57,626 nucleotides of DNA from Methanomicrobia archaeon JdFR-19 (lineage in GTDB: Archaea; Halobacteriota; Methanosarcinia; DSM-18856; Methermicoccaceae): positions 1-57,626 of the forward strand of contig MTMG01000004.1 in NCBI GenBank assembly GCA_002010075.1, read 5' to 3'. The position numbers and the translations under genes are program-made. Position 1 is the stretch's first letter, and each line of letters starts with the position of its first letter. Shown here piece by piece: positions 1-57,626 of the stretch. The notes beneath the pieces are model-generated. The model was not told the origin of the DNA and searched no databases. It was given only the letters and a program-made list of their open reading frames with translations.

Positions 1-1614
1 GTCATCATCACTCTTCATTGTTATTGTTCTCGAGCTGACACTCGATATCTTCATCATTCCATATCTGTCTCCACTCTTCACCTCATCATAGTCCTCAGAT
101 ATCTGGAACAGACCTTGGAGGAAAACAACATTGGTCTCGGTTCCTCTGAAAACTGCTCCCACTCTTGCAAGTATGACTGGCAAGTCCTCAACACCACCAA
201 CATCCTTTCTGTAGATGTATGTATCGCCACTCGAGACGAAGTCTGAGTCTACGACCTCTCCATCCTTCTTCAGCTCAAGCCAGACTCTATTGCCTTCGAG
301 GTCAATCTCTCTTGCAAACAGTTCATAGCCTTCTTCAAGTTGTATAGATGCTCCTGCGTACAACGTTCTCTTTTCATCCGAGTCTATGAGGACCTGATGG
401 AGCTGTCCCTTACTCAGTGTGTTAACATTTCCAGTACCTGCAGGTTGGTCGTTGTAACCTGCAAAGTACTTCTTTGCAAGGAATCCTATCACATAGTACT
501 TGCCCCATGGTGAATATTCATAATTCACGAGGTCTCGGGATGTTGTATATATGACATCTCCTTCGTTGACGACCCTATCGGTGGCATCTATATTCCTGAA
601 GGTTATACTTTCAGAGCCAACACCACCATCGATATCATAGTAGAACCATCCAAAACTCAATGGAGTCCATGTGTATGTTGTAGATGATTGTCCTTCAACC
701 CATATCGTATTACCAGTATAGTATGTTTTTGGTTTCACCTCCCAAAGCCAGGTGTAGGTTGATGAAAGAGAGTCAACCTCTGCTTCAACTGTAACATTAT
801 ATGTGCCAACATCACCAGTGTAGGATGATGGAGGTGAAAATTGGACTGTGCCATTTGTTGTGGTTGTCTGCACAAGTGTGCCATTTATGAACCAACTAAC
901 ATCTGATAACTGGTCAACATCAACAGAAAAAACGACAGATTCATCTTCAACCGTTATAACCGGTGAAGAGGGTCTTGGATTTGACAGTACTGGTTGTGTT
1001 ATTACAGCTATATCCCAACTAACTGAGTCTGAACCATTTGCATTAGACACAGTAGCTGTCAGAGTATAATCGCCTACCGAACTTGCATTGAATGTGTATG
1101 TATCCCACACATCTACAGACACTGAACGGGTTAAACTATCAATAATACTGCCGTTTAGTCTGAGGACCCAACTAACATTCACATCTTGGTCTGCTTTTAT
1201 CTTAAAGTCCTCGCTTTGAGATAACTGTAAGGTGATTGAGGTTGAGGTGGGGTCATATGTGAGGGTGGGTGAAGCAGGAACAACACTCCACGTCCAAGTA
1301 TAAGAATCTGTGCCGTTGTTTGTTACCATAACGGTTACATTATATGTTCCGGGACTCGATGTATAAGTAGATGAAGGGGAATAACTCAGCGTGGTGTTTG
1401 TGAGATTCGAACTCGTACTGACTGATGTACCATCAATATACCAAGTCGCATTTGCACTCTCGTTTGCACCAACGCTTAAGTCAATCTGAAATGTTATTGA
1501 CTCGCCAGCATTTGTTTGAGGATTTGAACTCGGAACTGGATTACTTAGAGTGGGGATTCCGCCTGCAACCCCCATACATAGGACGAGCAACAATACAAAC
1601 AAATATCTTTTCAT
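1..1614 (-). CDS. S-layer family surface protein, N-terminal part (runs off window)
   Basis: The frame is open from the ATG at 1612-1614 to the window edge (538 codons), so the C-terminus is missing. Residues 1 to about 20 form a signal peptide (MKRYLFVLLLVLC). Three Ig/PKD-like repeats follow at roughly 20-105, 110-200 and 205-295; each contains a tryptophan motif such as WYIDGT, WVLRLNG or WFINGT, and the linkers are rich in Ser, Thr and Asn. From about residue 305 the sequence resembles the Methanosarcina S-layer domain (DUF1608 type), with stretches such as FAREIDLEGNRVWLELKKDG and GTETNVVFLQGLFQ. I infer an exported, probably glycosylated cell-envelope protein. Its ATG overlaps the purP stop (ATGA), so it is last in the pyrH-purP run. 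Envelope role is confident; whether it is the main S-layer subunit is not shown. Confidence 0.85.
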   Translation of the reverse strand, partial: MKRYLFVLLLVLCMGVAGGIPTLSNPVPSSNPQTNAGESITFQIDLSVGANESANATWYIDGTSVSTSSNLTNTTLSYSPSSTYTSSPGTYNVTVMVTNNGTDSYTWTWSVVPASPTLTYDPTSTSITLQLSQSEDFKIKADQDVNVSWVLRLNGSIIDSLTRSVSVDVWDTYTFNASSVGDYTLTATVSNANGSDSVSWDIAVITQPVLSNPRPSSPVITVEDESVVFSVDVDQLSDVSWFINGTLVQTTTTNGTVQFSPPSSYTGDVGTYNVTVEAEVDSLSSTYTWLWEVKPKTYYTGNTIWVEGQSSTTYTWTPLSFGWFYYDIDGGVGSESITFRNIDATDRVVNEGDVIYTTSRDLVNYEYSPWGKYYVIGFLAKKYFAGYNDQPAGTGNVNTLSKGQLHQVLIDSDEKRTLYAGASIQLEEGYELFAREIDLEGNRVWLELKKDGEVVDSDFVSSGDTYIYRKDVGGVEDLPVILARVGAVFRGTETNVVFLQGLFQISEDYDEVKSGDRYGMMKISSVSSRTITMKSDDD

Positions 1615-2693
1615 GAGAGCACCTCGCTCAATTTATCCTTCTCAATACCTCTTTTTATCTCTATCGCTATTCTCCTCCCTGTTGAGAGTTTTTCGCTTAT
1701 GAGGTCTGAATAGGGAGAACCAGATATGAACGGATTCGTTCCAGCTACTATTCTCGCTGAAACTTCAAAAACCTTGAATTCAAGATTGTCTGTGCATATC
1801 GTCTCAAGCGAGAAAGGCCCTATCATGCCACCAAACAATTCAAAAGACTTCTCTACCACTGCTTCACCTATCTCAAATACCTTTGGCAAGAGAGATTCCC
1901 TTATGACAACGGGAATGTTGCCAGTCACCACATATGTGATGGGGACACCCAAAGATTCTATTTCAGATGGTGTGCCAAGTTTGTATATCTCATCTACGTT
2001 GCTTTCTATTCTCCGATCTATGCTAAGCAATTCAAGTGTGCCTTTGCTGAGTTTATATCCTTCCTCTGTGATAGGAGAGTAAAAGTAATGAAGATAGAAC
2101 CTCGTTCCCAATACGAACTCCTGGATTGTATAGTCTTCTGTATCAAGTCTCGATAACTTCTCTCTTAACTCCTTTGCATCCTTTGCAACAAAAAATCCTC
2201 TTCCTCCCTTAGCCCCCCAAAGCTTTACTATGACTGGCCTATCAACCTCTTCTACACTATCATAATGCCTGGGTGTGGAGACGCCAGCCTCTTCAAGCCA
2301 TTTTCTTTCCTATCTCCTATCTGCTTCCCACTCGAGTACATGTCTGTTTCCGAATGTAGGAACTTTTATGGACAGAAAGTTCTGGGCTCCAACATACTCC
2401 ACCATAGAGCCATGTGGTATGATTATGGCATTTTCAGATAACAGGAAGTCTTCCAAATCCATTAACTCCATATAAGAATCCACTTCCACTATTCTATCTG
2501 GCTTTCCAAGTGGGAAGGCATCATAAAACTTAGATCTTCCTTTCAAACAAATTCCCATCGTTTTAAGTCCTTCTTTTCTTGCTCCATTGAATATCTGTAA
2601 ACTCGAGTGGGAGCATAATGTGCATACCGTTATCTTATTAACATCATAGCTCTCGAGTATTTTCTCAAGCTCAGACTTTGTTAACATATTCAT
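1611..2693 (-). CDS. purP: PurP: formate-dependent FAICAR synthetase, with in-frame TAG
   Basis: ATP-grasp enzyme that makes formylaminoimidazole-carboxamide ribotide from AICAR, formate and ATP in archaeal purine synthesis. The N-terminal half has the family look (TVCTLCSHSSLQIFNGAR, then IIPHGSMVEYVG); the C-terminal half carries GRGFFVAKD, EFVLGTRFYLHYFYSP and GMIGPFS. Codon 128 is TAG (2310-2312), between EADRR and ERKWLEEAG. The frame is otherwise open and homologous on both sides, giving about 360 residues, the usual length. The site is not a catalytic position of the family, so a decoded residue there should be tolerated. The start ATG at 2693 overlaps the pyrH stop (ATGA), and the TGA end overlaps the S-layer gene start. 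A conventional gene caller would split it into two fragments. Confidence 0.9.
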
Positions 2694-3367
2694 CTCACCG
2701 CAACCGTACCAACAAACGTACCAACCTTTTCCCCATTTATGATTCTTGCAAGGTTTTCTGGTTTTCTTCCATCTGCAATAACCATACTTATACTTGACCT
2801 CTCTGCAATCTTCACACCAACAGGATCAAAAGGACCTTTTGACCCGGCTTTGAGCTCTGTTTCAGTTACTATATCTAAAAGCTCTTTATACGTGAGACTG
2901 TCAAACTTTCTCGCATCAGGGTACATTTCAGGGTCTTTCTCATATACACCATCGGTCGATGTAAGGGAAACCAAAAGGTCAGCCTTTACGTAATCCGCAA
3001 GAATTGCTGAGACTGCATCTGTTGTATATCCCGGGGAGACTCCACCCATCACAACTACCTTCCCTGTCAGCGAAGCCAGTCTTGCACCCTCGTAGTCTTC
3101 TGGTGGAACAGGATATGCACAATCACCAAGAGCAGATATCAACAAACGGGCATGGATTCTTGTGATTTCTATTCCAATCCTATCACACACTCCTTCACTT
3201 GCGCCCAGACTTCGAGCCATCTGAATGTATTCTCTTGCAGTCTTGCCACCGCCCACCACCACAAACAACTCATGCTCATCTTTCAGCATTTCAATTACTT
3301 CAGCATATTTTTTAAAAATCTCCCACGAGCTAAACACAGAGCCTCCAATTGAGACCACGACAAGCAT
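2690..3367 (-). CDS. pyrH: Archaeal UMP kinase
   Basis: Amino-acid-kinase-fold enzyme of 225 residues, the usual archaeal length, phosphorylating UMP to UDP in pyrimidine nucleotide synthesis. Visible motifs are the N-terminal VVSIGGSVF, the glycine-rich VVVGGGKTAREY, VVMGGVSPGYTTDAVSA in the middle, and TSTDGVYEKDPEMYPDA near residue 140, which belongs to the nucleotide-binding part. GSKGPFDPVG near residue 175 is also family-typical. It heads a run with purP and the S-layer gene, linked by an ATGA overlap, and pairs pyrimidine and purine nucleotide functions. Confidence 0.92.
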   Translation of the reverse strand: MLVVVSIGGSVFSSWEIFKKYAEVIEMLKDEHELFVVVGGGKTAREYIQMARSLGASEGVCDRIGIEITRIHARLLISALGDCAYPVPPEDYEGARLASLTGKVVVMGGVSPGYTTDAVSAILADYVKADLLVSLTSTDGVYEKDPEMYPDARKFDSLTYKELLDIVTETELKAGSKGPFDPVGVKIAERSSISMVIADGRKPENLARIINGEKVGTFVGTVAVR

Positions 3368-3388
3368 AAAAGGAAAAGAGTTATACTA

Positions 3389-5377
3389 TTATTTATGTTT
3401 TGGGAGTAAAACATGGAAGACTGAACCTTTGCCAACTGTACTCTCGGCATATATTCTACCACTATGGGCTTCAACTATTTTCTTTGCGATGTAAAGACCG
3501 AGACCCATCCCTTCTCCATAAAACTTTTCAAAAATCTTATCGACATCTTGAATGCCTCTTCCAGTGTCCCACACTTTTACGTGTATGTGTTCATCTTCTT
3601 CTACAGCTTCAATCCCGACCGTTCCTTTATCTGTGTACTTTATCGCATTACCTATTAAATTGACAAACAACCTCAACAATCTCTCTTCATCTCCTTCCAC
3701 CACAAGTGGAGAGGGTATGATGGTTTTAACATTGAGTCCTTTCTCAAAAGCAGCTCCCTGCAACATATTCACTGCATTATGTAAGACCGATGACAAATCA
3801 ATCCTATCGACTTTCAGTCTCTCGGATTCTAGTTTCACTGCATCTCTCAAATCATTCACGAAGATAGAGAGAGTATCTATTATCTCCTCCATATTTTCAA
3901 TCCTGCTCTTTACTTCATCATCCAATTCTTTACTCTTTATGAGTTCAAGGTTTCCTTTCAATGCTATTATTGGGTTTTTCAAATCATGAACAGCCATGTT
4001 CATAAATTCCGTTCTTATATTTGAGATTTCTTTGAGTTTTTTGTACATTTCTTCGAGTTCCCATCTCTTTCTCGCATGTTCTTCAAGTAATCCGAGTTTT
4101 TCTGTTAAATCAAGACCCACCAGATAGAATTTATCACCTGTTTTCATTCCGCCAACGTGCAAAACTCTTTCTTTGCCATTGGCTGAGATTATCGAAATGT
4201 CTGTTCTCCTTGGATTTCTGATAAATGCTCTGAACTTCTTCTTATCTTTTTCACTGACAAACTCATCAAATAATCTACCTTTTCCATCATAACCTGTTAA
4301 TTTTCTTGCTTCAGAGTTCATAAACTCTATTCTTCCCATTTCGTCAATCACAACAACAAAAACATTTGCCGTTTCTATTGCTCTTCTGATGTCCTCTGTC
4401 TCTTTGTCTATCTTATCCTGAACATCCATGAGTTCTGTGACATCTGTTAAAATTACTTCAACCGCACACGGAACTCCTGAAGAGCTTCTCACAACTCTCC
4501 TGCTTTCCCTAACCCACCTCACAGAGCCATCCTTTTTTATGAGTCTATATGTCCCGTTGTCTACTGTCCCTCTATCCTCTGGATGTATCAGTTTTTCAAG
4601 GAGTTTTGGGTCTCTCATATGGTCCTCCAAAGAAAAGCCTGTGAGGGTTTCGATAGATGGGCTTATATAGTCGTATTGGGCTGTTAAAAGATTCATCCTA
4701 TATATAACACTTCCAGCTCTGGTAGAAATATCAACCAGCCTGTTATCGAACTCCTCCATCTCTCTTTCTAAAAGTATTAAATCAGTTATATCACGCATCA
4801 CCCCAACTGTCTCAACCAATTCTTTGCCTCTCCACACTCCTTCTTCTCTTACTTCCACCCACCTTGGCTCATCTCCCCTCAGCATCAAAGTTGTGGTTGC
4901 AACACCTTCTTCCTCGAGCATTTTTATTCTGTTTTCAAGTTGCACCCTATTCTCTGGGCTGTCTCTCAAAATATCTGTTATGTGCATTCCTTCCTTCACA
5001 TCAACTCCTTCTATCTGCCCACCAACGTGTGTAAAGTATCCCTCGGAGTCCAATATGAAGTGTATGGCCTCAACAGACTCTAACTTACTTTTGCCATCAC
5101 TAACAACCCACACCTTCCCATCAAACTTACTAGTTATGTGTGTGGTTGAAGCATCTATAATCAAGACTTGGTGAGAGGGTATTTCTTCAACATCTTTGAC
5201 ATCTCTGATGTCTGCTCCCAACTCTACAGCCCTATTTTTTAACTCATCACGATTCGATATCACCACTGGTTTTTTCCCTTTCTTTAATTCATGTTCGATT
5301 AATTCTTCAATGAGACTGGAAACATCCTCTGCAATGCATACAATCACACTCATCTCATAATCATTATCAACTTCCAA
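3389..5377 (-). CDS. Multi-PAS sensor histidine kinase
   Basis: Cytosolic-looking signal-transduction kinase of about 660 residues without membrane segments. Residues 1-90 are a small alpha/beta segment resembling a degenerate receiver or nucleotide-binding domain. Three PAS-like domains follow (about 95-205, 215-325 and 335-440); the second ends with the PAC-type KKDGSVRWVRESRR. The HisKA H-box is MAVHDLKNPIIAL (about 475). The HATPase domain has the N box NLIGNAIKYT, G1 DTGRGI and G2 GMGLGLYIA. The start chosen is TTG at 5377, which has GAGGGTGA nine bases upstream; ATG at 5353 is the alternative. No response regulator lies next to it, so its output is unknown. It follows mptN by about 10 bases and may be co-transcribed. 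Confidence 0.88.
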   Translation of the reverse strand: MEVDNDYEMSVIVCIAEDVSSLIEELIEHELKKGKKPVVISNRDELKNRAVELGADIRDVKDVEEIPSHQVLIIDASTTHITSKFDGKVWVVSDGKSKLESVEAIHFILDSEGYFTHVGGQIEGVDVKEGMHITDILRDSPENRVQLENRIKMLEEEGVATTTLMLRGDEPRWVEVREEGVWRGKELVETVGVMRDITDLILLEREMEEFDNRLVDISTRAGSVIYRMNLLTAQYDYISPSIETLTGFSLEDHMRDPKLLEKLIHPEDRGTVDNGTYRLIKKDGSVRWVRESRRVVRSSSGVPCAVEVILTDVTELMDVQDKIDKETEDIRRAIETANVFVVVIDEMGRIEFMNSEARKLTGYDGKGRLFDEFVSEKDKKKFRAFIRNPRRTDISIISANGKERVLHVGGMKTGDKFYLVGLDLTEKLGLLEEHARKRWELEEMYKKLKEISNIRTEFMNMAVHDLKNPIIALKGNLELIKSKELDDEVKSRIENMEEIIDTLSIFVNDLRDAVKLESERLKVDRIDLSSVLHNAVNMLQGAAFEKGLNVKTIIPSPLVVEGDEERLLRLFVNLIGNAIKYTDKGTVGIEAVEEDEHIHVKVWDTGRGIQDVDKIFEKFYGEGMGLGLYIAKKIVEAHSGRIYAESTVGKGSVFHVLLPKHK

Positions 5378-5386
5378 CTATAAAAA

Positions 5387-6241
5387 TCACCCTCTATCAA
5401 GAAGGAGGTTGAGGATCTTATCCGAGGGGTCTATGCCAACACTGTATAACCCTCTAACCGAAGGCGTTGCATTCACCTCTAACACATATATTCCCTCTGA
5501 GTCATAGATGATATCAATACCGCCAAACTCAATCCCAACAGCTTCTCTTGCCTTCAATGAGATGTCCACCAACTCATCATCAACACCAAAAGGATGGGGT
5601 GAGGCCCCCTGTGAAAGATTCGATATCCAGTTATTTGATGGTATTCTCCGTACCGCGCCCAAAACTTCTTTACCCACAACAAATACTCTCACATCACCTT
5701 TTCCACTCCCGACAAACTTCTGAAGATACAAAACTCCTCTCTGTTTCAATATGCTTTCAAGCAAGTTCCTGTCAACGGGAGGTCGAAATCTAAGGATGCC
5801 TTTTCCTTTATATCCATAGATGGGTTTGACAACAGCATCACCACATTCCTCTATGAATTCTATTGCCTCATTTGTATCTTGCGTTAGAAGGGTTTCGGGC
5901 ACTGGCACCCCATGAGACAGAAGAAGAGAGGTGGTGAGGTACTTGTTTGCACATACAAGTATGGAGTCGAGGGGGTTGATTACTGGGATATCACTCGACA
6001 TTTCCTTTAATCTCTCAAATCTGAAAGAAACACCCTCTGTACCTAGCTCAACACCCCCAACATCTCTTATAATAGCCATGTCTATTGGGTAAGTCGGGGA
6101 AGATTTTTTTTCTCGACCGATGTGAGCTGAAAACTCAAGAGGATTTATGTAGACGGAGGTGTGACCCTTCCGCCTAATAGACTTTGAGAGCAATTCCACT
6201 GTTGTATCAACATTTGGACTCACGATTCCTATTCTCTTCAT
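5387..6241 (-). CDS. mptN: RimK-family ATP-grasp ligase, probably tetrahydromethanopterin glutamate ligase
   Basis: ATP-grasp ligase of 284 residues. It has the RimK/MptN layout: N-terminal MKRIGIVSPNVDTT, a mid-region NPLDSILVCANKYLTTSLL, the ATP-grasp lysine in VVKPIYGYKGKGI, DVRVFVVG, and the metal-binding IYVLEVNATPSVRGL. In methanogens the close relative MptN adds a glutamate to tetrahydromethanopterin; CofF (F420) and LysX are alternatives. I favour MptN on overall likeness and length, but substrate is inferred. ATG at 6241 is chosen because GAGGTGG lies just upstream; an in-frame GTG at 6259 lacks a ribosome site. Confidence 0.72.
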   Translation of the reverse strand: MKRIGIVSPNVDTTVELLSKSIRRKGHTSVYINPLEFSAHIGREKKSSPTYPIDMAIIRDVGGVELGTEGVSFRFERLKEMSSDIPVINPLDSILVCANKYLTTSLLLSHGVPVPETLLTQDTNEAIEFIEECGDAVVKPIYGYKGKGILRFRPPVDRNLLESILKQRGVLYLQKFVGSGKGDVRVFVVGKEVLGAVRRIPSNNWISNLSQGASPHPFGVDDELVDISLKAREAVGIEFGGIDIIYDSEGIYVLEVNATPSVRGLYSVGIDPSDKILNLLLDRG

Positions 6242-6881
6242 GCAACCACCTCTATACACACGTGGGGAGGTCTACCACTTTTTCCACAGCATCCACGATG
6301 ATACCATCTGCAGTTGCAACTATCCCTTTTTTTACATTCTTCAGCTCAGAATCCACACAATCTGACAGCTTTACTTCTCCTTTCATCCCTCTTGACTTTA
6401 GCCCCCTTCTTATATACCCTGCAAGCTCTCCACTCTTGGATATCTTCTCATCCAAAATAAAATACGTATACTCTGGCTTAACATAACCAATAAAGTCCAG
6501 TATCAGATTAACAGATTTTTTCGATGATTCTGTGAGTTTATAACTTCTGAAAACCCCTTTTATATCTCTAAGAAATCCATCATCACATAAAAAAAGATGT
6601 TCTCCTGTTATAAGGTGTTCAACGGTTATTATCACATTATAACCATCTATCCACAAGATCTCCCCACCAACTTCATCACATCCTACTGTTTTACGCCTCC
6701 TCGCTTCCACAGTAGACGTTGAATGGACAACCCTCGAAAGTATGTATCTCTACTGATTATGAAGGCGATGATGGTCAGACACGAATTTCACAGCATATCT
6801 CTTAGGATACCCCCTATCAAGCAAGAATCTCAATTCTTCTATGGGCTTTCTTAATTCTGGAGGGACGTTCTCACACTACAT
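6207..6881 (-). CDS. DUF434 family protein with three TAG codons
   Basis: Conserved archaeal protein of unknown function (DUF434): an N-terminal helical part (ELRKPIEELRFLLDRGYPKRY) followed by a nucleotide-binding-like part with WIDGYNVIITVEH, typical of the family. The first TAG is codon 2 (6876-6878), directly after ATG. The second (6750-6752, codon 44) sits between LHNQ and RYILSRVV. The third (6252-6254) follows LPTCV, where the family would end; read as sense it adds about 14 residues to a TGA at 6207. The start is supported by a TATA-like TTATTTATAA about 25 bases upstream on the minus strand, suggesting a leaderless message beginning ATG-TAG. If TAG terminates, the gene would be 6252-6710 from a GTG and would lack its conserved N-terminus. 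The end coordinate is the less certain one. Confidence 0.68.
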
Positions 6882-6898
6882 AAATCATCATAAGTAAA

Positions 6899-6911
6899 AG
6901 TTATAAATAAT
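6899..6911. promoter_or_regulatory. Shared TATA element between DUF434 gene and PUA gene
   Basis: GTTATAAATAATG lies between two divergent genes. On the minus strand it reads as TATTTATAAC about 25 bases before the DUF434 ATG, a leaderless spacing. On the plus strand it precedes the PUA gene by about 50 bases, which would leave a short leader. Confidence 0.5.
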
Positions 6912-6959
6912 GATAATAGATAGTTTTGTTGGATTTGTATACTTGCGAGCTTGAGAAAT

Positions 6960-7448
6960 ATGGACGAAGACGAGCGACATAATAAAGCTCTGAAGAAGGT
7001 TAGGATGGTTGCTGATTATCAGTTTGGGAGAGGTTCAGGGAGAGTTCTCTTTCCACATAATGTGGATTTTACATTTTCTTCCACTGGAAGGGTCAGGCAG
7101 ATAAAATTGTCTGGAGAACATGTAGCTACACTGAGGGCAAAGGATGGACTCTTGGTACTTGGTATGCGGGGCGGGGAGATGTTGAAATCATTTCACAGAC
7201 CAATGAGACATAGAGTCGTGTTATCAGAAGAGGCAGTGCCCTTTGTAAGAGAGGGTAGGAGTGCGTTTGCGAAGTTTGTTGTTTCTTGTGATAAAGAAAT
7301 AAGAGGCAGAGATGAGGTGCTGGTTGTTGATGAGAGTGATGAACTTTTGGCGGTTGGTGAGGCGATGTTGTGTGCGAGAGAGATGATGGAAGCTATGAAA
7401 GGTGTCGCTGTAAAAATAAGGCATGGTGGAGGATTATATGAAGATTGA
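6960..7448 (+). CDS. PUA-domain RNA-binding protein
   Basis: 162-residue protein related to the C-terminal part of archaeosine tRNA-guanine transglycosylases and stand-alone archaeal PUA proteins. VRMVADYQFGRGSGRVLFP at about 15-33 is the characteristic pre-PUA stretch. The PUA fold runs from about 70 to 150 (LKSFHRPMRHRVVLSEEAVP, FAKFVVSCDKEIRGRDEVLVV, LLAVGEAML). It presumably binds structured RNA or modified tRNA; target unknown. ATG at 6960 fits the homologous N-terminus; a TTG at 6951 is possible. It overlaps the next gene by 11 bases. Confidence 0.75.
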   Translation: MDEDERHNKALKKVRMVADYQFGRGSGRVLFPHNVDFTFSSTGRVRQIKLSGEHVATLRAKDGLLVLGMRGGEMLKSFHRPMRHRVVLSEEAVPFVREGRSAFAKFVVSCDKEIRGRDEVLVVDESDELLAVGEAMLCAREMMEAMKGVAVKIRHGGGLYED

Positions 7449-8025
7449 AGTATATTGTCCAACATGCAATGAAACAAAAATACACAAAGTGCTAAAAACG
7501 AACAAAATGTGGGTCGTTAGGTGTATTGAATGTTCCACCACCCACAAGGTAGAAAATCCATTGCAAGGAGCAGAGGAGAACGTGGATGTGAGGGTGGTTG
7601 TCAGTAAGGGTGAGAACTCATATGTGACCCACGTACCTCTCGGAAAGGAAGAGATTTTGCTTGTGGGAGAAGAATTCGTTGTGGACGATTCCGATGAGGT
7701 AAGTCTCGTTGAGATAACGTCGCTCGAGGGTGAACATGGAAGAATGAAATAGGCGAAAGTGTATGAGATCGAGACGATATGGGCAAGAGCAATAGACAGA
7801 GTGTCTCTGAAGGTCTCGATTAACAAAGGAAAAATAACTGAGCCATATTCATTCGATGTTAGCGGGGAGGAGACCTTCTCTGTTGGTGGAGTCTACTCTT
7901 TTGGTCCAACGTCATTCAGGATTAAAAAAATAAAGTTGAGAGACGGAAGATTTTTGAGTAGAGAAGGAGAGAGTGTAAAGGCGTATCGGATTAAGAGAGT
8001 TTTTGCGAGTTCTGTCGGCTGGTAA
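7438..8025 (+). CDS. COG1326-type archaeal zinc-finger protein with in-frame TAG
   Basis: Small archaeal protein of unknown function. The N-terminus has a zinc ribbon (CPTCNETKIH, then VRCIECSTTHKVE). The second half (ETIWARAIDRVSLKVSINKG, then FRIKKIKLRDGRFL and KAYRIKRVFA) matches the C-terminal half of the same family. The halves are joined in one frame by TAG at 7750-7752 (codon 105), between GRMK and AKVYEIE. Total length is about 195 residues, normal for the family, and it ends in TAA. GGAGG six bases before ATG 7438 decides the start, inside the 3' end of the PUA gene. Confidence 0.78.
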
Positions 8026-8041
8026 ACGTGGATGTGATGAG

Positions 8042-8677
8042 ATGGACAAGGAAGATATGATTAGGTTGCTTGAGAGGAGGGGAATATCCAAACGTGTCCT
8101 TGAAGCAATGAAAAAAGTACCGAGACATTTGTTTGTACCGCCTGATGTTAGGAAGTTTGCATACGAAGATCGCCCTCTGCCGATTGGAGAAGGGCAGACT
8201 ATTTCAGCCCCTCACATGGTTGCAATGATGTGTGAGTATCTCGACCTACAAAAAGGGCATAAGGTGCTGGAAATTGGAGGTGGATGCGGGTATCATGCTG
8301 CAGTTATGGCTGAGCTCGTTGGTAAGGAAGGTAAAGTGATAACAGTTGAGAGAATTGAAAGTCTTGCAGATAGAGCAAAACAAAACCTCAAATTGACTGG
8401 CTATGATGATGTGGTTGAAGTGGTGGTAGGAGATGGGACACTTGGATATCCGCCAGAGGCACCATATGACAGAATTAGTGTGGCGTGTGCAGCACCTTCT
8501 GTACCGCCTCCGCTAAAGGAACAGTTAAAGATAAAAGGAAAGATGGTAATACCTGTTGGAAGTCATTCTCAGATACTGTATCTTGTAAAGAAAAAGGGAG
8601 AGGATGGGTTTGATATGGAAAAACTGTGTGAAGTGGTATTTGTACCACTCATAGGAAAACACGGATTTCATATGTGA
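8042..8677 (+). CDS. pcm: Protein-L-isoaspartate O-methyltransferase
   Basis: SAM-dependent repair enzyme that methylates isoaspartyl residues in damaged proteins; 211 residues, the usual size. Family motifs are VPRHLFVPPDVRKFAYEDRP, the GEGQTISAPHMVA substrate loop, the SAM site VLEIGGGCGYHAAVMA (the common GTGSGY form is GGGCGY here), VVEVVVGDGTLG and CAAPSVPPPL. ATG at 8042 is preceded by a weak GATGTGATGAG. It follows the zinc-finger gene by 16 bases and precedes birA by about 20, so these are probably one transcript. Confidence 0.93.
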   Translation: MDKEDMIRLLERRGISKRVLEAMKKVPRHLFVPPDVRKFAYEDRPLPIGEGQTISAPHMVAMMCEYLDLQKGHKVLEIGGGCGYHAAVMAELVGKEGKVITVERIESLADRAKQNLKLTGYDDVVEVVVGDGTLGYPPEAPYDRISVACAAPSVPPPLKEQLKIKGKMVIPVGSHSQILYLVKKKGEDGFDMEKLCEVVFVPLIGKHGFHM

Positions 8678-8698
8678 TTTCATATGTGAGGTGAGGCT

Positions 8699-9682
8699 AT
8701 GACAACAGCGATCTGTCTGTTATCGCTTCTCTATGGCTATGATAGAGAATTTGTTTCTGGAGAGATGTTGAGTAGACATCTGGGTATTTCTAGGGCAACC
8801 GTAAGCAAGTATGTTAAAATTCTGAAAGAATAGGGATACTCGATAGAGTCGTCCCCAAAACTCGGGTATAGGTTGAAAGATCATTCGAACATCCTCACGA
8901 AAAAGAACGTTTTAAAGGGTCTGAGTACAACATTTATCGGGAAGAAGGTTTTCCATTTCTTTGATGTGACGTCGACAAATTGGATTGCAAAACAACTGGC
9001 GTCTCAATTCAGGGATGTTCATGGGGCAATTGTAGTATCTGAAACTCAAAGTGGAGGGAAAGGAAGGTACAATAGACCATGGATGTCATTCATGGGGGGG
9101 CTCTGGTTTTCCATCATTCTGAGGCCATCTATGTCCCCTTCAGATTCTCCCCATCTAACACATGCTGCTGGAATTGCAGTGACAAAATGTATTAGAACAT
9201 ATGGACTTGATGCAAGAATAAAATGGCCAAACGACGTGCTAATTCATGGTAAAAAAGTATGTGGAATTCTCACAGAAATCAGTACAACACTTGACATGCT
9301 CGATTATGCTGTGGTCGGGATAGGTGTTAATGTGAATATTGACACCTCTAGCTTTCCAGAAGACATACGAGAGAATGCCACTGCCATGAGACATGAACTT
9401 GGTAAGCCAATTGATAGAGTAAAACTTCTCCAAGAAATTCTGGTTGAGTTTGAAGAAACATACAAGAAATTAGAAAAAGGATACAACATACTGGATGAGT
9501 GGAAGAGTTTGTCTGACACAATTGGACGTGAGGTTGTTGTAAAAACTGTTCATAAGACAATAGAGGGTGTTGCAACTGGTATTGACTCAAAGGGGGCTTT
9601 AGTAGTAAAAACTGACAAAGGCATGGAGAGAATCTTGTCAGGAGAGTGCATATATGCAAGACACTATGCAAGACGTTCATGA
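8699..9682 (+). CDS. birA: BirA biotin-protein ligase with N-terminal HTH and in-frame TAG
   Basis: Biotin-[acetyl-CoA-carboxylase] ligase of about 327 residues. Residues 1-60 are the winged-helix domain (LSRHLGISRATVSKYVKILKE), interrupted by TAG at 8831-8833 (codon 45), after which GYSIESSPKLGYRL completes the wing as in bacterial and archaeal BirA. The catalytic domain follows with SETQSGGKGRYNRPW (biotinyl-AMP loop; the usual GRGR is GKGRY here), IKWPNDVLIHGKKVCGIL and AVVGIGVNVN. GAGGTGAGG lies seven bases before the ATG. The HTH suggests biotin-responsive repression. The stop TGA overlaps the prs stop on the other strand in the palindrome TCATGA. Confidence 0.88.
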
Positions 9683-10522
9683 CCTAAGATGTCTTGCTAT
9701 TATCGGGGCAACACTAACTTTGTACTGGGAATTCTCTATCGTATCGGTGAATACTATCTCCTCAGCTCCAGCTCGATAAAGTCTTAGTATTGCATTCCTA
9801 ACAAAGACCGGATGAATGCATGAGACATATATGCTCCTCGCTCCCCCTTCTCTCAGTTTCTGAATAGCTTCAACCATCGTTCCGCCCGTTGAGATTATGT
9901 CATCTATCAGAACCACATCCCTCCCTTTTACATCCATATCTCCGCTTGTAATCACCTCCTCGGGGCTTATCCTCTTCTTTCTGAAATAAGAATAATCAGT
10001 ATGGAGAATAGCTGCAGCTTCTTCAGCAAGAGAGATTGCTCCTTCGTCTGGTGCCACAAAAAGAGGGTCAGATAAATCCATTCTGGAAAAATATTCCCCC
10101 AGAAGTCTCGATGCATCTAAATTCGTCACATCGCACATAAAGTAATCCATCACAAGCTCGCTATGAACATTTATGAGTATCACTTCGTCAGCTTCTATAG
10201 ACCTTGCAATCGCCCTTGAAGATATTGGCTCACCAGCCTTAAATTGTCTGTCCTGTCTTGCATATCCCATATATGGTATCACTACGATGATGCGATGAGC
10301 ATTCTCACACGCATCTATCAGCTGAAGTAAAGATATGAACTCATGGTCAAACCTCGTACTCTGTACTATTGCCACATCTCTATTCTCAACCTCTCCACAC
10401 ACCCTAAGATAACCCTCGCCATCTGGAAATCTCGAATACTCCATATCAATTACCTCAAAATTTCCCTCTCTCCCGACTCTACAAGAGAGAGACTGGGAAG
10501 ATGGACCGGGTACAACAATCAT
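9677..10522 (-). CDS. prs: Ribose-phosphate pyrophosphokinase
   Basis: Makes PRPP from ribose 5-phosphate and ATP for nucleotide, histidine and (in these archaea) cofactor synthesis. 281 residues, the short archaeal class. Motifs are FPDGEGYLRV near the N-terminus, YMGYARQDRQFKAGEPISS (ATP-binding flexible region), LINVHS, VAPDEGAISLA and the PRPP loop VVLIDDIISTGGTM. Its ATG overlaps the preceding surface-protein stop by four bases. Confidence 0.95.
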   Translation of the reverse strand: MIVVPGPSSQSLSCRVGREGNFEVIDMEYSRFPDGEGYLRVCGEVENRDVAIVQSTRFDHEFISLLQLIDACENAHRIIVVIPYMGYARQDRQFKAGEPISSRAIARSIEADEVILINVHSELVMDYFMCDVTNLDASRLLGEYFSRMDLSDPLFVAPDEGAISLAEEAAAILHTDYSYFRKKRISPEEVITSGDMDVKGRDVVLIDDIISTGGTMVEAIQKLREGGARSIYVSCIHPVFVRNAILRLYRAGAEEIVFTDTIENSQYKVSVAPIIARHLRS

Positions 10523-11595
10523 TTACCAAACCTCCTGAGAAACATAAAGATACAAAGAGAGAGAACTACCACCACCACTGAAACGAATGGTAAGGTTGGT
10601 GGGGATGCTGGTGATGGTGGTATTTGTGATTGCTCCTCGGGTTGACTCACTATCTCCTGTTCCTTAGGTTCTTGCGGGGACATTCCTGCAAAGAAACTAA
10701 CTTCTTTTGAACACACGCTATTGTCTATTTGAACTACAACTCTGATAGTGTGTCTTCCCGGAGATAAGTCGGGTATATATGCAGTGTACACATTTGCCTG
10801 TGCCATCTCACGAGAGTCTATGAGTACATCATCAAGATACACTTTGAGCATTTTGAACATTTCAGACGAGGGGGGAGTTATGTATACAATATTTCTCTCA
10901 GAGTCCACTTCTAACGAGAGTGTACAATTTTCATAAATCCTCACTGTTGGCTCTCTCAACTGCTTGATTGATATGAGGGCTATTTTTTTGCCATCCTCTT
11001 CTGTCACATCCTCCACAACCCCAAATACCACACCATCCAACTCATCTCCTTCCTCACTTTCCTCAGCATATCCAAAAAAGCCACCCACGGGAACTTCCTC
11101 TGCATAAACTCTGTATCCTCCAACATGCAACTCGACTTCCACATCCCCGTTCCTAATCTCAACAAACCTTATTTCCATGTCCCCCCTCAACTTCTGCGCC
11201 TCTCCTTCTCCGAGAGCAAACGAACCTGTATAGAGATAACTCACATCATCTTTCATATCATCGAGATACTGTGTTATCGTTAGTTTTCTATACTTACTAC
11301 CTTCAACCTTCAAAATAATCTTCCCATCTCTTTTGTAGATCAAGGGATGACCAGGATACACCGCATCACTTGTAATCAACTCATCTCCATCATACAGATT
11401 GACAATGGCTCCATCCTCCAATGCTGACAGCTCACCAACAAAGAGACTGTAATCCTGTAAGAGATTGATATGCTGGTTAGGAGATATTTCAATTGAGCTG
11501 TGCCATATTATATCGTCATTTGTTAATGCCGACCCAGTTAGAATACCCAGACCCAGAAGTAGAATAACAAAGAAGCCCCGCATTAAAGCACCCAT
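10519..11595 (-). CDS. Exported, C-terminally membrane-anchored protein of unknown function
   Basis: 358 residues with a signal peptide (MRGFFVILLLGLGILTGSA), a long extracytoplasmic region, a Pro/Gln/Glu-rich linker at about 305-330, then a transmembrane helix (FVSVVVVVLSLCIFMFL) and basic tail RRFGK. The middle is acidic and beta-rich, with a terminal Ig-like segment (LSPGRHTIRVVVQ). That architecture fits a cell-surface protein tethered outside the membrane; I do not recognise a named domain. Start 11595 has GAGGT eight bases upstream; an in-frame ATG at 11583 is also possible. It is translationally linked to prs by ATGA, an odd partner for a nucleotide enzyme. Confidence 0.7.
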   Translation of the reverse strand: MGALMRGFFVILLLGLGILTGSALTNDDIIWHSSIEISPNQHINLLQDYSLFVGELSALEDGAIVNLYDGDELITSDAVYPGHPLIYKRDGKIILKVEGSKYRKLTITQYLDDMKDDVSYLYTGSFALGEGEAQKLRGDMEIRFVEIRNGDVEVELHVGGYRVYAEEVPVGGFFGYAEESEEGDELDGVVFGVVEDVTEEDGKKIALISIKQLREPTVRIYENCTLSLEVDSERNIVYITPPSSEMFKMLKVYLDDVLIDSREMAQANVYTAYIPDLSPGRHTIRVVVQIDNSVCSKEVSFFAGMSPQEPKEQEIVSQPEEQSQIPPSPASPPTLPFVSVVVVVLSLCIFMFLRRFGK

Positions 11596-11650
11596 ACATA
11601 AATACCTCTATCACTAAAAATCTTTTTCGTAATATTTGATGTAGATATCG

Positions 11651-11658
11651 TTATATAT
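11651..11658 (+). promoter_or_regulatory. TATA box of apgM
   Basis: TTATATAT lies about 26 bases before the apgM ATG with no ribosome site between, consistent with a leaderless transcript. Confidence 0.55.
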
Positions 11659-11679
11659 GCACCAACTCATCTCATTCCG

Positions 11680-12837
11680 ATGAAATACGCTGTGCTGATA
11701 GGGGATGGAATGGGGGACTATCCCATACCTGAACTGGGTGGTACTCCTCTGGAAATCGCATACACCCCCAACATGGATGAGATTGCAAGAAAGAGTGTGT
11801 GTGGAGTTGCTCAAACGATACCCAATGGAATGCCGAAGGGAAGTGATGTTGCAAACATGTCCATTTTTGGATATGACCCCAAGGAATACTATACAGGCAG
11901 GGGCCCAATTGAGGCAGCGGGTCTTGGAGTACCTGTGAAAAGAGGGGATGTCGCATTCAGATGTAATCTTATCACCGTCGAGGGGGGGATAATCACAGAT
12001 TACAGTGCAGGACACATCAACACACACGATGCTGAGCCCCTCATAAAAGCCTTGGATTAGAGTATCCCATACGTAAAATTCTATGTCGGAGTGAGTTATA
12101 GACATATCATGGTAGCTAACTTTGGAGAGAGTGCAACCTGTTTTCCTCCACATGATGTTATCGGAGAGAGGATTGAAGATAAACTCCCAACCGGAAAAGA
12201 TGCTGATAGATTAATCGAGATAATAAACAAATCATCAGAGATAATAGAAAGAGCAAAGAGAGAGTACAATATACCCACAAATGCTACTCATGCATGGCCT
12301 TGGGGTTCTGGAAAAGCCATAGAACTCCAACCTTATCCAGAGAGATATGGGCTTTATGGATGCGTTATCTCTGCTGTAAGCCTTATAAAAGGGTTGGGTA
12401 GACTTGCAGGACTTGAGACCCCAAAGGTAGAGGGGGCAACTGGATTCTTGGACACAAATTATAAAGGAAAAGCAGAATCGGCATTGGAATGCCTTGAGAG
12501 AGAGGATATTGCAATAGTGCATGTTGAGGCACCTGATGAAGCTTCACACCTTGGGGATCTGGAGGCAAAGATAAAGGCAATAGAAAACTTCGACAAGTTT
12601 GTTGTTGGTACTGTGCTCAATGGTATTTCTGCATTTGATGATGTTGCAATGGTTGTTATCACAGACCACTACACCCCAGTGAGTCTGAAGATACACACAA
12701 GCGAGCCCGTCCCTTTCGCCATAATGAAGGATGATAAAGATGACGTTAAGGAGTTCTGTGAAAAGGAATGTGCTAAAGGAAAGCTTGGTAAAATCAATGC
12801 ATGGAATATAATGCCATACTTAATGAGAAAGAGCTGA
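11680..12837 (+). CDS. apgM: Archaeal cofactor-independent phosphoglycerate mutase with in-frame TAG
   Basis: Interconverts 3- and 2-phosphoglycerate in glycolysis/gluconeogenesis; alkaline-phosphatase superfamily. About 385 residues, the normal ApgM length. Metal and phosphate motifs: GDGMGD at the N-terminus, [14 protein letters not shown] near residue 60, GRGPIEAAG, then VEAPDEASH and VVITDHYTP in the last third. TAG at 12058-12060 is codon 127, between IKALD and [15 protein letters not shown]. Homologous sequence continues directly on the other side in the same frame, and no start with a ribosome site lies there. The site falls in a variable helix/loop before the conserved GVSYRH. Ends in TGA. 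Confidence 0.9.
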
Positions 12838-12865
12838 GAAACCAGTGCTTGAAAAAGCTCAAAAG

Positions 12866-12874
12866 TTTAATAAA
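12866..12874 (+). promoter_or_regulatory. TATA-like element before dapL
   Basis: TTTAATAAA about 25 bases upstream of the chosen ATG; no clear ribosome site follows. Confidence 0.45.
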
Positions 12875-12893
12875 ACATTAAAATGATGTGCTG

Positions 12894-14042
12894 ATGATGA
12901 TATCCTCAAGGTTGAGTGCACTTCCAAAATATCTCTTTGCATCAATAGACGAGGCTGTTTCAGAGCTGAGAGAAAAAGGAGTAGATGTGATAGATTTTGG
13001 AGTGGGAGACCCAGACCTGCCAACTCCACCACATATAGTTGAGGAGATGATAAAAGCTGTTCAGAATCCTGCATACCACCACTATCCCTCCTATGTTGGC
13101 ATGCCATCGTTCAGAGAAGCGGTTGCAAAATGGTACAAAAAAGTGTTTGGTGTACATCTTGACCCAGAAAGAGAGGTTATAGCACTCATAGGCTCGAAGG
13201 AAGGGATTGCGCATACTCCTCTCGCATTTCTTGACCCTGGAGACATCAGCATAGTTCCAGACCCTAGTTATCCAGTGTACAAGAACTCCACAATATTGGC
13301 AGATGGTGTGCCTTATTCGATTCCTTTGTTTGAAGATAATGAATTTCTTCCAGAAATGGAAAAAATTCCAAGAGACGTGAGAGAGAAAGCTAAACTTTTG
13401 TTTTTAAACTATCCAAACAACCCAACAACTGCAGTTGCAGACAAACAGTTCTTGAGAGAAGTTGTTGAATTTGCTTATGAATGGGACATACTCATCTGCT
13501 ACGACAATCCATATTCAGAAATAGTGTTTGATGGTTATAAAGCACCGAGTATTCTTCAGGTCAGAGGTGCAAAAGAAATTGGGATAGAGTTTCACTCGCT
13601 CTCCAAGACATACAACATGACGGGGTGGCGGATAGGTTTCGCAGTAGGATGTGAGAAAACAATAAACGCACTGGGTATGGTTAAAACAAATATTGACTCG
13701 GGAGTGTTTGAGGCTGTACAGAGGGCTGGTATAAAAGCTCTGCTTGGTCCTCAAGATTGTGTGAGGGAGAACATACGGGTGTACCGCGAAAGAAGAGAGG
13801 AAATGCTTAAACTGGTGGAGACTCTTGGACTCGAAGCACATATTCCTAAGGCAACTTTTTATGTGTGGGCAAAAATAAAGGATGGAACAAGCTCTATTGA
13901 TTACTGTAAGAGGTTGCTTGAGAAGTATGGAATTGTTGCAACGCCAGGAGTTGGTTTTGGAGAATATGGGGAAGGATATCTCAGGTTTGCATTAACAAGA
14001 CCGCTATCAAGGATTGAGGAGGCTATCAAAAGAATATCATAA
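12894..14042 (+). CDS. dapL: LL-diaminopimelate aminotransferase (DapL type)
   Basis: Fold-type I PLP aminotransferase of 382 residues. Motifs: DFGVGDPDLPTPPHIVE, YPSYVGMPSFREAVA, GSKEGIAHTPLAFLDPGD, FLNYPNNPTTAVA and the PLP-lysine region SLSKTYNMTGWRIGFAVG. The early and lysine motifs match DapL, which makes LL-diaminopimelate from tetrahydrodipicolinate in lysine synthesis. Aspartate or alanine aminotransferase activity cannot be excluded by reading alone. ATG at 12894 lies about 25 bases after TTTAATAAA, suggesting a leaderless message. Confidence 0.82.
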   Translation: MMISSRLSALPKYLFASIDEAVSELREKGVDVIDFGVGDPDLPTPPHIVEEMIKAVQNPAYHHYPSYVGMPSFREAVAKWYKKVFGVHLDPEREVIALIGSKEGIAHTPLAFLDPGDISIVPDPSYPVYKNSTILADGVPYSIPLFEDNEFLPEMEKIPRDVREKAKLLFLNYPNNPTTAVADKQFLREVVEFAYEWDILICYDNPYSEIVFDGYKAPSILQVRGAKEIGIEFHSLSKTYNMTGWRIGFAVGCEKTINALGMVKTNIDSGVFEAVQRAGIKALLGPQDCVRENIRVYRERREEMLKLVETLGLEAHIPKATFYVWAKIKDGTSSIDYCKRLLEKYGIVATPGVGFGEYGEGYLRFALTRPLSRIEEAIKRIS

Positions 14043-14084
14043 TGAACACAAATTTTAATTAATATTAATGTTAAGTTTCAGGCA

Positions 14085-14972
14085 ATGGAATTAACCCCCA
14101 TTCAGATAGAAATACTCACAGCTTTGATAACTCTACAAAGGATGTCAGGTGCTAATGTTAAAGGAGAGGATATTGCAAAACTGATAAACCGAAATCCTGG
14201 AACGATTAGAAATCAGATGCAATCTCTAAAAGCTTTGAGACTGGTTGAGGGTGTGCCTGGTCCAAAAGGAGGATACAGTGCAACAACTCTGGCGTATGAT
14301 GTACTCTCCATAGGGGAAATCGAGGGTGAGGCTTTTGTACCTGTTAGAAGAAATGGTGAACTAATAAAGGGTCTGAGTGTTCTCGAGTTGGGCTTCACAA
14401 CTGTGAGACATCCCTTCAAATGTCATGGCATTGCGAGGATGCTGGGGAGTATCAAAGAATTCAAAGACGGGGATATCATTGAGATCGGTCCTACCCCTGT
14501 GAATAAGCTCATTATAAAAGGGAGGGTCATTGGGAGGGACGATGTAAGAAACACATTGGTGTATGAGATATCTGAAATGTTGTCTGTTCCAAAGAAGACT
14601 GCAGCATCATGTAGGAAGACAAGATTGAGTATAGATGCAAACTCAAGCGTTCGAGAGGCTCTAAAAGTACTCATCAAAAATGATGCTGGCGTGGCAATGG
14701 TTATGGAGAATGATGAGATGGTGGGTGTAGTAGACATAAGAATATTGGCAAATGCAATGCTGGAAGGAAGAGAGAACATAAAAGTTAAAACTCTTGCAAA
14801 CAGGAATTTTGTGAAGGTATCATCAGACGCCCTACTTCATGATGTAATAAGGCAATTTGGATGTCGTGGGAGAAGATGGGTGGTGGTGGAGGGAGAAAAG
14901 GGATACGAAGGAATTATAACATACAAAGACGTAGTAGGAGAGCTTTGCTCACAAGGGGCATTAGCAATATGA
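14085..14972 (+). CDS. HTH transcriptional regulator with C-terminal CBS domains
   Basis: 295-residue archaeal regulator of the COG2524 kind. Residues 1-65 form a winged helix (VKGEDIAKLINRNPGTIRNQMQ). The middle (about 85-160) is a conserved beta-rich domain. Two CBS motifs follow (RLSIDANSSVREALKVLI, VGVVDIRILANAML; then FVKVSSDALLHDVI, YEGIITYKDVV). CBS pairs usually sense adenine nucleotides. The target is unknown. Its TGA stop is immediately followed by the first base of tRNA-Gln, so the two are likely co-transcribed. Confidence 0.85.
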   Translation: MELTPIQIEILTALITLQRMSGANVKGEDIAKLINRNPGTIRNQMQSLKALRLVEGVPGPKGGYSATTLAYDVLSIGEIEGEAFVPVRRNGELIKGLSVLELGFTTVRHPFKCHGIARMLGSIKEFKDGDIIEIGPTPVNKLIIKGRVIGRDDVRNTLVYEISEMLSVPKKTAASCRKTRLSIDANSSVREALKVLIKNDAGVAMVMENDEMVGVVDIRILANAMLEGRENIKVKTLANRNFVKVSSDALLHDVIRQFGCRGRRWVVVEGEKGYEGIITYKDVVGELCSQGALAI

Positions 14973-15045
14973 AGCCCGGTAGTGTAGTGGTCAATCATGC
15001 GAGGCTCTGGACCTCGCGACCCAGGTTCGAATCCTGGCCGGGCTA
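14973..15045 (+). tRNA. tRNA-Gln (anticodon CTG)
   Basis: Acceptor AGCCCGG pairs with CCGGGCT; anticodon arm CGAGG/CCTCG with loop CTCTGGA gives CTG, reading CAG; T arm CCAGG TTCGAAT CCTGG. CCA is not encoded. It is a normal Gln decoder, not an amber (CTA) suppressor. Confidence 0.93.
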
Positions 15046-15207
15046 CCTTCAACCTCCTCATAATACCCTCCTTCCAATCTTACTTTTCTGAGAATCCTTC
15101 TGAAATAGTATCACGAATGTGAAGGTGAGGACATATGTAGAGAAGGCACTGTTGACATGGAATCGGTTAAATCGATTGAAAATAGGCTTTTATTTCCATT
15201 CAAAACA

Positions 15208-15216
15208 TTTAAATAC
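15208..15216 (+). promoter_or_regulatory. TATA-like element before the QueG-like gene
   Basis: TTTAAATAC in an AT-rich stretch. It lies inside the longest possible reading frame, which argues that translation starts downstream at 15263. Confidence 0.45.
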
Positions 15217-15262
15217 TTTTGATGATATAATAAAGGAAAATTTCTATGGAGGAGGGAGTGAG

Positions 15263-16048
15263 TTGGGGAATCTGAAAGAAGAAATCAAGCAGAAGGCTCT
15301 TGAAATGGGTTTCTCTCTCTGTGGTGTTTCTGACATCAAGAAAGTAGAAACCGTTGAGTTCCCACCTGACCGTGGACTCATGCGACCATCAGAGGTTATG
15401 CCCGATGCCAAGTCTCTGGTGGTGATGGGTTTTGTGGTGTGGGATGAGGGGTTGAATACCGCGGTAGCCACACCCAGCACGGGTGATTTCACTGGGGGAG
15501 AGGCAGAGTACTACAATCTCTACTATGAAGTTACTGAAACACGAGCATGGAGGGTAGCGCACTGGCTCTGGGAAGAAAAAGGCATCAATGCAATGCCTAC
15601 GCATGCTGTACATCTAAAGGTGGCTGCACAGCTTGCGGGATTGGGTTTCATTGGTCACAATACTCAGGTAATCACTCCAGAATATGGTCCACGAGTGCGA
15701 TGGATTGGTTTGCTTACCACTGCCGAGCTCGAGCCTGACGAACCATTTACCAGAGATTTGTGTGCTGAACAACCCTTGTGTCAAGAAGAATCACTCTGTG
15801 TGAAGGCATGTCCCTACAACGCCATCATACCTGGCCCTTCGTTCGGTGTGCCACCCGGTGAAAAAGTGATATATGATAAGTGCGTGGTCGCTCACGAACT
15901 TGATAGAGACATCGATGAGGAGTGGGAGAAGTATATTCGGCGCATAACTGAACGTGGTTTCATGGAGTGTACCATTTGTAATCTGGCTTGCCCGTATGGA
16001 AAGCCAGTGGATGAAAAGATAATTCCTGCAAAACGTGGAATTGTTTGA
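15263..16048 (+). CDS. QueG/reductive-dehalogenase-like iron-sulfur protein
   Basis: About 261 residues in the COG1600 (epoxyqueuosine reductase-like) family. The N-terminal part has FSLCGVSDIKKVE and DAKSLVVMGFVVWD; the central HLKVAAQLAGLGFIGHNT resembles the cobalamin-binding region of QueG. Two cysteine clusters follow: CVKACPYNAI and CTICNLACPYG, suggesting two 4Fe-4S centres. TTG 15263 is chosen because GGAGGGAG precedes it and a TATA-like element lies between it and the upstream GTG at 15119. QueG is bacterial and archaea use archaeosine instead, so a different substrate is likely. Base use looks more GC-rich than its neighbours, hinting at transfer. Confidence 0.7.
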   Translation: MGNLKEEIKQKALEMGFSLCGVSDIKKVETVEFPPDRGLMRPSEVMPDAKSLVVMGFVVWDEGLNTAVATPSTGDFTGGEAEYYNLYYEVTETRAWRVAHWLWEEKGINAMPTHAVHLKVAAQLAGLGFIGHNTQVITPEYGPRVRWIGLLTTAELEPDEPFTRDLCAEQPLCQEESLCVKACPYNAIIPGPSFGVPPGEKVIYDKCVVAHELDRDIDEEWEKYIRRITERGFMECTICNLACPYGKPVDEKIIPAKRGIV

Positions 16049-16056
16049 TGCAATAT

Positions 16057-16075
16057 GGGGGGTGTATTCCCCTCC
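16057..16075 (+). terminator. Possible hairpin after the QueG-like gene
   Basis: GGGG...CCCC stem with an 8-base loop starts eight bases after the stop. It is short and lacks a T-run, so termination is only possible. Confidence 0.25.
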
Positions 16076-16153
16076 AAAACACTTTCATCACCAGAAATGT
16101 GAAGCTCGGTTATGTGAGCTCACGCCCACAACAAAAACCGGGTACAGACAACA

Positions 16154-16255
16154 GTGTATCTGGATGAAGACACATTGAAGAGCGTAAAGTCTAAATACAT
16201 CAACCTGTCAAAATTGATAAGGGGCTTGCTAAAACAATAGCGGGCAAGCCCATAA
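16154..16255 (+). pseudogene. Remnant of a ribbon-helix-helix antitoxin-like gene
   Basis: The frame reads VYLDEDTLKSVKSK then INLSKLIRGLLKQ, a strand-helix-helix pattern like small archaeal RHH antitoxins, then a TAG (16238-16240) and four codons to TAA. In-frame residues before the GTG (RVQTT) also fit the family, but no start codon precedes them before a TGA at 16115. I read it as decayed or truncated. It lies just before tRNA-Asn. Confidence 0.3.
16222..16251. repeat. 8-bp perfect inverted repeat before tRNA-Asn
   Basis: GGGCTTGC (16222-16229) and GCAAGCCC (16244-16251) can form a hairpin with a 14-base loop, 12 bases before the tRNA. It could be a terminator for the remnant gene or a trace of an inserted element. 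Confidence 0.5.
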
Positions 16256-16263
16256 AAGATGGA

Positions 16264-16336
16264 GCCGCCATAGCTCAGTTGGTAGAGCGTCTGGCTGTTA
16301 ACCAGATGGTCACAGGTTCGAGTCCTGTTGGCGGCG
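16264..16336 (+). tRNA. tRNA-Asn (anticodon GTT)
   Basis: Acceptor GCCGCCA/TGGCGGC, D arm GCTC...GAGC, anticodon stem TCTGG/CCAGA with loop CTGTTAA (GTT), T arm ACAGG TTCGAGT CCTGT. Discriminator G; no encoded CCA. Confidence 0.95.
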
Positions 16337-16367
16337 TACAATTTTACTCTCACTTTGGGTGATAACT

Positions 16368-17732
16368 ATGGTGATTGGAGAAGTACCAAAAGCCATAGGT
16401 CGGTTTGAGCGCATAGGTTATCACACACATATCAAGGGTCTGGGACTTGATGGAGACCTAAAAGCAAAAAAGTGTGCTGATGGAATGGTGGGACAAGAGA
16501 GAGCAAGAGAGGCAGCAGGTTTAATTGTTCAGATGATAAAAGAAGGAAAGCTAAGTGGAAAGACTGTAATCATAGCTGGACCTCCAGGAACTGGAAAGAC
16601 TGCCATAGCGGTGGGGATATCCAGAGAACTGGGATATGACGTTCCGTTCATACAGTTAAGTGGGAGTGAAATATACAGTAGTGAGCGTAAGAAGACCGAG
16701 ATACTCATGGAAGCAATCAGAAAAGCAATCGGAGTTGAAATTCACGAAAACAGAAGAGTGTATGAGGGTGAGCTCATAGATATGGATATACAGACAGTCC
16801 CCCACCCATACAATCCATACCAGAAGGTTCCTGAAAGCGTAAGACTTACGTTAAAAACCAAAGATGAGGAGAGGACAATTGAGGCAGGAGGGTCAATTGC
16901 CCAACAAATAATACAAAACGATATAACAACTGGACATGTTATCCAGATAGATGCAGAGACCGGTAGAGTTGTAAGCTTGGGAATAAGTAGCGAGAGTAAA
17001 GAACGAAAATATGACGTGGATGTTAGTAAAAAAGTTCCATTGCCAGATGGACCTGTTCTGAAAGAAAAGGAGTTCGTTTATACGCTCACACTAAATGATT
17101 TGGACGAAATGAACAGCAGAAGGAGTGGTTCTATGTTCTCTCTGCTGTTTGGAGCTGTTGAGTCCAAAGAGATAGACCCTGAAATCAGAAGGGCTGTTGA
17201 TGAGCAGGTGAAGAAATGGGTGGATGAAGGGAGAGCATTTATACATCCCGGTGTGCTTTTCATAGATGATTCTCATCTCCTCGACCTTGAAGCTTTCAGT
17301 TTCCTAGGCAGAGCAATTGAAAGTGAGCTTGTGCCAATAATAATACTGGCAACAAACAGAGGAATGAGCAGAATCAGAGGTACAGATGTTGTAGCACCGC
17401 TTGGGTTCCCACTTGATCTCATAGACAGGTCGGTTATAATTGGAACTGAGGAATATGACAAAGAAAGTATAAGAGAGATACTGAAAATAAGGGCAAAGGA
17501 GGAGGGACTGAAAGTCAGTGAAGAGGCTTTTGAGAGACTTACAGATATTGGTGTTAAGACATCACTCAGATACTCCTCACAACTGCTGAGTCTTGCAGCT
17601 CAAAATGCAAAGAGTCAGAAGAGAGAAGAAGTTGTGTTAGAGGATGTGGAAAGGGTTGAGAAGCTATTCATGGACATCACTCAAGCAGCCCAGCATCTAA
17701 AGAAATACGAGGAGAGATTGTTAACTCATTGA
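16368..17732 (+). CDS. TIP49/RuvB-like AAA+ ATPase
   Basis: 454-residue archaeal relative of eukaryotic RuvBL1/RuvBL2, with the inserted OB-like domain (about 130-235) between Walker motifs. N-terminal GRFERIGYHTHIKGLGLD and GMVGQERAREAAG match TIP49. Walker A is AGPPGTGKTA. Walker B reads VLFIDDSHLLD where the family normally has DEVH, so the catalytic glutamate is replaced by aspartate. Sensor ATNRGMSRIRGT and sensor-2-side SLRYSSQLL are present. The role in archaea is not established. ATG 16368 follows GGGTGAT at a good distance. It lies directly downstream of tRNA-Asn. Confidence 0.87.
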   Translation: MVIGEVPKAIGRFERIGYHTHIKGLGLDGDLKAKKCADGMVGQERAREAAGLIVQMIKEGKLSGKTVIIAGPPGTGKTAIAVGISRELGYDVPFIQLSGSEIYSSERKKTEILMEAIRKAIGVEIHENRRVYEGELIDMDIQTVPHPYNPYQKVPESVRLTLKTKDEERTIEAGGSIAQQIIQNDITTGHVIQIDAETGRVVSLGISSESKERKYDVDVSKKVPLPDGPVLKEKEFVYTLTLNDLDEMNSRRSGSMFSLLFGAVESKEIDPEIRRAVDEQVKKWVDEGRAFIHPGVLFIDDSHLLDLEAFSFLGRAIESELVPIIILATNRGMSRIRGTDVVAPLGFPLDLIDRSVIIGTEEYDKESIREILKIRAKEEGLKVSEEAFERLTDIGVKTSLRYSSQLLSLAAQNAKSQKREEVVLEDVERVEKLFMDITQAAQHLKKYEERLLTH

Positions 17733-17793
17733 ACATCCAAAGCATATGAAAATATGGACTGTTAAAATATGAGTGTTCTACGCACCCAATTTC

Positions 17794-17810
17794 AATTTTT
17801 TAAAAAAATT
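17794..17810. terminator. Possible two-way T-rich terminator
   Basis: AATTTTTTAAAAAAATT lies between the convergent TIP49 gene and tRNA-Gly, offering a T-run on each strand. Confidence 0.4.
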
Positions 17811-17823
17811 TGTCAACCACAAA

Positions 17824-17895
17824 TGCGCCAGTCGGGATTCGAACCCGAGTCTAAGCGTTGGCAACGCTTGGTGATAACCCCTACACCACTGGCGC
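17824..17895 (-). tRNA. tRNA-Gly (anticodon GCC)
   Basis: On the minus strand: acceptor GCGCCAG/CTGGCGC, anticodon stem AAGCG/CGCTT with loop TTGCCAA (GCC), T arm TCGGG TTCGAAT CCCGA, discriminator A. No encoded CCA. Confidence 0.95.
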
Positions 17896-17919
17896 CCCTT
17901 ATTTTTTAAGGAATCTCAA

Positions 17920-17928
17920 GATATAAGC
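17920..17928 (-). promoter_or_regulatory. TATA box of tRNA-Gly
   Basis: GCTTATATC on the minus strand, about 29 bases before the tRNA 5' end. Confidence 0.5.
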
Positions 17929-17937
17929 TTTACTCCC

Positions 17938-18687
17938 TCAATAATCATCCCACTTGCATATCTTCCTGAGAGGACAGCCTCCACACATCTTCTCATTTCT
18001 ATTGTCTCTTTCTTGCTCGAGCGTTGCTTTCATGTCTTCAAGACAGTTGATAACATTTCTTCTATCAGCTGTCTTTACTGGAAAGTCTCTTGCAATACCA
18101 CACGAAACATACTCTATCTGTGCCTTTTCGATTCTTATGTCCATCTCATCCTCAAGTAGCATTGCATATGCAGTTGCCTGAAGCCTATCAGCTTTCCACA
18201 CTCCTATCGAAGGGGGATGATGTGTCTTTATAAGAGAGGGTGCATAAGAACCATCTATGATCACAATTTTATCTACCACACCACTTATCTCTTTCGAACT
18301 AAGAAAAACATCAGTTTGTACTGGAAATATACTACGTGCATCGACTAAAACGAGATTACATGATATTTCAGGTATTCTCTTTTCAAGATTTTGAAACACT
18401 TGCTCAAAATCCTCTTTCTCAACATCTCTAAAAACTGAATGTATATGAGATATATCATGTTTTACACCTGCAAGAGCCTTGAGAAGTAGTTTCTCAAGCT
18501 CTGAAGTTTCTGAGCCATCGAACTCTTTCAGAATCCTTGGATATCTCAGTCCCCATTCCTTCTGAGCAAGATGCAAAAGTAAACCAACATCTACCTCATA
18601 CTCATGCCCTACCGCAAGCAACCTAAACATTCTCTGACATTTGAGGTAGATAGGTATGTAAGAGACCTTTATACGCATGCCTCTCAC
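17938..18687 (-). CDS. Cas4/Dna2-like PD-(D/E)XK family protein
   Basis: About 249 residues with the Cas4-type cysteine plan: one near the N-terminus (LKCQRMFRLL) and three at the end (CGGCPLRKIC), likely holding a 4Fe-4S cluster. The nuclease core shows SGVVDKIVI (metal Asp), then PSLIKTHHPP where Cas4 has a Glu-x-Lys, so the acidic residue is Leu here, then RLQATAYAMLLED (QxxxY-like motif). It may be a weak or inactive nuclease, or belong to the archaeal Cas4-like group outside CRISPR loci; no cas genes or arrays are near. GTG 18687 is chosen because GAGGTGA lies five bases upstream, overlapping the arcS stop. Confidence 0.75.
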   Translation of the reverse strand: MRGMRIKVSYIPIYLKCQRMFRLLAVGHEYEVDVGLLLHLAQKEWGLRYPRILKEFDGSETSELEKLLLKALAGVKHDISHIHSVFRDVEKEDFEQVFQNLEKRIPEISCNLVLVDARSIFPVQTDVFLSSKEISGVVDKIVIIDGSYAPSLIKTHHPPSIGVWKADRLQATAYAMLLEDEMDIRIEKAQIEYVSCGIARDFPVKTADRRNVINCLEDMKATLEQERDNRNEKMCGGCPLRKICKWDDY

Positions 18688-18692
18688 AAAAT

Positions 18693-20444
18693 TCACCTCT
18701 TCTCCATCACCTCATATTTTCTGACAGACACTGCAGGACCATAGGTTGATGCTACCATCTCATGCGAACCCATCAAAGCAGTTCCAACGCCATAGACACG
18801 ACCCCCATGAAAGATAACCTCATCCCCAACCCTTATCGATGGGCATGCGTTCAGAATACCCTTTGCCATGATAGAGCCGTGAGGTATGAAATCCTCTATC
18901 TCCACACAGTATCTGTTGAGTTCAAGTAGTTTTCTTCCCATAGTAAGCGATATTGAGAGCTTCCCAGACTCTGGGACAGTAGACAGTATGTGGGCGTCAC
19001 CATCGAACAGCTGAAGTTTTGGATATCTTCCGACCGCTCTCGGTTTATCAATCAACTCCAGCATATCCTCTCCAAACTGGTACTTGAACATCGCGTTTAT
19101 ACATTCAATTACCTAATTTGCTTTTTTCTTTGGATTTGCAATACTTTCAAGAACATTTCTAAGCTCTGAAAGAGATTCTTTAGATGTTGCATTTCCCTTG
19201 GATGTATAGATAAATTCATCCCCCAGTATCTCTTCGGCTCTTTTGCATCCCTCTGCAAAACCTCCTTCTGCATGCACAACAACGTGTTTGAAGTCACCCC
19301 TTCTCGTGATGTCAGCAACACACTGAGAGAGCCACTGCAATTCACATTCACTCCAAACACCACTTATGGGTATTTCATAATGAGAAGCAGGATATACCAT
19401 CTCAAGCTCTCTTGGAACCACACCGAGTGGAGAAGTCAGAATAAACTCACTAACCTCGAAATCCTCTGTGATACTTCTAAAAATTCGATGAGTTCTCGAC
19501 AATGAATATGGTTTCTTTGCTGAGCATGGCAAAAATAGAGCAATTTCTCCTTTTGGCTCATAGCGTGTTTTGAGACGTTCAACAAATCTCCTTATTTCCA
19601 CTCTTTTTATGGTTCTATCTGTCCCTGCAAAAATCTTTGTTTTGGAAAATACATGAACGAACGGCTCTATTTCATCATAAAACTCATCATGAGTGCTCAA
19701 AAATACATTATTCCAGTCAGAAAATGCAGTTTTTCCCTCAACATATTCTCTCAATTTTCCTCTTACCAATTTGTACCTGATGATTTCCATCTCTTTTTTG
19801 AGAACAAACAAATTATGTAGATACAATAACCTTGTTCTGTTTTCACACCCTCTACTCAGAGCAATACATGCTTCACACCCGCACATGATATCTGGACTGA
19901 CATCGGAGAGTGGAAGCTCCTCATCTCTCGTGAAGTATATGCCATCAAGAGCGTGGATGATACAGGCGGTATCATCAACCAAATCGATGCCTGAGAATAC
20001 TATGGTAGCAAGATTGGATGGCTTTGCAATGCCAGGCAAATATATCGGAACATTTGGCTTTTTTCTGAGAGACAACACAGTTTTCAACAGAATCGATGGG
20101 TCCCTTTCCACACTCCTAACAGAACCAATTACAAACATACCACATTCAGTTTGAGGGAGAGTAGGATTAGATGGACAGATGACTTTGCCAGCAATAGATT
20201 TGTTCTAACAATCCAATTCTACATCACCATTTTTGAAATCGGAAGGGGGACATTTGTGAGGAAATATCACGATTTCGTGTTTTTTCTTGGGATATTTTGG
20301 ATTCCAGGCACTCCCGCACTCGAATATGTGCGCTTTTGATAGAAAGTTTCCAACAACAATCGTAGGGGTATCACAACTCATTCCCTCGAATTTCAGAATG
20401 CCAGCCCTTGCAAGATACTCCCTCTTTTTGATGTCAAATAACAT
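18693..20444 (-). CDS. arcS: Archaeosine synthase ArcS, full length across two TAG codons
   Basis: Converts preQ0 at position 15 of archaeal tRNA toward archaeosine. One frame of 583 residues holds all three expected parts. The N-terminal TGT-like part starts FDIKKREYLARAGILKFEG. The core carries the ArcS motif LFLPCSAKKPYSLSRTH and PLGVVPRELE. The C-terminal PUA part includes RYPKLQLFDGDAHILSTVPE and VGTALMGSHEMVAS. The first TAG (20205-20207, codon 80) follows VELDC; the second (19113-19115, codon 444) follows PKKKAN. The same frame runs on through the PUA domain to TGA at 18693. Read with TAG as stop, the locus would be three fragments. Many ArcS proteins are single chains with exactly this order, which supports read-through. 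Confidence 0.87.
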
Positions 20445-20460
20445 AAAACTCCATAGCCAG

Positions 20461-20469
20461 TTATAAATA
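20461..20469 (+). promoter_or_regulatory. TATA box of tiaS
   Basis: TTATAAATA lies about 28 bases before the tiaS ATG; no ribosome site is evident, suggesting a leaderless or very short leader. Confidence 0.5.
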
Positions 20470-20492
20470 TAAACCTATTATATTATTTTGAG

Positions 20493-21776
20493 ATGTTTAT
20501 CGGCATCGACGATACCGATTCCCCAGACGGGATGTGTACAACATACCTCGGACTGGTACTAAAAGAGAGACTGGAAAGTATCGAAAATCCAATACTATAC
20601 AGATTAAATCCAAATGTGAGATTCAAGACAAGAGGGAATGCATCAATATCGATGAGAGCACAGAATGAAAACAATAAGAAGATAAAAAAAATCGTAAAAG
20701 ATACTATTAAGGAGTTTGCGATGGTTGAATGTAACAATACAAATCCAGGAGTCGTTTTCATCGACGAGGATTTCAACTCAATAACAGAAGAAATCCTATC
20801 TTTCCCATTGAAATGTGTCAGGTCTTTCGTTGATATCTCTGATGCTGAAAATATCCTTGAGAAATACTCGATTGATAGTTTCTACTTAGGAAATGGTAGG
20901 GGCAGAATCGGGGCATTGGCAAGTGCTATTGTATGCCTTGTAGATACCATCTACCCTGAGTTGAGGTACAGAGTACTACCAGACCACACATATGAATTAC
21001 TGGCTTACAGAAAAAAGGAAAGGTGGGGGGAAAAAAGAGTCGTTGATGTGGAGTCTGTTTTCAAGGCGGATGAACTAACATACCCATCCACATGGGATAC
21101 CGTGGATACTGTGAATAAGGAACTTGTATGTGTTCCAAACACAAAATGTCCCGTACTTCTAGGTGTGAGGGGCGAGTCTGAAAAGGCAGTTATCTCTGCA
21201 TTCAACATGATGAAGCACGAACCCATCGAGGGTTGGGTTGTGTACAAGACAAACCAAGGAACAGATTTGCATATCCAAAATCCATCATCTAACATAGACC
21301 TAAAAGAAGGAGAGTCGTATGTTGTGAGGGGAAGAGTTGTATCCGAACCTTCAACCATTCGAGGGGGACATGTGTTCTTTACAATTGAAAACGAGAAAGA
21401 GGTAAAGTGTGCTGCATTCGAGCCAACTAAACAGTTCAGAAACATCGTTCGTGAACTGAGAGTTGGGGATGAGGTTAGAGTCTATGGTTCATATATCGAA
21501 AATGTGCTAAATCTTGAGAAAATTGAGATTGTCTCGCTTGTTAACCACGAACTCAGAAATCCACTATGTCCCAAGTGTGGTAAGAGTATGAAGTCAAAGG
21601 GAAATGGAAAAGGTTACGAGTGTGTGAAATGTGGGACATATGCCAACTCCAAGAGAGTCGTTCCTATTGAGAGGCCAATATCTGTTGGTCTATATGAAGT
21701 CCCGCCATGTGCAAGAAGACATATATCAAAACCGCTTGTAAGGATGAGGGGAAAATGCGTGCATCCGATGAGATGA
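20493..21776 (+). CDS. tiaS: tRNA(Ile2) 2-agmatinylcytidine synthetase TiaS
   Basis: Attaches agmatine to C34 of the CAU-anticodon tRNA-Ile so that it reads AUA. 427 residues with the family's start MFIGIDDTDSPDGMCTTYLG, the FKTRGNASI stretch, NGRGRIGALASA, an OB-fold (YVVRGRVVSEPSTIRGGHVFF) and a C-terminal zinc ribbon (CPKCGKSMKSKG...CVKCGTYANSK). Essential in archaea. Divergent from arcS, the two making a small tRNA-modification locus. Its end overlaps the fumarase start by 22 bases. Confidence 0.95.
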   Translation: MFIGIDDTDSPDGMCTTYLGLVLKERLESIENPILYRLNPNVRFKTRGNASISMRAQNENNKKIKKIVKDTIKEFAMVECNNTNPGVVFIDEDFNSITEEILSFPLKCVRSFVDISDAENILEKYSIDSFYLGNGRGRIGALASAIVCLVDTIYPELRYRVLPDHTYELLAYRKKERWGEKRVVDVESVFKADELTYPSTWDTVDTVNKELVCVPNTKCPVLLGVRGESEKAVISAFNMMKHEPIEGWVVYKTNQGTDLHIQNPSSNIDLKEGESYVVRGRVVSEPSTIRGGHVFFTIENEKEVKCAAFEPTKQFRNIVRELRVGDEVRVYGSYIENVLNLEKIEIVSLVNHELRNPLCPKCGKSMKSKGNGKGYECVKCGTYANSKRVVPIERPISVGLYEVPPCARRHISKPLVRMRGKCVHPMR

Positions 21777-22576
21777 TTGTGGAAAAATTGGTTGAAAAGA
21801 TAAAAGAAGCACATACAAATCTGCCTGATGATGTAAAGTCAGCTTTGAAGATGGCCTACAAAAAAGAGAATAACCCAGTTGCGAGGTTGATGCTTGGAAG
21901 CATTCTGAAAAACATAGATGAAGCTGAAAAGAGAAAAGTTCCGATGTGTCAGGATACTGGCATACCAATATTCTTTGTTGAGATTGGAAAAGAGAGAAGT
22001 ATGGAGTTTGATGTCGTTGAAATAATAAAGAGAGCGGTAAGAGAAGCCACGGAAAAGATACCTCTCAGACCAAATGTCGTTCATCCAACCACAAGAGAGA
22101 ACACAGGCAACAACATCGGTGTGGGCATACCAGAGATTAAGTGGGATGTGGTGGGAGGTGATGTACTCAGAATAACATACTTTCCAAAAGGAGCGGGGTC
22201 TGAGAATGTTAGTAGGGCGTGCATTCTAAAACCATCTGATGTAGATGGTGTCAAAAATTTTGTTCTGAAGAGCGTGTATGATGCCCAAGGTCTGCCCTGC
22301 CCACCCGTGATTGTTGGAGTTGGTGTGGGGAGTTCGTTCGACGGGTGTGCATTACTGGCTAAGAAAGCACTGCTTAAACCGATAGATTGCATGAGCGATT
22401 GTGAAATAGAGCTCCTTGACAGCATAAACTCTCTTGGAATTGGTCCTATGGGGCTTGGTGGAGATACAACGGCGATTGGCGTGAAAATAATGTGGTCTCA
22501 CTGTCATACAGCATCATTGCCGGTTGCTGTGAACATAGGGTGCTGGGCGAATAGAAGAGCAACTCTTGAATTATAA
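21755..22576 (+). CDS. Fumarate hydratase class I, alpha subunit
   Basis: 273-residue N-terminal-domain subunit of the two-subunit class I (4Fe-4S) fumarase. Cluster and active-site stretches: [37 protein letters not shown] and [12 protein letters not shown]; cysteines in MCQDTG and ACILKP are in place. ATG 21755 has GAGGGG upstream and lies inside the 3' end of tiaS. The beta subunit is not adjacent, since the next gene is convergent. Its TAA shares the palindrome TTATAA with the AMMECR1 stop. Confidence 0.9.
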
Positions 22577-23161
22577 CTTCTTCTCAACCACCTTTCCCCG
22601 TGGCTTCTCCTCTTCAAATATCTGCCCTTCAAAACGAAACACTTCAGCTCTCTCATCAAGCCACATGTCCGGCGGAAGGCCTGCTTTCATACAGGTATGT
22701 GAGAGAAAATCAATCACATCCATCTCATGTTCTACAGGAACCTGAGGAAGTAGAAGACCTTGATAAGGCCCATACTTCACAATAAGTCCATGTTTTCCAA
22801 TCTCTATGTGGTTTGGTATTTCTCTTGGTGGACATTTCAGCCTCATGGGCTCGGTTAGAATTGTTACTTCGACTACTATATCATCCATCTCTGAGAGCCT
22901 CACGCTCGGAAATCTTGGGTCTTGTGTGGCAGCACTGATCGCTGAGTCAACTATCGCATCCTTCAATCTCTTTATAGGATAAGGATATCCTATACATCCC
23001 CTGAGTGAGTTGTCCGTTTTCTTGAGAGTTACAAACACTCCCCTCATCTCATTAAAAACTGGGGGCAAATCTCCAACCTCTGTATTCTCTCCCCTAAGGT
23101 ATTTCTCGATTGATTCTCTTGCCAGTTTTACAGCAATCTCCCCCTCTTTCTTTGTTAGCAT
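22571..23161 (-). CDS. AMMECR1-domain protein
   Basis: 196 residues, the family's usual size. [18 protein letters not shown] is the signature; [21 protein letters not shown] and [18 protein letters not shown] are also typical. Biochemical function is not established; it is often linked by context to radical chemistry (MEMO/AMMECR1/radical SAM), but none of those partners is here. Confidence 0.9.
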
Positions 23162-23203
23162 ACACCACCATCTCTTTTATATGTTTAAATCATTTATCAA
23201 TCG

Positions 23204-23782
23204 ATGTTATCTTCCATAATATCTTCACTACTCGAACTCTTGCTTGATATGGGATACACTGGGATATTTCTGTTGATGTTTCTCGAAAGTTCTTTCTTTC
23301 CATTCCCATCGGAAGCTGTCATGATACCTGCAGGATATCTCAGCTACCAAGGACATCTGGACCCAATTGCTTCAATAGTTAGTGGTCTGGGAGGTAGTGT
23401 GTGTGGTGCATTGTTCAACTACATGCTTGGTAGAAGGATGGGAAGACCATTCCTTTACAAGTATGGAAAATACTTTATGATAACAAAGAGCAGACTGGAA
23501 TGGGTTGAGAGATTGTTTGAAAAACATGGAGAAGCAATAACATTCTTTGGCAGACTAATCCCTGGGGTGAGACAGTACATATCATTCCCCCCAGGTATCG
23601 CTCAAATGAATTTGATGAAATTTTTATTTTTCACGGCGATAGGAGCAGGGATTTGGGTATCATTCCTTGTCTATGTTGGTTACGCTTTAGGTAGCTCCAC
23701 TGGAACCATATATGTGGGGATATTGGCTGTGATAGGCATGGTTATATACTACTTGATTTACCGGAAGAAAAGTGTGACTTAA
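23204..23782 (+). CDS. DedA-family membrane protein
   Basis: 192 residues with about five hydrophobic helices. The family motifs are FLESSFFPFPSEAVMIPAGY near residue 30 and FFGRLIPGVRQYISFPPGI near residue 110, with the Glu and Arg residues associated with proton-coupled lipid-carrier flipping in this family. The 3' end overlaps the converging downstream gene by 41 bases. Confidence 0.9.
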   Translation: MLSSIISSLLELLLDMGYTGIFLLMFLESSFFPFPSEAVMIPAGYLSYQGHLDPIASIVSGLGGSVCGALFNYMLGRRMGRPFLYKYGKYFMITKSRLEWVERLFEKHGEAITFFGRLIPGVRQYISFPPGIAQMNLMKFLFFTAIGAGIWVSFLVYVGYALGSSTGTIYVGILAVIGMVIYYLIYRKKSVT

Positions 23783-24251
23783 TCAGTTTTCTCATTGCCT
23801 TAATTTCTTCCTTTCTCTCTGGGAGTAGATTTTCAAGCTTACTTAAAATTTTCATGATGGCTTCTCTACCAATTCTGTGAATATTCTCCCCTACGTAAAA
23901 AGCTCCAAATCTTCTGTGAAGTTGTATCACCTCTTCATCTGTGAGTTGTACAACCTCCTCACCGACTCTAATCATGAGTGGAGGTTCAATTCCATGCTGA
24001 GATGGACACCCTATCCCAAGCACAATATATTGCAGAGTGTCATATTCCCTCTCATAAGGAACATACCTCTCTCTGTAGGGTGTACTCATATATGGAAGAA
24101 GTTCATCTCTCACTGAATTCAGATAATCTATCACCACCCCCACTGTAGAGCCTATTCTAACAAATGTCCCTATATCTATCCTTCCTCTTTCTTTACTACC
24201 AGAGACAACATAAATGTCGTCTCCCCTAACCTCAATCACAGAGCCTATCAC
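23742..24251 (-). CDS. Conserved archaeal protein with a HAS-barrel-like N-terminus
   Basis: 169 residues. The first 75 form a small beta barrel (IGSVIEVRGDDIYVVSG, GTFVRIGSTVGVVIDYLNS) like the HAS barrel of HerA-type proteins. The rest has PSQHGIEPPLMIRVGEEV and a charged helical tail. I do not recognise a named function. GTG 24251 is directly after the map stop (TAA), so translation is probably coupled with map. Confidence 0.6.
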   Translation of the reverse strand: MIGSVIEVRGDDIYVVSGSKERGRIDIGTFVRIGSTVGVVIDYLNSVRDELLPYMSTPYRERYVPYEREYDTLQYIVLGIGCPSQHGIEPPLMIRVGEEVVQLTDEEVIQLHRRFGAFYVGENIHRIGREAIMKILSKLENLLPERKEEIKAMRKLIKSHFSSGKSSSI

Positions 24252-25124
24252 TTATGTTATCACCTCACACCCACCATCCAATACTATCAACGAATGCTCA
24301 GCCTGAGATACCAGACCACCACTCACTTCCTTAAGCACAGGATACCCTCTCACGATACCGAGCTTCTGAAGATTAGAGAGGGCAAACTCAAGCTTTTCAG
24401 GGGGAAGCCATCTTTTTGCATATGGTAGAGTCTCATATTTTTTGAGCTCTTTCTGTAGTTTTCTCACCATGGGCAACCTCGCCATACTATTCGAGACTGT
24501 CTGAAATATTTCAACCTTCTCACCATCCACAACCTTCCCCACGCCATCTGTTGCAAAAGGCTCTATCGCTATAACAACGCCCTCCAGAAGTTCAACACCT
24601 TGAGGTACTTTTCTATTTGGTATGGGGGGCGGGGCATGAGGTATGTATCTCATGAGACCATGCCCGGTCAGATTATATATCGGTCTGAACCCTTCCGATT
24701 TTATTGTTGTCTCTATAACATCCCCAATCTCGGAAGTGTTTATACCCGCTTCTATAATTTCTATCGCTGCCTTCAAAGCTTCTTCTGAAGCTCTAACAAG
24801 CTCGGAATTTCCTGAAAGGTCTATCGTGATAGCAGAATCTGCTATATAACCATCAACATGAACTCCTATGTCCAGCTTTACCATATCATCTTCAAAGACT
24901 CTTTTATCATTTCTCTGCGGTGTTGAGTGGGCTGCCTCCTCATTACGGGCAATATTACATGGAAATGCAATTCCTCCACCCATCTCGATGATTTTTTTCT
25001 CCACAAACTCTGCAACTTTTAGAATGCTTTCCTCTTTTTTTATCATCGGAATTGCTTCATTTTTTACTTCTTTCAAAATCTCGCCCGCCTTCCTGTACTT
25101 TTCATAGACCTCCTCATCATACAT
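24252..25124 (-). CDS. map: Methionine aminopeptidase, type II
   Basis: Removes N-terminal methionine; 290 residues, archaeal type II with the inserted helical subdomain. Metal ligands lie in VKLDIGVHVDGYIADSAIT (Asp), NLTGHGLMRYIPHAPPP (His), VVIAIEPFA (Glu) and SQAEHSLIV (Glu). The ATG at 25124 overlaps the egsA TGA (TGATG); GGGGTGAT is upstream. Confidence 0.95.
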   Translation of the reverse strand: MYDEEVYEKYRKAGEILKEVKNEAIPMIKKEESILKVAEFVEKKIIEMGGGIAFPCNIARNEEAAHSTPQRNDKRVFEDDMVKLDIGVHVDGYIADSAITIDLSGNSELVRASEEALKAAIEIIEAGINTSEIGDVIETTIKSEGFRPIYNLTGHGLMRYIPHAPPPIPNRKVPQGVELLEGVVIAIEPFATDGVGKVVDGEKVEIFQTVSNSMARLPMVRKLQKELKKYETLPYAKRWLPPEKLEFALSNLQKLGIVRGYPVLKEVSGGLVSQAEHSLIVLDGGCEVIT

Positions 25125-26170
25125 CACTCTATCACCCCAGTCTTGAGTGCAAGTGTCATTGCAGCCTCCTCTGTGATACCTCCATCTATGATGGTGTACC
25201 TCTCAGGACGTATTTCTTTAGCCTTTATCAGAGCCTCTATTATATACTCCTCTTTCACCCCAAGTTCCTTTGCGTTTGTGGGTGCCCCAATCGTTTCAAG
25301 AGCCATCTTTATTGTCATCCAGTCTCCGCCATGCAGATACATCATCATGATGCTCCCCACACCACACTGTTCTCCATGTAATGCAGGATTCGGTGCAATA
25401 ATGTCAAGTGCATGACTGAACTTATGTTCTGAGCCACTTGCTGGACGTGAGCTACCTGCTATGCTCATTGCGACACCACTCGATACAAGAGCCTTCATAA
25501 CCACACGAACAGACTCTTCAAGATTCGGTTTTATACTTTCAGCTGAGTTGAGAATAATAGTGGCAGTCATCTCAGAAAGTGCAGATGCATATTCACTGTA
25601 CGGCTCATTTTTCAGTCTGTGAGCGAGTCTCCAGTCAAGAACCGCAGTCTTATTTGATATTATGTCCCCACATCCCGCCGCTAAAAACCTGTAAGGGGCA
25701 CTAACGATTATTTCAGTGTCTGCCACAACTCCAATTGGTGGCTGTGCTTCGATAGAGATGCTTCCCTTCTTGTTTCTGAGTGAAGCTCTTGATGAAACTA
25801 TACCATCATGAGATGCAACTGTTGGTACGCTTATAAAGGGGCATCCTACACGAACTGATGCCAATTTCGTAACATCTATAACGCTCCCTCCTCCAACAGC
25901 TACCATCAATCTTACATCTCCAACCTCCCCCACCATCTCCCCTACCTTCTTAACATCTCCTTCACATGCCCTCTCTATCAACACAAAGTGTACGGGAATT
26001 CCCTTATCTTCCAAACACTCGATAGTCCTATTACCGGCTACCTTCAAAGTCATTTTATCTGCAACAACCAACACAGAATACTCATCAGATGTGGTCAGCA
26101 CTCTTTTGCAAACGTCTGGAATCTCATCTATAACCCCTCTTCCAATGAGGATTTCTCTTGGTAGCTACAT
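25124..26170 (-). CDS. egsA: sn-glycerol-1-phosphate dehydrogenase, TAG as second codon
   Basis: Makes the archaeal glycerophosphate backbone of ether lipids from dihydroxyacetone phosphate. The core shows MVAVGGGSVIDVTKLA, SVPTVASHDGIVSSRASL, GCGDIISNKTAVLDWRLA, GSEHKFSHALD and HGEQCGVGSI with metal-binding Asp/His. The family N-terminus (LPREILIGRGVIDEIPDVC) is encoded in frame upstream of the GTG at 26101 and reaches back to ATG 26168-26170. The codon between that ATG and CTA-CCA is TAG (26165-26167). So the protein would begin Met-X-Leu-Pro-Arg, where homologs commonly have Met-x-Leu-Pro-Arg. With this start it is 348 residues, the normal length. Starting at GTG 26101 would delete a conserved beta strand. 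Confidence 0.85.
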
Positions 26171-26203
26171 CCTCTTTGGTCCTTTCTCGCTCTCGACAAA
26201 ATT

Positions 26204-26213
26204 CAAATATAAT
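26204..26213. promoter_or_regulatory. Shared TATA region between egsA and DUF63 gene
   Basis: CAAATATAAT is about 25 bases before ATG 26232 on the plus strand and, as ATTATATTTG, about 37 bases before the egsA ATG on the minus strand. Confidence 0.45.
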
Positions 26214-26231
26214 CCCCCTAACTCAGAGGAT

Positions 26232-27011
26232 ATGTGGAATTTCGTGTATAAATATTATGTAGAACCCATTATATATGATACTGGATACAATCCCGTAAAT
26301 ACTATCACTTGGGCTATAATCCTCGGTTTCTCATTGTTTCTCATATACAAACTTCTTAAACGTCTTGATATAGCCATAGACGACAGATTCGTTGTCTCAC
26401 TGATCCCATACATTATTCTTGGCTCGTTGTTGAGGGTCATAGAGGACATGGAAATTGTGTCCCCACCCATAAGCTATATGCTCATAACTCCTCTAATATA
26501 CTTCCTCGTTTTCGCCCTCACATTACCGCCACTGACCCTATGCAAAAAAGACATCAAACTCTTTGTTGGGATAGGTATCCTATATGACCTCATCGCACTT
26601 GTTTTCCTATCGGAGGGATGTGTAGAAAGAGCCTGGGTGATTCCAACGGTTATTCTGGCTGGCACGCTTGTTTTTATTGTGATATGGATCCCATTAAGGT
26701 TTCTTCTGAAGAAGATGGCGACCCCAATAAACCTGGCTGTTTTGTGGTGTCATATGATAGACGCAACCTCCACATACATCGGCGTGGATATACTTGGCTA
26801 TGTGGAAAAACATGTTGTACCAAGAGCTTTGATAAGTATGAGTAATACCGCTCTCGTGATGTATCCCCTCAAAGTACTGGTTCTCATTCCCGTGCTTTAC
26901 ATGATAGACAGTGAAAAATCTGAAGTGCGGAACATTGTGAAGTTAGCCATCATAGTCCTCGGACTTGCTCCAGCCATCAGAAACAGTTTGAGAATGACAC
27001 TCGGGGTATAA
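26232..27011 (+). CDS. DUF63 family integral membrane protein
   Basis: 259 residues with about seven hydrophobic helices. MWNFVYKYYVEPIIYDTGYNPVNT is the typical DUF63 start, and HMIDATSTYIGVD is a conserved charged patch within the membrane region. Function unknown; it is archaeal. ATG 26232 has GAGGAT just before it. Divergent from egsA, so a lipid or membrane link is possible but only by position. Confidence 0.85.
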   Translation: MWNFVYKYYVEPIIYDTGYNPVNTITWAIILGFSLFLIYKLLKRLDIAIDDRFVVSLIPYIILGSLLRVIEDMEIVSPPISYMLITPLIYFLVFALTLPPLTLCKKDIKLFVGIGILYDLIALVFLSEGCVERAWVIPTVILAGTLVFIVIWIPLRFLLKKMATPINLAVLWCHMIDATSTYIGVDILGYVEKHVVPRALISMSNTALVMYPLKVLVLIPVLYMIDSEKSEVRNIVKLAIIVLGLAPAIRNSLRMTLGV

Positions 27012-27020
27012 TATTTAAAG
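27011..27020 (+). promoter_or_regulatory. TATA-like element before padR gene
   Basis: ATATTTAAAG about 27 bases before ATG 27043; no ribosome site, so a leaderless message is likely. Confidence 0.45.
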
Positions 27021-27042
27021 ATGTTGAGATATAGTTGATTTG

Positions 27043-27375
27043 ATGTTTAGGAATGAGAAGTGGTTGAGAGAGATGAGGAAGGGTTTTCTGGCACTTGTGA
27101 TACTCAGAATACTGGCTGAGGAGCCTGCACACGGATATGGCATCATACAAAAGATAAGAGAGTTGACAGACAACACATGGGAGCCTTCTCCCGGCTCTGT
27201 TTATCCAATACTCTCCAAGTTTGAAAAGATGAATTACATAGAGTCAAAAAGCATTGGCAACAAGAAGAAAATATATACTCTTACTGAAAAGGGAGAAGAA
27301 GTTTTAAAATTTACAAACATTCAGCTTGAAAAGATGTGTAAAGAGATAAAAACCCTTTTTGGTGATATTTTTTGA
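27043..27375 (+). CDS. PadR-family transcriptional regulator
   Basis: 110-residue winged-helix protein. LALVILRILAEEPAHGYGIIQ and TWEPSPGSVYPILSKFEKMNYIES are the PadR signature; the C-terminal helix serves dimerisation. Ligand and targets are unknown. It stands alone between the DUF63 gene and the converging S6e gene. Confidence 0.9.
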   Translation: MFRNEKWLREMRKGFLALVILRILAEEPAHGYGIIQKIRELTDNTWEPSPGSVYPILSKFEKMNYIESKSIGNKKKIYTLTEKGEEVLKFTNIQLEKMCKEIKTLFGDIF

Positions 27376-27385
27376 TGTTTTAAAT

Positions 27386-27811
27386 TTAATCTTCAGATGG
27401 TTTTCCAACCTCTTCTTTCTCGCTTTCTTTCTCAACTCCCAAAAGCTTATCTATTGGTGTGGCACCACTCTTCGAAACAACAACATTTATCTGAACAATA
27501 TCTGCAGATATTTCATTACCTCTGAATGTCTTCCTCTTCCTGACACCTTTTTTCTTGGGTTTGTATCCAATCCCACCTGAGACAAGGATTCTCCTCCTCT
27601 GTGGGCCAGGGAGATCTGGTCTCATCGGAAATCCATCCTTATCTGTGCCGCCAGTTATCTTGAGAATATAACCTGAAAGCCCAACTACATCCCCTGAAAA
27701 TTCATCTCCGATTCTCTTTCCTATGAGTGTGTCAGCCTTTGCTCCAGACACCGTTATCTGGTATGCTCTTCCACTCTGTGGGTCAGAAACAATTACTTTG
27801 AACTCCGCCAT
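27386..27811 (-). CDS. rps6e: 30S ribosomal protein S6e
   Basis: 141 residues: EFKVIVSDPQSGRAYQ, GKRIGDEFSGDVVGLSGY, KITGGTDKDGFPMRPDLPG and GIGYKPKKKGVRKRKTFRGN are family-typical, followed by a short acidic tail. Archaeal/eukaryotic ribosomal protein. Confidence 0.96.
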   Translation of the reverse strand: MAEFKVIVSDPQSGRAYQITVSGAKADTLIGKRIGDEFSGDVVGLSGYILKITGGTDKDGFPMRPDLPGPQRRRILVSGGIGYKPKKKGVRKRKTFRGNEISADIVQINVVVSKSGATPIDKLLGVEKESEKEEVGKPSED

Positions 27812-27857
27812 TCAAATCCCTCATCATCATTTAAAAGATGTGATAAATAATTTACTG

Positions 27858-28397
27858 TTACCATGGAACCTTCTTCTTTCCCATAAGGTACCCGAGAATG
27901 TTTGTTAGGAAGTGAAGGACAGGGGTTATAATCAGCACTGCCAAGATTATTTTGAGAGTGAAAGTTTGATAGAACCAGACTGGCATCACGATTATCAACA
28001 GAATCCAAGCACCAGCCACAAAGTCAAGCTGATCAACAATTGGGAAGGGAGAGCCAGGTTTGAGAGAAATCCTACGTTTTATGAAACTTGCTATCATGTC
28101 CCCAAACAACGCTCCTGCTGAAAGACAAAAAATAGCTAACACAGGTATAGAAGGCAGTGAGTGATAGAAAAATTGGATGTAATGGCTGATGTATATCTGA
28201 AGTAGCCCCACCAACACTCCGAACAAAACACCTCCAACAAATCCACGAACTGTCTTCCCATCTCCCAAAACCCTTTTCCCATCCATGAAATTCCTTCCAA
28301 GGTCTATTGGAGTTCCACCACCAAACATTACTGCAGATGAGTTTGCAGCATATGCGGGGAGCATTAACCACATTGCATCTATTATTAAGTCAAGCAA
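27858..28397 (-). CDS. carS: CDP-archaeol synthase
   Basis: Membrane enzyme that activates unsaturated archaeol phosphate with CTP in ether-lipid synthesis; 179 residues, several transmembrane helices. MLPAYAANSSAVMFGGGTPIDLG, DGKRVLGDGKTVRGFVGG and GDMIASFIKRRISLKPGSPFP with VDQLDFV match the CarS/CDP-alcohol transferase-like motif set. TTG at 28397 is preceded by AGGTGG. egsA, an earlier step of the same pathway, lies about 1.7 kb away. Confidence 0.9.
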   Translation of the reverse strand: MLDLIIDAMWLMLPAYAANSSAVMFGGGTPIDLGRNFMDGKRVLGDGKTVRGFVGGVLFGVLVGLLQIYISHYIQFFYHSLPSIPVLAIFCLSAGALFGDMIASFIKRRISLKPGSPFPIVDQLDFVAGAWILLIIVMPVWFYQTFTLKIILAVLIITPVLHFLTNILGYLMGKKKVPW

Positions 28398-28453
28398 ATG
28401 ACCACCTATACATAGAAAAACTTAAAATCTTAAAAAAGTAAAGGCTGGTTTGA

Positions 28454-28526
28454 GTCCGGATGGTGTAGGGGCCGAGCATAGAGCCCTGTCGAGGCTCTGA
28501 CCCGGGTTCGAATCCCGGTCCGGGCG
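28454..28526 (+). tRNA. tRNA-Asp (anticodon GTC)
   Basis: Acceptor GTCCGGA/TCCGGGC (one G-T pair), anticodon stem GAGCC/GGCTC with loop CTGTCGA (GTC), T arm CCGGG TTCGAAT CCCGG, discriminator G; no encoded CCA. Confidence 0.95.
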
Positions 28527-28596
28527 TAAAAATTCAAAACGAATTTGAAATTGTCATTTTTTTAACATCTTTTCTATTTTTGAGCTAACATAACAT

Positions 28597-28606
28597 CTTA
28601 TATATC
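28597..28606 (+). promoter_or_regulatory. TATA box of nadK
   Basis: CTTATATATC about 27 bases before the nadK ATG; leaderless spacing. Confidence 0.55.
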
Positions 28607-28627
28607 ACAAGCAATAAATTCCATTAA

Positions 28628-29443
28628 ATGACTGTTAGACGGGTTGGCATAACCTCAAAGTGGGATAAAGACGCCCTTTCTGTTGCAAAAAATCTGTGTG
28701 AGTATCTGAAAGGAAAAGGTATAGAAGTGGTAATAGAGGACGATGTAGCCCCACGGATTGGAATGAAGGGAATACCCCTTGGAAAAATGGATGTTGACCT
28801 TTTGCTAAGTATTGGTGGGGATGGTACCCTACTCCGAGCCCTTCAGAAACTCACTAACAAGAGAATACCGGTTCTTGGAATAAATACGGGCACACTTGGA
28901 TTTCTCACAGATGTTCCAAGAGATAGGGCAGTGGAAGTGATTGATGAACTTCTCGATGGCTTTGAGACAATAGAAAGATCAAGAATCTCAGTTTCCATAA
29001 ACAACACACCGTTGCCACCTGCTATGAATGAAGTTGTTATGATAACGGCATATCCGGCCAAGATGCTGAGATACTGCATATATGTAGATGGATTCAGACT
29101 GGATGAACTGGGGGCAGATGGGGTTGTGATTGCGACACCAACTGGCTCTACAGCATATGCGATGAGTGCAGGAGGTCCGATCGTTGACCCCAACGTTCAG
29201 GGAATTGTTATTGTTCCACTTGCTCCATTCAAGCTCTCTGCAAGACCATAGGTTGTCTCAATGGAAAGCACAATAGCAGTTGAACTGCTCATAAATAAAG
29301 AAGCTCTTGTTGTGGTTGATGGTCAATACGCAAAAAGCATACGAATGGGAGAGAGGCTCGTTGTAACAAAATATGATGTCCCAGCTCGGTTTGTGAAGAT
29401 AGGCGAAAATGCTTTTTATGAAAAAGTGAAGAGGTTGAGATGA
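28628..29443 (+). CDS. nadK: NAD kinase with in-frame TAG
   Basis: Phosphorylates NAD to NADP. About 271 residues. Motifs: SIGGDGTLLRALQ (GGDG), GINTGTLGFLTDVP, MNEVVMI, ADGVVIATPTGSTAYAMSAGGPIV and IVIVPLAPFKLSARP. TAG at 29249-29251 (codon 208) comes right after SARP, where relatives continue with a hydrophobic residue and VV; the next codons here read VVSMEST. The last 63 residues contain the expected C-terminal strands (ALVVVDGQYAKSI). Ends in TGA overlapping the next ATG (ATGA). Confidence 0.9.
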
Positions 29444-31314
29444 AGAGTGGGAACATGAAACTCTCGATATCCATTGTGATGATGTTGTTGATACTTTTTC
29501 TTATGCCCTACTCGGGTGCTCTCATTGAGGAAAATGAATTCAAACATGTAAAGTTGCCTGCAGTCTATACATCTCCCGAAGGGGAGGAGGGAGTTCTGAC
29601 AGAGCTACTTGTATATACCACGAAAGGTAGTGGATACGTATTCGTCGATACCTATCCATTCACACAAGTTGATATGCAAGGTTCTGCCAGACTTGCAGCC
29701 ATCGTAGCGTGTGATGTACTCGGACTGAACTACCAAGACTATGACTTCTACTATGTCCTTAAGGTGGATACGCCAATAGTGGGGGGACCGTCTGGTGGAG
29801 CTGCAATGACTGTTGCAACCATAGCATCCCTTCTAAACCTCAGTTTAAGAGATGACGTCGTACTGACAGGGATGATAAACCCAGATGGTTCTATAGGTCC
29901 TGTGGGTGGAATACCATCCAAACTTGAGGCTTCTGCAAAAAGTGGTGCAAATGTCTTCTTGATACCAAAGGGGCAGAGGGTTGTACAGGTTGTTGAGAGG
30001 GTCGAGGAAAAACAGGGACCATTCATTTTGATAAGTGAAAGAACAAAGAACGTGGATGTTGTGGAACTCGGGAACAAGCTGGGTGTAGAGGTTGTGGAAG
30101 TTGGAGACATAAGAGATGCTGTGGAAATATTCACTGGGTACAAAATACCGGAAAAGAAGTACAATGGCACAGTAATAACGACCCAGTATCAAAACATGAT
30201 GAAGCCACTTGCTGAGATGCTGTTAAACGAAGTTGATACAAGATACGAAGAAGTTGGTAGTATTGCAGTCTCTTCCCTACAAAATGACCTTGAATCACAA
30301 AAAGAACTTATTAATAGGTCCAGAACTTTGTACGGGGAAGGATACTACTATGCATCCACGTCTCTTAGTTTCAATATATTGATAAACCTCCGAGAGATCG
30401 AGTACACTTCCAACTATATGAAGTCCTCAAACAAAAATGAATATCTTATGAATCTTCAGAATGAAGTCTCATCCGTAATAACCCAAACCGAGAATGAAGT
30501 CAATCAAGAAAAAGAGAATGCAGCTATACTCAATATAGAAGGAGTTGGAGCTTCTGAGAGTAGACTTCAGGAGGCTAACAGCCTATTTGAGGCGGCAAGA
30601 ACTTCAAAATCCCCAGAGGACCAGATAAAATTGCTATCCTATGCCTATGAAAGAGCCAGAAGTGCAAAATGGTGGATAAGACTTGCCCAAACTTCAGGAG
30701 TTGAAAACTTCACAGAAAGTGAATTAAGAGGATTTGCTGGTGAGTACTTAAGTCAGGCTCAATCAATAGGAGCATATTCAGAGACCTTGGCTGATGAGAG
30801 TGGCGCGGTAGGGTTGAGACCATACTTGTTGAGTGCAAATAAAGAGATAGAAGATGCAAAAACAGAATTTAAGAATGGGTACTATGCAGGAGCAATATAT
30901 GACTCCCTTTACTCCATTGTATATTCAAGTCTCGTTATTGAGCTTATTGGAGTCAGTGATGTGAACGGTAAACTTGAAAGATATAAAGAGGAGGCGAAAA
31001 ATTCTATTATAGAGGCGAGAACTGTTGGAATAGAGCCCATTCTTGCAGCAAGTGCATATGAACATGGAAGTGTGCTTGCTGAAGGAGATATTGAGAAATT
31101 AGTGGACTATGGATATGCAAGACTTTCTGCAAAAACAACCCTTATGATACTATCCCAGCTTGAATATACAAACTTCACCTCAGCTCAGAATATAGAGGAG
31201 CTTTTCACAACCGAAACTCATCAACAGCCTGAGAAATCTGGACATCCACAGAGTCCGTTTGGGATGGTGGTAGTTGCTATCATTGTACTCATACTGGTAA
31301 GAAAGATTGTTTAA
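29440..31314 (+). CDS. Exported Lon-like (S16) serine protease
   Basis: 624 residues with a signal peptide (MKLSISIVMMLLILFLM), an S16 protease-like domain (about 30-230) and a long helical region to a C-terminal transmembrane helix (GMVVVAIIVLILVRKIV). The Ser-Lys dyad is visible: VGGPSGGAAMT for the serine, and GGIPSKLEASAKSGANVFLIP for the lysine. There is no AAA ATPase domain, unlike LonB. So it would act on the outside of the membrane, perhaps processing surface proteins; substrates are unknown. Coupled to nadK by ATGA, and overlaps the converging TctA-like gene by 26 bases. Confidence 0.85.
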   Translation: MKSGNMKLSISIVMMLLILFLMPYSGALIEENEFKHVKLPAVYTSPEGEEGVLTELLVYTTKGSGYVFVDTYPFTQVDMQGSARLAAIVACDVLGLNYQDYDFYYVLKVDTPIVGGPSGGAAMTVATIASLLNLSLRDDVVLTGMINPDGSIGPVGGIPSKLEASAKSGANVFLIPKGQRVVQVVERVEEKQGPFILISERTKNVDVVELGNKLGVEVVEVGDIRDAVEIFTGYKIPEKKYNGTVITTQYQNMMKPLAEMLLNEVDTRYEEVGSIAVSSLQNDLESQKELINRSRTLYGEGYYYASTSLSFNILINLREIEYTSNYMKSSNKNEYLMNLQNEVSSVITQTENEVNQEKENAAILNIEGVGASESRLQEANSLFEAARTSKSPEDQIKLLSYAYERARSAKWWIRLAQTSGVENFTESELRGFAGEYLSQAQSIGAYSETLADESGAVGLRPYLLSANKEIEDAKTEFKNGYYAGAIYDSLYSIVYSSLVIELIGVSDVNGKLERYKEEAKNSIIEARTVGIEPILAASAYEHGSVLAEGDIEKLVDYGYARLSAKTTLMILSQLEYTNFTSAQNIEELFTTETHQQPEKSGHPQSPFGMVVVAIIVLILVRKIV

Positions 31315-32566
31315 TATAACTGACAAGTACTGGAACAAGAACCACACCCATTGCATTGCTCCTTCTAACACCACAAAGAATTGCAAAGATGCCAATCGGT
31401 ATTGCACAAAGAAAAAGAGACAGCCCAAAAATACCTCCAAAAACAAATGATATTGATGCCAGAAGAACTATGACTCCACCTGATATTATCCTCATATCCA
31501 TCTCAGACAACACACGAGACAACAATCCTCCTGCTTTTATTGTTGTGTAATATCCACAAATCGAAGAGAGGATAACCACCCCCATCATCCCCACGATTGT
31601 TATCAACGACCATTCGCTTGAAGGCATCAGCTCATCAATAACTATTAAAGTACCACTTCTTGCTTTCTCTATCAACCATAAAGTCAAAAGTGAGAAGATT
31701 GCATCCGATGTATTCACACCAGATATTGCCACTATATAATCCTCTGCCTTGTTAGAGAGCTCTTTTCGGGATGTTGCAAGATATGCCAATACAGTCCCAA
31801 TGGAGGGAGAGAGTCCGGGGATCCATGAAACAAAAGCTCCGGCAAGCGTTCCCGTAATAACTCCCCTCTTAACCTTTGAGATCGAGGGAGGTTGAAAATC
31901 GTGTCTTTGTGGTGGGAGGGATGAACGTCCTGTGACAAGACTCACCACCAAAGTAGATGCTCCAAAAAGCCCATTGAGAAGCGGAATCAATGGACTTGAT
32001 ACATGAAGGTACTGAAGTGTTGAAAACAATGGAGTCATGAGAGGTTCATTGTTGAAGGCAAGCATGCCAAGATATCCAGACAAGAGTATTACAATCAACG
32101 AATACAACTTTTTCTTCAGCCCTCCAAATTCAGTAAGTATCATGACTGCTACGATACCTGTGATTATCATCCACAAATGAGGTCTAATATCATCATAAAA
32201 ATAAAAGAGAAAAACTACAAAGAAAGGAATGAGGGCAAAAGAAACAAAGAGGGAGCAAATGCTACCCATTGCTGACAGTTCTATTGCTTCCATTCCTCTC
32301 CCCTGAAGCAAAAGTTTGTGACCCGGTAGAACTGCCAGAGCCGTATCTCCTTCTGGTGCCCCCAGAAGCACACTTGGAATTATATTGACAAATGTATGAA
32401 CGATAGAGGTGGAGAGAATCAAAAGTACAACGAAGTCGTTTCCCCCACTCGTGATAACAACAATAAAAAGAATAGAAGCGATTGTATTTGGATGAAGGCC
32501 AGGTACAAGACCCGTAATCATACCCAATACACACCCACCAATCACCGCCAGCAAGGCTTCAAGCAT
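31289..32566 (-). CDS. TctA/DUF112-family archaeal membrane protein
   Basis: 425 residues with about ten transmembrane helices. GMITGLVPGLHPNTIASILFI and later GTLAGAFVSWIPGLSPSIGTVLAYL are the two glycine/proline-rich repeats typical of TctA-type permeases (archaeal COG1784 group). Bacterial TctA works with TctB and a binding protein; none is adjacent, so substrate and mode are unknown. Confidence 0.83.
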   Translation of the reverse strand: MLEALLAVIGGCVLGMITGLVPGLHPNTIASILFIVVITSGGNDFVVLLILSTSIVHTFVNIIPSVLLGAPEGDTALAVLPGHKLLLQGRGMEAIELSAMGSICSLFVSFALIPFFVVFLFYFYDDIRPHLWMIITGIVAVMILTEFGGLKKKLYSLIVILLSGYLGMLAFNNEPLMTPLFSTLQYLHVSSPLIPLLNGLFGASTLVVSLVTGRSSLPPQRHDFQPPSISKVKRGVITGTLAGAFVSWIPGLSPSIGTVLAYLATSRKELSNKAEDYIVAISGVNTSDAIFSLLTLWLIEKARSGTLIVIDELMPSSEWSLITIVGMMGVVILSSICGYYTTIKAGGLLSRVLSEMDMRIISGGVIVLLASISFVFGGIFGLSLFLCAIPIGIFAILCGVRRSNAMGVVLVPVLVSYIKQSFLPV

Positions 32567-32586
32567 CTACACGAGTACGAGATAAG

Positions 32587-32596
32587 AAATAAATAA
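32587..32596 (+). promoter_or_regulatory. TATA-like element before the NrpR-domain gene
   Basis: AATAAATAAT about 26 bases before ATG 32618; no ribosome site between. Confidence 0.4.
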
Positions 32597-32617
32597 TATT
32601 GTTAAGTAGTTCTGCCC

Positions 32618-33328
32618 ATGGAAGTGCTGACCTTCTCAGACGCAAAAGTAGAGAAATGCATGTACTCAACAACTTTTGATCCAGACAAAATGGACGGAAA
32701 AGTTATTATAAACATCTGCACATTGCCGGTTGAATTCGTGGATGATGGGCTACGTGCTTTAAAGGATGCTATATATTATGGTCTTTCGGTTGCACCATAC
32801 GTTAAAATCCAAGAAGAAGGACACGAACATGTTAAATTCTTAACAATTTGCAGTATAACCATTTGTGGGGTTATTTTGAAAAAAGGGATTCCCGTGAAGC
32901 CAAAATTGGGGGGGGTTGTACAGGTCGAGGATGGTGTGCCAAAAAGGTTTACAGACATCATCCTTTACCGCTCATCAACGATAGACCCCCTTCTTGCTTT
33001 GTTGTCTCACACATCGGTGGACAATGTAGTGAAAAACAACTCTGGAAAGATGTTGGCTAACTTTCATGAAGTTACTATGTTCGCAAAGAATTCACTTGAA
33101 GATGTTCTCGAGGAGCTTCTTGAGATAGAATTTTCTGGTGTCCTTGAGGTAGGAGAGGCAAATCGTGAGGTTTTGAATATGGCGGTTGAGGATGGGCATG
33201 TTGGCTTCTCATTGGTGGGGGGAACAAACCCTATGGCTCTTATGAAGGAAAGAGGAATTCCTATAAAGTGTAATGCAATAGCTGGAATGATAGAGTTTTC
33301 TGAACTCGTACATATTGATGATATCTAA
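32618..33328 (+). CDS. Stand-alone NrpR regulatory domain (DUF128) protein
   Basis: 236 residues that match one NrpR regulatory domain: MEVLTFSDAKVEKCMYS, PDKMDGKVIINICTLP, KKGIPVKPKLGGVVQVEDG, RFTDIILYRSSTIDPL and a C-terminal GFSLVGGTNPMALMKERGIP. NrpR represses nitrogen-assimilation genes in methanogens and senses 2-oxoglutarate through this domain. No helix-turn-helix is present, so it may act as a partner subunit of another NrpR, as NrpRI/NrpRII do in Methanosarcina. No nif or gln genes are in view. Confidence 0.82.
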   Translation: MEVLTFSDAKVEKCMYSTTFDPDKMDGKVIINICTLPVEFVDDGLRALKDAIYYGLSVAPYVKIQEEGHEHVKFLTICSITICGVILKKGIPVKPKLGGVVQVEDGVPKRFTDIILYRSSTIDPLLALLSHTSVDNVVKNNSGKMLANFHEVTMFAKNSLEDVLEELLEIEFSGVLEVGEANREVLNMAVEDGHVGFSLVGGTNPMALMKERGIPIKCNAIAGMIEFSELVHIDDI

Positions 33329-33333
33329 CACGT

Positions 33334-34251
33334 TTATATAACTGCCTCCCATCCTTTGTCCTCAATCTTTTCACCAGTATCGAAAACAACACCTTCTCCT
33401 TCAATTGTTCTGCCAATCACGGTGATGTCCAGCAATGAACTGATTTTTGACATTTCATCTTCAGATGCTGTAAATAACAGTTCAAAGTCACCTGCTCCAT
33501 ACAAAACAGTGTCAAGAGTATCCTCACCCATACATATCCACACACCCTCGGGAACTGGAAGTTTATCTCTGTCAATCTCAAAACCAACACCACTCCTTCT
33601 TCCAATCTCGTACAAAGAAACAGCGAGTCCGTCACTTATGTCCATCATGGACGAGCAATGTTTGGCTATCTCCATTCCCTCAAAAACCCTTGGGATTGGC
33701 ATGAGTGCTTTTGATACCATCTCATTTGCATACCTTTCACACCTCTCACTCGCACCGGTAAGAAAAATTCTCAGACCGCAAGGCGCTACACCAAGCTCTC
33801 CAGTAATCCCAACCAAGTCCCCTACTTTTGCTCCATCTCTCTTTGCACAGTACTCCTTTTTAACCATACCAATTGAGACTGTGCATACTGTTAATTCATC
33901 CTGAATGCCCACATCCCCCCCAAGTACTCTCGTTCCAGCATATGATGCACACTCGCCAGCCCCCCTCGCAAGCTCAGAAATGAACGACTGGGAAGTTCCT
34001 TTTGGAAGGTGAAGAGCCCATAAAACTCCCATGGGCTTTGCCCCCATTGCTGCAATATCGCTTAGTCCAACCGCAATACTCATCCATCCAATCTGATAAG
34101 GTGTCATGCCTCTCGGAAAATCTGTTTTTTCTGTGAGCATATCACAACACGCAGTTATATACTCCTCTCCATTGTCAAACAAAACACAGTCATCATGCTG
34201 AGATATGCCTAAGATTGAACTTATCAGGTTTATCACATCTCTTTCCCTCAT
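33334..34251 (-). CDS. thiL: Thiamine-monophosphate kinase
   Basis: 305 residues, the usual length; makes thiamine diphosphate from the monophosphate. HDDCVLF, TACCDMLTEKTDFPRGMTP (Asp metal ligand), VGLSDIAAMGAKPMG, LGGDVGIQDEL, GITGELGVAPCGLRIF and MMDISDGLAVSLYEIG are family motifs. GAGDFELLFTAS closes the active site. Next upstream is ogt, 12 bases away. Confidence 0.94.
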   Translation of the reverse strand: MRERDVINLISSILGISQHDDCVLFDNGEEYITACCDMLTEKTDFPRGMTPYQIGWMSIAVGLSDIAAMGAKPMGVLWALHLPKGTSQSFISELARGAGECASYAGTRVLGGDVGIQDELTVCTVSIGMVKKEYCAKRDGAKVGDLVGITGELGVAPCGLRIFLTGASERCERYANEMVSKALMPIPRVFEGMEIAKHCSSMMDISDGLAVSLYEIGRRSGVGFEIDRDKLPVPEGVWICMGEDTLDTVLYGAGDFELLFTASEDEMSKISSLLDITVIGRTIEGEGVVFDTGEKIEDKGWEAVI

Positions 34252-34263
34252 CTGCCAGCCCCC

Positions 34264-34737
34264 TTATGTTCTACCCTTCCCATGTTCTAATTCGAGAAGA
34301 GCCTTTTTCAACCAAATACCATACGAAAATCCACCCAAAGAATGTTTTGATATTACCCTGTGACAAGGAATCATAATCAGATGTCTGTTCCTTTTCAATG
34401 CCTGTCCTACTGCCCGTGCACTTGTCCCAACTTTTTCTGCCAGCTCACTATACATTATGGTCTCACCCCACCCAACCTTCAAAAGCTCACAATACACCTC
34501 CCTCTGGAACTCTGTGTAGTTATCGAGTGAGAGTCTGAATCTGAAAGAGGTTTTTTTCCCTGAAGCATACCTATCAATTGCATGTACCACCCTTTTCAAG
34601 GTTGGACTCTCAATTGAGGGTCTGTTTGTTATTTTATCTAAATAAACAACATGTGTTATGTATCCCTCTACCTCCCCTATCTCAAGTGTCCCTTGCATGA
34701 AAGGTACTCTTACAGTCATCACCGCATTACTCTCCAT
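34264..34737 (-). CDS. ogt: Methylated-DNA--cysteine S-methyltransferase
   Basis: 157-residue DNA repair protein that takes the methyl group from O6-methylguanine. The acceptor cysteine is in IMIPCHRVISKHSLGGFSYG; ARAVGQALKRNRHL holds the recognition helix and arginine finger. Start is ambiguous: ATG 34737 (inside the preceding gene) or ATG 34719, which forms TGATG with the preceding stop. Confidence 0.93.
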   Translation of the reverse strand: MESNAVMTVRVPFMQGTLEIGEVEGYITHVVYLDKITNRPSIESPTLKRVVHAIDRYASGKKTSFRFRLSLDNYTEFQREVYCELLKVGWGETIMYSELAEKVGTSARAVGQALKRNRHLIMIPCHRVISKHSLGGFSYGIWLKKALLELEHGKGRT

Positions 34738-35396
34738 CTGAGAATGACTCCCTCCCCAAGTCTCTCACTTCCAATGAGTTCAAGTGAGATGCCTTTCACA
34801 AACCCTTCACCATCAACTGGGGTCGGTGCCTTTTCCCCACCTATAATGACATTCCCAACATACGTTATGTACTCATCCACAAGCCCCTCATAAAAAAGCG
34901 ACCAATTAAGAGTTCCTCCTCCCTCAACCATGAGCCTTCTAATCCCCCTGTCCCAGAGGATTTCCATCAGCTTCCTCAGGTCAACCCTGCTGTCTCCTGT
35001 AACTACGACCTCAACATCTCTCAAACCTTTCAGCTCTTCCACTCTATGAGAAGGTGCACGAGTGGAAACTGCTACCAACCGCTTACCTTCGCCCTTACGA
35101 AGGATCTCAGCATTGGTTGGTGTTCTCGCAAAACTATCCACCACAACTCTCAATGGATTCTCAGGCAAGCCACTGGAAACTCGTTTCTTTCTTCTTTCTT
35201 CCGATTTTACGGTGAGAGAAGGATCATCAGATAAAACTGTTCCAATCCCAACCATTATGGCATCCACACTTGCCCTCAACGCATCTACCCTATCAAAATC
35301 CTATTTTCCAGATATCCTGAACTGCCTTCTCAACTTAGATGCTATCTTGCCATCTGCACTCATTGCCAAGTTTACTACGACGAAAGGTTTTTTCAT
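34719..35396 (-). CDS. Riboflavin-pathway pyrimidine reductase (archaeal RIB7 type) with in-frame TAG
   Basis: 2,5-diamino-6-ribosylamino-pyrimidinone phosphate reductase, about 225 residues. N-terminal KKPFVVVNLAMSADGKIASK is followed by QFRISGK, then TAG (35301-35303, codon 32), then DFDRVDALRASVDAIMVGIG. Relatives commonly have Glu or Asp at the TAG position in the ISxEED-like stretch. Later motifs are NPLRVVVDSFARTP, MVEGGGTLNWSLF and YVGNVIIGGEKAPT. Without the first 39 codons the protein would lack its NADPH-binding first strand. Ends in TGA. Confidence 0.87.
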
Positions 35397-35413
35397 GTTA
35401 ATTTGATTTTGAT

Positions 35414-35791
35414 TTACAGTCTTATCTCCTCGATATTCTCTACATTCAATATCCCTATTTCCTTCACCTCAAATCCAAGTTCTCTAAGAACCCGAGAGAA
35501 GGCATCAAAAAGTTCGCCAGAGTTCTCAAACTTTACAAACGTTGCCTTCACCTTGTATCCGCCAATTTGTGGTAGGGACGTGAAGGCGAGCAATGATGCT
35601 TTTCCATCCCTTAACAAATTCTCCTTTGTTTTCTTCATGGCAACAACTGCAAATGCAAATGTATTCTCATCAACCATTCTAAGTGAGCCAACTGGAGCAA
35701 CATGGGGCCAGCCATCTTCATCAATCGTAGCTATGGCTTTGGAAGCTTTGGGGTCATCAAATACTTTCCTAACGTCCTCTATATCCACCAT
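35414..35791 (-). CDS. Pyridoxamine 5'-phosphate oxidase-like FMN-binding protein
   Basis: 125 residues, split-barrel flavoprotein fold. KAIATIDEDGWPHVAPVGSLRMV and FAFAVVAMKKTKENLLRDGKASL fit small archaeal members of the PNPOx-like superfamily, which may bind FMN or F420. No enzyme activity can be assigned. ATG 35791 has AAGGTGGT close upstream. Confidence 0.75.
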   Translation of the reverse strand: MVDIEDVRKVFDDPKASKAIATIDEDGWPHVAPVGSLRMVDENTFAFAVVAMKKTKENLLRDGKASLLAFTSLPQIGGYKVKATFVKFENSGELFDAFSRVLRELGFEVKEIGILNVENIEEIRL

Positions 35792-35803
35792 AGATACCAC
35801 CTT

Positions 35804-35813
35804 AAATTATTTA
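35804..35813 (+). promoter_or_regulatory. TATA-like element before ogg
   Basis: AAATTATTTA about 25 bases before ATG 35831, again leaderless spacing. Confidence 0.4.
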
Positions 35814-35830
35814 ATACACAGTTTATTGAT

Positions 35831-36430
35831 ATGGAGTATATTATAAAGGTTGTCCAGAAACTCAAGAACGATAATGTTGGAGGGATAATAAAAGCTCGAA
35901 TGAATGAATTCAAAGAGAACAGAAAAGGAGATGTTTTTAAAGAGCTTTGTTTTTGCATTTTGACTGCAAACTTCAATGCAGAGAGAAGCATTAAAATCCA
36001 AGAAGAGATTGGAGATGGATTTTTAACTTTATCCGAGTCCGAATTAGCCACCAGACTGAGACAACTGGGACACAGATATCCAAATGTCAGAGCAAAATAT
36101 ATCGTAGAAGCTAGAAAACATGAGTTGAAACTGGAAGAAGATGCGTTTAGGATGAGAGAATGGCTTGTAAACAATATAAAGGGAATTGGATACAAAGAAG
36201 CAAGCCATTTTCTTAGAAATATCGGTTATGAGGACGTTGCCATCCTTGACTTTCACATACTCAACATTCTTGAGAGATACAATGTTATAAAGAAGCCAAA
36301 AACCCTTACGAAGAGAAAATATCTGGAGATAGAGGAGAAAATGAGAGAGATTGCAAAAAGATCGGAAATCAGCCTGGGAGAACTTGATCTCTATTTATGG
36401 TATATCGAAACAGGAAAAGTTCTAAAATAA
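35831..36430 (+). CDS. ogg: 8-oxoguanine DNA glycosylase/lyase, Ogg2 type
   Basis: 199-residue HhH-GPD base-excision enzyme. The helix-hairpin-helix reads NNIKGIGYKEASHFLRNIG, with the catalytic lysine in KEASHF, followed by DVAILDFHILNIL carrying the catalytic aspartate. ELCFCILTANFNAERS is the N-terminal family stretch. Removes oxidised guanine and cuts the strand. Confidence 0.93.
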   Translation: MEYIIKVVQKLKNDNVGGIIKARMNEFKENRKGDVFKELCFCILTANFNAERSIKIQEEIGDGFLTLSESELATRLRQLGHRYPNVRAKYIVEARKHELKLEEDAFRMREWLVNNIKGIGYKEASHFLRNIGYEDVAILDFHILNILERYNVIKKPKTLTKRKYLEIEEKMREIAKRSEISLGELDLYLWYIETGKVLK

Positions 36431-36461
36431 GAAGATGCATTGTTTTAAAGAGGTGAATTGA

Positions 36462-37712
36462 ATGAAGATAGAAAAAATAATCGCAAGAGAAATTCTTGAT
36501 TCAAGAGGTAATCCTACTGTGGAGGTTGATGTTTTCACATCAAACGGGATGGGAAGGGCAAGCGTACCATCTGGCGCATCAACTGGAATCCACGAAGCTC
36601 TTGAATTGAGGGATGGGGGAGCAAGATACCGTGGGAAGGGGGTGTTAAAAGCGGTTGATAATGTCAATAACATCATAGCACCATCTCTTGTAGGTATGGA
36701 TGTGAGTGATCAGAAGGAAATCGATTCTGTCATAATTGAGCTTGATGGAACTGAAAATAAGTCAAGATTGGGGGCGAATGCAACGCTTGGCGTATCTCTC
36801 GCATGTGCAAAAGCTGCTGCCAACTCACTCGGAGTACCACTTTACGAGTATCTTGGGGGGACGAATGTTATTCCAGTACCAACACTAAACATCCTAAATG
36901 GAGGAAAGCATGCTGGAAATAAACTTGAAATTCAGGAGTTCATGATACAGCCTATTGGTGCTCCTTCCTTTTCAGAGGGGATTCGATATGGTGCCGAAAT
37001 CTATCATGCCTTGGGAGATATCCTCGAAGCAAGGTATGGAAAATCTGCTCTGAATGTGGGTTTTGAAGGTGGATATGCGCCGCCCATGGACTATACAAGA
37101 GAGGCACTCGATGCAGTATGGATGGCTGTGGAAAAAGCAGGATATTCAGAGAAAGAAATAAGGATTGGAATAGACGCTGCTGCAAGTGAATTTCATTACC
37201 GTGAGGGGATGTACGAACTGGATGGGGGGGTTCTGACAAGTGAGGACCTAATCGACCTCTATGTGGGATTAGTCGAGGATTACCCTCTCATCTACATAGA
37301 AGACCCATTCCATGAGGATGCTTTTCTTGATTTCGCAGAGCTGACAAAGACCTTGAAGGATGTGCTGATTGTTGGAGATGATATATTTGTAACAAACGTC
37401 AATAGAATCAAAAAAGGGATTGAAACTCGTGCTGCAAATGCCATGATACTCAAAGTTAACCAGATAGGAACACTCACAGAGGCAATTGAGGCTTCAAAGA
37501 TTGCGAATAGGGCAGGTTGGAAGATTGTTGTATCACACAGGTCTGCTGAGACAGAAGATGTCACAATTTCGCATTTGGCTGTTGCATTATCTGCTCACCT
37601 CATAAAAGCTGGTGCTCCAGCAAGAGGCGAAAGAACTGCAAAGTACAATGAACTGCTTAGAATTGAAGAGAGGCTGGGGGAGAAAGCAAGCTATGCGGTG
37701 GTGGTGAGATGA
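36462..37712 (+). CDS. eno: Enolase
   Basis: 416 residues; converts 2-phosphoglycerate to phosphoenolpyruvate. AREILDSRGNPTVEVDV, SGASTGIHEALELRDGG, GGKHAGNKLEIQEFMI, YIEDPFHEDA, VGDDIFVTN and VVSHRSAETEDVTISHLAV are the classic motifs. GAGGTGA lies six bases before the ATG. First gene of an operon eno-ppaC-cofC-mazG with overlaps or abutting codons. Works with apgM (11680) in the same pathway. Confidence 0.97.
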   Translation: MKIEKIIAREILDSRGNPTVEVDVFTSNGMGRASVPSGASTGIHEALELRDGGARYRGKGVLKAVDNVNNIIAPSLVGMDVSDQKEIDSVIIELDGTENKSRLGANATLGVSLACAKAAANSLGVPLYEYLGGTNVIPVPTLNILNGGKHAGNKLEIQEFMIQPIGAPSFSEGIRYGAEIYHALGDILEARYGKSALNVGFEGGYAPPMDYTREALDAVWMAVEKAGYSEKEIRIGIDAAASEFHYREGMYELDGGVLTSEDLIDLYVGLVEDYPLIYIEDPFHEDAFLDFAELTKTLKDVLIVGDDIFVTNVNRIKKGIETRAANAMILKVNQIGTLTEAIEASKIANRAGWKIVVSHRSAETEDVTISHLAVALSAHLIKAGAPARGERTAKYNELLRIEERLGEKASYAVVVR

Positions 37713-38638
37713 TATATGTGGTTGGGCATAAGAACCCTGATGCAGATTCTATCTGTTCTGCAATTGCGTATGCGGAGTTTCTAAGGAAAAGAGGATATGA
37801 TTCAATTGGCGTAAGGGCAGGTGAGTTGAATAAAGAGACGCTTTTTGCTCTTCAAAGTTTCGGGGTGGAGGTGCCTCCTGAAATACCCAAAACAATCTCT
37901 TCAGAAGATGTGGTTTATCTCGTTGACCACAATGAGAAATCACAGATGGCAGAGTGTATAAGTGAGGACGTGATAGTCGGCATAATTGACCATCATAAAC
38001 TCGGTGGTCTAAAAACATCAAAACCAATATTTGTTAGAATTGAGCCACTTGGCTCAACATGTACCATTCTTTCAAAAATTTACAGAGAAGAGGAAATAGA
38101 AATAACAAGGAAGATTGCGGGACTCCTTCTGACGGGCATTATATCTGATACAGTCGTCTTCAAATCTGCAACCACTACATCATTCGATGAGGAGGAGGCC
38201 ATGAGGTTATCAAGCATTGCAGAAATCGATATCGAGCAGTATGGAATGGAACTTATGAGGAAGAAAAGTGATATAGAGGATGTGAGTCCAGAAGAAATCC
38301 TCAAAAGGGACTTCAAAGAATTCGACTTCAACAACCATAGGGTCGGAATCTCACAGGTAGAACTTGTAGATGTCTCTCTGATAGAACCGAAGATTGGAGG
38401 CATCATTGAGGAAATGAGGAAAATGGTTGAACAAGAGTATGAGCTTGTTGTCTTCATGGTGACAGATATCATCGAGGAGGGGAGTAGGTTATATGCTGTT
38501 GGAACATCAGAAGCTCTTGAGCGATTTGAAGAGGCTTTTGGAGAAGGGTTAAATGAGGGGTACATATATCTCAAGGGAGTTATGTCAAGGAAAAGTCAAG
38601 TAGTCCCGCCCCTCGAAAGAGCATTCAAAGGGATGTAA
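37709..38638 (+). CDS. ppaC: Manganese-dependent inorganic pyrophosphatase
   Basis: 309 residues, DHH family type. GHKNPDADSICSAIAYA, VVYLVDHNE, IIDHHKLGGL and EPLGSTCTILSKIY supply the metal and phosphate ligands; SRKSQVVPPLERAF is the C-terminal closing motif. ATGA overlap with eno. Located beside cofC, whose reaction releases pyrophosphate. Confidence 0.96.
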   Translation: MIYVVGHKNPDADSICSAIAYAEFLRKRGYDSIGVRAGELNKETLFALQSFGVEVPPEIPKTISSEDVVYLVDHNEKSQMAECISEDVIVGIIDHHKLGGLKTSKPIFVRIEPLGSTCTILSKIYREEEIEITRKIAGLLLTGIISDTVVFKSATTTSFDEEEAMRLSSIAEIDIEQYGMELMRKKSDIEDVSPEEILKRDFKEFDFNNHRVGISQVELVDVSLIEPKIGGIIEEMRKMVEQEYELVVFMVTDIIEEGSRLYAVGTSEALERFEEAFGEGLNEGYIYLKGVMSRKSQVVPPLERAFKGM

Positions 38639-39283
38639 ATGAGAGCCCTTATTCCCTTCAAAGTGGATAGCCCAAAATCGAGACTATCTTCTGTTATGTC
38701 AGTTGAAGAGAGGGAAGCATTTGCTAAAGTTATGTTGTATGACTTGATTGATGCCACCATGAAATCAGACGTGGATGTGATTGATGTTGCAGTCACCAAT
38801 ATGAATTTTCAGCTTGAGCTCCCGGTAAATACGATATACGCGCCTTACCACCTAGACGAAGTTGTGAATGAGTACTTCGAGAAGGTTTCACATCACTTCC
38901 CTGATGAAGGGGTAATCGTGATTATGTCTGACCTCCCTCTCCTCACTGAAAAAAATATAAACGAAATTGTTCATAGTGATGCAGACGTCGTTATCGCCCC
39001 TGGTAGAGAAGGTGGGACAAATATTTTGATGACAAGAAAACCTGACAGATTCAGAGTGTCATATTATGAGATGTCTTTTCTCAAACACAAAAGAATCGCT
39101 CAAGAGCTTGGACTGAGTCTGAAGGTGTATGACTCGTTCTACGCATCAGTTGATGTTGATAGAGTTCAAGACTTGGTAGAGGTGCTAATACACTCGAATG
39201 GGAGAGCCCATAATTATCTCAAGTCACTTGGCTTTGAACTAAATGTCAGTAAAACTGAGACCATGATTGTAAGGAAAAGGTGA
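38639..39283 (+). CDS. cofC: 2-phospho-L-lactate guanylyltransferase (F420 synthesis)
   Basis: 214 residues. MRALIPFKVDSPKSRLS is the nucleotide-binding start (K-x3-SRLS), SDLPLLTEKNI holds the metal Asp, and APGREGGTNILMTR is the CofC signature. Activates 2-phospholactate (or phosphoenolpyruvate, which enolase makes) with GTP for coenzyme F420. ATG follows the ppaC TAA without a gap. Confidence 0.95.
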   Translation: MRALIPFKVDSPKSRLSSVMSVEEREAFAKVMLYDLIDATMKSDVDVIDVAVTNMNFQLELPVNTIYAPYHLDEVVNEYFEKVSHHFPDEGVIVIMSDLPLLTEKNINEIVHSDADVVIAPGREGGTNILMTRKPDRFRVSYYEMSFLKHKRIAQELGLSLKVYDSFYASVDVDRVQDLVEVLIHSNGRAHNYLKSLGFELNVSKTETMIVRKR

Positions 39284-39287
39284 GAAA

Positions 39288-39605
39288 ATGGAGATATCTG
39301 AATTTCAGAGAATCCTCAAAAATAGATATCTTGAGAAAGATAGATTGATGGGAGAACTTTTCATGTTATCTGTCCTGACAGAGGAAGTCGGAGAGCTTGC
39401 AAAAGCTATACGATACAAGAATTCGGACAGAATAGCAGAGGAGTTGGGAGATGTGGTGTTTGTGGCTTTCTGTATTTCAAATTTGTTTGGTATTGACATG
39501 GAAAGATGTTTGAGAAGCAGATATGTAAATAGGTCTTTTGAAGAAATTTCAAAAAATTGGAAGGATGTCTCTTGGAAGAATCATAAAAACACCAACAAAA
39601 AATAA
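39288..39605 (+). CDS. MazG-like nucleotide pyrophosphohydrolase
   Basis: 105 residues with the all-alpha NTP-PPase core: VLTEEVGELAKAIRYKN and RIAEELGDVVFVAFCIS (EExxE...ExxD). House-cleaning of non-standard NTPs is the likely role. AGGTGAGAAA precedes the ATG, within the end of cofC. Its 3' end overlaps the convergent exchanger gene. Confidence 0.88.
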   Translation: MEISEFQRILKNRYLEKDRLMGELFMLSVLTEEVGELAKAIRYKNSDRIAEELGDVVFVAFCISNLFGIDMERCLRSRYVNRSFEEISKNWKDVSWKNHKNTNKK

Positions 39606-40549
39606 AGCAAATATATAATTCCTCCACCCATCATTATATACGCACTCAACTCCTTCCTAATAAGGATGTAAAGATACAATATGAAGCAACTCACCAATGT
39701 TAGGGCGATACTAATCAACTCAACAACGCCAAGATTCCACTGGGTAAATACCATGCCAATCGCAACAGGAAATGTGGCTTGAAATATCATCGCTCCACTG
39801 ATGTTTCCAAGAGCAAGAGTGTCTTTTCCTCTCCAGTACCATAAAACACTATTCAGCTTCTCGGGTAGCTCAGTTGCAACTGGAGACAGCAAAAAGGATA
39901 GAATGAACAACGGAATTCCTATTGAGTGAGAGACTACGGAGAGCTCATCCACAAAGAGTTTTGCACCAGTCCATATCAGAACAAGACCTACAATTGTCTG
40001 TATAATGTCCAAATTCCTCGATTGAGATATTTTCCCTATGTACAACCCACATTCAGAACATTCTATTTCGCCCTCTACTTGAAGCAATTTAAAAGCATAC
40101 ACAACATAGATAACTATCAGCAAAAAAGCAAGCAAATCTCTGAATGGGTGGAGAAATAGAGATATGAGGACAATGAGGATGTAAGCAATCATAAAGTAGA
40201 GAAGGTCAAGCTTTATGTGGGTGGTGTCGATGTTGAGTTTGGTTTTTCTCCTTCCAGCAAGGGTAGCTAAAATAATCGTTAAGCCACCCACGAACATTGC
40301 AAGAGAGGATAACATGAAGGGTGCTCCAAGAATCGCTCCTATGCCTATTTCATGTCCACCCTCTTTTGCAAAAAAGATGGCAATTATGGGAAGGATTGTT
40401 TCAGGAAGAGCGGTACCCACCGCCGCAAGTAAACTGCCTGTTGCACACGCCGAGATTCTGTATCGGTATGCAACCCACTCAATTCCGTTGGTAAACAACT
40501 CACAACCAATAACCACTATAATAAGAGAAAGTAGAAGCTCAGCGTACAT
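39581..40549 (-). CDS. Sodium/calcium exchanger-family membrane protein
   Basis: 322 residues, about ten transmembrane helices in two inverted halves. The alpha repeats are visible: LLAAVGTALPETILPIIAI in the first half and LSPVATELPEKLNSVLW in the second, with the ion-binding Glu in each. A cytoplasmic segment contains CSEC, an unusual pair for this family. Translationally linked to hflX, whose stop it overlaps. Confidence 0.88.
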   Translation of the reverse strand: MYAELLLSLIIVVIGCELFTNGIEWVAYRYRISACATGSLLAAVGTALPETILPIIAIFFAKEGGHEIGIGAILGAPFMLSSLAMFVGGLTIILATLAGRRKTKLNIDTTHIKLDLLYFMIAYILIVLISLFLHPFRDLLAFLLIVIYVVYAFKLLQVEGEIECSECGLYIGKISQSRNLDIIQTIVGLVLIWTGAKLFVDELSVVSHSIGIPLFILSFLLSPVATELPEKLNSVLWYWRGKDTLALGNISGAMIFQATFPVAIGMVFTQWNLGVVELISIALTLVSCFILYLYILIRKELSAYIMMGGGIIYLLYFLLVFL

Positions 40550-41774
40550 CGAGAGCCTCCTTTATCTTTTTCATCTCCTCATGACTTGTTTGATATATCA
40601 CCTTTATACAGGAGTCAAAGTGAAGTTCTCTAACTATTCCCCTCTTGTAGAGTGTAGAGAGCTTTTTAAGAGACTCTGGACTCATTGGAAGAATTATCTC
40701 TTTTGTTTCGAGTGGGGGCAACAACTCCCCAATCTTAGTCTTAAGGTCTTCAATTCCTTCCTGATTCAATGCAGAAACAATAACAGGATTTGGAGCAAGG
40801 TGTCTAACTGGCTCAAGCTCAAAACACTTTGCTTTATCAATCTTGTTGAAAACAGTTATGATTGGACGTTCACACCAATCGTTGAAGAGGGTGGAGTGAG
40901 ATGTCTTGAGCTTCCTTCTTATCGTTTTATGATGTTCACTCGCATCCACCACCAGCAATATCACATCTGCCTCATAAATCTCAGAAAATGTTGACCTAAA
41001 TGCCTCTATCATGAAGTGTGGAAGTCCTTCAAGAAAACCAACCGTGTCGGTCAGCATGACTTTTCTGCCATCTATCCTCATACTCCTCGTGATTGGACTC
41101 AAAGTAGTGAAAAGTTGATTCGCGGATTTTGTGCATCTCTTGCCAACCAAAGCATTCAAAAGAGTGCTCTTTCCTGCGTTTGTATAACCACAAATAGCAA
41201 CTCTCGGTATGCCCAGTGATCTGTACCTTTTTCTTCTTGCCTTCTGAGATTTTGTGTAGGTTTTTAGCTCCCTCCTAAGCTTCAATATTCTTCTCTGGAT
41301 GTCGTCAGCATATGATGTTCCATATCTTCCAAGCCCCATAAAACCCGGGCGCTCACGCCTCTTGAGTATGGATGTTAGCTCCCGTGCCCTTGGAAGCTCA
41401 TAGGTGAGTGTAGCGAGTTCAACTTGTAGCTTTGCCACCTTGCTTCTTGCCCGTTTTGCGAATATTTCCAGAATCAGATTCAATCTATCAATTGTCTCAA
41501 CATTGAACATCTTTGTTAGATTATAAACCTGAGTAGGAGAGAGTCTGTTATAGAAAATAACCTTATCAACACCCATCACATTCCGTTTTATCTCTTCTAC
41601 CTTGCCCGCCCCGATCTGATACCTTATGTCTGGACTCCTCTTCTGGATAACCACACCTTTTATATCATACCCTGCAGAGTCTGCCAGATGCTTGAATTCT
41701 TTGATTTTGAAGTCTATATCCTCGTTGCTCGTGTGTGGGTCTACCCTCAGAATCAACAATACGCTTTCTCTCAT
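40539..41774 (-). CDS. hflX: GTPase HflX
   Basis: 411 residues, ribosome-associated GTPase. N-terminal glycine-rich domain (SPDIRYQIGAGKVEEI), coiled-coil with ATLTYELPRARELTSILKRR, then the G domain: G1 ICGYTNAGKSTLLNALVG, G3 LTDTVGFLEGLP, G4 VFNKIDKAK and G5 VSALNQEG. Splits or rescues ribosomes in relatives. Confidence 0.94.
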   Translation of the reverse strand: MRESVLLILRVDPHTSNEDIDFKIKEFKHLADSAGYDIKGVVIQKRSPDIRYQIGAGKVEEIKRNVMGVDKVIFYNRLSPTQVYNLTKMFNVETIDRLNLILEIFAKRARSKVAKLQVELATLTYELPRARELTSILKRRERPGFMGLGRYGTSYADDIQRRILKLRRELKTYTKSQKARRKRYRSLGIPRVAICGYTNAGKSTLLNALVGKRCTKSANQLFTTLSPITRSMRIDGRKVMLTDTVGFLEGLPHFMIEAFRSTFSEIYEADVILLVVDASEHHKTIRRKLKTSHSTLFNDWCERPIITVFNKIDKAKCFELEPVRHLAPNPVIVSALNQEGIEDLKTKIGELLPPLETKEIILPMSPESLKKLSTLYKRGIVRELHFDSCIKVIYQTSHEEMKKIKEALDVR

Positions 41775-41780
41775 CCCACA

Positions 41781-42170
41781 TCAACCCTATCCCAGTTTTA
41801 ATAAAAGTTCCCTTGCAGAATATGCAATGTGGTGTGCTATTTCAATAGCTCTCCTCTCTCCTATTGACTCTGGATACCTGACTGTCCTTCCAAGCATTGC
41901 ACTTGCCATCTACTCATCGATGCCGAACAGTTCCCCCCTCTCAATCACAATATCCAATCCCCCATATGCACTAGGAAGTGATGATATGCTCTCTCTGAGA
42001 AAGTCTGAGATGTTTCTCAAAGTTGGCTCTTTGCTTGTTGTGGAAGAGATATTGATGTAAAGGACTTTTGCCACATATGTTGGTTCAACCTCACACACAA
42101 CTACCGAGCAAACCATCAGATAATGCCCATCGATTGCATGCCTTCCTGATATATCACATACGACTATCAT
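41781..42170 (-). CDS. DUF2209 family protein with two TAG codons
   Basis: Archaeal protein of unknown function with an RNase H-like beginning: IVVCDISGRHAIDGHYLMVCSVVV. The first TAG (41910-41912, codon 87) lies between ELFGIDE and MASAMLGRTVRYPE, and the homologous C-terminal helix (RRAIEIAHHIAYSARELLLKLG) continues in frame. A second TAG (41787-41789) follows KLG, then one Gly codon and TGA at 41781, so nothing is lost if both are decoded. ATGA overlap with the preceding secreted-protein gene. If the second TAG terminates, the end is 41787. Confidence 0.77.
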
Positions 42171-42613
42171 TTGTATATCGTTGCTATTTTTGGAGGTGTA
42201 GAGTCCCTGTTAAACAGCTCCAATCTTGTGCCATCTGGATACACTATGACTATTCGCTTAATTGGATAGCTAAAATAGTATGGCTGATAGAGATAATATA
42301 TTCTGTCTGACTTTTCATCCACTGACCTTGTGATATTTATAACTCTAACCAGTGCCCCCTTATCATTCAGTTTCAGAACTTTGATATCTTCGAAAGGCAG
42401 AAACTTTCTAATCTCTGGCTCTATTGTCTTTGCGCCAAACAACAAAACATATGTTTTTGCTAAGAAGTTCAGCTCAAAGTTAAGCTCAACTGTTGCATTG
42501 TATCCTTCAAGCCACATCGTTACCTCATCCACCTTAAGATAAGTGGAAGAGGCAGATGCAAGGGGAGCTGAGGATACTACGAGTAGCATCACAATCAAAG
42601 TGATTTTCCACAT
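42167..42613 (-). CDS. Small exported protein of unknown function
   Basis: 148 residues with a clear signal peptide (MWKITLIVMLLVVSSAPLASA) and a beta-rich mature part containing YFSYPIKRIVIVYPDGT. No domain recognised. Overlaps the DUF2209 gene by ATGA, so they are expressed together. Confidence 0.65.
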   Translation of the reverse strand: MWKITLIVMLLVVSSAPLASASSTYLKVDEVTMWLEGYNATVELNFELNFLAKTYVLLFGAKTIEPEIRKFLPFEDIKVLKLNDKGALVRVINITRSVDEKSDRIYYLYQPYYFSYPIKRIVIVYPDGTRLELFNRDSTPPKIATIYK

Positions 42614-42631
42614 CTATCCAATCAAAAACAC

Positions 42632-42641
42632 TTTTAATATT
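42632..42641 (+). promoter_or_regulatory. TATA-like element before asd
   Basis: TTTTAATATT about 26 bases before ATG 42663. Confidence 0.45.
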
Positions 42642-42662
42642 AATGAGTTGTGTTAAGTAGGG

Positions 42663-43709
42663 ATGAGTATGATAAAGGCTGGAGTACTTGGTGCAACTGG
42701 AGCAGTTGGCCAGAGATTTGTTGAGTTTCTGCAAAACCATCCTTGGTTTGAGTTAAGCACACTTGCTGCATCTGAAAGAAGTGCTGGGAAACCATACGCA
42801 GAGGCAACAAAATGGAGGTTATCAACACCTCTGAACAGAGAAGTCTCTGAAATGGAAGTCATAAACGTCATGGATATCAAGAACATTGATGCTGATATCG
42901 TGTTCTCTGCTCTTCCTTCGGATGTTGCATATGCGGTCGAGTTAAAATACGCTGAAGAGGGTTTTGTGGTTGCAAGTAATGCATCAGCCCACAGAATGGA
43001 GGATGATGTGCCTCTTGTGATTCCAGAAGTGAACAAGGAACACCTTGAGCTTATTGATATCCAAAAAGACAAAAGGAAATGGAATGGATGTATTGTAACA
43101 AATCCCAACTGCTCAACAATCATGATGACGATGGCTCTCAAGCCTCTAATGAGGTTCGGAATCAGAAGGGTGTATGTCGCAACCATGCAAGCAGTTTCTG
43201 GGGCTGGATACACGGGAGTCCCATCGATGGCAATACTCGACAACATCATACCGTTCATAGCGGGAGAAGAGAGGAAGATGGAAACTGAGCCACTTAAGAT
43301 ACTTGGAGAGCTTGAAAACGAGAGAATTGTAAATGCAAATATATCGATCAGTGCAAGCTGTCATAGAGTTCCGGTTCTCGATGGGCATACCGAAGCAATT
43401 TGGGTTGAGTTTGATGATGTGGTAGAGCCAGACGATGTGATGGAAAAATTCGAAAGCTTCGACCATGGACTCCAAGACCTTCCAACACTTCCAGAGAATT
43501 CAATAATGATACACAAAGATGAAGACAGACCTCAGCCAAGGCTTGATAGAGACTTGGGCAGGGGCATGACGGTCTCAGTCGGAAGAATAAGGAAAAGTGA
43601 GAACGGTATCAAGTTCATTGTACTCGGTCACAACACCGTGAGGGGTGCAGCTGGAGCAAGTGTTCTAAATGCAGAATTGATGGTTGATATGGGAATTGTA
43701 AAAAGTTAA
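42663..43709 (+). CDS. asd: Aspartate-semialdehyde dehydrogenase
   Basis: 348 residues; branch point of lysine, threonine and methionine synthesis, and supplies dapL's pathway. [19 protein letters not shown] is the NADP-binding start, [16 protein letters not shown] holds the active-site cysteine, [19 protein letters not shown] carries substrate-binding Arg/His. This is the archaeal/fungal class. ATG 42669 is an alternative two codons in. Confidence 0.95.
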
Positions 43710-43712
43710 AAT

Positions 43713-44402
43713 TCAAACAACAGCTGCAAAGATACCAATACATACTGAGAGGAATATTGCCTCGAAGTTTCCATAACCCCCAATGTTGATTTCGGCAGAG
43801 CCTTTTTCATCTTCGCCCACTGACAGTAACCATGCTATTATGCCCCCTATTACCCCAAGCACTCCACCGGACAACATTACTTGGGAGGCTTCATCAACAG
43901 ATAATAAGAAGGCTATTGGCATTAGTACAAAACCTATCCATGGAAGTGCAACTATGCCCAAAGGGGGTCTAAATTCAGTTGTCATATATGTAATCGCCAT
44001 AGATATCAAAAAGAGCAATAGCGCGCTCAACCTCTCCTCCATCAAATACAGAGTCAAAAAAGCGAGTATTAGTGGTACTATGAGACCGCCAATATTTATC
44101 ATAACCTTTGTTGTGAAGAATTTTGTCATCCCCCTTCCATACTCCTCAACAAATGGTATATTGTGCATTTTCTCGATTAATCTTGCCTCACTCGAAGTGT
44201 AGGTTGGCTTTACCATTTTCATTGTCGTGATACAGAATTCTGCTGGATATAGTGCGACACACATAATCACAAATGCTGCGACCCATCCACCTGAAATTGG
44301 AAGTTCTAATCTACCGCTAAAACACACAACCGCTGTGAGAATCGCAATTGTCCAGATGGATAGAAACTTGATGTAAAACCTCGAGTTTAAAAGCTCACGC
44401 AT
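43713..44402 (-). CDS. DUF1614 family membrane protein
   Basis: 229 residues with about six to seven hydrophobic helices and a conserved ADPxxL-free core; the stretch TTEFRPPLGIVALPWIGFVLMP is the most family-like. Function unknown. ATG 44402 is preceded by GGTGGGTGGG. It sits just after the HdrD-like gene, possibly the same transcript. Confidence 0.7.
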   Translation of the reverse strand: MRELLNSRFYIKFLSIWTIAILTAVVCFSGRLELPISGGWVAAFVIMCVALYPAEFCITTMKMVKPTYTSSEARLIEKMHNIPFVEEYGRGMTKFFTTKVMINIGGLIVPLILAFLTLYLMEERLSALLLFLISMAITYMTTEFRPPLGIVALPWIGFVLMPIAFLLSVDEASQVMLSGGVLGVIGGIIAWLLSVGEDEKGSAEINIGGYGNFEAIFLSVCIGIFAAVV

Positions 44403-44437
44403 TTTTCCCACCCACCACACATTAGACAAGCTCTTAT

Positions 44438-45712
44438 TTAACTTTTATACAAATATGGATTTTCTGGTACTTCTGTATTGAGGCCCATGGCTTCTGCCAG
44501 TATCACCATCAAATCTTCCATCTCCATATCAATACCCATCTCTTTTATCCCATCTCTCAGATTTCTTCGACAGAAGGGGCATGTACTTATTAACATCTCT
44601 GCATCAACCTCAATCGCATCCTCTACTCTCCTCTTTGACATCGCAAGAGCAAGTTGTGGAATGCCGGCTTTCACAGCTCCACCCGCCCCGCAACATCTCT
44701 GAAGTTCTCTGGTACGCTCCATCTCAACAAACTCAAGTCCTGGAATCATCTGAATTAATCTGCGTGGTGGCTCGTATATTCCAAGATGTCTTCCAGTATG
44801 GCAAGGGTCATGATAAGTAACCTTCTTTCGAACAGGCTTTATGTCAAGCTCATATCCTTCATCAACAAGTTGGAGAATGTATTGAGGAAATGTTAATGTT
44901 TCAAATGGTAGCTCTTTACCCCAGTACTTTGGCCAGTCAAGTGTTGCGGTTTTCATACACCCTGCACAAGAGAACACAACTTTTTTCACACCCCTCTTCT
45001 TGAGATTTTCTATATTCTTCATAATGTAATTCTCAACAAGGGGAGATGGTTGCCCAGACCTCATAAGCACAGAACCACAGCATAATTCCTCCTCTCCGAG
45101 CAATGTGAATGGAACGCCGAGTTCATCAAGAACTCTGACAGATGCAACTGCAACCTTCTGCGCCCTGAATGCAGCAGTACAGCCAACAAAGTATGCGACT
45201 TCTGCTTCCTTCTTGAACTCGATGTCAGATGGGAGCCAACAGAGTCTTTCCTCTTGTTTCGCTTCATACATATTCCCGCTCTTCAAAATCTCCAAGAATC
45301 TGGACTGTTTTCCATATGGGCCAATTCCCTCACCAACCAACATTTCCCTCGTGGTTTCCCAAAGACTCACAGTGTCCAGCCTACTCTCACACACAGTACG
45401 ACACGTGCCGCATGTCGTACACATATATGTCTGATCTCTGTACCTCTCAAGTTCCTCCTTTGTTATCTCTCTTGGTCCAAAAATCAATGCTCTGAGACCG
45501 TATTTCTTATTCAGCATCTCCCTCATTTTTAGTACTCTGTACTTTGGAGAGAAACCAAGCTTATCCTCCTCGCACATTGTATCCCAAGGAACAAATTTCT
45601 CCTCTTTAATTTCTTGGTAAACAGGACACCATTCTATGCACTCATTGCACCTCGTGCAAGCATCAAATTCAAGGAGCTGCGTGCATCTGAACCTCTCAAA
45701 CATCTCTATCAT
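44438..45712 (-). CDS. HdrD/DsrK-like iron-sulfur oxidoreductase
   Basis: 424 residues. Two ferredoxin-type clusters (CTRCNECIEWCP and CTTCGTCRTVCE) precede two CCG domains: VGCTAAFRAQKVAVA...EELCCGSVLMRSG...SCAGCMKT, and YHDPCHTGRHLGIYEPPRR...LQRCCGAGGAVK...STCPFCRRNL. This matches the catalytic subunit of membrane-bound heterodisulfide reductase (HdrD) and related DsrK/TmcB proteins. Paired with the membrane subunit upstream, it could reduce CoM-S-S-CoB or another disulfide using menaquinol or methanophenazine electrons. Which one is not shown. ATG 45703 with GGAG nine bases upstream is an alternative start. Confidence 0.82.
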   Translation of the reverse strand: MIEMFERFRCTQLLEFDACTRCNECIEWCPVYQEIKEEKFVPWDTMCEEDKLGFSPKYRVLKMREMLNKKYGLRALIFGPREITKEELERYRDQTYMCTTCGTCRTVCESRLDTVSLWETTREMLVGEGIGPYGKQSRFLEILKSGNMYEAKQEERLCWLPSDIEFKKEAEVAYFVGCTAAFRAQKVAVASVRVLDELGVPFTLLGEEELCCGSVLMRSGQPSPLVENYIMKNIENLKKRGVKKVVFSCAGCMKTATLDWPKYWGKELPFETLTFPQYILQLVDEGYELDIKPVRKKVTYHDPCHTGRHLGIYEPPRRLIQMIPGLEFVEMERTRELQRCCGAGGAVKAGIPQLALAMSKRRVEDAIEVDAEMLISTCPFCRRNLRDGIKEMGIDMEMEDLMVILAEAMGLNTEVPENPYLYKS

Positions 45713-46454
45713 CTCCAAGCGCCAGAATTACAAGGGGAACTGCTATCATATGAAAGTATTTTGTGAAGGGGACAAAAGCGACAAAAATCAAAAGAGCTGT
45801 TATCTCATAAAAAAGTGTAAATTGAGGCGCATAATTCGATAGTTCTCCAAAAACCCCTTTTCCCATCAACTCTGAGATCAGTCCTACTATGACTACGAAG
45901 AACAAGCTAAATGTGAGAAAGTAATCGTGAAAATCACTCATTTCTCTAACAGCCTTGCTTATTATTCTTCTCACCACCGCAACAGATATTCCGCCGAGGA
46001 GCATGTACTCCGCTATATTAGCTGGGGTCTCAAACTCTTCAATCCAGAAATTAGGAGTTAGGTAGATCGATGGCTCAACTCCATACATATGTCCATAAAT
46101 CCAATCAACCATCCAAAAAAATACAATAATCATAAAAAATATGAAAGGAAGAATCCAACCCCAAAATATCATCAAATGCATCACCCATCTGAATTTGCTT
46201 CTTCTAAAAATCATCCTCTGAAAGAGAATTCCAAAAACAAATAACTTTACAAATCTTTTCGGATCTTTTTTGATATTTTTTAAGATAAGAGATAATATTA
46301 GCCTTACAAATCCAATGGCTCCAACCTTCGAAGTTCTGCCTGCTATTCCGACACCATACTTTCTGAACTGTATGTAGAGACCAAAAACAAATATTGCGAT
46401 AGCGATTGATGAAACCACTGCTATAGTAAGCTCCTCACCTGAATAATACCCCAT
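45696..46454 (-). CDS. HdrE/NarI-like cytochrome b membrane subunit
   Basis: About 252 residues with five to six transmembrane helices and the nitrate-reductase-gamma-like layout. Histidines that could bind two b hemes lie in RWVMHLMIFWGWILP and KYFHMIAVPL. Its stop overlaps the HdrD-like start, so they form one complex passing electrons between a membrane carrier and the Fe-S subunit. ATG 46454 follows AAGGGGT. Confidence 0.8.
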   Translation of the reverse strand: MGYYSGEELTIAVVSSIAIAIFVFGLYIQFRKYGVGIAGRTSKVGAIGFVRLILSLILKNIKKDPKRFVKLFVFGILFQRMIFRRSKFRWVMHLMIFWGWILPFIFFMIIVFFWMVDWIYGHMYGVEPSIYLTPNFWIEEFETPANIAEYMLLGGISVAVVRRIISKAVREMSDFHDYFLTFSLFFVVIVGLISELMGKGVFGELSNYAPQFTLFYEITALLIFVAFVPFTKYFHMIAVPLVILALGDDRDV

Positions 46455-46512
46455 GTAGTACCCCTTTGAGGATGACCATAAAAAACTTTTATCATTAGTT
46501 CGAGTTTTGTTC

Positions 46513-47406
46513 ATGCACGATATTGTGATAGTTGGAGGGGGAGCTGCAGGACTCTCTGCGGCAATATATGCAACAAGGGCGATGGTGGATACTCTTGTTA
46601 TAGAGAGGAGTTCTATTGGAGGGAATGTTTCCCTAATAGTCGATATAGAGAACTACCTCGGATTTCCACACATCTCGGGAGATGACCTCGCAAGAAGATT
46701 TGAAGAACATGCAAATGAAATAAAAGTTAAAATCGAGACTGACTCTGTGATATCCATTAAAAAGGATGATAATTTTATAATTAAATCACCAAAGAATGAA
46801 TATGTAGCAAAAAAAGTTATTATTGCTACTGGAATGAGGCCAAGAAAACTTGGGGTCATGGGTGAGGATAAGTTTTTGGGAAGAGGTGTTTCATACTGTG
46901 CAACATGTGATGGCCCGCTATTTGTTGGGGGAGAGGTTGCAGTAATCGGAGGGGGGAACTCTGCACTCACTGAGGCAATCTTCCTATCCAATATCGCAAG
47001 CAAAGTTTATATCATACATAGAAGGGATAAGCTAAGGGCTGACCCAATCTACCAAAAAAGAGCTCATGAGAAACAGAACATAGAGTTCATACTAAACAGT
47101 GTTGTACATGAGATAAAGGGAGACGAGCAAGTAGAGAGCATGATTATCAGTACCAATGGTGTAAGAAAGGAGCTGAAAGTGGATGGTGTTTTCATATATA
47201 TAGGCAATGTCCCAAATACAGAGATGGTTGATTGTGAAAAGGATAATAACGGGTTCATTCTGACCGATGGGAATATGATGAGTTCAATAGAGGGAATATA
47301 TGCGGCAGGTGACTGCAGAGCAAAGCATCTGAGACAAATAACTACGGCGGTTTGTGATGGAGCAATAGCTGGATGGCATGCAGCAAACTCCATCACTCAG
47401 GCATAA
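46513..47406 (+). CDS. trxB: Thioredoxin reductase
   Basis: 297-residue flavoprotein. FAD-binding DIVIVGGGAAGLSAAIYA, redox pair GVSYCATCDGPLF, second dinucleotide site VAVIGGGNSALTEAIFL, and FAD-side GIYAAGDCRAKHLRQI. Arg/His residues of an NADPH-type 2'-phosphate site (HRRDKLRA) are present. Probably partners the thioredoxin at 56722. Divergent from the HdrE-like gene. Confidence 0.94.
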   Translation: MHDIVIVGGGAAGLSAAIYATRAMVDTLVIERSSIGGNVSLIVDIENYLGFPHISGDDLARRFEEHANEIKVKIETDSVISIKKDDNFIIKSPKNEYVAKKVIIATGMRPRKLGVMGEDKFLGRGVSYCATCDGPLFVGGEVAVIGGGNSALTEAIFLSNIASKVYIIHRRDKLRADPIYQKRAHEKQNIEFILNSVVHEIKGDEQVESMIISTNGVRKELKVDGVFIYIGNVPNTEMVDCEKDNNGFILTDGNMMSSIEGIYAAGDCRAKHLRQITTAVCDGAIAGWHAANSITQA

Positions 47407-47800
47407 CAATAACATCGCCTTCCTTTGTCACCCTTATTTCAAAGTCCTCCACAACAAGACTGTGTCTAATTCTATGCCCAATTTCCTTCCTCAACAACAT
47501 GACAAGCTCGAATCTGTCATATGGGAGGTGTATATTCACACTATCACATCTTTCGTATAAATCTCTCACAACATCATCAACTTTCATGCCTGCCCTTGCC
47601 CTAACCACAACTGGGGCTAAAATAGACCTGAACAATTTCACTGTGTTCAATGCCTTCTGATAATTTTCCCTTGCTTTTCTCTCAATAGCACTGATGTTCT
47701 GCTTTGTTGTCCCAAGCTCGCTTGCTATCTCTTCCAGTGTCTTTCCTTCCATCCTTCTCTTCAATACTTCTATCTGCTTCTTTGTCAAGAACGTTTTCAT
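47393..47800 (-). CDS. tfx: Tfx-family transcriptional regulator
   Basis: 135 residues, the usual length. The HTH reads KKQIEVLKRRMEGKTLEEIA then ELGTTKQNISAIERKARENY; the C-terminal half (GMKVDDVVRDLYERCDSVNIHLP) is the Tfx domain. In Methanothermobacter, Tfx binds the promoter of the molybdenum formylmethanofuran dehydrogenase operon. Here it faces modA across 75 bases, which supports a molybdate-related role. Confidence 0.92.
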   Translation of the reverse strand: MKTFLTKKQIEVLKRRMEGKTLEEIASELGTTKQNISAIERKARENYQKALNTVKLFRSILAPVVVRARAGMKVDDVVRDLYERCDSVNIHLPYDRFELVMLLRKEIGHRIRHSLVVEDFEIRVTKEGDVIVMPE

Positions 47801-47809
47801 ACTATAATG

Positions 47810-47827
47810 TAAAACTGTTTAGTTTTA
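47810..47827. promoter_or_regulatory. Inverted repeat, candidate Tfx operator
   Basis: TAAAACT-GTTT-AGTTTTA is a perfect 7-base palindrome with a 4-base spacer in the tfx-modA gap. Its right arm overlaps TTTTATAAAA (47822-47831), which is 22 to 31 bases before the tfx ATG and so is its likely TATA box. Confidence 0.5.
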
Positions 47828-47845
47828 TAAAAATCTATCGTAAAA

Positions 47846-47853
47846 TACTTATA
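47846..47853 (+). promoter_or_regulatory. TATA-like element before modA
   Basis: TACTTATA about 26 bases before the modA ATG. Confidence 0.4.
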
Positions 47854-47875
47854 GAGCAGTAATGACAGAAGAAGC

Positions 47876-48607
47876 ATGCTCAGATGGTTGGCAATTACCA
47901 CCATGGTTGCCATCATGGCTGTTATGATGCTTGGCTGTTTACACGACAACAACGAAATAACTGTCTTTGCTGCAGCCTCCCTTAAAGAGCCATTTGAAAA
48001 ACTTGCAGACAATTTCGAAGAGGATACCGGAACACAAGTGGGGCTGAACTTTGAAAGTTCAACCACTCTAAGAATCCAGATAGAAAATGGTGCCTATGCA
48101 GATGTATTTGCATCAGCGGACCCTCTCCAAATAGAAATACTCAGAAATAAGGGAATTGTGAACGAGTCATACGTATTCGCTAAAAATGAGCTTGTTGTTG
48201 CCATTTCCAACAACACCAACATCTCGTCTCTTGAAGACCTCGCCAACCAAAAGCTTAGAATTGTTATAGCCCAACCCGGAAGCCCAATAGGAAAATACAC
48301 GCAAGAAGTTCTTTTAAATCTTAACAACATGTATGGAGAGGATTTCTATGACAAAGTCATGAAAAATGTGGTTTCCGAGGAGGACAATGTTAAGAGTGCA
48401 TATGCAAAGATTTTACTCGGAGAGGCGGATGCTGCATTTGTTTATAGGACAGACTCAGTGCATACAAAATTCATAGAGATACCAAAAGAGTACAATGTTA
48501 TCGCAGAATATGAAATTGCACCTATCACACCCAGAGGCAGAGAATTTGTAAGATACGTCTTATCAAACAAAGATGTATTGAGGGGGTATGGCTTCATTGA
48601 GGATTGA
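47876..48607 (+). CDS. modA: Molybdate/tungstate ABC transporter substrate-binding lipoprotein
   Basis: 243 residues. Signal peptide with a lipobox-like MLGC, then ITVFAAASLKEPFEKLA, GLNFESSTTLRIQIENGAYADVFASAD, and ADAAFVYRTDSV, the oxyanion-binding segments of ModA. Anchored outside the membrane to capture molybdate or tungstate. Overlaps modB by 20 bases. Confidence 0.93.
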   Translation: MLRWLAITTMVAIMAVMMLGCLHDNNEITVFAAASLKEPFEKLADNFEEDTGTQVGLNFESSTTLRIQIENGAYADVFASADPLQIEILRNKGIVNESYVFAKNELVVAISNNTNISSLEDLANQKLRIVIAQPGSPIGKYTQEVLLNLNNMYGEDFYDKVMKNVVSEEDNVKSAYAKILLGEADAAFVYRTDSVHTKFIEIPKEYNVIAEYEIAPITPRGREFVRYVLSNKDVLRGYGFIED

Positions 48608-49376
48608 AATCTGGAAAATTGTTATCTTCGCATCGTTTTTGTTCTATATCTGTTACATAACGCTTCCAATTCTGTCCGTGTTCGTGAGAGTGGGGAGTGA
48701 TTTCATAACTCAATTATCAAACCCGGTGGTTGTCTCTGCTATCAAACTAAGCATAATAACATCAAGTGTCACTGCTCTGGTAGCAATCGTCGTTGGCACT
48801 CCTGTAGCGTATGCTCTTGCAAGATGGAGATTCAGATACAAACACGCCTTAGAAACTCTGATTGAACTGCCGATTGTTCTGCCTCCTGCTGTTGCAGGTG
48901 TGGCTCTTCTTATGGCATTCGGTAGAAACGGACTTGTTGGTTCCTATGCTCCAATGGACATCGCATTCACGACACTTGCTGTGATAATGGCACAGAGCTT
49001 TGTTGCCACACCATTCTATGTGAGGTCGATGAAAAGCGCATTCGATAACTTAGATACGAAGATTGAAGGCGTTGCAAGAACACTTGGTGCATCTGAATTT
49101 CGTACCTTCGTATCCATAACTCTACCTCTTACAGTTCCATCGTTTGTAGGTGGGCTTGTGATGTGCTGGGCAAGGGCTCTCGGAGAATTTGGGGCGACAC
49201 TGATGTTCGCAGGAAACTTCATAGGGAGAACACAAACAATGCCTCTCGCAATATATAGTGCACTACAAACAGACCTACAATCTGCACTATCACTGTCGGT
49301 AATCCTGATAATCTTATCATTCACAATTCTCGTTTTTGTGAAAATATTCGGAAGGAGGGTTGGTGCATTTGTTTAA
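48588..49376 (+). CDS. modB: Molybdate/tungstate ABC transporter permease
   Basis: 262 residues with five to six transmembrane helices. The permease coupling motif is ALGEFGATLMFAGNF, and LPPAVAGVALLMAFGRNG is ModB-typical. The ATPase gene (modC) is not next to it, so the ATPase must be encoded elsewhere. The 3' end overlaps moaA. Confidence 0.93.
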   Translation: MASLRIEIWKIVIFASFLFYICYITLPILSVFVRVGSDFITQLSNPVVVSAIKLSIITSSVTALVAIVVGTPVAYALARWRFRYKHALETLIELPIVLPPAVAGVALLMAFGRNGLVGSYAPMDIAFTTLAVIMAQSFVATPFYVRSMKSAFDNLDTKIEGVARTLGASEFRTFVSITLPLTVPSFVGGLVMCWARALGEFGATLMFAGNFIGRTQTMPLAIYSALQTDLQSALSLSVILIILSFTILVFVKIFGRRVGAFV

Positions 49377-50280
49377 AATTGGAAGTCTTGTTGACTCTTA
49401 TGGTAGAGTTATAACAAGCCTAAGAATCTCTGTGACACAAAGATGCAACTTGTCATGTTTCTACTGCCACCACGAGGGAGAATCAGACGTTTTGAGTAAG
49501 GAGGAAATGAATGCTGAAGATATTGTGAAGGTATGTAAAGTGGCAAATGAACTTGGCGTCTCAAAGGTCAAAATAACAGGTGGTGAGCCACTCCTGAGGA
49601 AAGACATAGAACACATTTTAGCAGAGATGCCGAATTTCTCAGACATTTCAATGACGACCAACGGAACGCTGCTTGGTGGTAGAGCATCAGAGCTCAAGGC
49701 TTCGGGCTTGAAACGGGTGAATGTTAGTATGGACACAATCGACAAAAACACTTACTCCCGAATAACTGGTGGAGGGAAAATCAAGGATGTGATAAAAGGA
49801 ATAGAAGATGGCATTAGCAATGAGCTTACACCACTAAAACTCAATATGGTCATGCTCAAAGGCATAAACAGTTCTTGGGACGATGTAGAAAATATGATTG
49901 AGTTTGTCAAGAATTTCAATGGCGATGTCATTCTCCAGATGATAGAGTTGATGCCAAGATCGGAGTTAAATGGATACTATATATCTCTAAACGAGTACGA
50001 AGAGCGACTCAAAAATCAAGCTTCCCGCGTTATTACAAGGTCTATGCACAGGAGAAGAATATATGATATAAATGGAACTCTTGTCGAGGTGGTTAGACCG
50101 ATGGATAATTCAAGCTTCTGTGCAAACTGCACAAGGTTGAGACTGACATCAGATGGTAGACTGCGGGGGTGTCTTTTATCCAGATATCCATCGATTAAGT
50201 TAAAAGAATTCTCCCATCAAGAACTGGAGCGAAGTTTTCATGAAGTTGCCAGACTCAGAAAACCATATTGGAGGGAATGA
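49363..50280 (+). CDS. moaA: GTP 3',8-cyclase MoaA
   Basis: Radical-SAM enzyme starting molybdopterin synthesis. RISVTQRCNLSCFYCHHEGE holds CxxxCxxC; TGGEPLLRKDI and MTTNGTLL follow; the C-terminal cluster cysteines lie in SFCANCTRLRLTSDGRLRGCL. About 305 residues. Start is uncertain among GTG 49363, TTG 49360 and TTG 49369, all after GGAGG at the end of modB. Confidence 0.94.
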   Translation: MHLFKIGSLVDSYGRVITSLRISVTQRCNLSCFYCHHEGESDVLSKEEMNAEDIVKVCKVANELGVSKVKITGGEPLLRKDIEHILAEMPNFSDISMTTNGTLLGGRASELKASGLKRVNVSMDTIDKNTYSRITGGGKIKDVIKGIEDGISNELTPLKLNMVMLKGINSSWDDVENMIEFVKNFNGDVILQMIELMPRSELNGYYISLNEYEERLKNQASRVITRSMHRRRIYDINGTLVEVVRPMDNSSFCANCTRLRLTSDGRLRGCLLSRYPSIKLKEFSHQELERSFHEVARLRKPYWRE

Positions 50281-50281
50281 T

Positions 50282-50515
50282 ATGATAAAGGTAATGTACT
50301 TTGCATACCTGAAAGACATTACTGGAGTTAAGGAAGAATGGTTAGAGATTGATGGAAATCTCGTTCAGAACGTTCTAAACAAGATCTTTGAAAAGTATCC
50401 CAAACTGAGAAATGCCCCACTTATGGTTGTCATCGATAAGAAGATTGCAAAAAGGGATGAGATTGTTGAAGAGGGAGACGAGATAAGGGTCTATCCGCCC
50501 GTGTGCGGGGGTTGA
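50282..50515 (+). CDS. moaD: MoaD, small subunit of molybdopterin synthase
   Basis: 77-residue ubiquitin-like sulfur carrier: VMYFAYLKDITGVKEE start, VEEGDEIRVYPPVCGG end with the C-terminal Gly-Gly needed for thiocarboxylation. GGAGGG lies seven bases before the ATG. Five bases to moaE. Confidence 0.93.
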   Translation: MIKVMYFAYLKDITGVKEEWLEIDGNLVQNVLNKIFEKYPKLRNAPLMVVIDKKIAKRDEIVEEGDEIRVYPPVCGG

Positions 50516-50520
50516 AAAAT

Positions 50521-50949
50521 ATGGACAACAAAGTGATTCTAACAAGTGAGAGGATAGAGATAAGTGATGTTCTGAATCGATTATCCAAGAGCGAGGAATG
50601 TGGAGCAGTGGTGATGTTCATCGGAACAGTTAGGGGACTTGATGAGGGAAAAAAAATACACGAACTCAATATCGAGATAGATGTTGATGTTGCACTCGAA
50701 ACTCTGCAGAAATTGAGACAGGATACGATAGAGGAATATGGCATACAAGATTTGGTGGTAGTGCATAGATACGGTACTCTGATGGTTGGAGATACAATAG
50801 TGGTGATAGTCGTTGCATCTGCTCATAGAAAGGAAAGTTTTGATGCTTGTGAGTATTTTATTGACGAGCTTAAACGCATCGTTCCCGTATGGAAGCTCGA
50901 AAAGAGAGAGAATGGTATGCACTGGGTGGGGTCAGAATGGCTGAAATGA
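50521..50949 (+). CDS. moaE: MoaE, large subunit of molybdopterin synthase
   Basis: 142 residues: GAVVMFIGTVRGLDEGKKI, VVVHRYGTLMVGD, VASAHRKESFDACEYFID and VPVWKLEKRENGMHWV are MoaE motifs, including the Lys residues of the active site. With MoaD it inserts the dithiolene sulfurs. Overlaps moaC by 13 bases. Confidence 0.95.
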   Translation: MDNKVILTSERIEISDVLNRLSKSEECGAVVMFIGTVRGLDEGKKIHELNIEIDVDVALETLQKLRQDTIEEYGIQDLVVVHRYGTLMVGDTIVVIVVASAHRKESFDACEYFIDELKRIVPVWKLEKRENGMHWVGSEWLK

Positions 50950-51374
50950 TAGATGTTAGTAGGAAAGTAGATGTAAAGAGGATTGCAAAGGCATGTGGAA
51001 TTATAAAACTAAGAAAAGAAACTGTGAAAGAGATTCTGGAAGGCAAAGTGAAAAAAGGCGATGTCATATCTGTTTCTAAGGTTGCAGCCATACAAGCTGT
51101 GAAGAATACTCCTCAACTTCTCCCTCTGTGCCATCCGATACCTATTACGGATGTGAGGGTTGATATTAAGGTTGAGGATGATACTGTTTAGTGTGAGTGT
51201 GAGGTCGGAACCATTTACAAGACAGGTGTTGAGATGGAAGCTCTGTGCGGTGTAAGTGTCGCACTTCTCTGTATTTGGGATATGGTAAAATATCTCGAGA
51301 AAGACGAGAGAGGACAGTACCCTTCAACCAAGATAACAGATCTCAAAGTAATTTCAAAAGAGGTGTAGAAGTGA
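50937..51374 (+). CDS. moaC: Cyclic pyranopterin monophosphate synthase MoaC with two TAG codons
   Basis: 145 residues, normal MoaC length. [18 protein letters not shown] start, [20 protein letters not shown] at 51189-51191 (codon 85) after EDDTV, then [20 protein letters not shown] with the catalytic Lys-Thr-Gly-Val-Glu-Met-Glu-Ala stretch, then [19 protein letters not shown] fragment ending at the first TAG would lack the active site. A second TAG (51366-51368) is followed by AAG-TGA. That TGA overlaps the moeA start as GTGA, the standard coupling seen elsewhere here, suggesting that the TGA is the true end. Confidence 0.9.
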
Positions 51375-52543
51375 GGAACGAAAACGTTTTACTTGAAGAT
51401 GCTCAGAGAATCATGAGAGAGGAGAGAGACAAACTCAGGGCCAATATAGGAACTGAGGTCTTTCATATCAACAATATTCCCCCACATACTCTATTGGGCA
51501 GAGTTTTGGCAGAAGACGTTGTGGCAAATAGAGACCTTCCGCCATTTGATATTGCAACCATGGATGGATTTGCACTCAGGGTTCCGCCTCTGTACCCTCT
51601 AACGATAAAAGGTAAAATACAAGCCGGTGAATACGGAGATGGAAAGGAAATAGGAGTTAGAGAGAGCTTTGGTATAGCAACAGGGGCTATCTTGCCCAAA
51701 GGAGCAAATGCTGTTTTGCCAGTTGAATGTGCGGAAATTGAAGAAGACGTTCTCATTGGAGGAGAGGTTAAGGAGGGAGAATTCGTTCTTTTGAAGGGTT
51801 CTGATGTTCGTAAAGGAGATGTAGTAGCAAAAAAAAGTATGTTCATAAATGAAAGGATACTTGCTCTTTGCACATTATCTGATGAGATATGTGTATACAA
51901 AAAACCAAGAGTGGGAGTAATAGGAAGTGGAGATGAGATCGTCGATGGTCTGATGCCAGACTCAAATACACACATGGTCTGTGCATATCTCTGGAAAATG
52001 GGAGTCGATGCTGTAAGGATTGGGGTCGTGCAGGACAATTACAGCATATTGGAAAAGGCGATTTCGAATGCTTCGAAAAAATATGATGTGATTATAACAG
52101 TAGGTGGTATCTCAGTTGGAGAGAAGGACTTCGTGAGGGCAATATTAGAGAATGAGGGGGAAGTGGTATTTCAGGGTGTTCGTATAAAACCAGGAAAGCC
52201 AGTATCCTTCTGGTACTTTAATGACACACCGGTTCTTTCGTTGCCAGGTAAACCAACTGGAGCATTTACGGCACTTGAACTTGTCGGCTCAAAGATGTTC
52301 GGAGACCTCGTTAGGAGAAGTTGCTGGACGAGAATTGGAGAGAAGGTGGCAGCACAGAGTGGATATATGAATGTGCTCTATGGAGATATGGACTCAGGAT
52401 ATTTTGTCCCCAAGGGAGTGAAAAATGGAAAATACAACACTTCAATAGTTTCAGCCTGTATCTCAACGATAAAATCATCTTGCTATACGCTTTTTGAAAA
52501 TTCTATTAAAAAAGATGAACAGATTGAAGTTTTTTTGCTCTAA
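51371..52543 (+). CDS. moeA: Molybdopterin molybdenumtransferase MoeA
   Basis: 390 residues. PPFDIATMDGFALR, GIATGAILPKGANAVLPVE, GVIGSGDEIVDG, ITVGGISVGEKDFV and VLSLPGKPTGAFTALELV are the family motifs; inserts molybdenum (or tungsten) into the adenylylated pterin. GTG 51371 is chosen because GAGGTG precedes it by six bases; upstream in-frame codons fall within moaC. Confidence 0.93.
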   Translation: MRNENVLLEDAQRIMREERDKLRANIGTEVFHINNIPPHTLLGRVLAEDVVANRDLPPFDIATMDGFALRVPPLYPLTIKGKIQAGEYGDGKEIGVRESFGIATGAILPKGANAVLPVECAEIEEDVLIGGEVKEGEFVLLKGSDVRKGDVVAKKSMFINERILALCTLSDEICVYKKPRVGVIGSGDEIVDGLMPDSNTHMVCAYLWKMGVDAVRIGVVQDNYSILEKAISNASKKYDVIITVGGISVGEKDFVRAILENEGEVVFQGVRIKPGKPVSFWYFNDTPVLSLPGKPTGAFTALELVGSKMFGDLVRRSCWTRIGEKVAAQSGYMNVLYGDMDSGYFVPKGVKNGKYNTSIVSACISTIKSSCYTLFENSIKKDEQIEVFLL

Positions 52544-52547
52544 AGAC

Positions 52548-53117
52548 TTATGCCTTTCCACTGGATTCTCCTAAGACCATGGCTGTTGCTATCAAATGTG
52601 CAACTCTTATTGGTTCTGGAATGCTCGAATGTAATGATGTTCTCTTAACAAGTTTGGCGGCATACGATGGGGTTATGCCAGCACATTGGATATACACCTC
52701 GCTTGGGCCACCTGTATCTACGGGTGTCAGTGGACCTGCCTTCTTTATCATCGAAAATCTCAACTCAGAATCAACAACATTCTCAAGTGCTTTTTTTATC
52801 GCATCAAAGTCTGGTAAACTTCTGGTGATGACCACAACTGGTATTGAGGTATTCTCATACAGCATTTGTATATCCACAACATTAAAACCACCAAATGTCA
52901 CACCATCAAGCAGTATTACCCTCAACTGAGAATAGTACTTTGACGAAAGAATCATTTGGGATATTTTGGGTGTAGCATCCAGCCCGTCCTTTGTTATCTA
53001 TGTTTTCATAATGCCGTCTATCCATTCGCCCCCTCTGAATACAGTGCCAACCACCAGTATCTTTTTCCCTTTTAAAGGAGAATCATCCAGACCCAATATT
53101 CTTGTTTCTGGCTTCAT
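52548..53117 (-). CDS. DUF99 family protein with in-frame TAG
   Basis: About 189 residues, archaeal family of unknown function. The N-terminal part reads MKPETRILGLDDSPLKGKK then VGTVFRGGEWIDGIMKT, then TAG (52998-53000, codon 40), then ITKDGLDATPKISQMI and the core VILLDGVTFGGFNVVDI. The parts are in one frame and in family order. ATG 53115-53117 overlaps the rpoL stop by ATGA, fixing the start before the TAG. A fragment starting after the TAG would lose that coupling. Ends in TAA. Confidence 0.82.
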
Positions 53118-53389
53118 TTCAACTTTGATGAGAATTTGTCTATGAACTCATCACAGAGTAGTGATGCTTTCTTTGCAGCATCTTTGAGAACCTCAATGGG
53201 GTCATCTTCGTACGTTCTTATAGTCAAAATCGGGTCACTGACCGTTGGAAACTTGAAATCATAGCAAGCTATGTCAACCCTTTCATCGCTGAGGAGTATG
53301 TCTGTGAGCAAGTTCAATAAAGTATGGGACTCTCCTTCCATTTTCAATCTCACGAGGTTATCTGCCTTCTCGAGAATCACGACCCCCAT
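53114..53389 (-). CDS. rpoL: DNA-directed RNA polymerase subunit L (Rpb11)
   Basis: 91 residues. LVRLKMEGESHTLLNLLTDIL and CYDFKFPTVSDPILTIRTYE are the Rpo11 dimerisation-core motifs; it pairs with RpoD (Rpb3). Lies directly after csl4. Confidence 0.95.
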   Translation of the reverse strand: MGVVILEKADNLVRLKMEGESHTLLNLLTDILLSDERVDIACYDFKFPTVSDPILTIRTYEDDPIEVLKDAAKKASLLCDEFIDKFSSKLK

Positions 53390-53390
53390 A

Positions 53391-54083
53391 TCATATCATC
53401 CCCATAGAGTAGTCCTTCGATAATTTTCTCGTCTCGGTTCTTCCACACTTTGGACATTTGAGCTTTTCTTCTTCAAGTACAAGTGGTACTCTGCACACAC
53501 CGCACAATGCTTTCAGAACACCAAGGTCTGGGTCAACAGTGGATAAGCGCAAATTCTTTACGTCTATTATCTTCGCCTTTATTATGTCTCCATACCTAAA
53601 CTCCATGCTCAAATCCTTAACATATGCATCTTTAACATTGGATACGTGTATGGCTGCCTGGGGCAGATTTGGTATCATTCTATTGCTCAGACTCTCAAGA
53701 CATATGACGTCAACAAGAACCATCGACTCTTTTATATCCGAGACCTTGCCTATCACAATATCTCCTTCCTTTAATTTTGGAGGGGCATTTACCTCTGGGA
53801 ACACCTTCGCATATCTCTGTTCTTTGTCATAATAGGGACGGCCTGCAACCGAAGCATATATCCCTCCAACAAATTCGTAAGTCCCACTTCCAGCAACATA
53901 TTCCTCAGCGGTTCCAACAAAATCTCCAGGGAGTACTAGAGGAGAGGCAAGTTCCTCTGGCTTCTCTTCAAGCTCTTTTATCTCGGGTTCCTCCTTGTTC
54001 TTAACTTTATCCTTGTTTCCGGATAGCTTTTTTCTTACAACCTTCTTCTTCCTCTGTACCTTAATAGCACATCCCTCACTCAC
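53391..54083 (-). CDS. csl4: Exosome RNA-binding subunit Csl4
   Basis: 230 residues. A basic then acidic N-terminal extension (about 1-45), N-domain LVLPGDFVGTAEEYVAGSGTY, an S1 domain (GDIVIGKVSDIKESMVLVDV...RYGDIIKAKIIDV) and a C-terminal zinc ribbon CGVCRVPLVLEEEKLKCPKC. The archaeal exosome degrades and tails RNA. The extension of Lys/Glu repeats is longer than I expect for the family. Starts at GTG 54083, overlapping the preceding methyltransferase by 8 bases. Confidence 0.93.
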   Translation of the reverse strand: MSEGCAIKVQRKKKVVRKKLSGNKDKVKNKEEPEIKELEEKPEELASPLVLPGDFVGTAEEYVAGSGTYEFVGGIYASVAGRPYYDKEQRYAKVFPEVNAPPKLKEGDIVIGKVSDIKESMVLVDVICLESLSNRMIPNLPQAAIHVSNVKDAYVKDLSMEFRYGDIIKAKIIDVKNLRLSTVDPDLGVLKALCGVCRVPLVLEEEKLKCPKCGRTETRKLSKDYSMGMI

Positions 54084-54681
54084 ACTTTTTAATCCTATAT
54101 ACCTCCACTGGTATATAACACACTTCGTGTTTATGATGTTTGAATATTTTCTTCATAGGATATTCCATCACATACACCTGTGTTATTCTGTGAGGCTTTA
54201 TGAAGTGTTCAACGAACTTCTTACTACTCTGATTGTGAATACTATATATAACATCTCCTATCCTCAGAGCTGCGCTCAAAAAAGCTCTGTCGCTACCTTT
54301 TTTTTGTGCTCCAAATGGAGGATTCATTACAACTGTCGCTTTCTTATCTCTAACAGTATTTGGAACAAGGAGAACATCACACAACACAAACTCCACCTCC
54401 ACTCCGATTTTCTTGGCGTTTTTCATTGCAATTCTCAATGCACTGGCGTCGATGTCGAAACCTACAACCCTTTCTGCCCCCAACAGTTTCGCCCCTATCC
54501 CAAGTATACCTGTCCCACACCCCAAATCATAAACAGTCCCTTCTAAATCTCCCATCATGTAGGCAGTGTAAAGGAGTGCTGATGCTATCTGCGGTGATGT
54601 TGCATACTGTTCAAATCCCAATTTTGGATCTGTATACAATTCCAGACATTCGAGTTTTATCTCAAGCTCTTTCTTTTTCAT
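54076..54681 (-). CDS. METTL5-like RNA methyltransferase
   Basis: 201 residues, SAM-dependent. YDLGCGTGILGIGAKLLGA is the SAM site; VVMNPPFGAQKKGSDRAFL is the NPPF catalytic motif of N6-adenine methylation; LELYTDPKLGFEQYATSPQIAS is the METTL5-type start. rRNA (18S-like A1832 counterpart) is the known target of the eukaryotic relative. ATG 54681 chosen; GTG/ATG upstream within the ITPase gene is possible. Confidence 0.85.
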   Translation of the reverse strand: MKKKELEIKLECLELYTDPKLGFEQYATSPQIASALLYTAYMMGDLEGTVYDLGCGTGILGIGAKLLGAERVVGFDIDASALRIAMKNAKKIGVEVEFVLCDVLLVPNTVRDKKATVVMNPPFGAQKKGSDRAFLSAALRIGDVIYSIHNQSSKKFVEHFIKPHRITQVYVMEYPMKKIFKHHKHEVCYIPVEVYRIKKCE

Positions 54682-55237
54682 ATTCCATAAAGAAATTGGC
54701 AAACTTTTTTAATGCTATGAACCGATGCGAACATGCACTTTTTTCATCTGGTGTCATCTCTCCAAATGTTTTTCCCGTACTACCAAACTCAAAAATTGGG
54801 TCGAACCCAAAACCATGAGAACCTCTCTCAAACCAAGAGATGTTTCCATAAACTTCTCCCTTGAACAACACTGGGTCCGAATCCTTTGAGCAAAAACCAA
54901 CACACGAAACAAACTTTGCCCTCCTGTTTTTCACACCCTCCATAAGCTTCAGAATGCCTCGATTTCCAATGGTTCTGTAAACATATGAAGAATAAGGTCC
55001 GGGAAAACCATCAAGAGCCTCAATAAAGAGTCCTGCATCTTCTATTATATACGCACTTTTGTCTCTGGCTCTTTTCATAACCTCTTTAATACCAAAAAGT
55101 ACTATTTCCTCTATAGAGTCTGACTGGATTTCGATATACCCTTTTGTATCTTGGTGGAGATGTATGCCGTATGCTGAAAGAATATGTAGAGCTTCATGAA
55201 ATTTATGCCTGTTCCCAGTAACGAACACTACGTTCAT
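54662..55237 (-). CDS. XTP/dITP diphosphatase (Ham1/RdgB)
   Basis: 191 residues. VFVTGNRHKFHEA, IIEDAGLFIEALDGFPGPYSS, SHGFGFDPIFE and HRFIALKKF are the family's substrate- and metal-binding motifs. Removes deaminated purine nucleotides. Overlaps marker 14 by 35 bases upstream and the methyltransferase by 20 bases downstream. Confidence 0.93.
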   Translation of the reverse strand: MNVVFVTGNRHKFHEALHILSAYGIHLHQDTKGYIEIQSDSIEEIVLFGIKEVMKRARDKSAYIIEDAGLFIEALDGFPGPYSSYVYRTIGNRGILKLMEGVKNRRAKFVSCVGFCSKDSDPVLFKGEVYGNISWFERGSHGFGFDPIFEFGSTGKTFGEMTPDEKSACSHRFIALKKFANFFMEYEKERA

Positions 55238-56717
55238 CCTTTTCCTTCCTCTTTGAGGGTTTCTTGCCCTGAAGCTTCATTCTCAATCCCATTATGCACT
55301 TTCCATCAACAACACCGCCGAGTGGATTGTGTGGTGTTCCAAGAGAGTTCATGCACCTCGCCATGACTGCAGCCCCTCTCGCAAGTCCATCATCCACAAA
55401 AACTACCTGCTCAGATGTTTTTTCAAGTATTCCCAACTTCATCAGCCTCTCCAAAATCAAATAAGGTTTCTCGCCCGTTATACCAGCCCTCCCGGTAATG
55501 CCAACCCTTGTCTCAGGAAACATCAATCCCAACTCGTGTGCGGTCTTAATGAGCTTTACAACAACTTCAGCCATCACAAAATCGATGACAGTTGAGAGAG
55601 ACTCCTTTCCATACTCTGAATACACCTCTGCCCCTATTTCCCTCAGTTCTTTAAACTCATCTCCGTTCACACCAACATCACACCCAATCAAAACAACTCC
55701 AACCTTCTCTGCAGCCTGTGGATTTACCGGAACAGAACCATATCTATCTCTACCAAGAGGGACTTTCTCTATGACAACATGCTTCATAATCTCTTTCACA
55801 TACTTTTCTATAACATTTTTCTTCATACTGTTTGAAAATCTGCCCAAAGGAATCTCGCCAAATACATCTAACGTTGTTCCAACTCTTGGATCAACAAGCC
55901 CACTTCCCTTCACAATCTCATCAGGTATCGCACCCGCAAAACCACAGAAGTTTCCAATTGTCTTTGCGTAGGGTAGTTCATTATTTGTTATTCTTCCGTC
56001 CAACGTAGTTCCACAATCAATCGAAAGAGCTGGATTTCTAAAGTCAATGCCTGCCCATTTTGCCCCCTCCTTTATTCCGGCGGTTGCAAGTTCGCCCTCC
56101 ATCTCATTCGCAACAACCTCAACCCCAGTTGCTCCCATAGGAGGAAGGACGCTCGCAACCGCACCATCGAACACAACTCTCTCTATATTTGTGAAGGGTC
56201 TGAACTTTGGCAATATATTGTGTTTGGAGAGAGCAGGAGTCATTCTCGATGGAGGGACCCCCGCCATAAGACACCCATCAGCAAGTGCCTGTATTATTTT
56301 TCCCACCTCTTCCGGAGAAGAGAAACCAGCAACAACCCCGGTGCTCCTAACAACAAAGTGAAGATCCTCATCTATATCAAGTCCCACTTTACCGCATGCT
56401 TGAATAAGAGTATCTCTAACAAGTTCTGCAACAGACTCTCTTGTTAATTCGACGCCAGCAAGCGTCTTCCCAAACACCTCCTCGCCTTTTTTCGGTGGTC
56501 TCACATCCCTCGTCATTTTTACGAGTTTTATCAAGAGATAACTCTTCCCTTCTTTCAAATCTGTTGCTGTCAGTATGCATTTTGTAGTGGTATTCCCTAC
56601 CTCAACAGAGGCCACTATGTAATACGGTTTATATGCCTTCTTCAAATCGAGATATCGAACACTCATACTCTTTGCAATCTTTGGCTTGGGTCCTCCAAAA
56701 ATGTCCAAGAATCCCAT
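55203..56717 (-). CDS. Methanogenesis marker protein 14
   Basis: 504 residues of the family conserved in methanogens and related archaea. It has an ASKHA-like (actin/Hsp70 ATPase) pattern: VASVEVGNTTTKCILTATDL, LSIDCGTTLDGRITN, GVGITGRAGITGEKP and VFVDDGLARGAAVMARCMNS. Its biochemical role is unknown. The short N-terminal segment MGFLDIFGGPKPK looks amphipathic. ATG 56717 is chosen because GGGTGAT precedes it; the thioredoxin stop lies five bases upstream, so the two are co-expressed. The family's presence is the strongest lineage indicator here. Confidence 0.92.
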   Translation of the reverse strand: MGFLDIFGGPKPKIAKSMSVRYLDLKKAYKPYYIVASVEVGNTTTKCILTATDLKEGKSYLLIKLVKMTRDVRPPKKGEEVFGKTLAGVELTRESVAELVRDTLIQACGKVGLDIDEDLHFVVRSTGVVAGFSSPEEVGKIIQALADGCLMAGVPPSRMTPALSKHNILPKFRPFTNIERVVFDGAVASVLPPMGATGVEVVANEMEGELATAGIKEGAKWAGIDFRNPALSIDCGTTLDGRITNNELPYAKTIGNFCGFAGAIPDEIVKGSGLVDPRVGTTLDVFGEIPLGRFSNSMKKNVIEKYVKEIMKHVVIEKVPLGRDRYGSVPVNPQAAEKVGVVLIGCDVGVNGDEFKELREIGAEVYSEYGKESLSTVIDFVMAEVVVKLIKTAHELGLMFPETRVGITGRAGITGEKPYLILERLMKLGILEKTSEQVVFVDDGLARGAAVMARCMNSLGTPHNPLGGVVDGKCIMGLRMKLQGKKPSKRKEKDERSVRYWEQA

Positions 56718-56721
56718 GGAA

Positions 56722-57138
56722 TCACCCTTCATATCTCTGAAGCAATCTCTGAAGTATGTACTCAATATGTTCTTTTGAAAGTGCTCCAACCTCTCTATGA
56801 ACTAATTCCCCATCAACAAAGAAAAGTAAAGTTGGAATTGCATTTATTCCAAATCTTGATGCAATACCCACATTTTCATCAACATTCAGCTTGGCAAATA
56901 GGAACTTCCCTGAATATTTCCTCGCCAATTCATCTATAATGGGGGACAATAACTTACAGGGCCCACACCATGGTGCCCAACAGTCAATCAAAACGAACTT
57001 GTTGCTTCTGATAATGTCCGTAAAGGTCGAAGTTTGAATGTCCACTGGCTTATCGCTTACCTTTTCCCTTTTTATTTTATTCATAAGTTCCTTAAGCTTC
57101 CTTTTTTTAATCTCTTCAATTTCAGAGTCCCTACTCAT
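56722..57138 (-). CDS. Thioredoxin with N-terminal extension
   Basis: 138 residues. The redox motif is DCWAPWCGPCKLLSP; FAKLNVDENVGIASRFGINAIPTLLFF contains the cis-Pro. A charged helical extension of about 35 residues (EIEEIKKRKLKELMNKIKRE) precedes the fold, unlike classical thioredoxin. A TATA-like stretch about 25 bases upstream (57157-57168) suggests a leaderless message that also serves marker 14. Confidence 0.92.
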   Translation of the reverse strand: MSRDSEIEEIKKRKLKELMNKIKREKVSDKPVDIQTSTFTDIIRSNKFVLIDCWAPWCGPCKLLSPIIDELARKYSGKFLFAKLNVDENVGIASRFGINAIPTLLFFVDGELVHREVGALSKEHIEYILQRLLQRYEG

Positions 57139-57156
57139 GAGGTTGAATGATAGAGT

Positions 57157-57168
57157 ATTATATTATTA
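57157..57168 (-). promoter_or_regulatory. TATA-like element before thioredoxin gene
   Basis: AATAATATAATA on the minus strand, about 25 bases before the thioredoxin ATG. Confidence 0.45.
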
Positions 57169-57185
57169 AAATATTGTGTTCCACT

Positions 57186-57286
57186 GTTCATCCAAATAGA
57201 GCACCAAGTCCCTCTATTCCACTTTCCTCCTCTTCTTCTTTTTCTTTCTCTTTCTTTTCTTCTGGTTCTTCCTTTTCTTCTTTTTC
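57186..57286 (-). repeat. 101-bp perfect direct repeat, copy 1 (in rpl12)
   Basis: Identical base for base to 57526-57626, offset 340. It covers the shared acidic stalk tail plus three bases after each stop. Confidence 0.95.
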
Positions 57287-57511
57287 TTCTACTTCCTCTT
57301 TCTCACTCACCACCGTAGGCGCTGCTGGTGCAAGAGAAACTCCCTTCGATATCGCCTCATCGATGTCAACATCCTCAAGTGCTGCTACAAGAGCCTTCAC
57401 ACGCACAGCGTCCACATCTATACCAGCTGCCTTCATGACCTCTGAAACCGCTTCTTCTGTTATTTCTTTCTTTGCACTGTGAAGCAACAGTGCTGCATAT
57501 ATATACTCCAT
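57188..57511 (-). CDS. rpl12: 50S ribosomal protein L12 (P1), stalk
   Basis: 107 residues. [20 protein letters not shown] start, dimerisation helices to about residue 60, Ala/Pro hinge, a long Glu/Lys region and the factor-binding tail [25 protein letters not shown] precedes the ATG. It follows the rplP0 gene by 16 bases, the usual archaeal order. The last 33 codons are repeated at the end of the upstream gene. Confidence 0.96.
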
Positions 57512-57525
57512 TCCTTTTCACCTCC

Positions 57526-57626
57526 GTTCATCCAAATAGAGCACCAAGTCCCTCTATTCCACTTTCCTCCTCTTCTTCTTTTTCTTTCTCTTTCTTTTCT
57601 TCTGGTTCTTCCTTTTCTTCTTTTTC
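57526..57626 (-). repeat. 101-bp perfect direct repeat, copy 2 (upstream gene)
   Basis: Second copy, truncated by the window edge, so the true repeat may be longer. Confidence 0.95.
57528..57626 (-). CDS. rplP0: 3' end of the gene upstream of rpl12, probably 50S protein P0 (L10)
   Basis: Only the last 32 codons and TGA are in the window. They encode the same acidic tail and [12 protein letters not shown] as L12. Archaeal P0 and P1 share this C-terminal tail, and P0 sits directly upstream of L12 in the usual L11-L1-P0-L12 order, so P0 is the best reading. A tandem L12 copy cannot be excluded because the N-terminus is outside the window. Confidence 0.75.
   Translation of the reverse strand, partial: EKEEKEEPEEKKEKEKEEEEESGIEGLGALFG

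Follow-up and report, generated by a model that had tools for sequence, protein, structure and literature searches.

An uncultured relative of the Methanosarcinales in which TAG is very probably a general sense codon for pyrrolysine

An archaeal 'Pyl code', in which all TAG codons stand for pyrrolysine, has reportedly been described by Kivenson and colleagues in Science in 2025. In 'Candidatus Methanomethylophilus alvus' in-frame TAG was predicted in 16 genes besides those for methyltransferases, and TAG is very rare as a stop, at 1.6% (PMC4153887). The Sifarchaeia, described as non-methanogenic, have the full Pyl machinery; because UAG ends 21% of their genes (PMC9723677), TAG would not be a general sense codon in this group. 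In Pyl-decoding bacteria TAG is still a common stop, at 20–30% (PMC4153887). One class of PylRS has separate PylSn and PylSc proteins (split-type, sN) (PMC11363022). Among the matches listed in a literature search on a general TAG-to-Pyl code in archaea, nothing dealt with the code of the lineage described below.

The DNA studied is a stretch of 57,626 nucleotides (the window) from the uncultured archaeon JdFR-19, a relative of the Methanosarcinales. A first-pass annotation had noted in-frame TAG codons in 12 genes of the window, and this observation holds. We consider it very probable that this organism uses TAG generally as a sense codon, for pyrrolysine; insertion of pyrrolysine would be constitutive, and TAG would have lost its role as a stop. 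On this reading JdFR-19 resembles the archaeal Pyl code in having TAG as a general sense codon in many ordinary proteins, together with a pyl gene set. It shares in-frame TAG in ordinary genes, and probably also a very low use of TAG as a stop, with 'Candidatus Methanomethylophilus alvus', but has more such genes: in a third of the genome, 70 of 376 genes carry TAG. The Sifarchaeia are alike in their full Pyl machinery and differ in that TAG would not be a general sense codon there. Methanosarcinaceae-like genomes (G150, G092 and others; the family name is our assignment) have a system of the same class, with PylS and tRNA-Pyl, but their PylRS is fused and in-frame TAG affects few genes (2 in 100 kb of one genome and 3 in 100 kb of another).

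All 17 TAGs reported for the window are present on the expected strand, 6 on the plus strand and 11 as CTA in minus-strand genes, and the 12 frames that contain them are uninterrupted when only TAG is read as sense. The models of the gene caller include 14 of these TAGs; 20205, 41787 and 41910 are absent from them and are located in listed open reading frames. With TAG read through, ten of the 12 frames were submitted to NCBIfam, where all matched except 6207–6881, and ten to Pfam, where all matched; jointly the two scans cover the 12. The claim that family-typical sequence continues across the TAGs was confirmed. Each of the 12 genes matches its family in frame, with 13 TAGs inside the matched stretch (2310, 6750, 7750, 8831, 12058, 19113, 20205, 26165, 29249, 35301, 41910, 51189 and 52998), and 51366 is the final residue of its match; 6876, 6252 and 41787 lie beyond the family matches.

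The first of these genes, for a PurP-like formate--phosphoribosylaminoimidazolecarboxamide ligase (1611..2693, minus strand), has TAG 2310 at codon 128, and NF009781 (1.7e-167) spans it from residue 3 to 360, below the curated cut-off (556.7 of 603 bits). The DUF434/DUF5616 protein (6207..6881, minus) contains TAGs 6876, 6750 and 6252 at codons 2, 44 and 210; PF04256 covers residues 10–64 and PF18481 residues 69–207. In the CPxCG-related zinc-finger protein (7423..8025, plus; PF19769, 4e-51, residues 12–195) TAG 7750, codon 110, faces Cys in a homologue. The biotin--protein ligase BirA (8699..9682, plus) has TAG 8831 at codon 45, in the HTH, where it is crossed by the HTH_11 model (PF08279, residues 8–58) and by full-length BirA models (NF008848, residues 15–316), while TIGR00121 (residues 86–318) begins downstream. 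Cofactor-independent phosphoglycerate mutase ApgM (11680..12837, plus) carries TAG 12058 at codon 127 within NF003242 (1.2e-150, residues 1–383), and archaeosine synthase ArcS (18693..20444, minus) carries TAGs 20205 and 19113, codons 80 and 444, within NF040592 (2.8e-144, residues 5–576).

Further along the window, glycerol-1-phosphate dehydrogenase EgsA (25124..26206, minus) has TAG 26165 at codon 14 of the longer, TTG-start frame, one of two candidate starts, in which NF002022 covers residues 10–359 (5.8e-150); in the ATG-start form it is codon 2. NAD kinase (28628..29443, plus; TAG 29249, codon 208) matches NF002984 over residues 5–268 (8.2e-79, below the curated cut-off) and PF01513 and PF20143 above theirs. 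The 2,5-diamino-6-(ribosylamino)pyrimidinone 5'-phosphate reductase (34719..35396, minus; TAG 35301, codon 32) matches TIGR01508 (1e-71, residues 4–222). The DUF2209 protein (41781..42170, minus; TAGs 41910 and 41787, codons 87 and 128) matches PF09974 (1.9e-33, residues 4–123), and MoaC (50889..51374, plus; TAGs 51189 and 51366, codons 101 and 160) matches NF008999 (1.2e-63, residues 18–160). Last is an endonuclease dU-like protein (52548..53117, minus; NF001977, 2.4e-75, residues 1–188; PF01949), whose TAG 52998, codon 40, faces Thr in a homologue.

Some of these sites are individually ambiguous. A single codon separates each of TAGs 51366 and 41787 from the next stop; for 6252 the interval is 14 codons, with a coding score of −2.4. 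Since the next stop comes within 15 codons in all three, and the tail after 6252 scores negative, they could be real stops. The choice of start matters for 6876 and 26165, because both are codon 2 in shorter gene models.

The proposal that TAG use is proteome-wide was borne out beyond the window. The sample comprised 438 kb, or 34% of the genome, and TAG was barred as a terminator in its gene models by construction; it contains 92 TAGs, in the 70 of 376 predicted genes given above. These counts, with the 12 window genes of known families, led us to reject a use of pyrrolysine limited to methylamine methyltransferases. The mean coding score per codon is 0.16 after TAG, compared with 0.19 for all genes of the sample. 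In 45,850 codons of homologue-aligned DNA there were 25 internal TAGs, 1 TGA and 3 TAAs, and one alignment judged spurious contributes 1 of the 25 TAGs and 3 of the 4 other stops. The sister species (G001) gave 19 TAG, 4 TGA and 1 TAA, and a control genome lacking PylS (G007) gave 4 TAG, 12 TGA and 3 TAA in 46,256 codons. A cruder scan for coding potential on both sides of a stop returned 22 TAG, 14 TGA and 7 TAA and is a weak separator of stops; we think that its false TGA and TAA matches come from adjacent genes in the same frame.

The sister species retains TAG at 30 of 39 aligned sites. Counted from JdFR-19, 30 of 34 TAGs are kept (88%), compared with 92–98% for the 20 usual residues. The codons facing TAG in the sister species are CTG, AAG (twice), TCG, CAA, TGG, GAA and GAG (twice), and also TAC. 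Synonymous and nonsynonymous codon differences number 559/287 downstream of the first TAG, 302/158 upstream, and 3606/1351 in genes free of TAG, a pattern which shows that the DNA 3' of TAG evolves as coding sequence under purifying selection. Within the window, the comparison of 1500–21490 with this species gave a match at 1502–7666 only, which allowed a direct comparison at 4 of the 17 sites. The PurP-like gene has TAG there too, with 1/2/32 differences by codon position; in the DUF434/DUF5616 gene, sites 6876 and 6252 are likewise TAG, and 6750 is TAC. In the 20 largest contigs of the sister species, 10 of the 11 gene-listed TAG genes of the window were unmatched and the remaining one had a 30% match.

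Pseudogenes, assembly error or contamination might be invoked in a draft of 27 contigs that is about 90% complete. Against this, both members of the genus favor TAG over the other two stops, the majority of TAG sites are common to both species, and the sequence after TAG is under purifying selection; the argument holds unless the two assemblies contain a common error. The first-pass annotation had called random decay or poor sequence a bad explanation, and on this evidence we agree, regarding it as so improbable as to be negligible.

The genome also contains the machinery expected if TAG encodes pyrrolysine. The earlier annotation had proposed a search for pyl genes and a CTA tRNA, on whose presence its reading depended, and tRNA-Pyl, PylS, PylB, PylC and PylD were all found. 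In a profile search of the genome PylSc scored 298 bits, and PylSn, PylB, PylC and PylD were likewise over their curated cut-offs. The full set is spread over three places: pylT-pylSn-pylSc at about 53.0–54.2 kb of contig C6, pylB and pylC at 6.2–8.3 kb of the same contig, and pylD on contig C18. PylB, PylC and PylD make up the pathway from lysine to pyrrolysine. PylRS is split, with a PylSn frame of 160 aa and a separate PylSc, and is split in the sister species as well, while the other 59 PylSn-positive genomes have open frames of fused length (406–553 aa). This arrangement is that of the split-type enzymes 3dsq and 2zni, which we take to be PylSc of the bacterium Desulfitobacterium hafniense; they are the closest solved PylRS to the JdFR-19 PylSc (286 bits vs. 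192 for 2q7e).

An MttB is encoded as well; it exceeds the TIGR02369 cut-off, and its one TAG falls in GTOTDSK. ApgM, EgsA, NAD kinase, BirA and ArcS belong to families whose products should be required constantly. Their TAGs argue against a reading in which pyrrolysine insertion is conditional on methylamines and the internal TAGs serve as switches. Methylamine-conditional insertion is described in Acetohalobium (PMC8211752), and with MttB present a methylamine-linked regulation is conceivable; we nevertheless judge it very unlikely here.

As to the residue, the best homologues at 24 JdFR-19 TAG sites have Glu at 4, Leu at 3, Asn, Met, Arg, Ile, Cys and Lys at 2 each, and His, Asp, Thr, Ala and a gap once each, with no Gln; 19 sites of the sister species include 1 Gln and 2 Leu. 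No canonical amino acid is favored, since the homologue residues vary and Gln is absent. Codes like genetic code 15 or 16, in which TAG is Gln or Leu, were rejected, the homologues showing no such majority (0 Gln and 3 Leu in 24). Another CUA tRNA, or a mischarged tRNA-Pyl, could still deliver Gln, Leu, Lys or some other canonical residue. The ARAGORN scan found tRNA-Pyl as the only CTA tRNA in the window and 20 sampled stretches, which leaves room for a second one elsewhere, and the PylSc motif is MLNIA in place of the M[LV]NFC of six relatives. Against such a residue stand the lack of a dominant homologue residue, the diverse partner codons in the sister species, and the presence of the Pyl biosynthesis genes and of the TAG-containing MttB, and we give it only a very slight chance. 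The claim that the base after TAG carries no context signal also held (G 33, A 33, T 13, C 13, much as first bases are distributed overall). C precedes none of the 92 sites, an absence explainable by the depletion of CTAG genome-wide (O/E 0.19).

It may be asked whether TAG still terminates some genes. TAGs within 20 codons of the next stop number 12 vs. 5.7 expected (p = 0.011), a mild excess compatible with some remaining use of TAG as a stop; at 10, 30 and 50 codons p is 0.16, 0.08 and 0.34, and the first 30 codons of genes are enriched as well (19 vs. 8.5 expected). Under the standard code TAG would terminate 36 of 386 genes (9.3%), which does not set JdFR-19 apart from two relatives lacking PylS (6/52 and 10/52). 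With TAG as sense, the run beyond TAG has a median of 146.5 codons in JdFR-19 (15 of 96 under 40) and 127 in the sister species (15 of 81), compared with 25 (5 of 7) and 32.5 (6 of 12) in G007 and G016, the relatives lacking PylS. TAG might be ambiguous, read as pyrrolysine in many genes and as stop in some, through the competition of release factor and Pyl-tRNA that is the model given for Pyl archaea (PMC9499178; PMC8211752). The slight excess in the last 20 codons, the two window TAGs one codon before a stop, and a single aRF1 with its main motifs intact are in keeping with this; the far longer runs beyond TAG and the coding selection 3' of it are not, and we consider such ambiguity unlikely.

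The release factor itself is altered. In both species aRF1 reads YHCASEF, where 28 aligned relatives, the solved aRF1 4af1 and human eRF1 (YLCDNKF, Asp128) have Asp. Since it keeps NIKS and the equivalents of Glu55 and Tyr125, it may still read UAG. It is possible, though rather doubtful, that aRF1 lost UAG reading and so enabled full reassignment in a lineage with no detectable McrA, independently of the code of the neighboring family; independence would follow from PylRS being split here and fused there. The split PylRS, the lack of an McrA match in the JdFR-19 genome and the Asp-to-Ala substitution in the aRF1 codon-reading motif are unusual, and together with the placing of pyl genes in three locations they may set JdFR-19 apart from the reported archaeal Pyl code.

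From these data we would expect tRNA-Pyl, with anticodon CUA, to decode TAG after being charged with pyrrolysine by the two-part PylRS (PylSn and PylSc), and genes to end in TGA or TAA. The pyrrolysine would be made from lysine by PylB, PylC and PylD (PMC8211752). Because pyrrolysine would be inserted, TAG mutations in ordinary proteins would not be lethal where the site is tolerant, and could have built up to a density of about 0.76 per 1,000 codons. The single release factor may contribute through the Asp-to-Ala substitution in its stop-reading motif.

JdFR-19 appears to add one more to the naturally altered genetic codes, the general archaeal Pyl code itself having reportedly been described already. 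If TAG is sense, protein prediction for this organism must change, as standard-code gene catalogues would truncate its proteins; about one sampled gene in five has a TAG. The altered codon-reading motif of aRF1, together with a PylRS differing in type from that of relatives, offers a concrete, testable idea of how UAG termination may be given up. With a sister species for comparison, this compact archaeal genome would allow the evolution of a 62nd sense codon to be tracked.

The first-pass annotation had claimed 17 in-frame TAG codons in 12 genes of the window and had read TAG as a general sense codon, probably for pyrrolysine. TAG is present at all 17 positions, on the strands it gave, and the 12 frames that hold them are all open when TAG alone is taken as sense. 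Read through TAG, each of these frames matches at least one protein family in frame; the NCBIfam scan covered 10 of the 12, the Pfam scan likewise 10, and the two together all 12. Thirteen of the TAGs lie within a family-matched stretch, that at 51366 is the final residue of the MoaC match, and those at 6876, 6252 and 41787 fall outside the matches. Three sites are weak individually: 51366 in MoaC and 41787 in DUF2209, each followed by one codon and then a stop, and 6252, followed by 14 codons and then a stop. The TAG at 51366 or 41787 may once have been the stop, with the present one serving as its back-up.

The window is one contig (C8) of a 1.29 Mb draft genome in 27 contigs, about 90% complete (G000). 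In a 438 kb sample, 34% of this genome, a simple gene caller that treated TAG as sense, and thus could not use it as a terminator, found 92 TAGs in 70 of 376 genes; 238 genes end in TGA, 134 in TAA, and 4 run off an end. Of the 80 post-TAG runs 20 codons or longer, 2 had a negative coding score. With a second caller there were 388 genes and 96 TAGs, the latter spread over 73 of the genes; under the standard code this caller predicted 386 genes, of which 36 end in TAG. The tetranucleotides CTAG (O/E 0.19) and GATC (O/E 0.20) are strongly depleted in the sample, and C precedes none of the 92 in-frame TAGs.

When proteins from four relatives were aligned to the sample, they covered 45,850 codons, in which there are 25 internal TAG, 1 TGA and 3 TAA. 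One alignment on contig C4 was judged spurious; it accounts for the TGA, one TAG and two TAA, and the third TAA falls in an alignment gap. Internal TAG, TGA and TAA numbered 19, 4 and 1 in 30,947 codons of the second species of the genus (G001); 4, 12 and 3 in 46,256 codons of a relative without PylS (G007); and, in family f6, which we infer to be Methanosarcinaceae, 2, 12 and 9 in 38,474 codons of G092 and 0, 2 and 1 in 7,682 codons of G150. G092, too, may tend to use TAG as a sense codon: in a 100 kb sample (loci L102-L106) TAG terminates only one of 68 standard-code genes and occurs in frame in two genes, although the larger homologue-aligned sample holds only the two internal TAGs.

In 117 orthologue-like pairs from the two species of the genus (median identity 95%), TAG is present in both at 30 of 39 aligned TAG sites. 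Of the four window sites open to comparison, three (2310, 6252 and 6876) have TAG in the second species as well, and 6750 has TAC there. Synonymous and nonsynonymous codon differences number 559 and 287 after the first TAG, 302 and 158 before it, and 3606 and 1351 in TAG-free genes. The shared TAGs and this pattern of differences indicate that, on the whole, post-TAG sequence is translated and under selection as protein.

A few residual TAG stops are possible. The last 20 codons of genes in the sample hold 12 TAGs where 5.7 are expected (p = 0.011); with limits of 10, 30 and 50 codons the p values are 0.16, 0.08 and 0.34. The first 30 codons also hold an excess (19 against 8.5 expected), which TAG stops cannot explain. 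One aRF1 scored above the cut-off (locus L027, G000:C4:108494-109708). It was aligned with that of G001 and of 28 of 29 other relatives searched, the missing one having a two-piece match that gave no locus. Its YxCxxxF motif is YHCASEF in both species of the genus, with Ala replacing an Asp kept in 28 of 28 relatives, the counterpart of Asp128 in YLCDNKF of human eRF1. NIKS and the equivalents of Glu55 and Tyr125 are retained. In the available portions of two papers the motif is tied to stop-codon reading, and the exact Asp to Ala change was not found described there (PMC4698671; PMC5681627). At 13 further positions both species depart from a residue shared by 27 or all of the 28 relatives, and at three others G000 does so where the G001 sequence is cut off. 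Since so many other positions differ, the Asp to Ala change is a lead only as an explanation for TAG reassignment.

As for the proposed pyrrolysine, PylSn, PylSc, PylB, PylC, PylD and a tRNA-Pyl with a CTA anticodon were all found in the JdFR-19 genome. The tRNA gene is located upstream of pylSn and pylSc, and the predicted fold of the tRNA is a compact cloverleaf in which the D-loop has 5 bases and the anticodon stem 6 bp. On the same contig, about 45 kb from this cluster, pylB adjoins pylC. PylD is encoded on contig C18, where none of the other called genes is a pyl gene. PylSc scores 298 bits against a cut-off of 178, and PylSn is above its cut-off, as is that of G001 (94 against 51). Two residues shared with six relatives, and presumably in contact with pyrrolysine, are kept in PylSc: Asn in the FTM[LV]N motif and Tyr in VYG. 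MttB has a single TAG, in the motif GTOTDSK; with this TAG read as Lys the protein reaches 699.9 bits, above the TIGR02369 cut-off (525). The protein adjoining pylSc (L001:2241-3719 and G000:C6:54240-56006, minus strand) has four TAG codons and, to judge from its sequence alone, looks like a secreted metallophosphoesterase with terminal dockerin-like repeats.

At 24 TAG sites of G000, one spurious site being left out, the best homologues have E four times, L three times, N, M, R, I, C and K twice each, and single occurrences of others; 19 sites of G001 give a comparable mix. This fits an amino acid without a canonical counterpart at tolerant sites and, with all the pyl genes present, by far the strongest candidate is pyrrolysine.

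The order contains one other genome, G001. Within the class, a PylS match was found in 102 of 237 genomes: both of this genus, one in family f3 and the remainder in f6. One named record, QMVI01000051.1 ('Methanosarcinales archaeon isolate B74_G9'), was found to encode a PylSc relative, at 95% identity; it is probably G001. McrA (PF02249) was not found in the whole genome, about 90% complete, by a search whose control matched two methanogens. PylSn occurs in 60 of 392 genomes drawn across the phylum, and within that draw it is a separate short frame in G000 only; the PylRS of G001, which is not among the listed matches of the draw, is split too. Among solved structures PylSc is closest to the split-type 3dsq/2zni (286 bits), which we take to be from Desulfitobacterium hafniense, rather than to 2q7e (192 bits), presumably from Methanosarcina mazei. 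We read this as a PylRS of the split type whose history is probably separate from that of the Methanosarcinaceae enzyme.

An archaeal genetic code in which all TAG codons mean pyrrolysine was reportedly described by Kivenson and colleagues in Science in 2025. An earlier account, in the portion available, concerns 'Ca. M. alvus', with a partial version of the general TAG use claimed here for JdFR-19 (PMC4153887). In view of these two reports the kind of code is already known, and JdFR-19 would therefore be another member.
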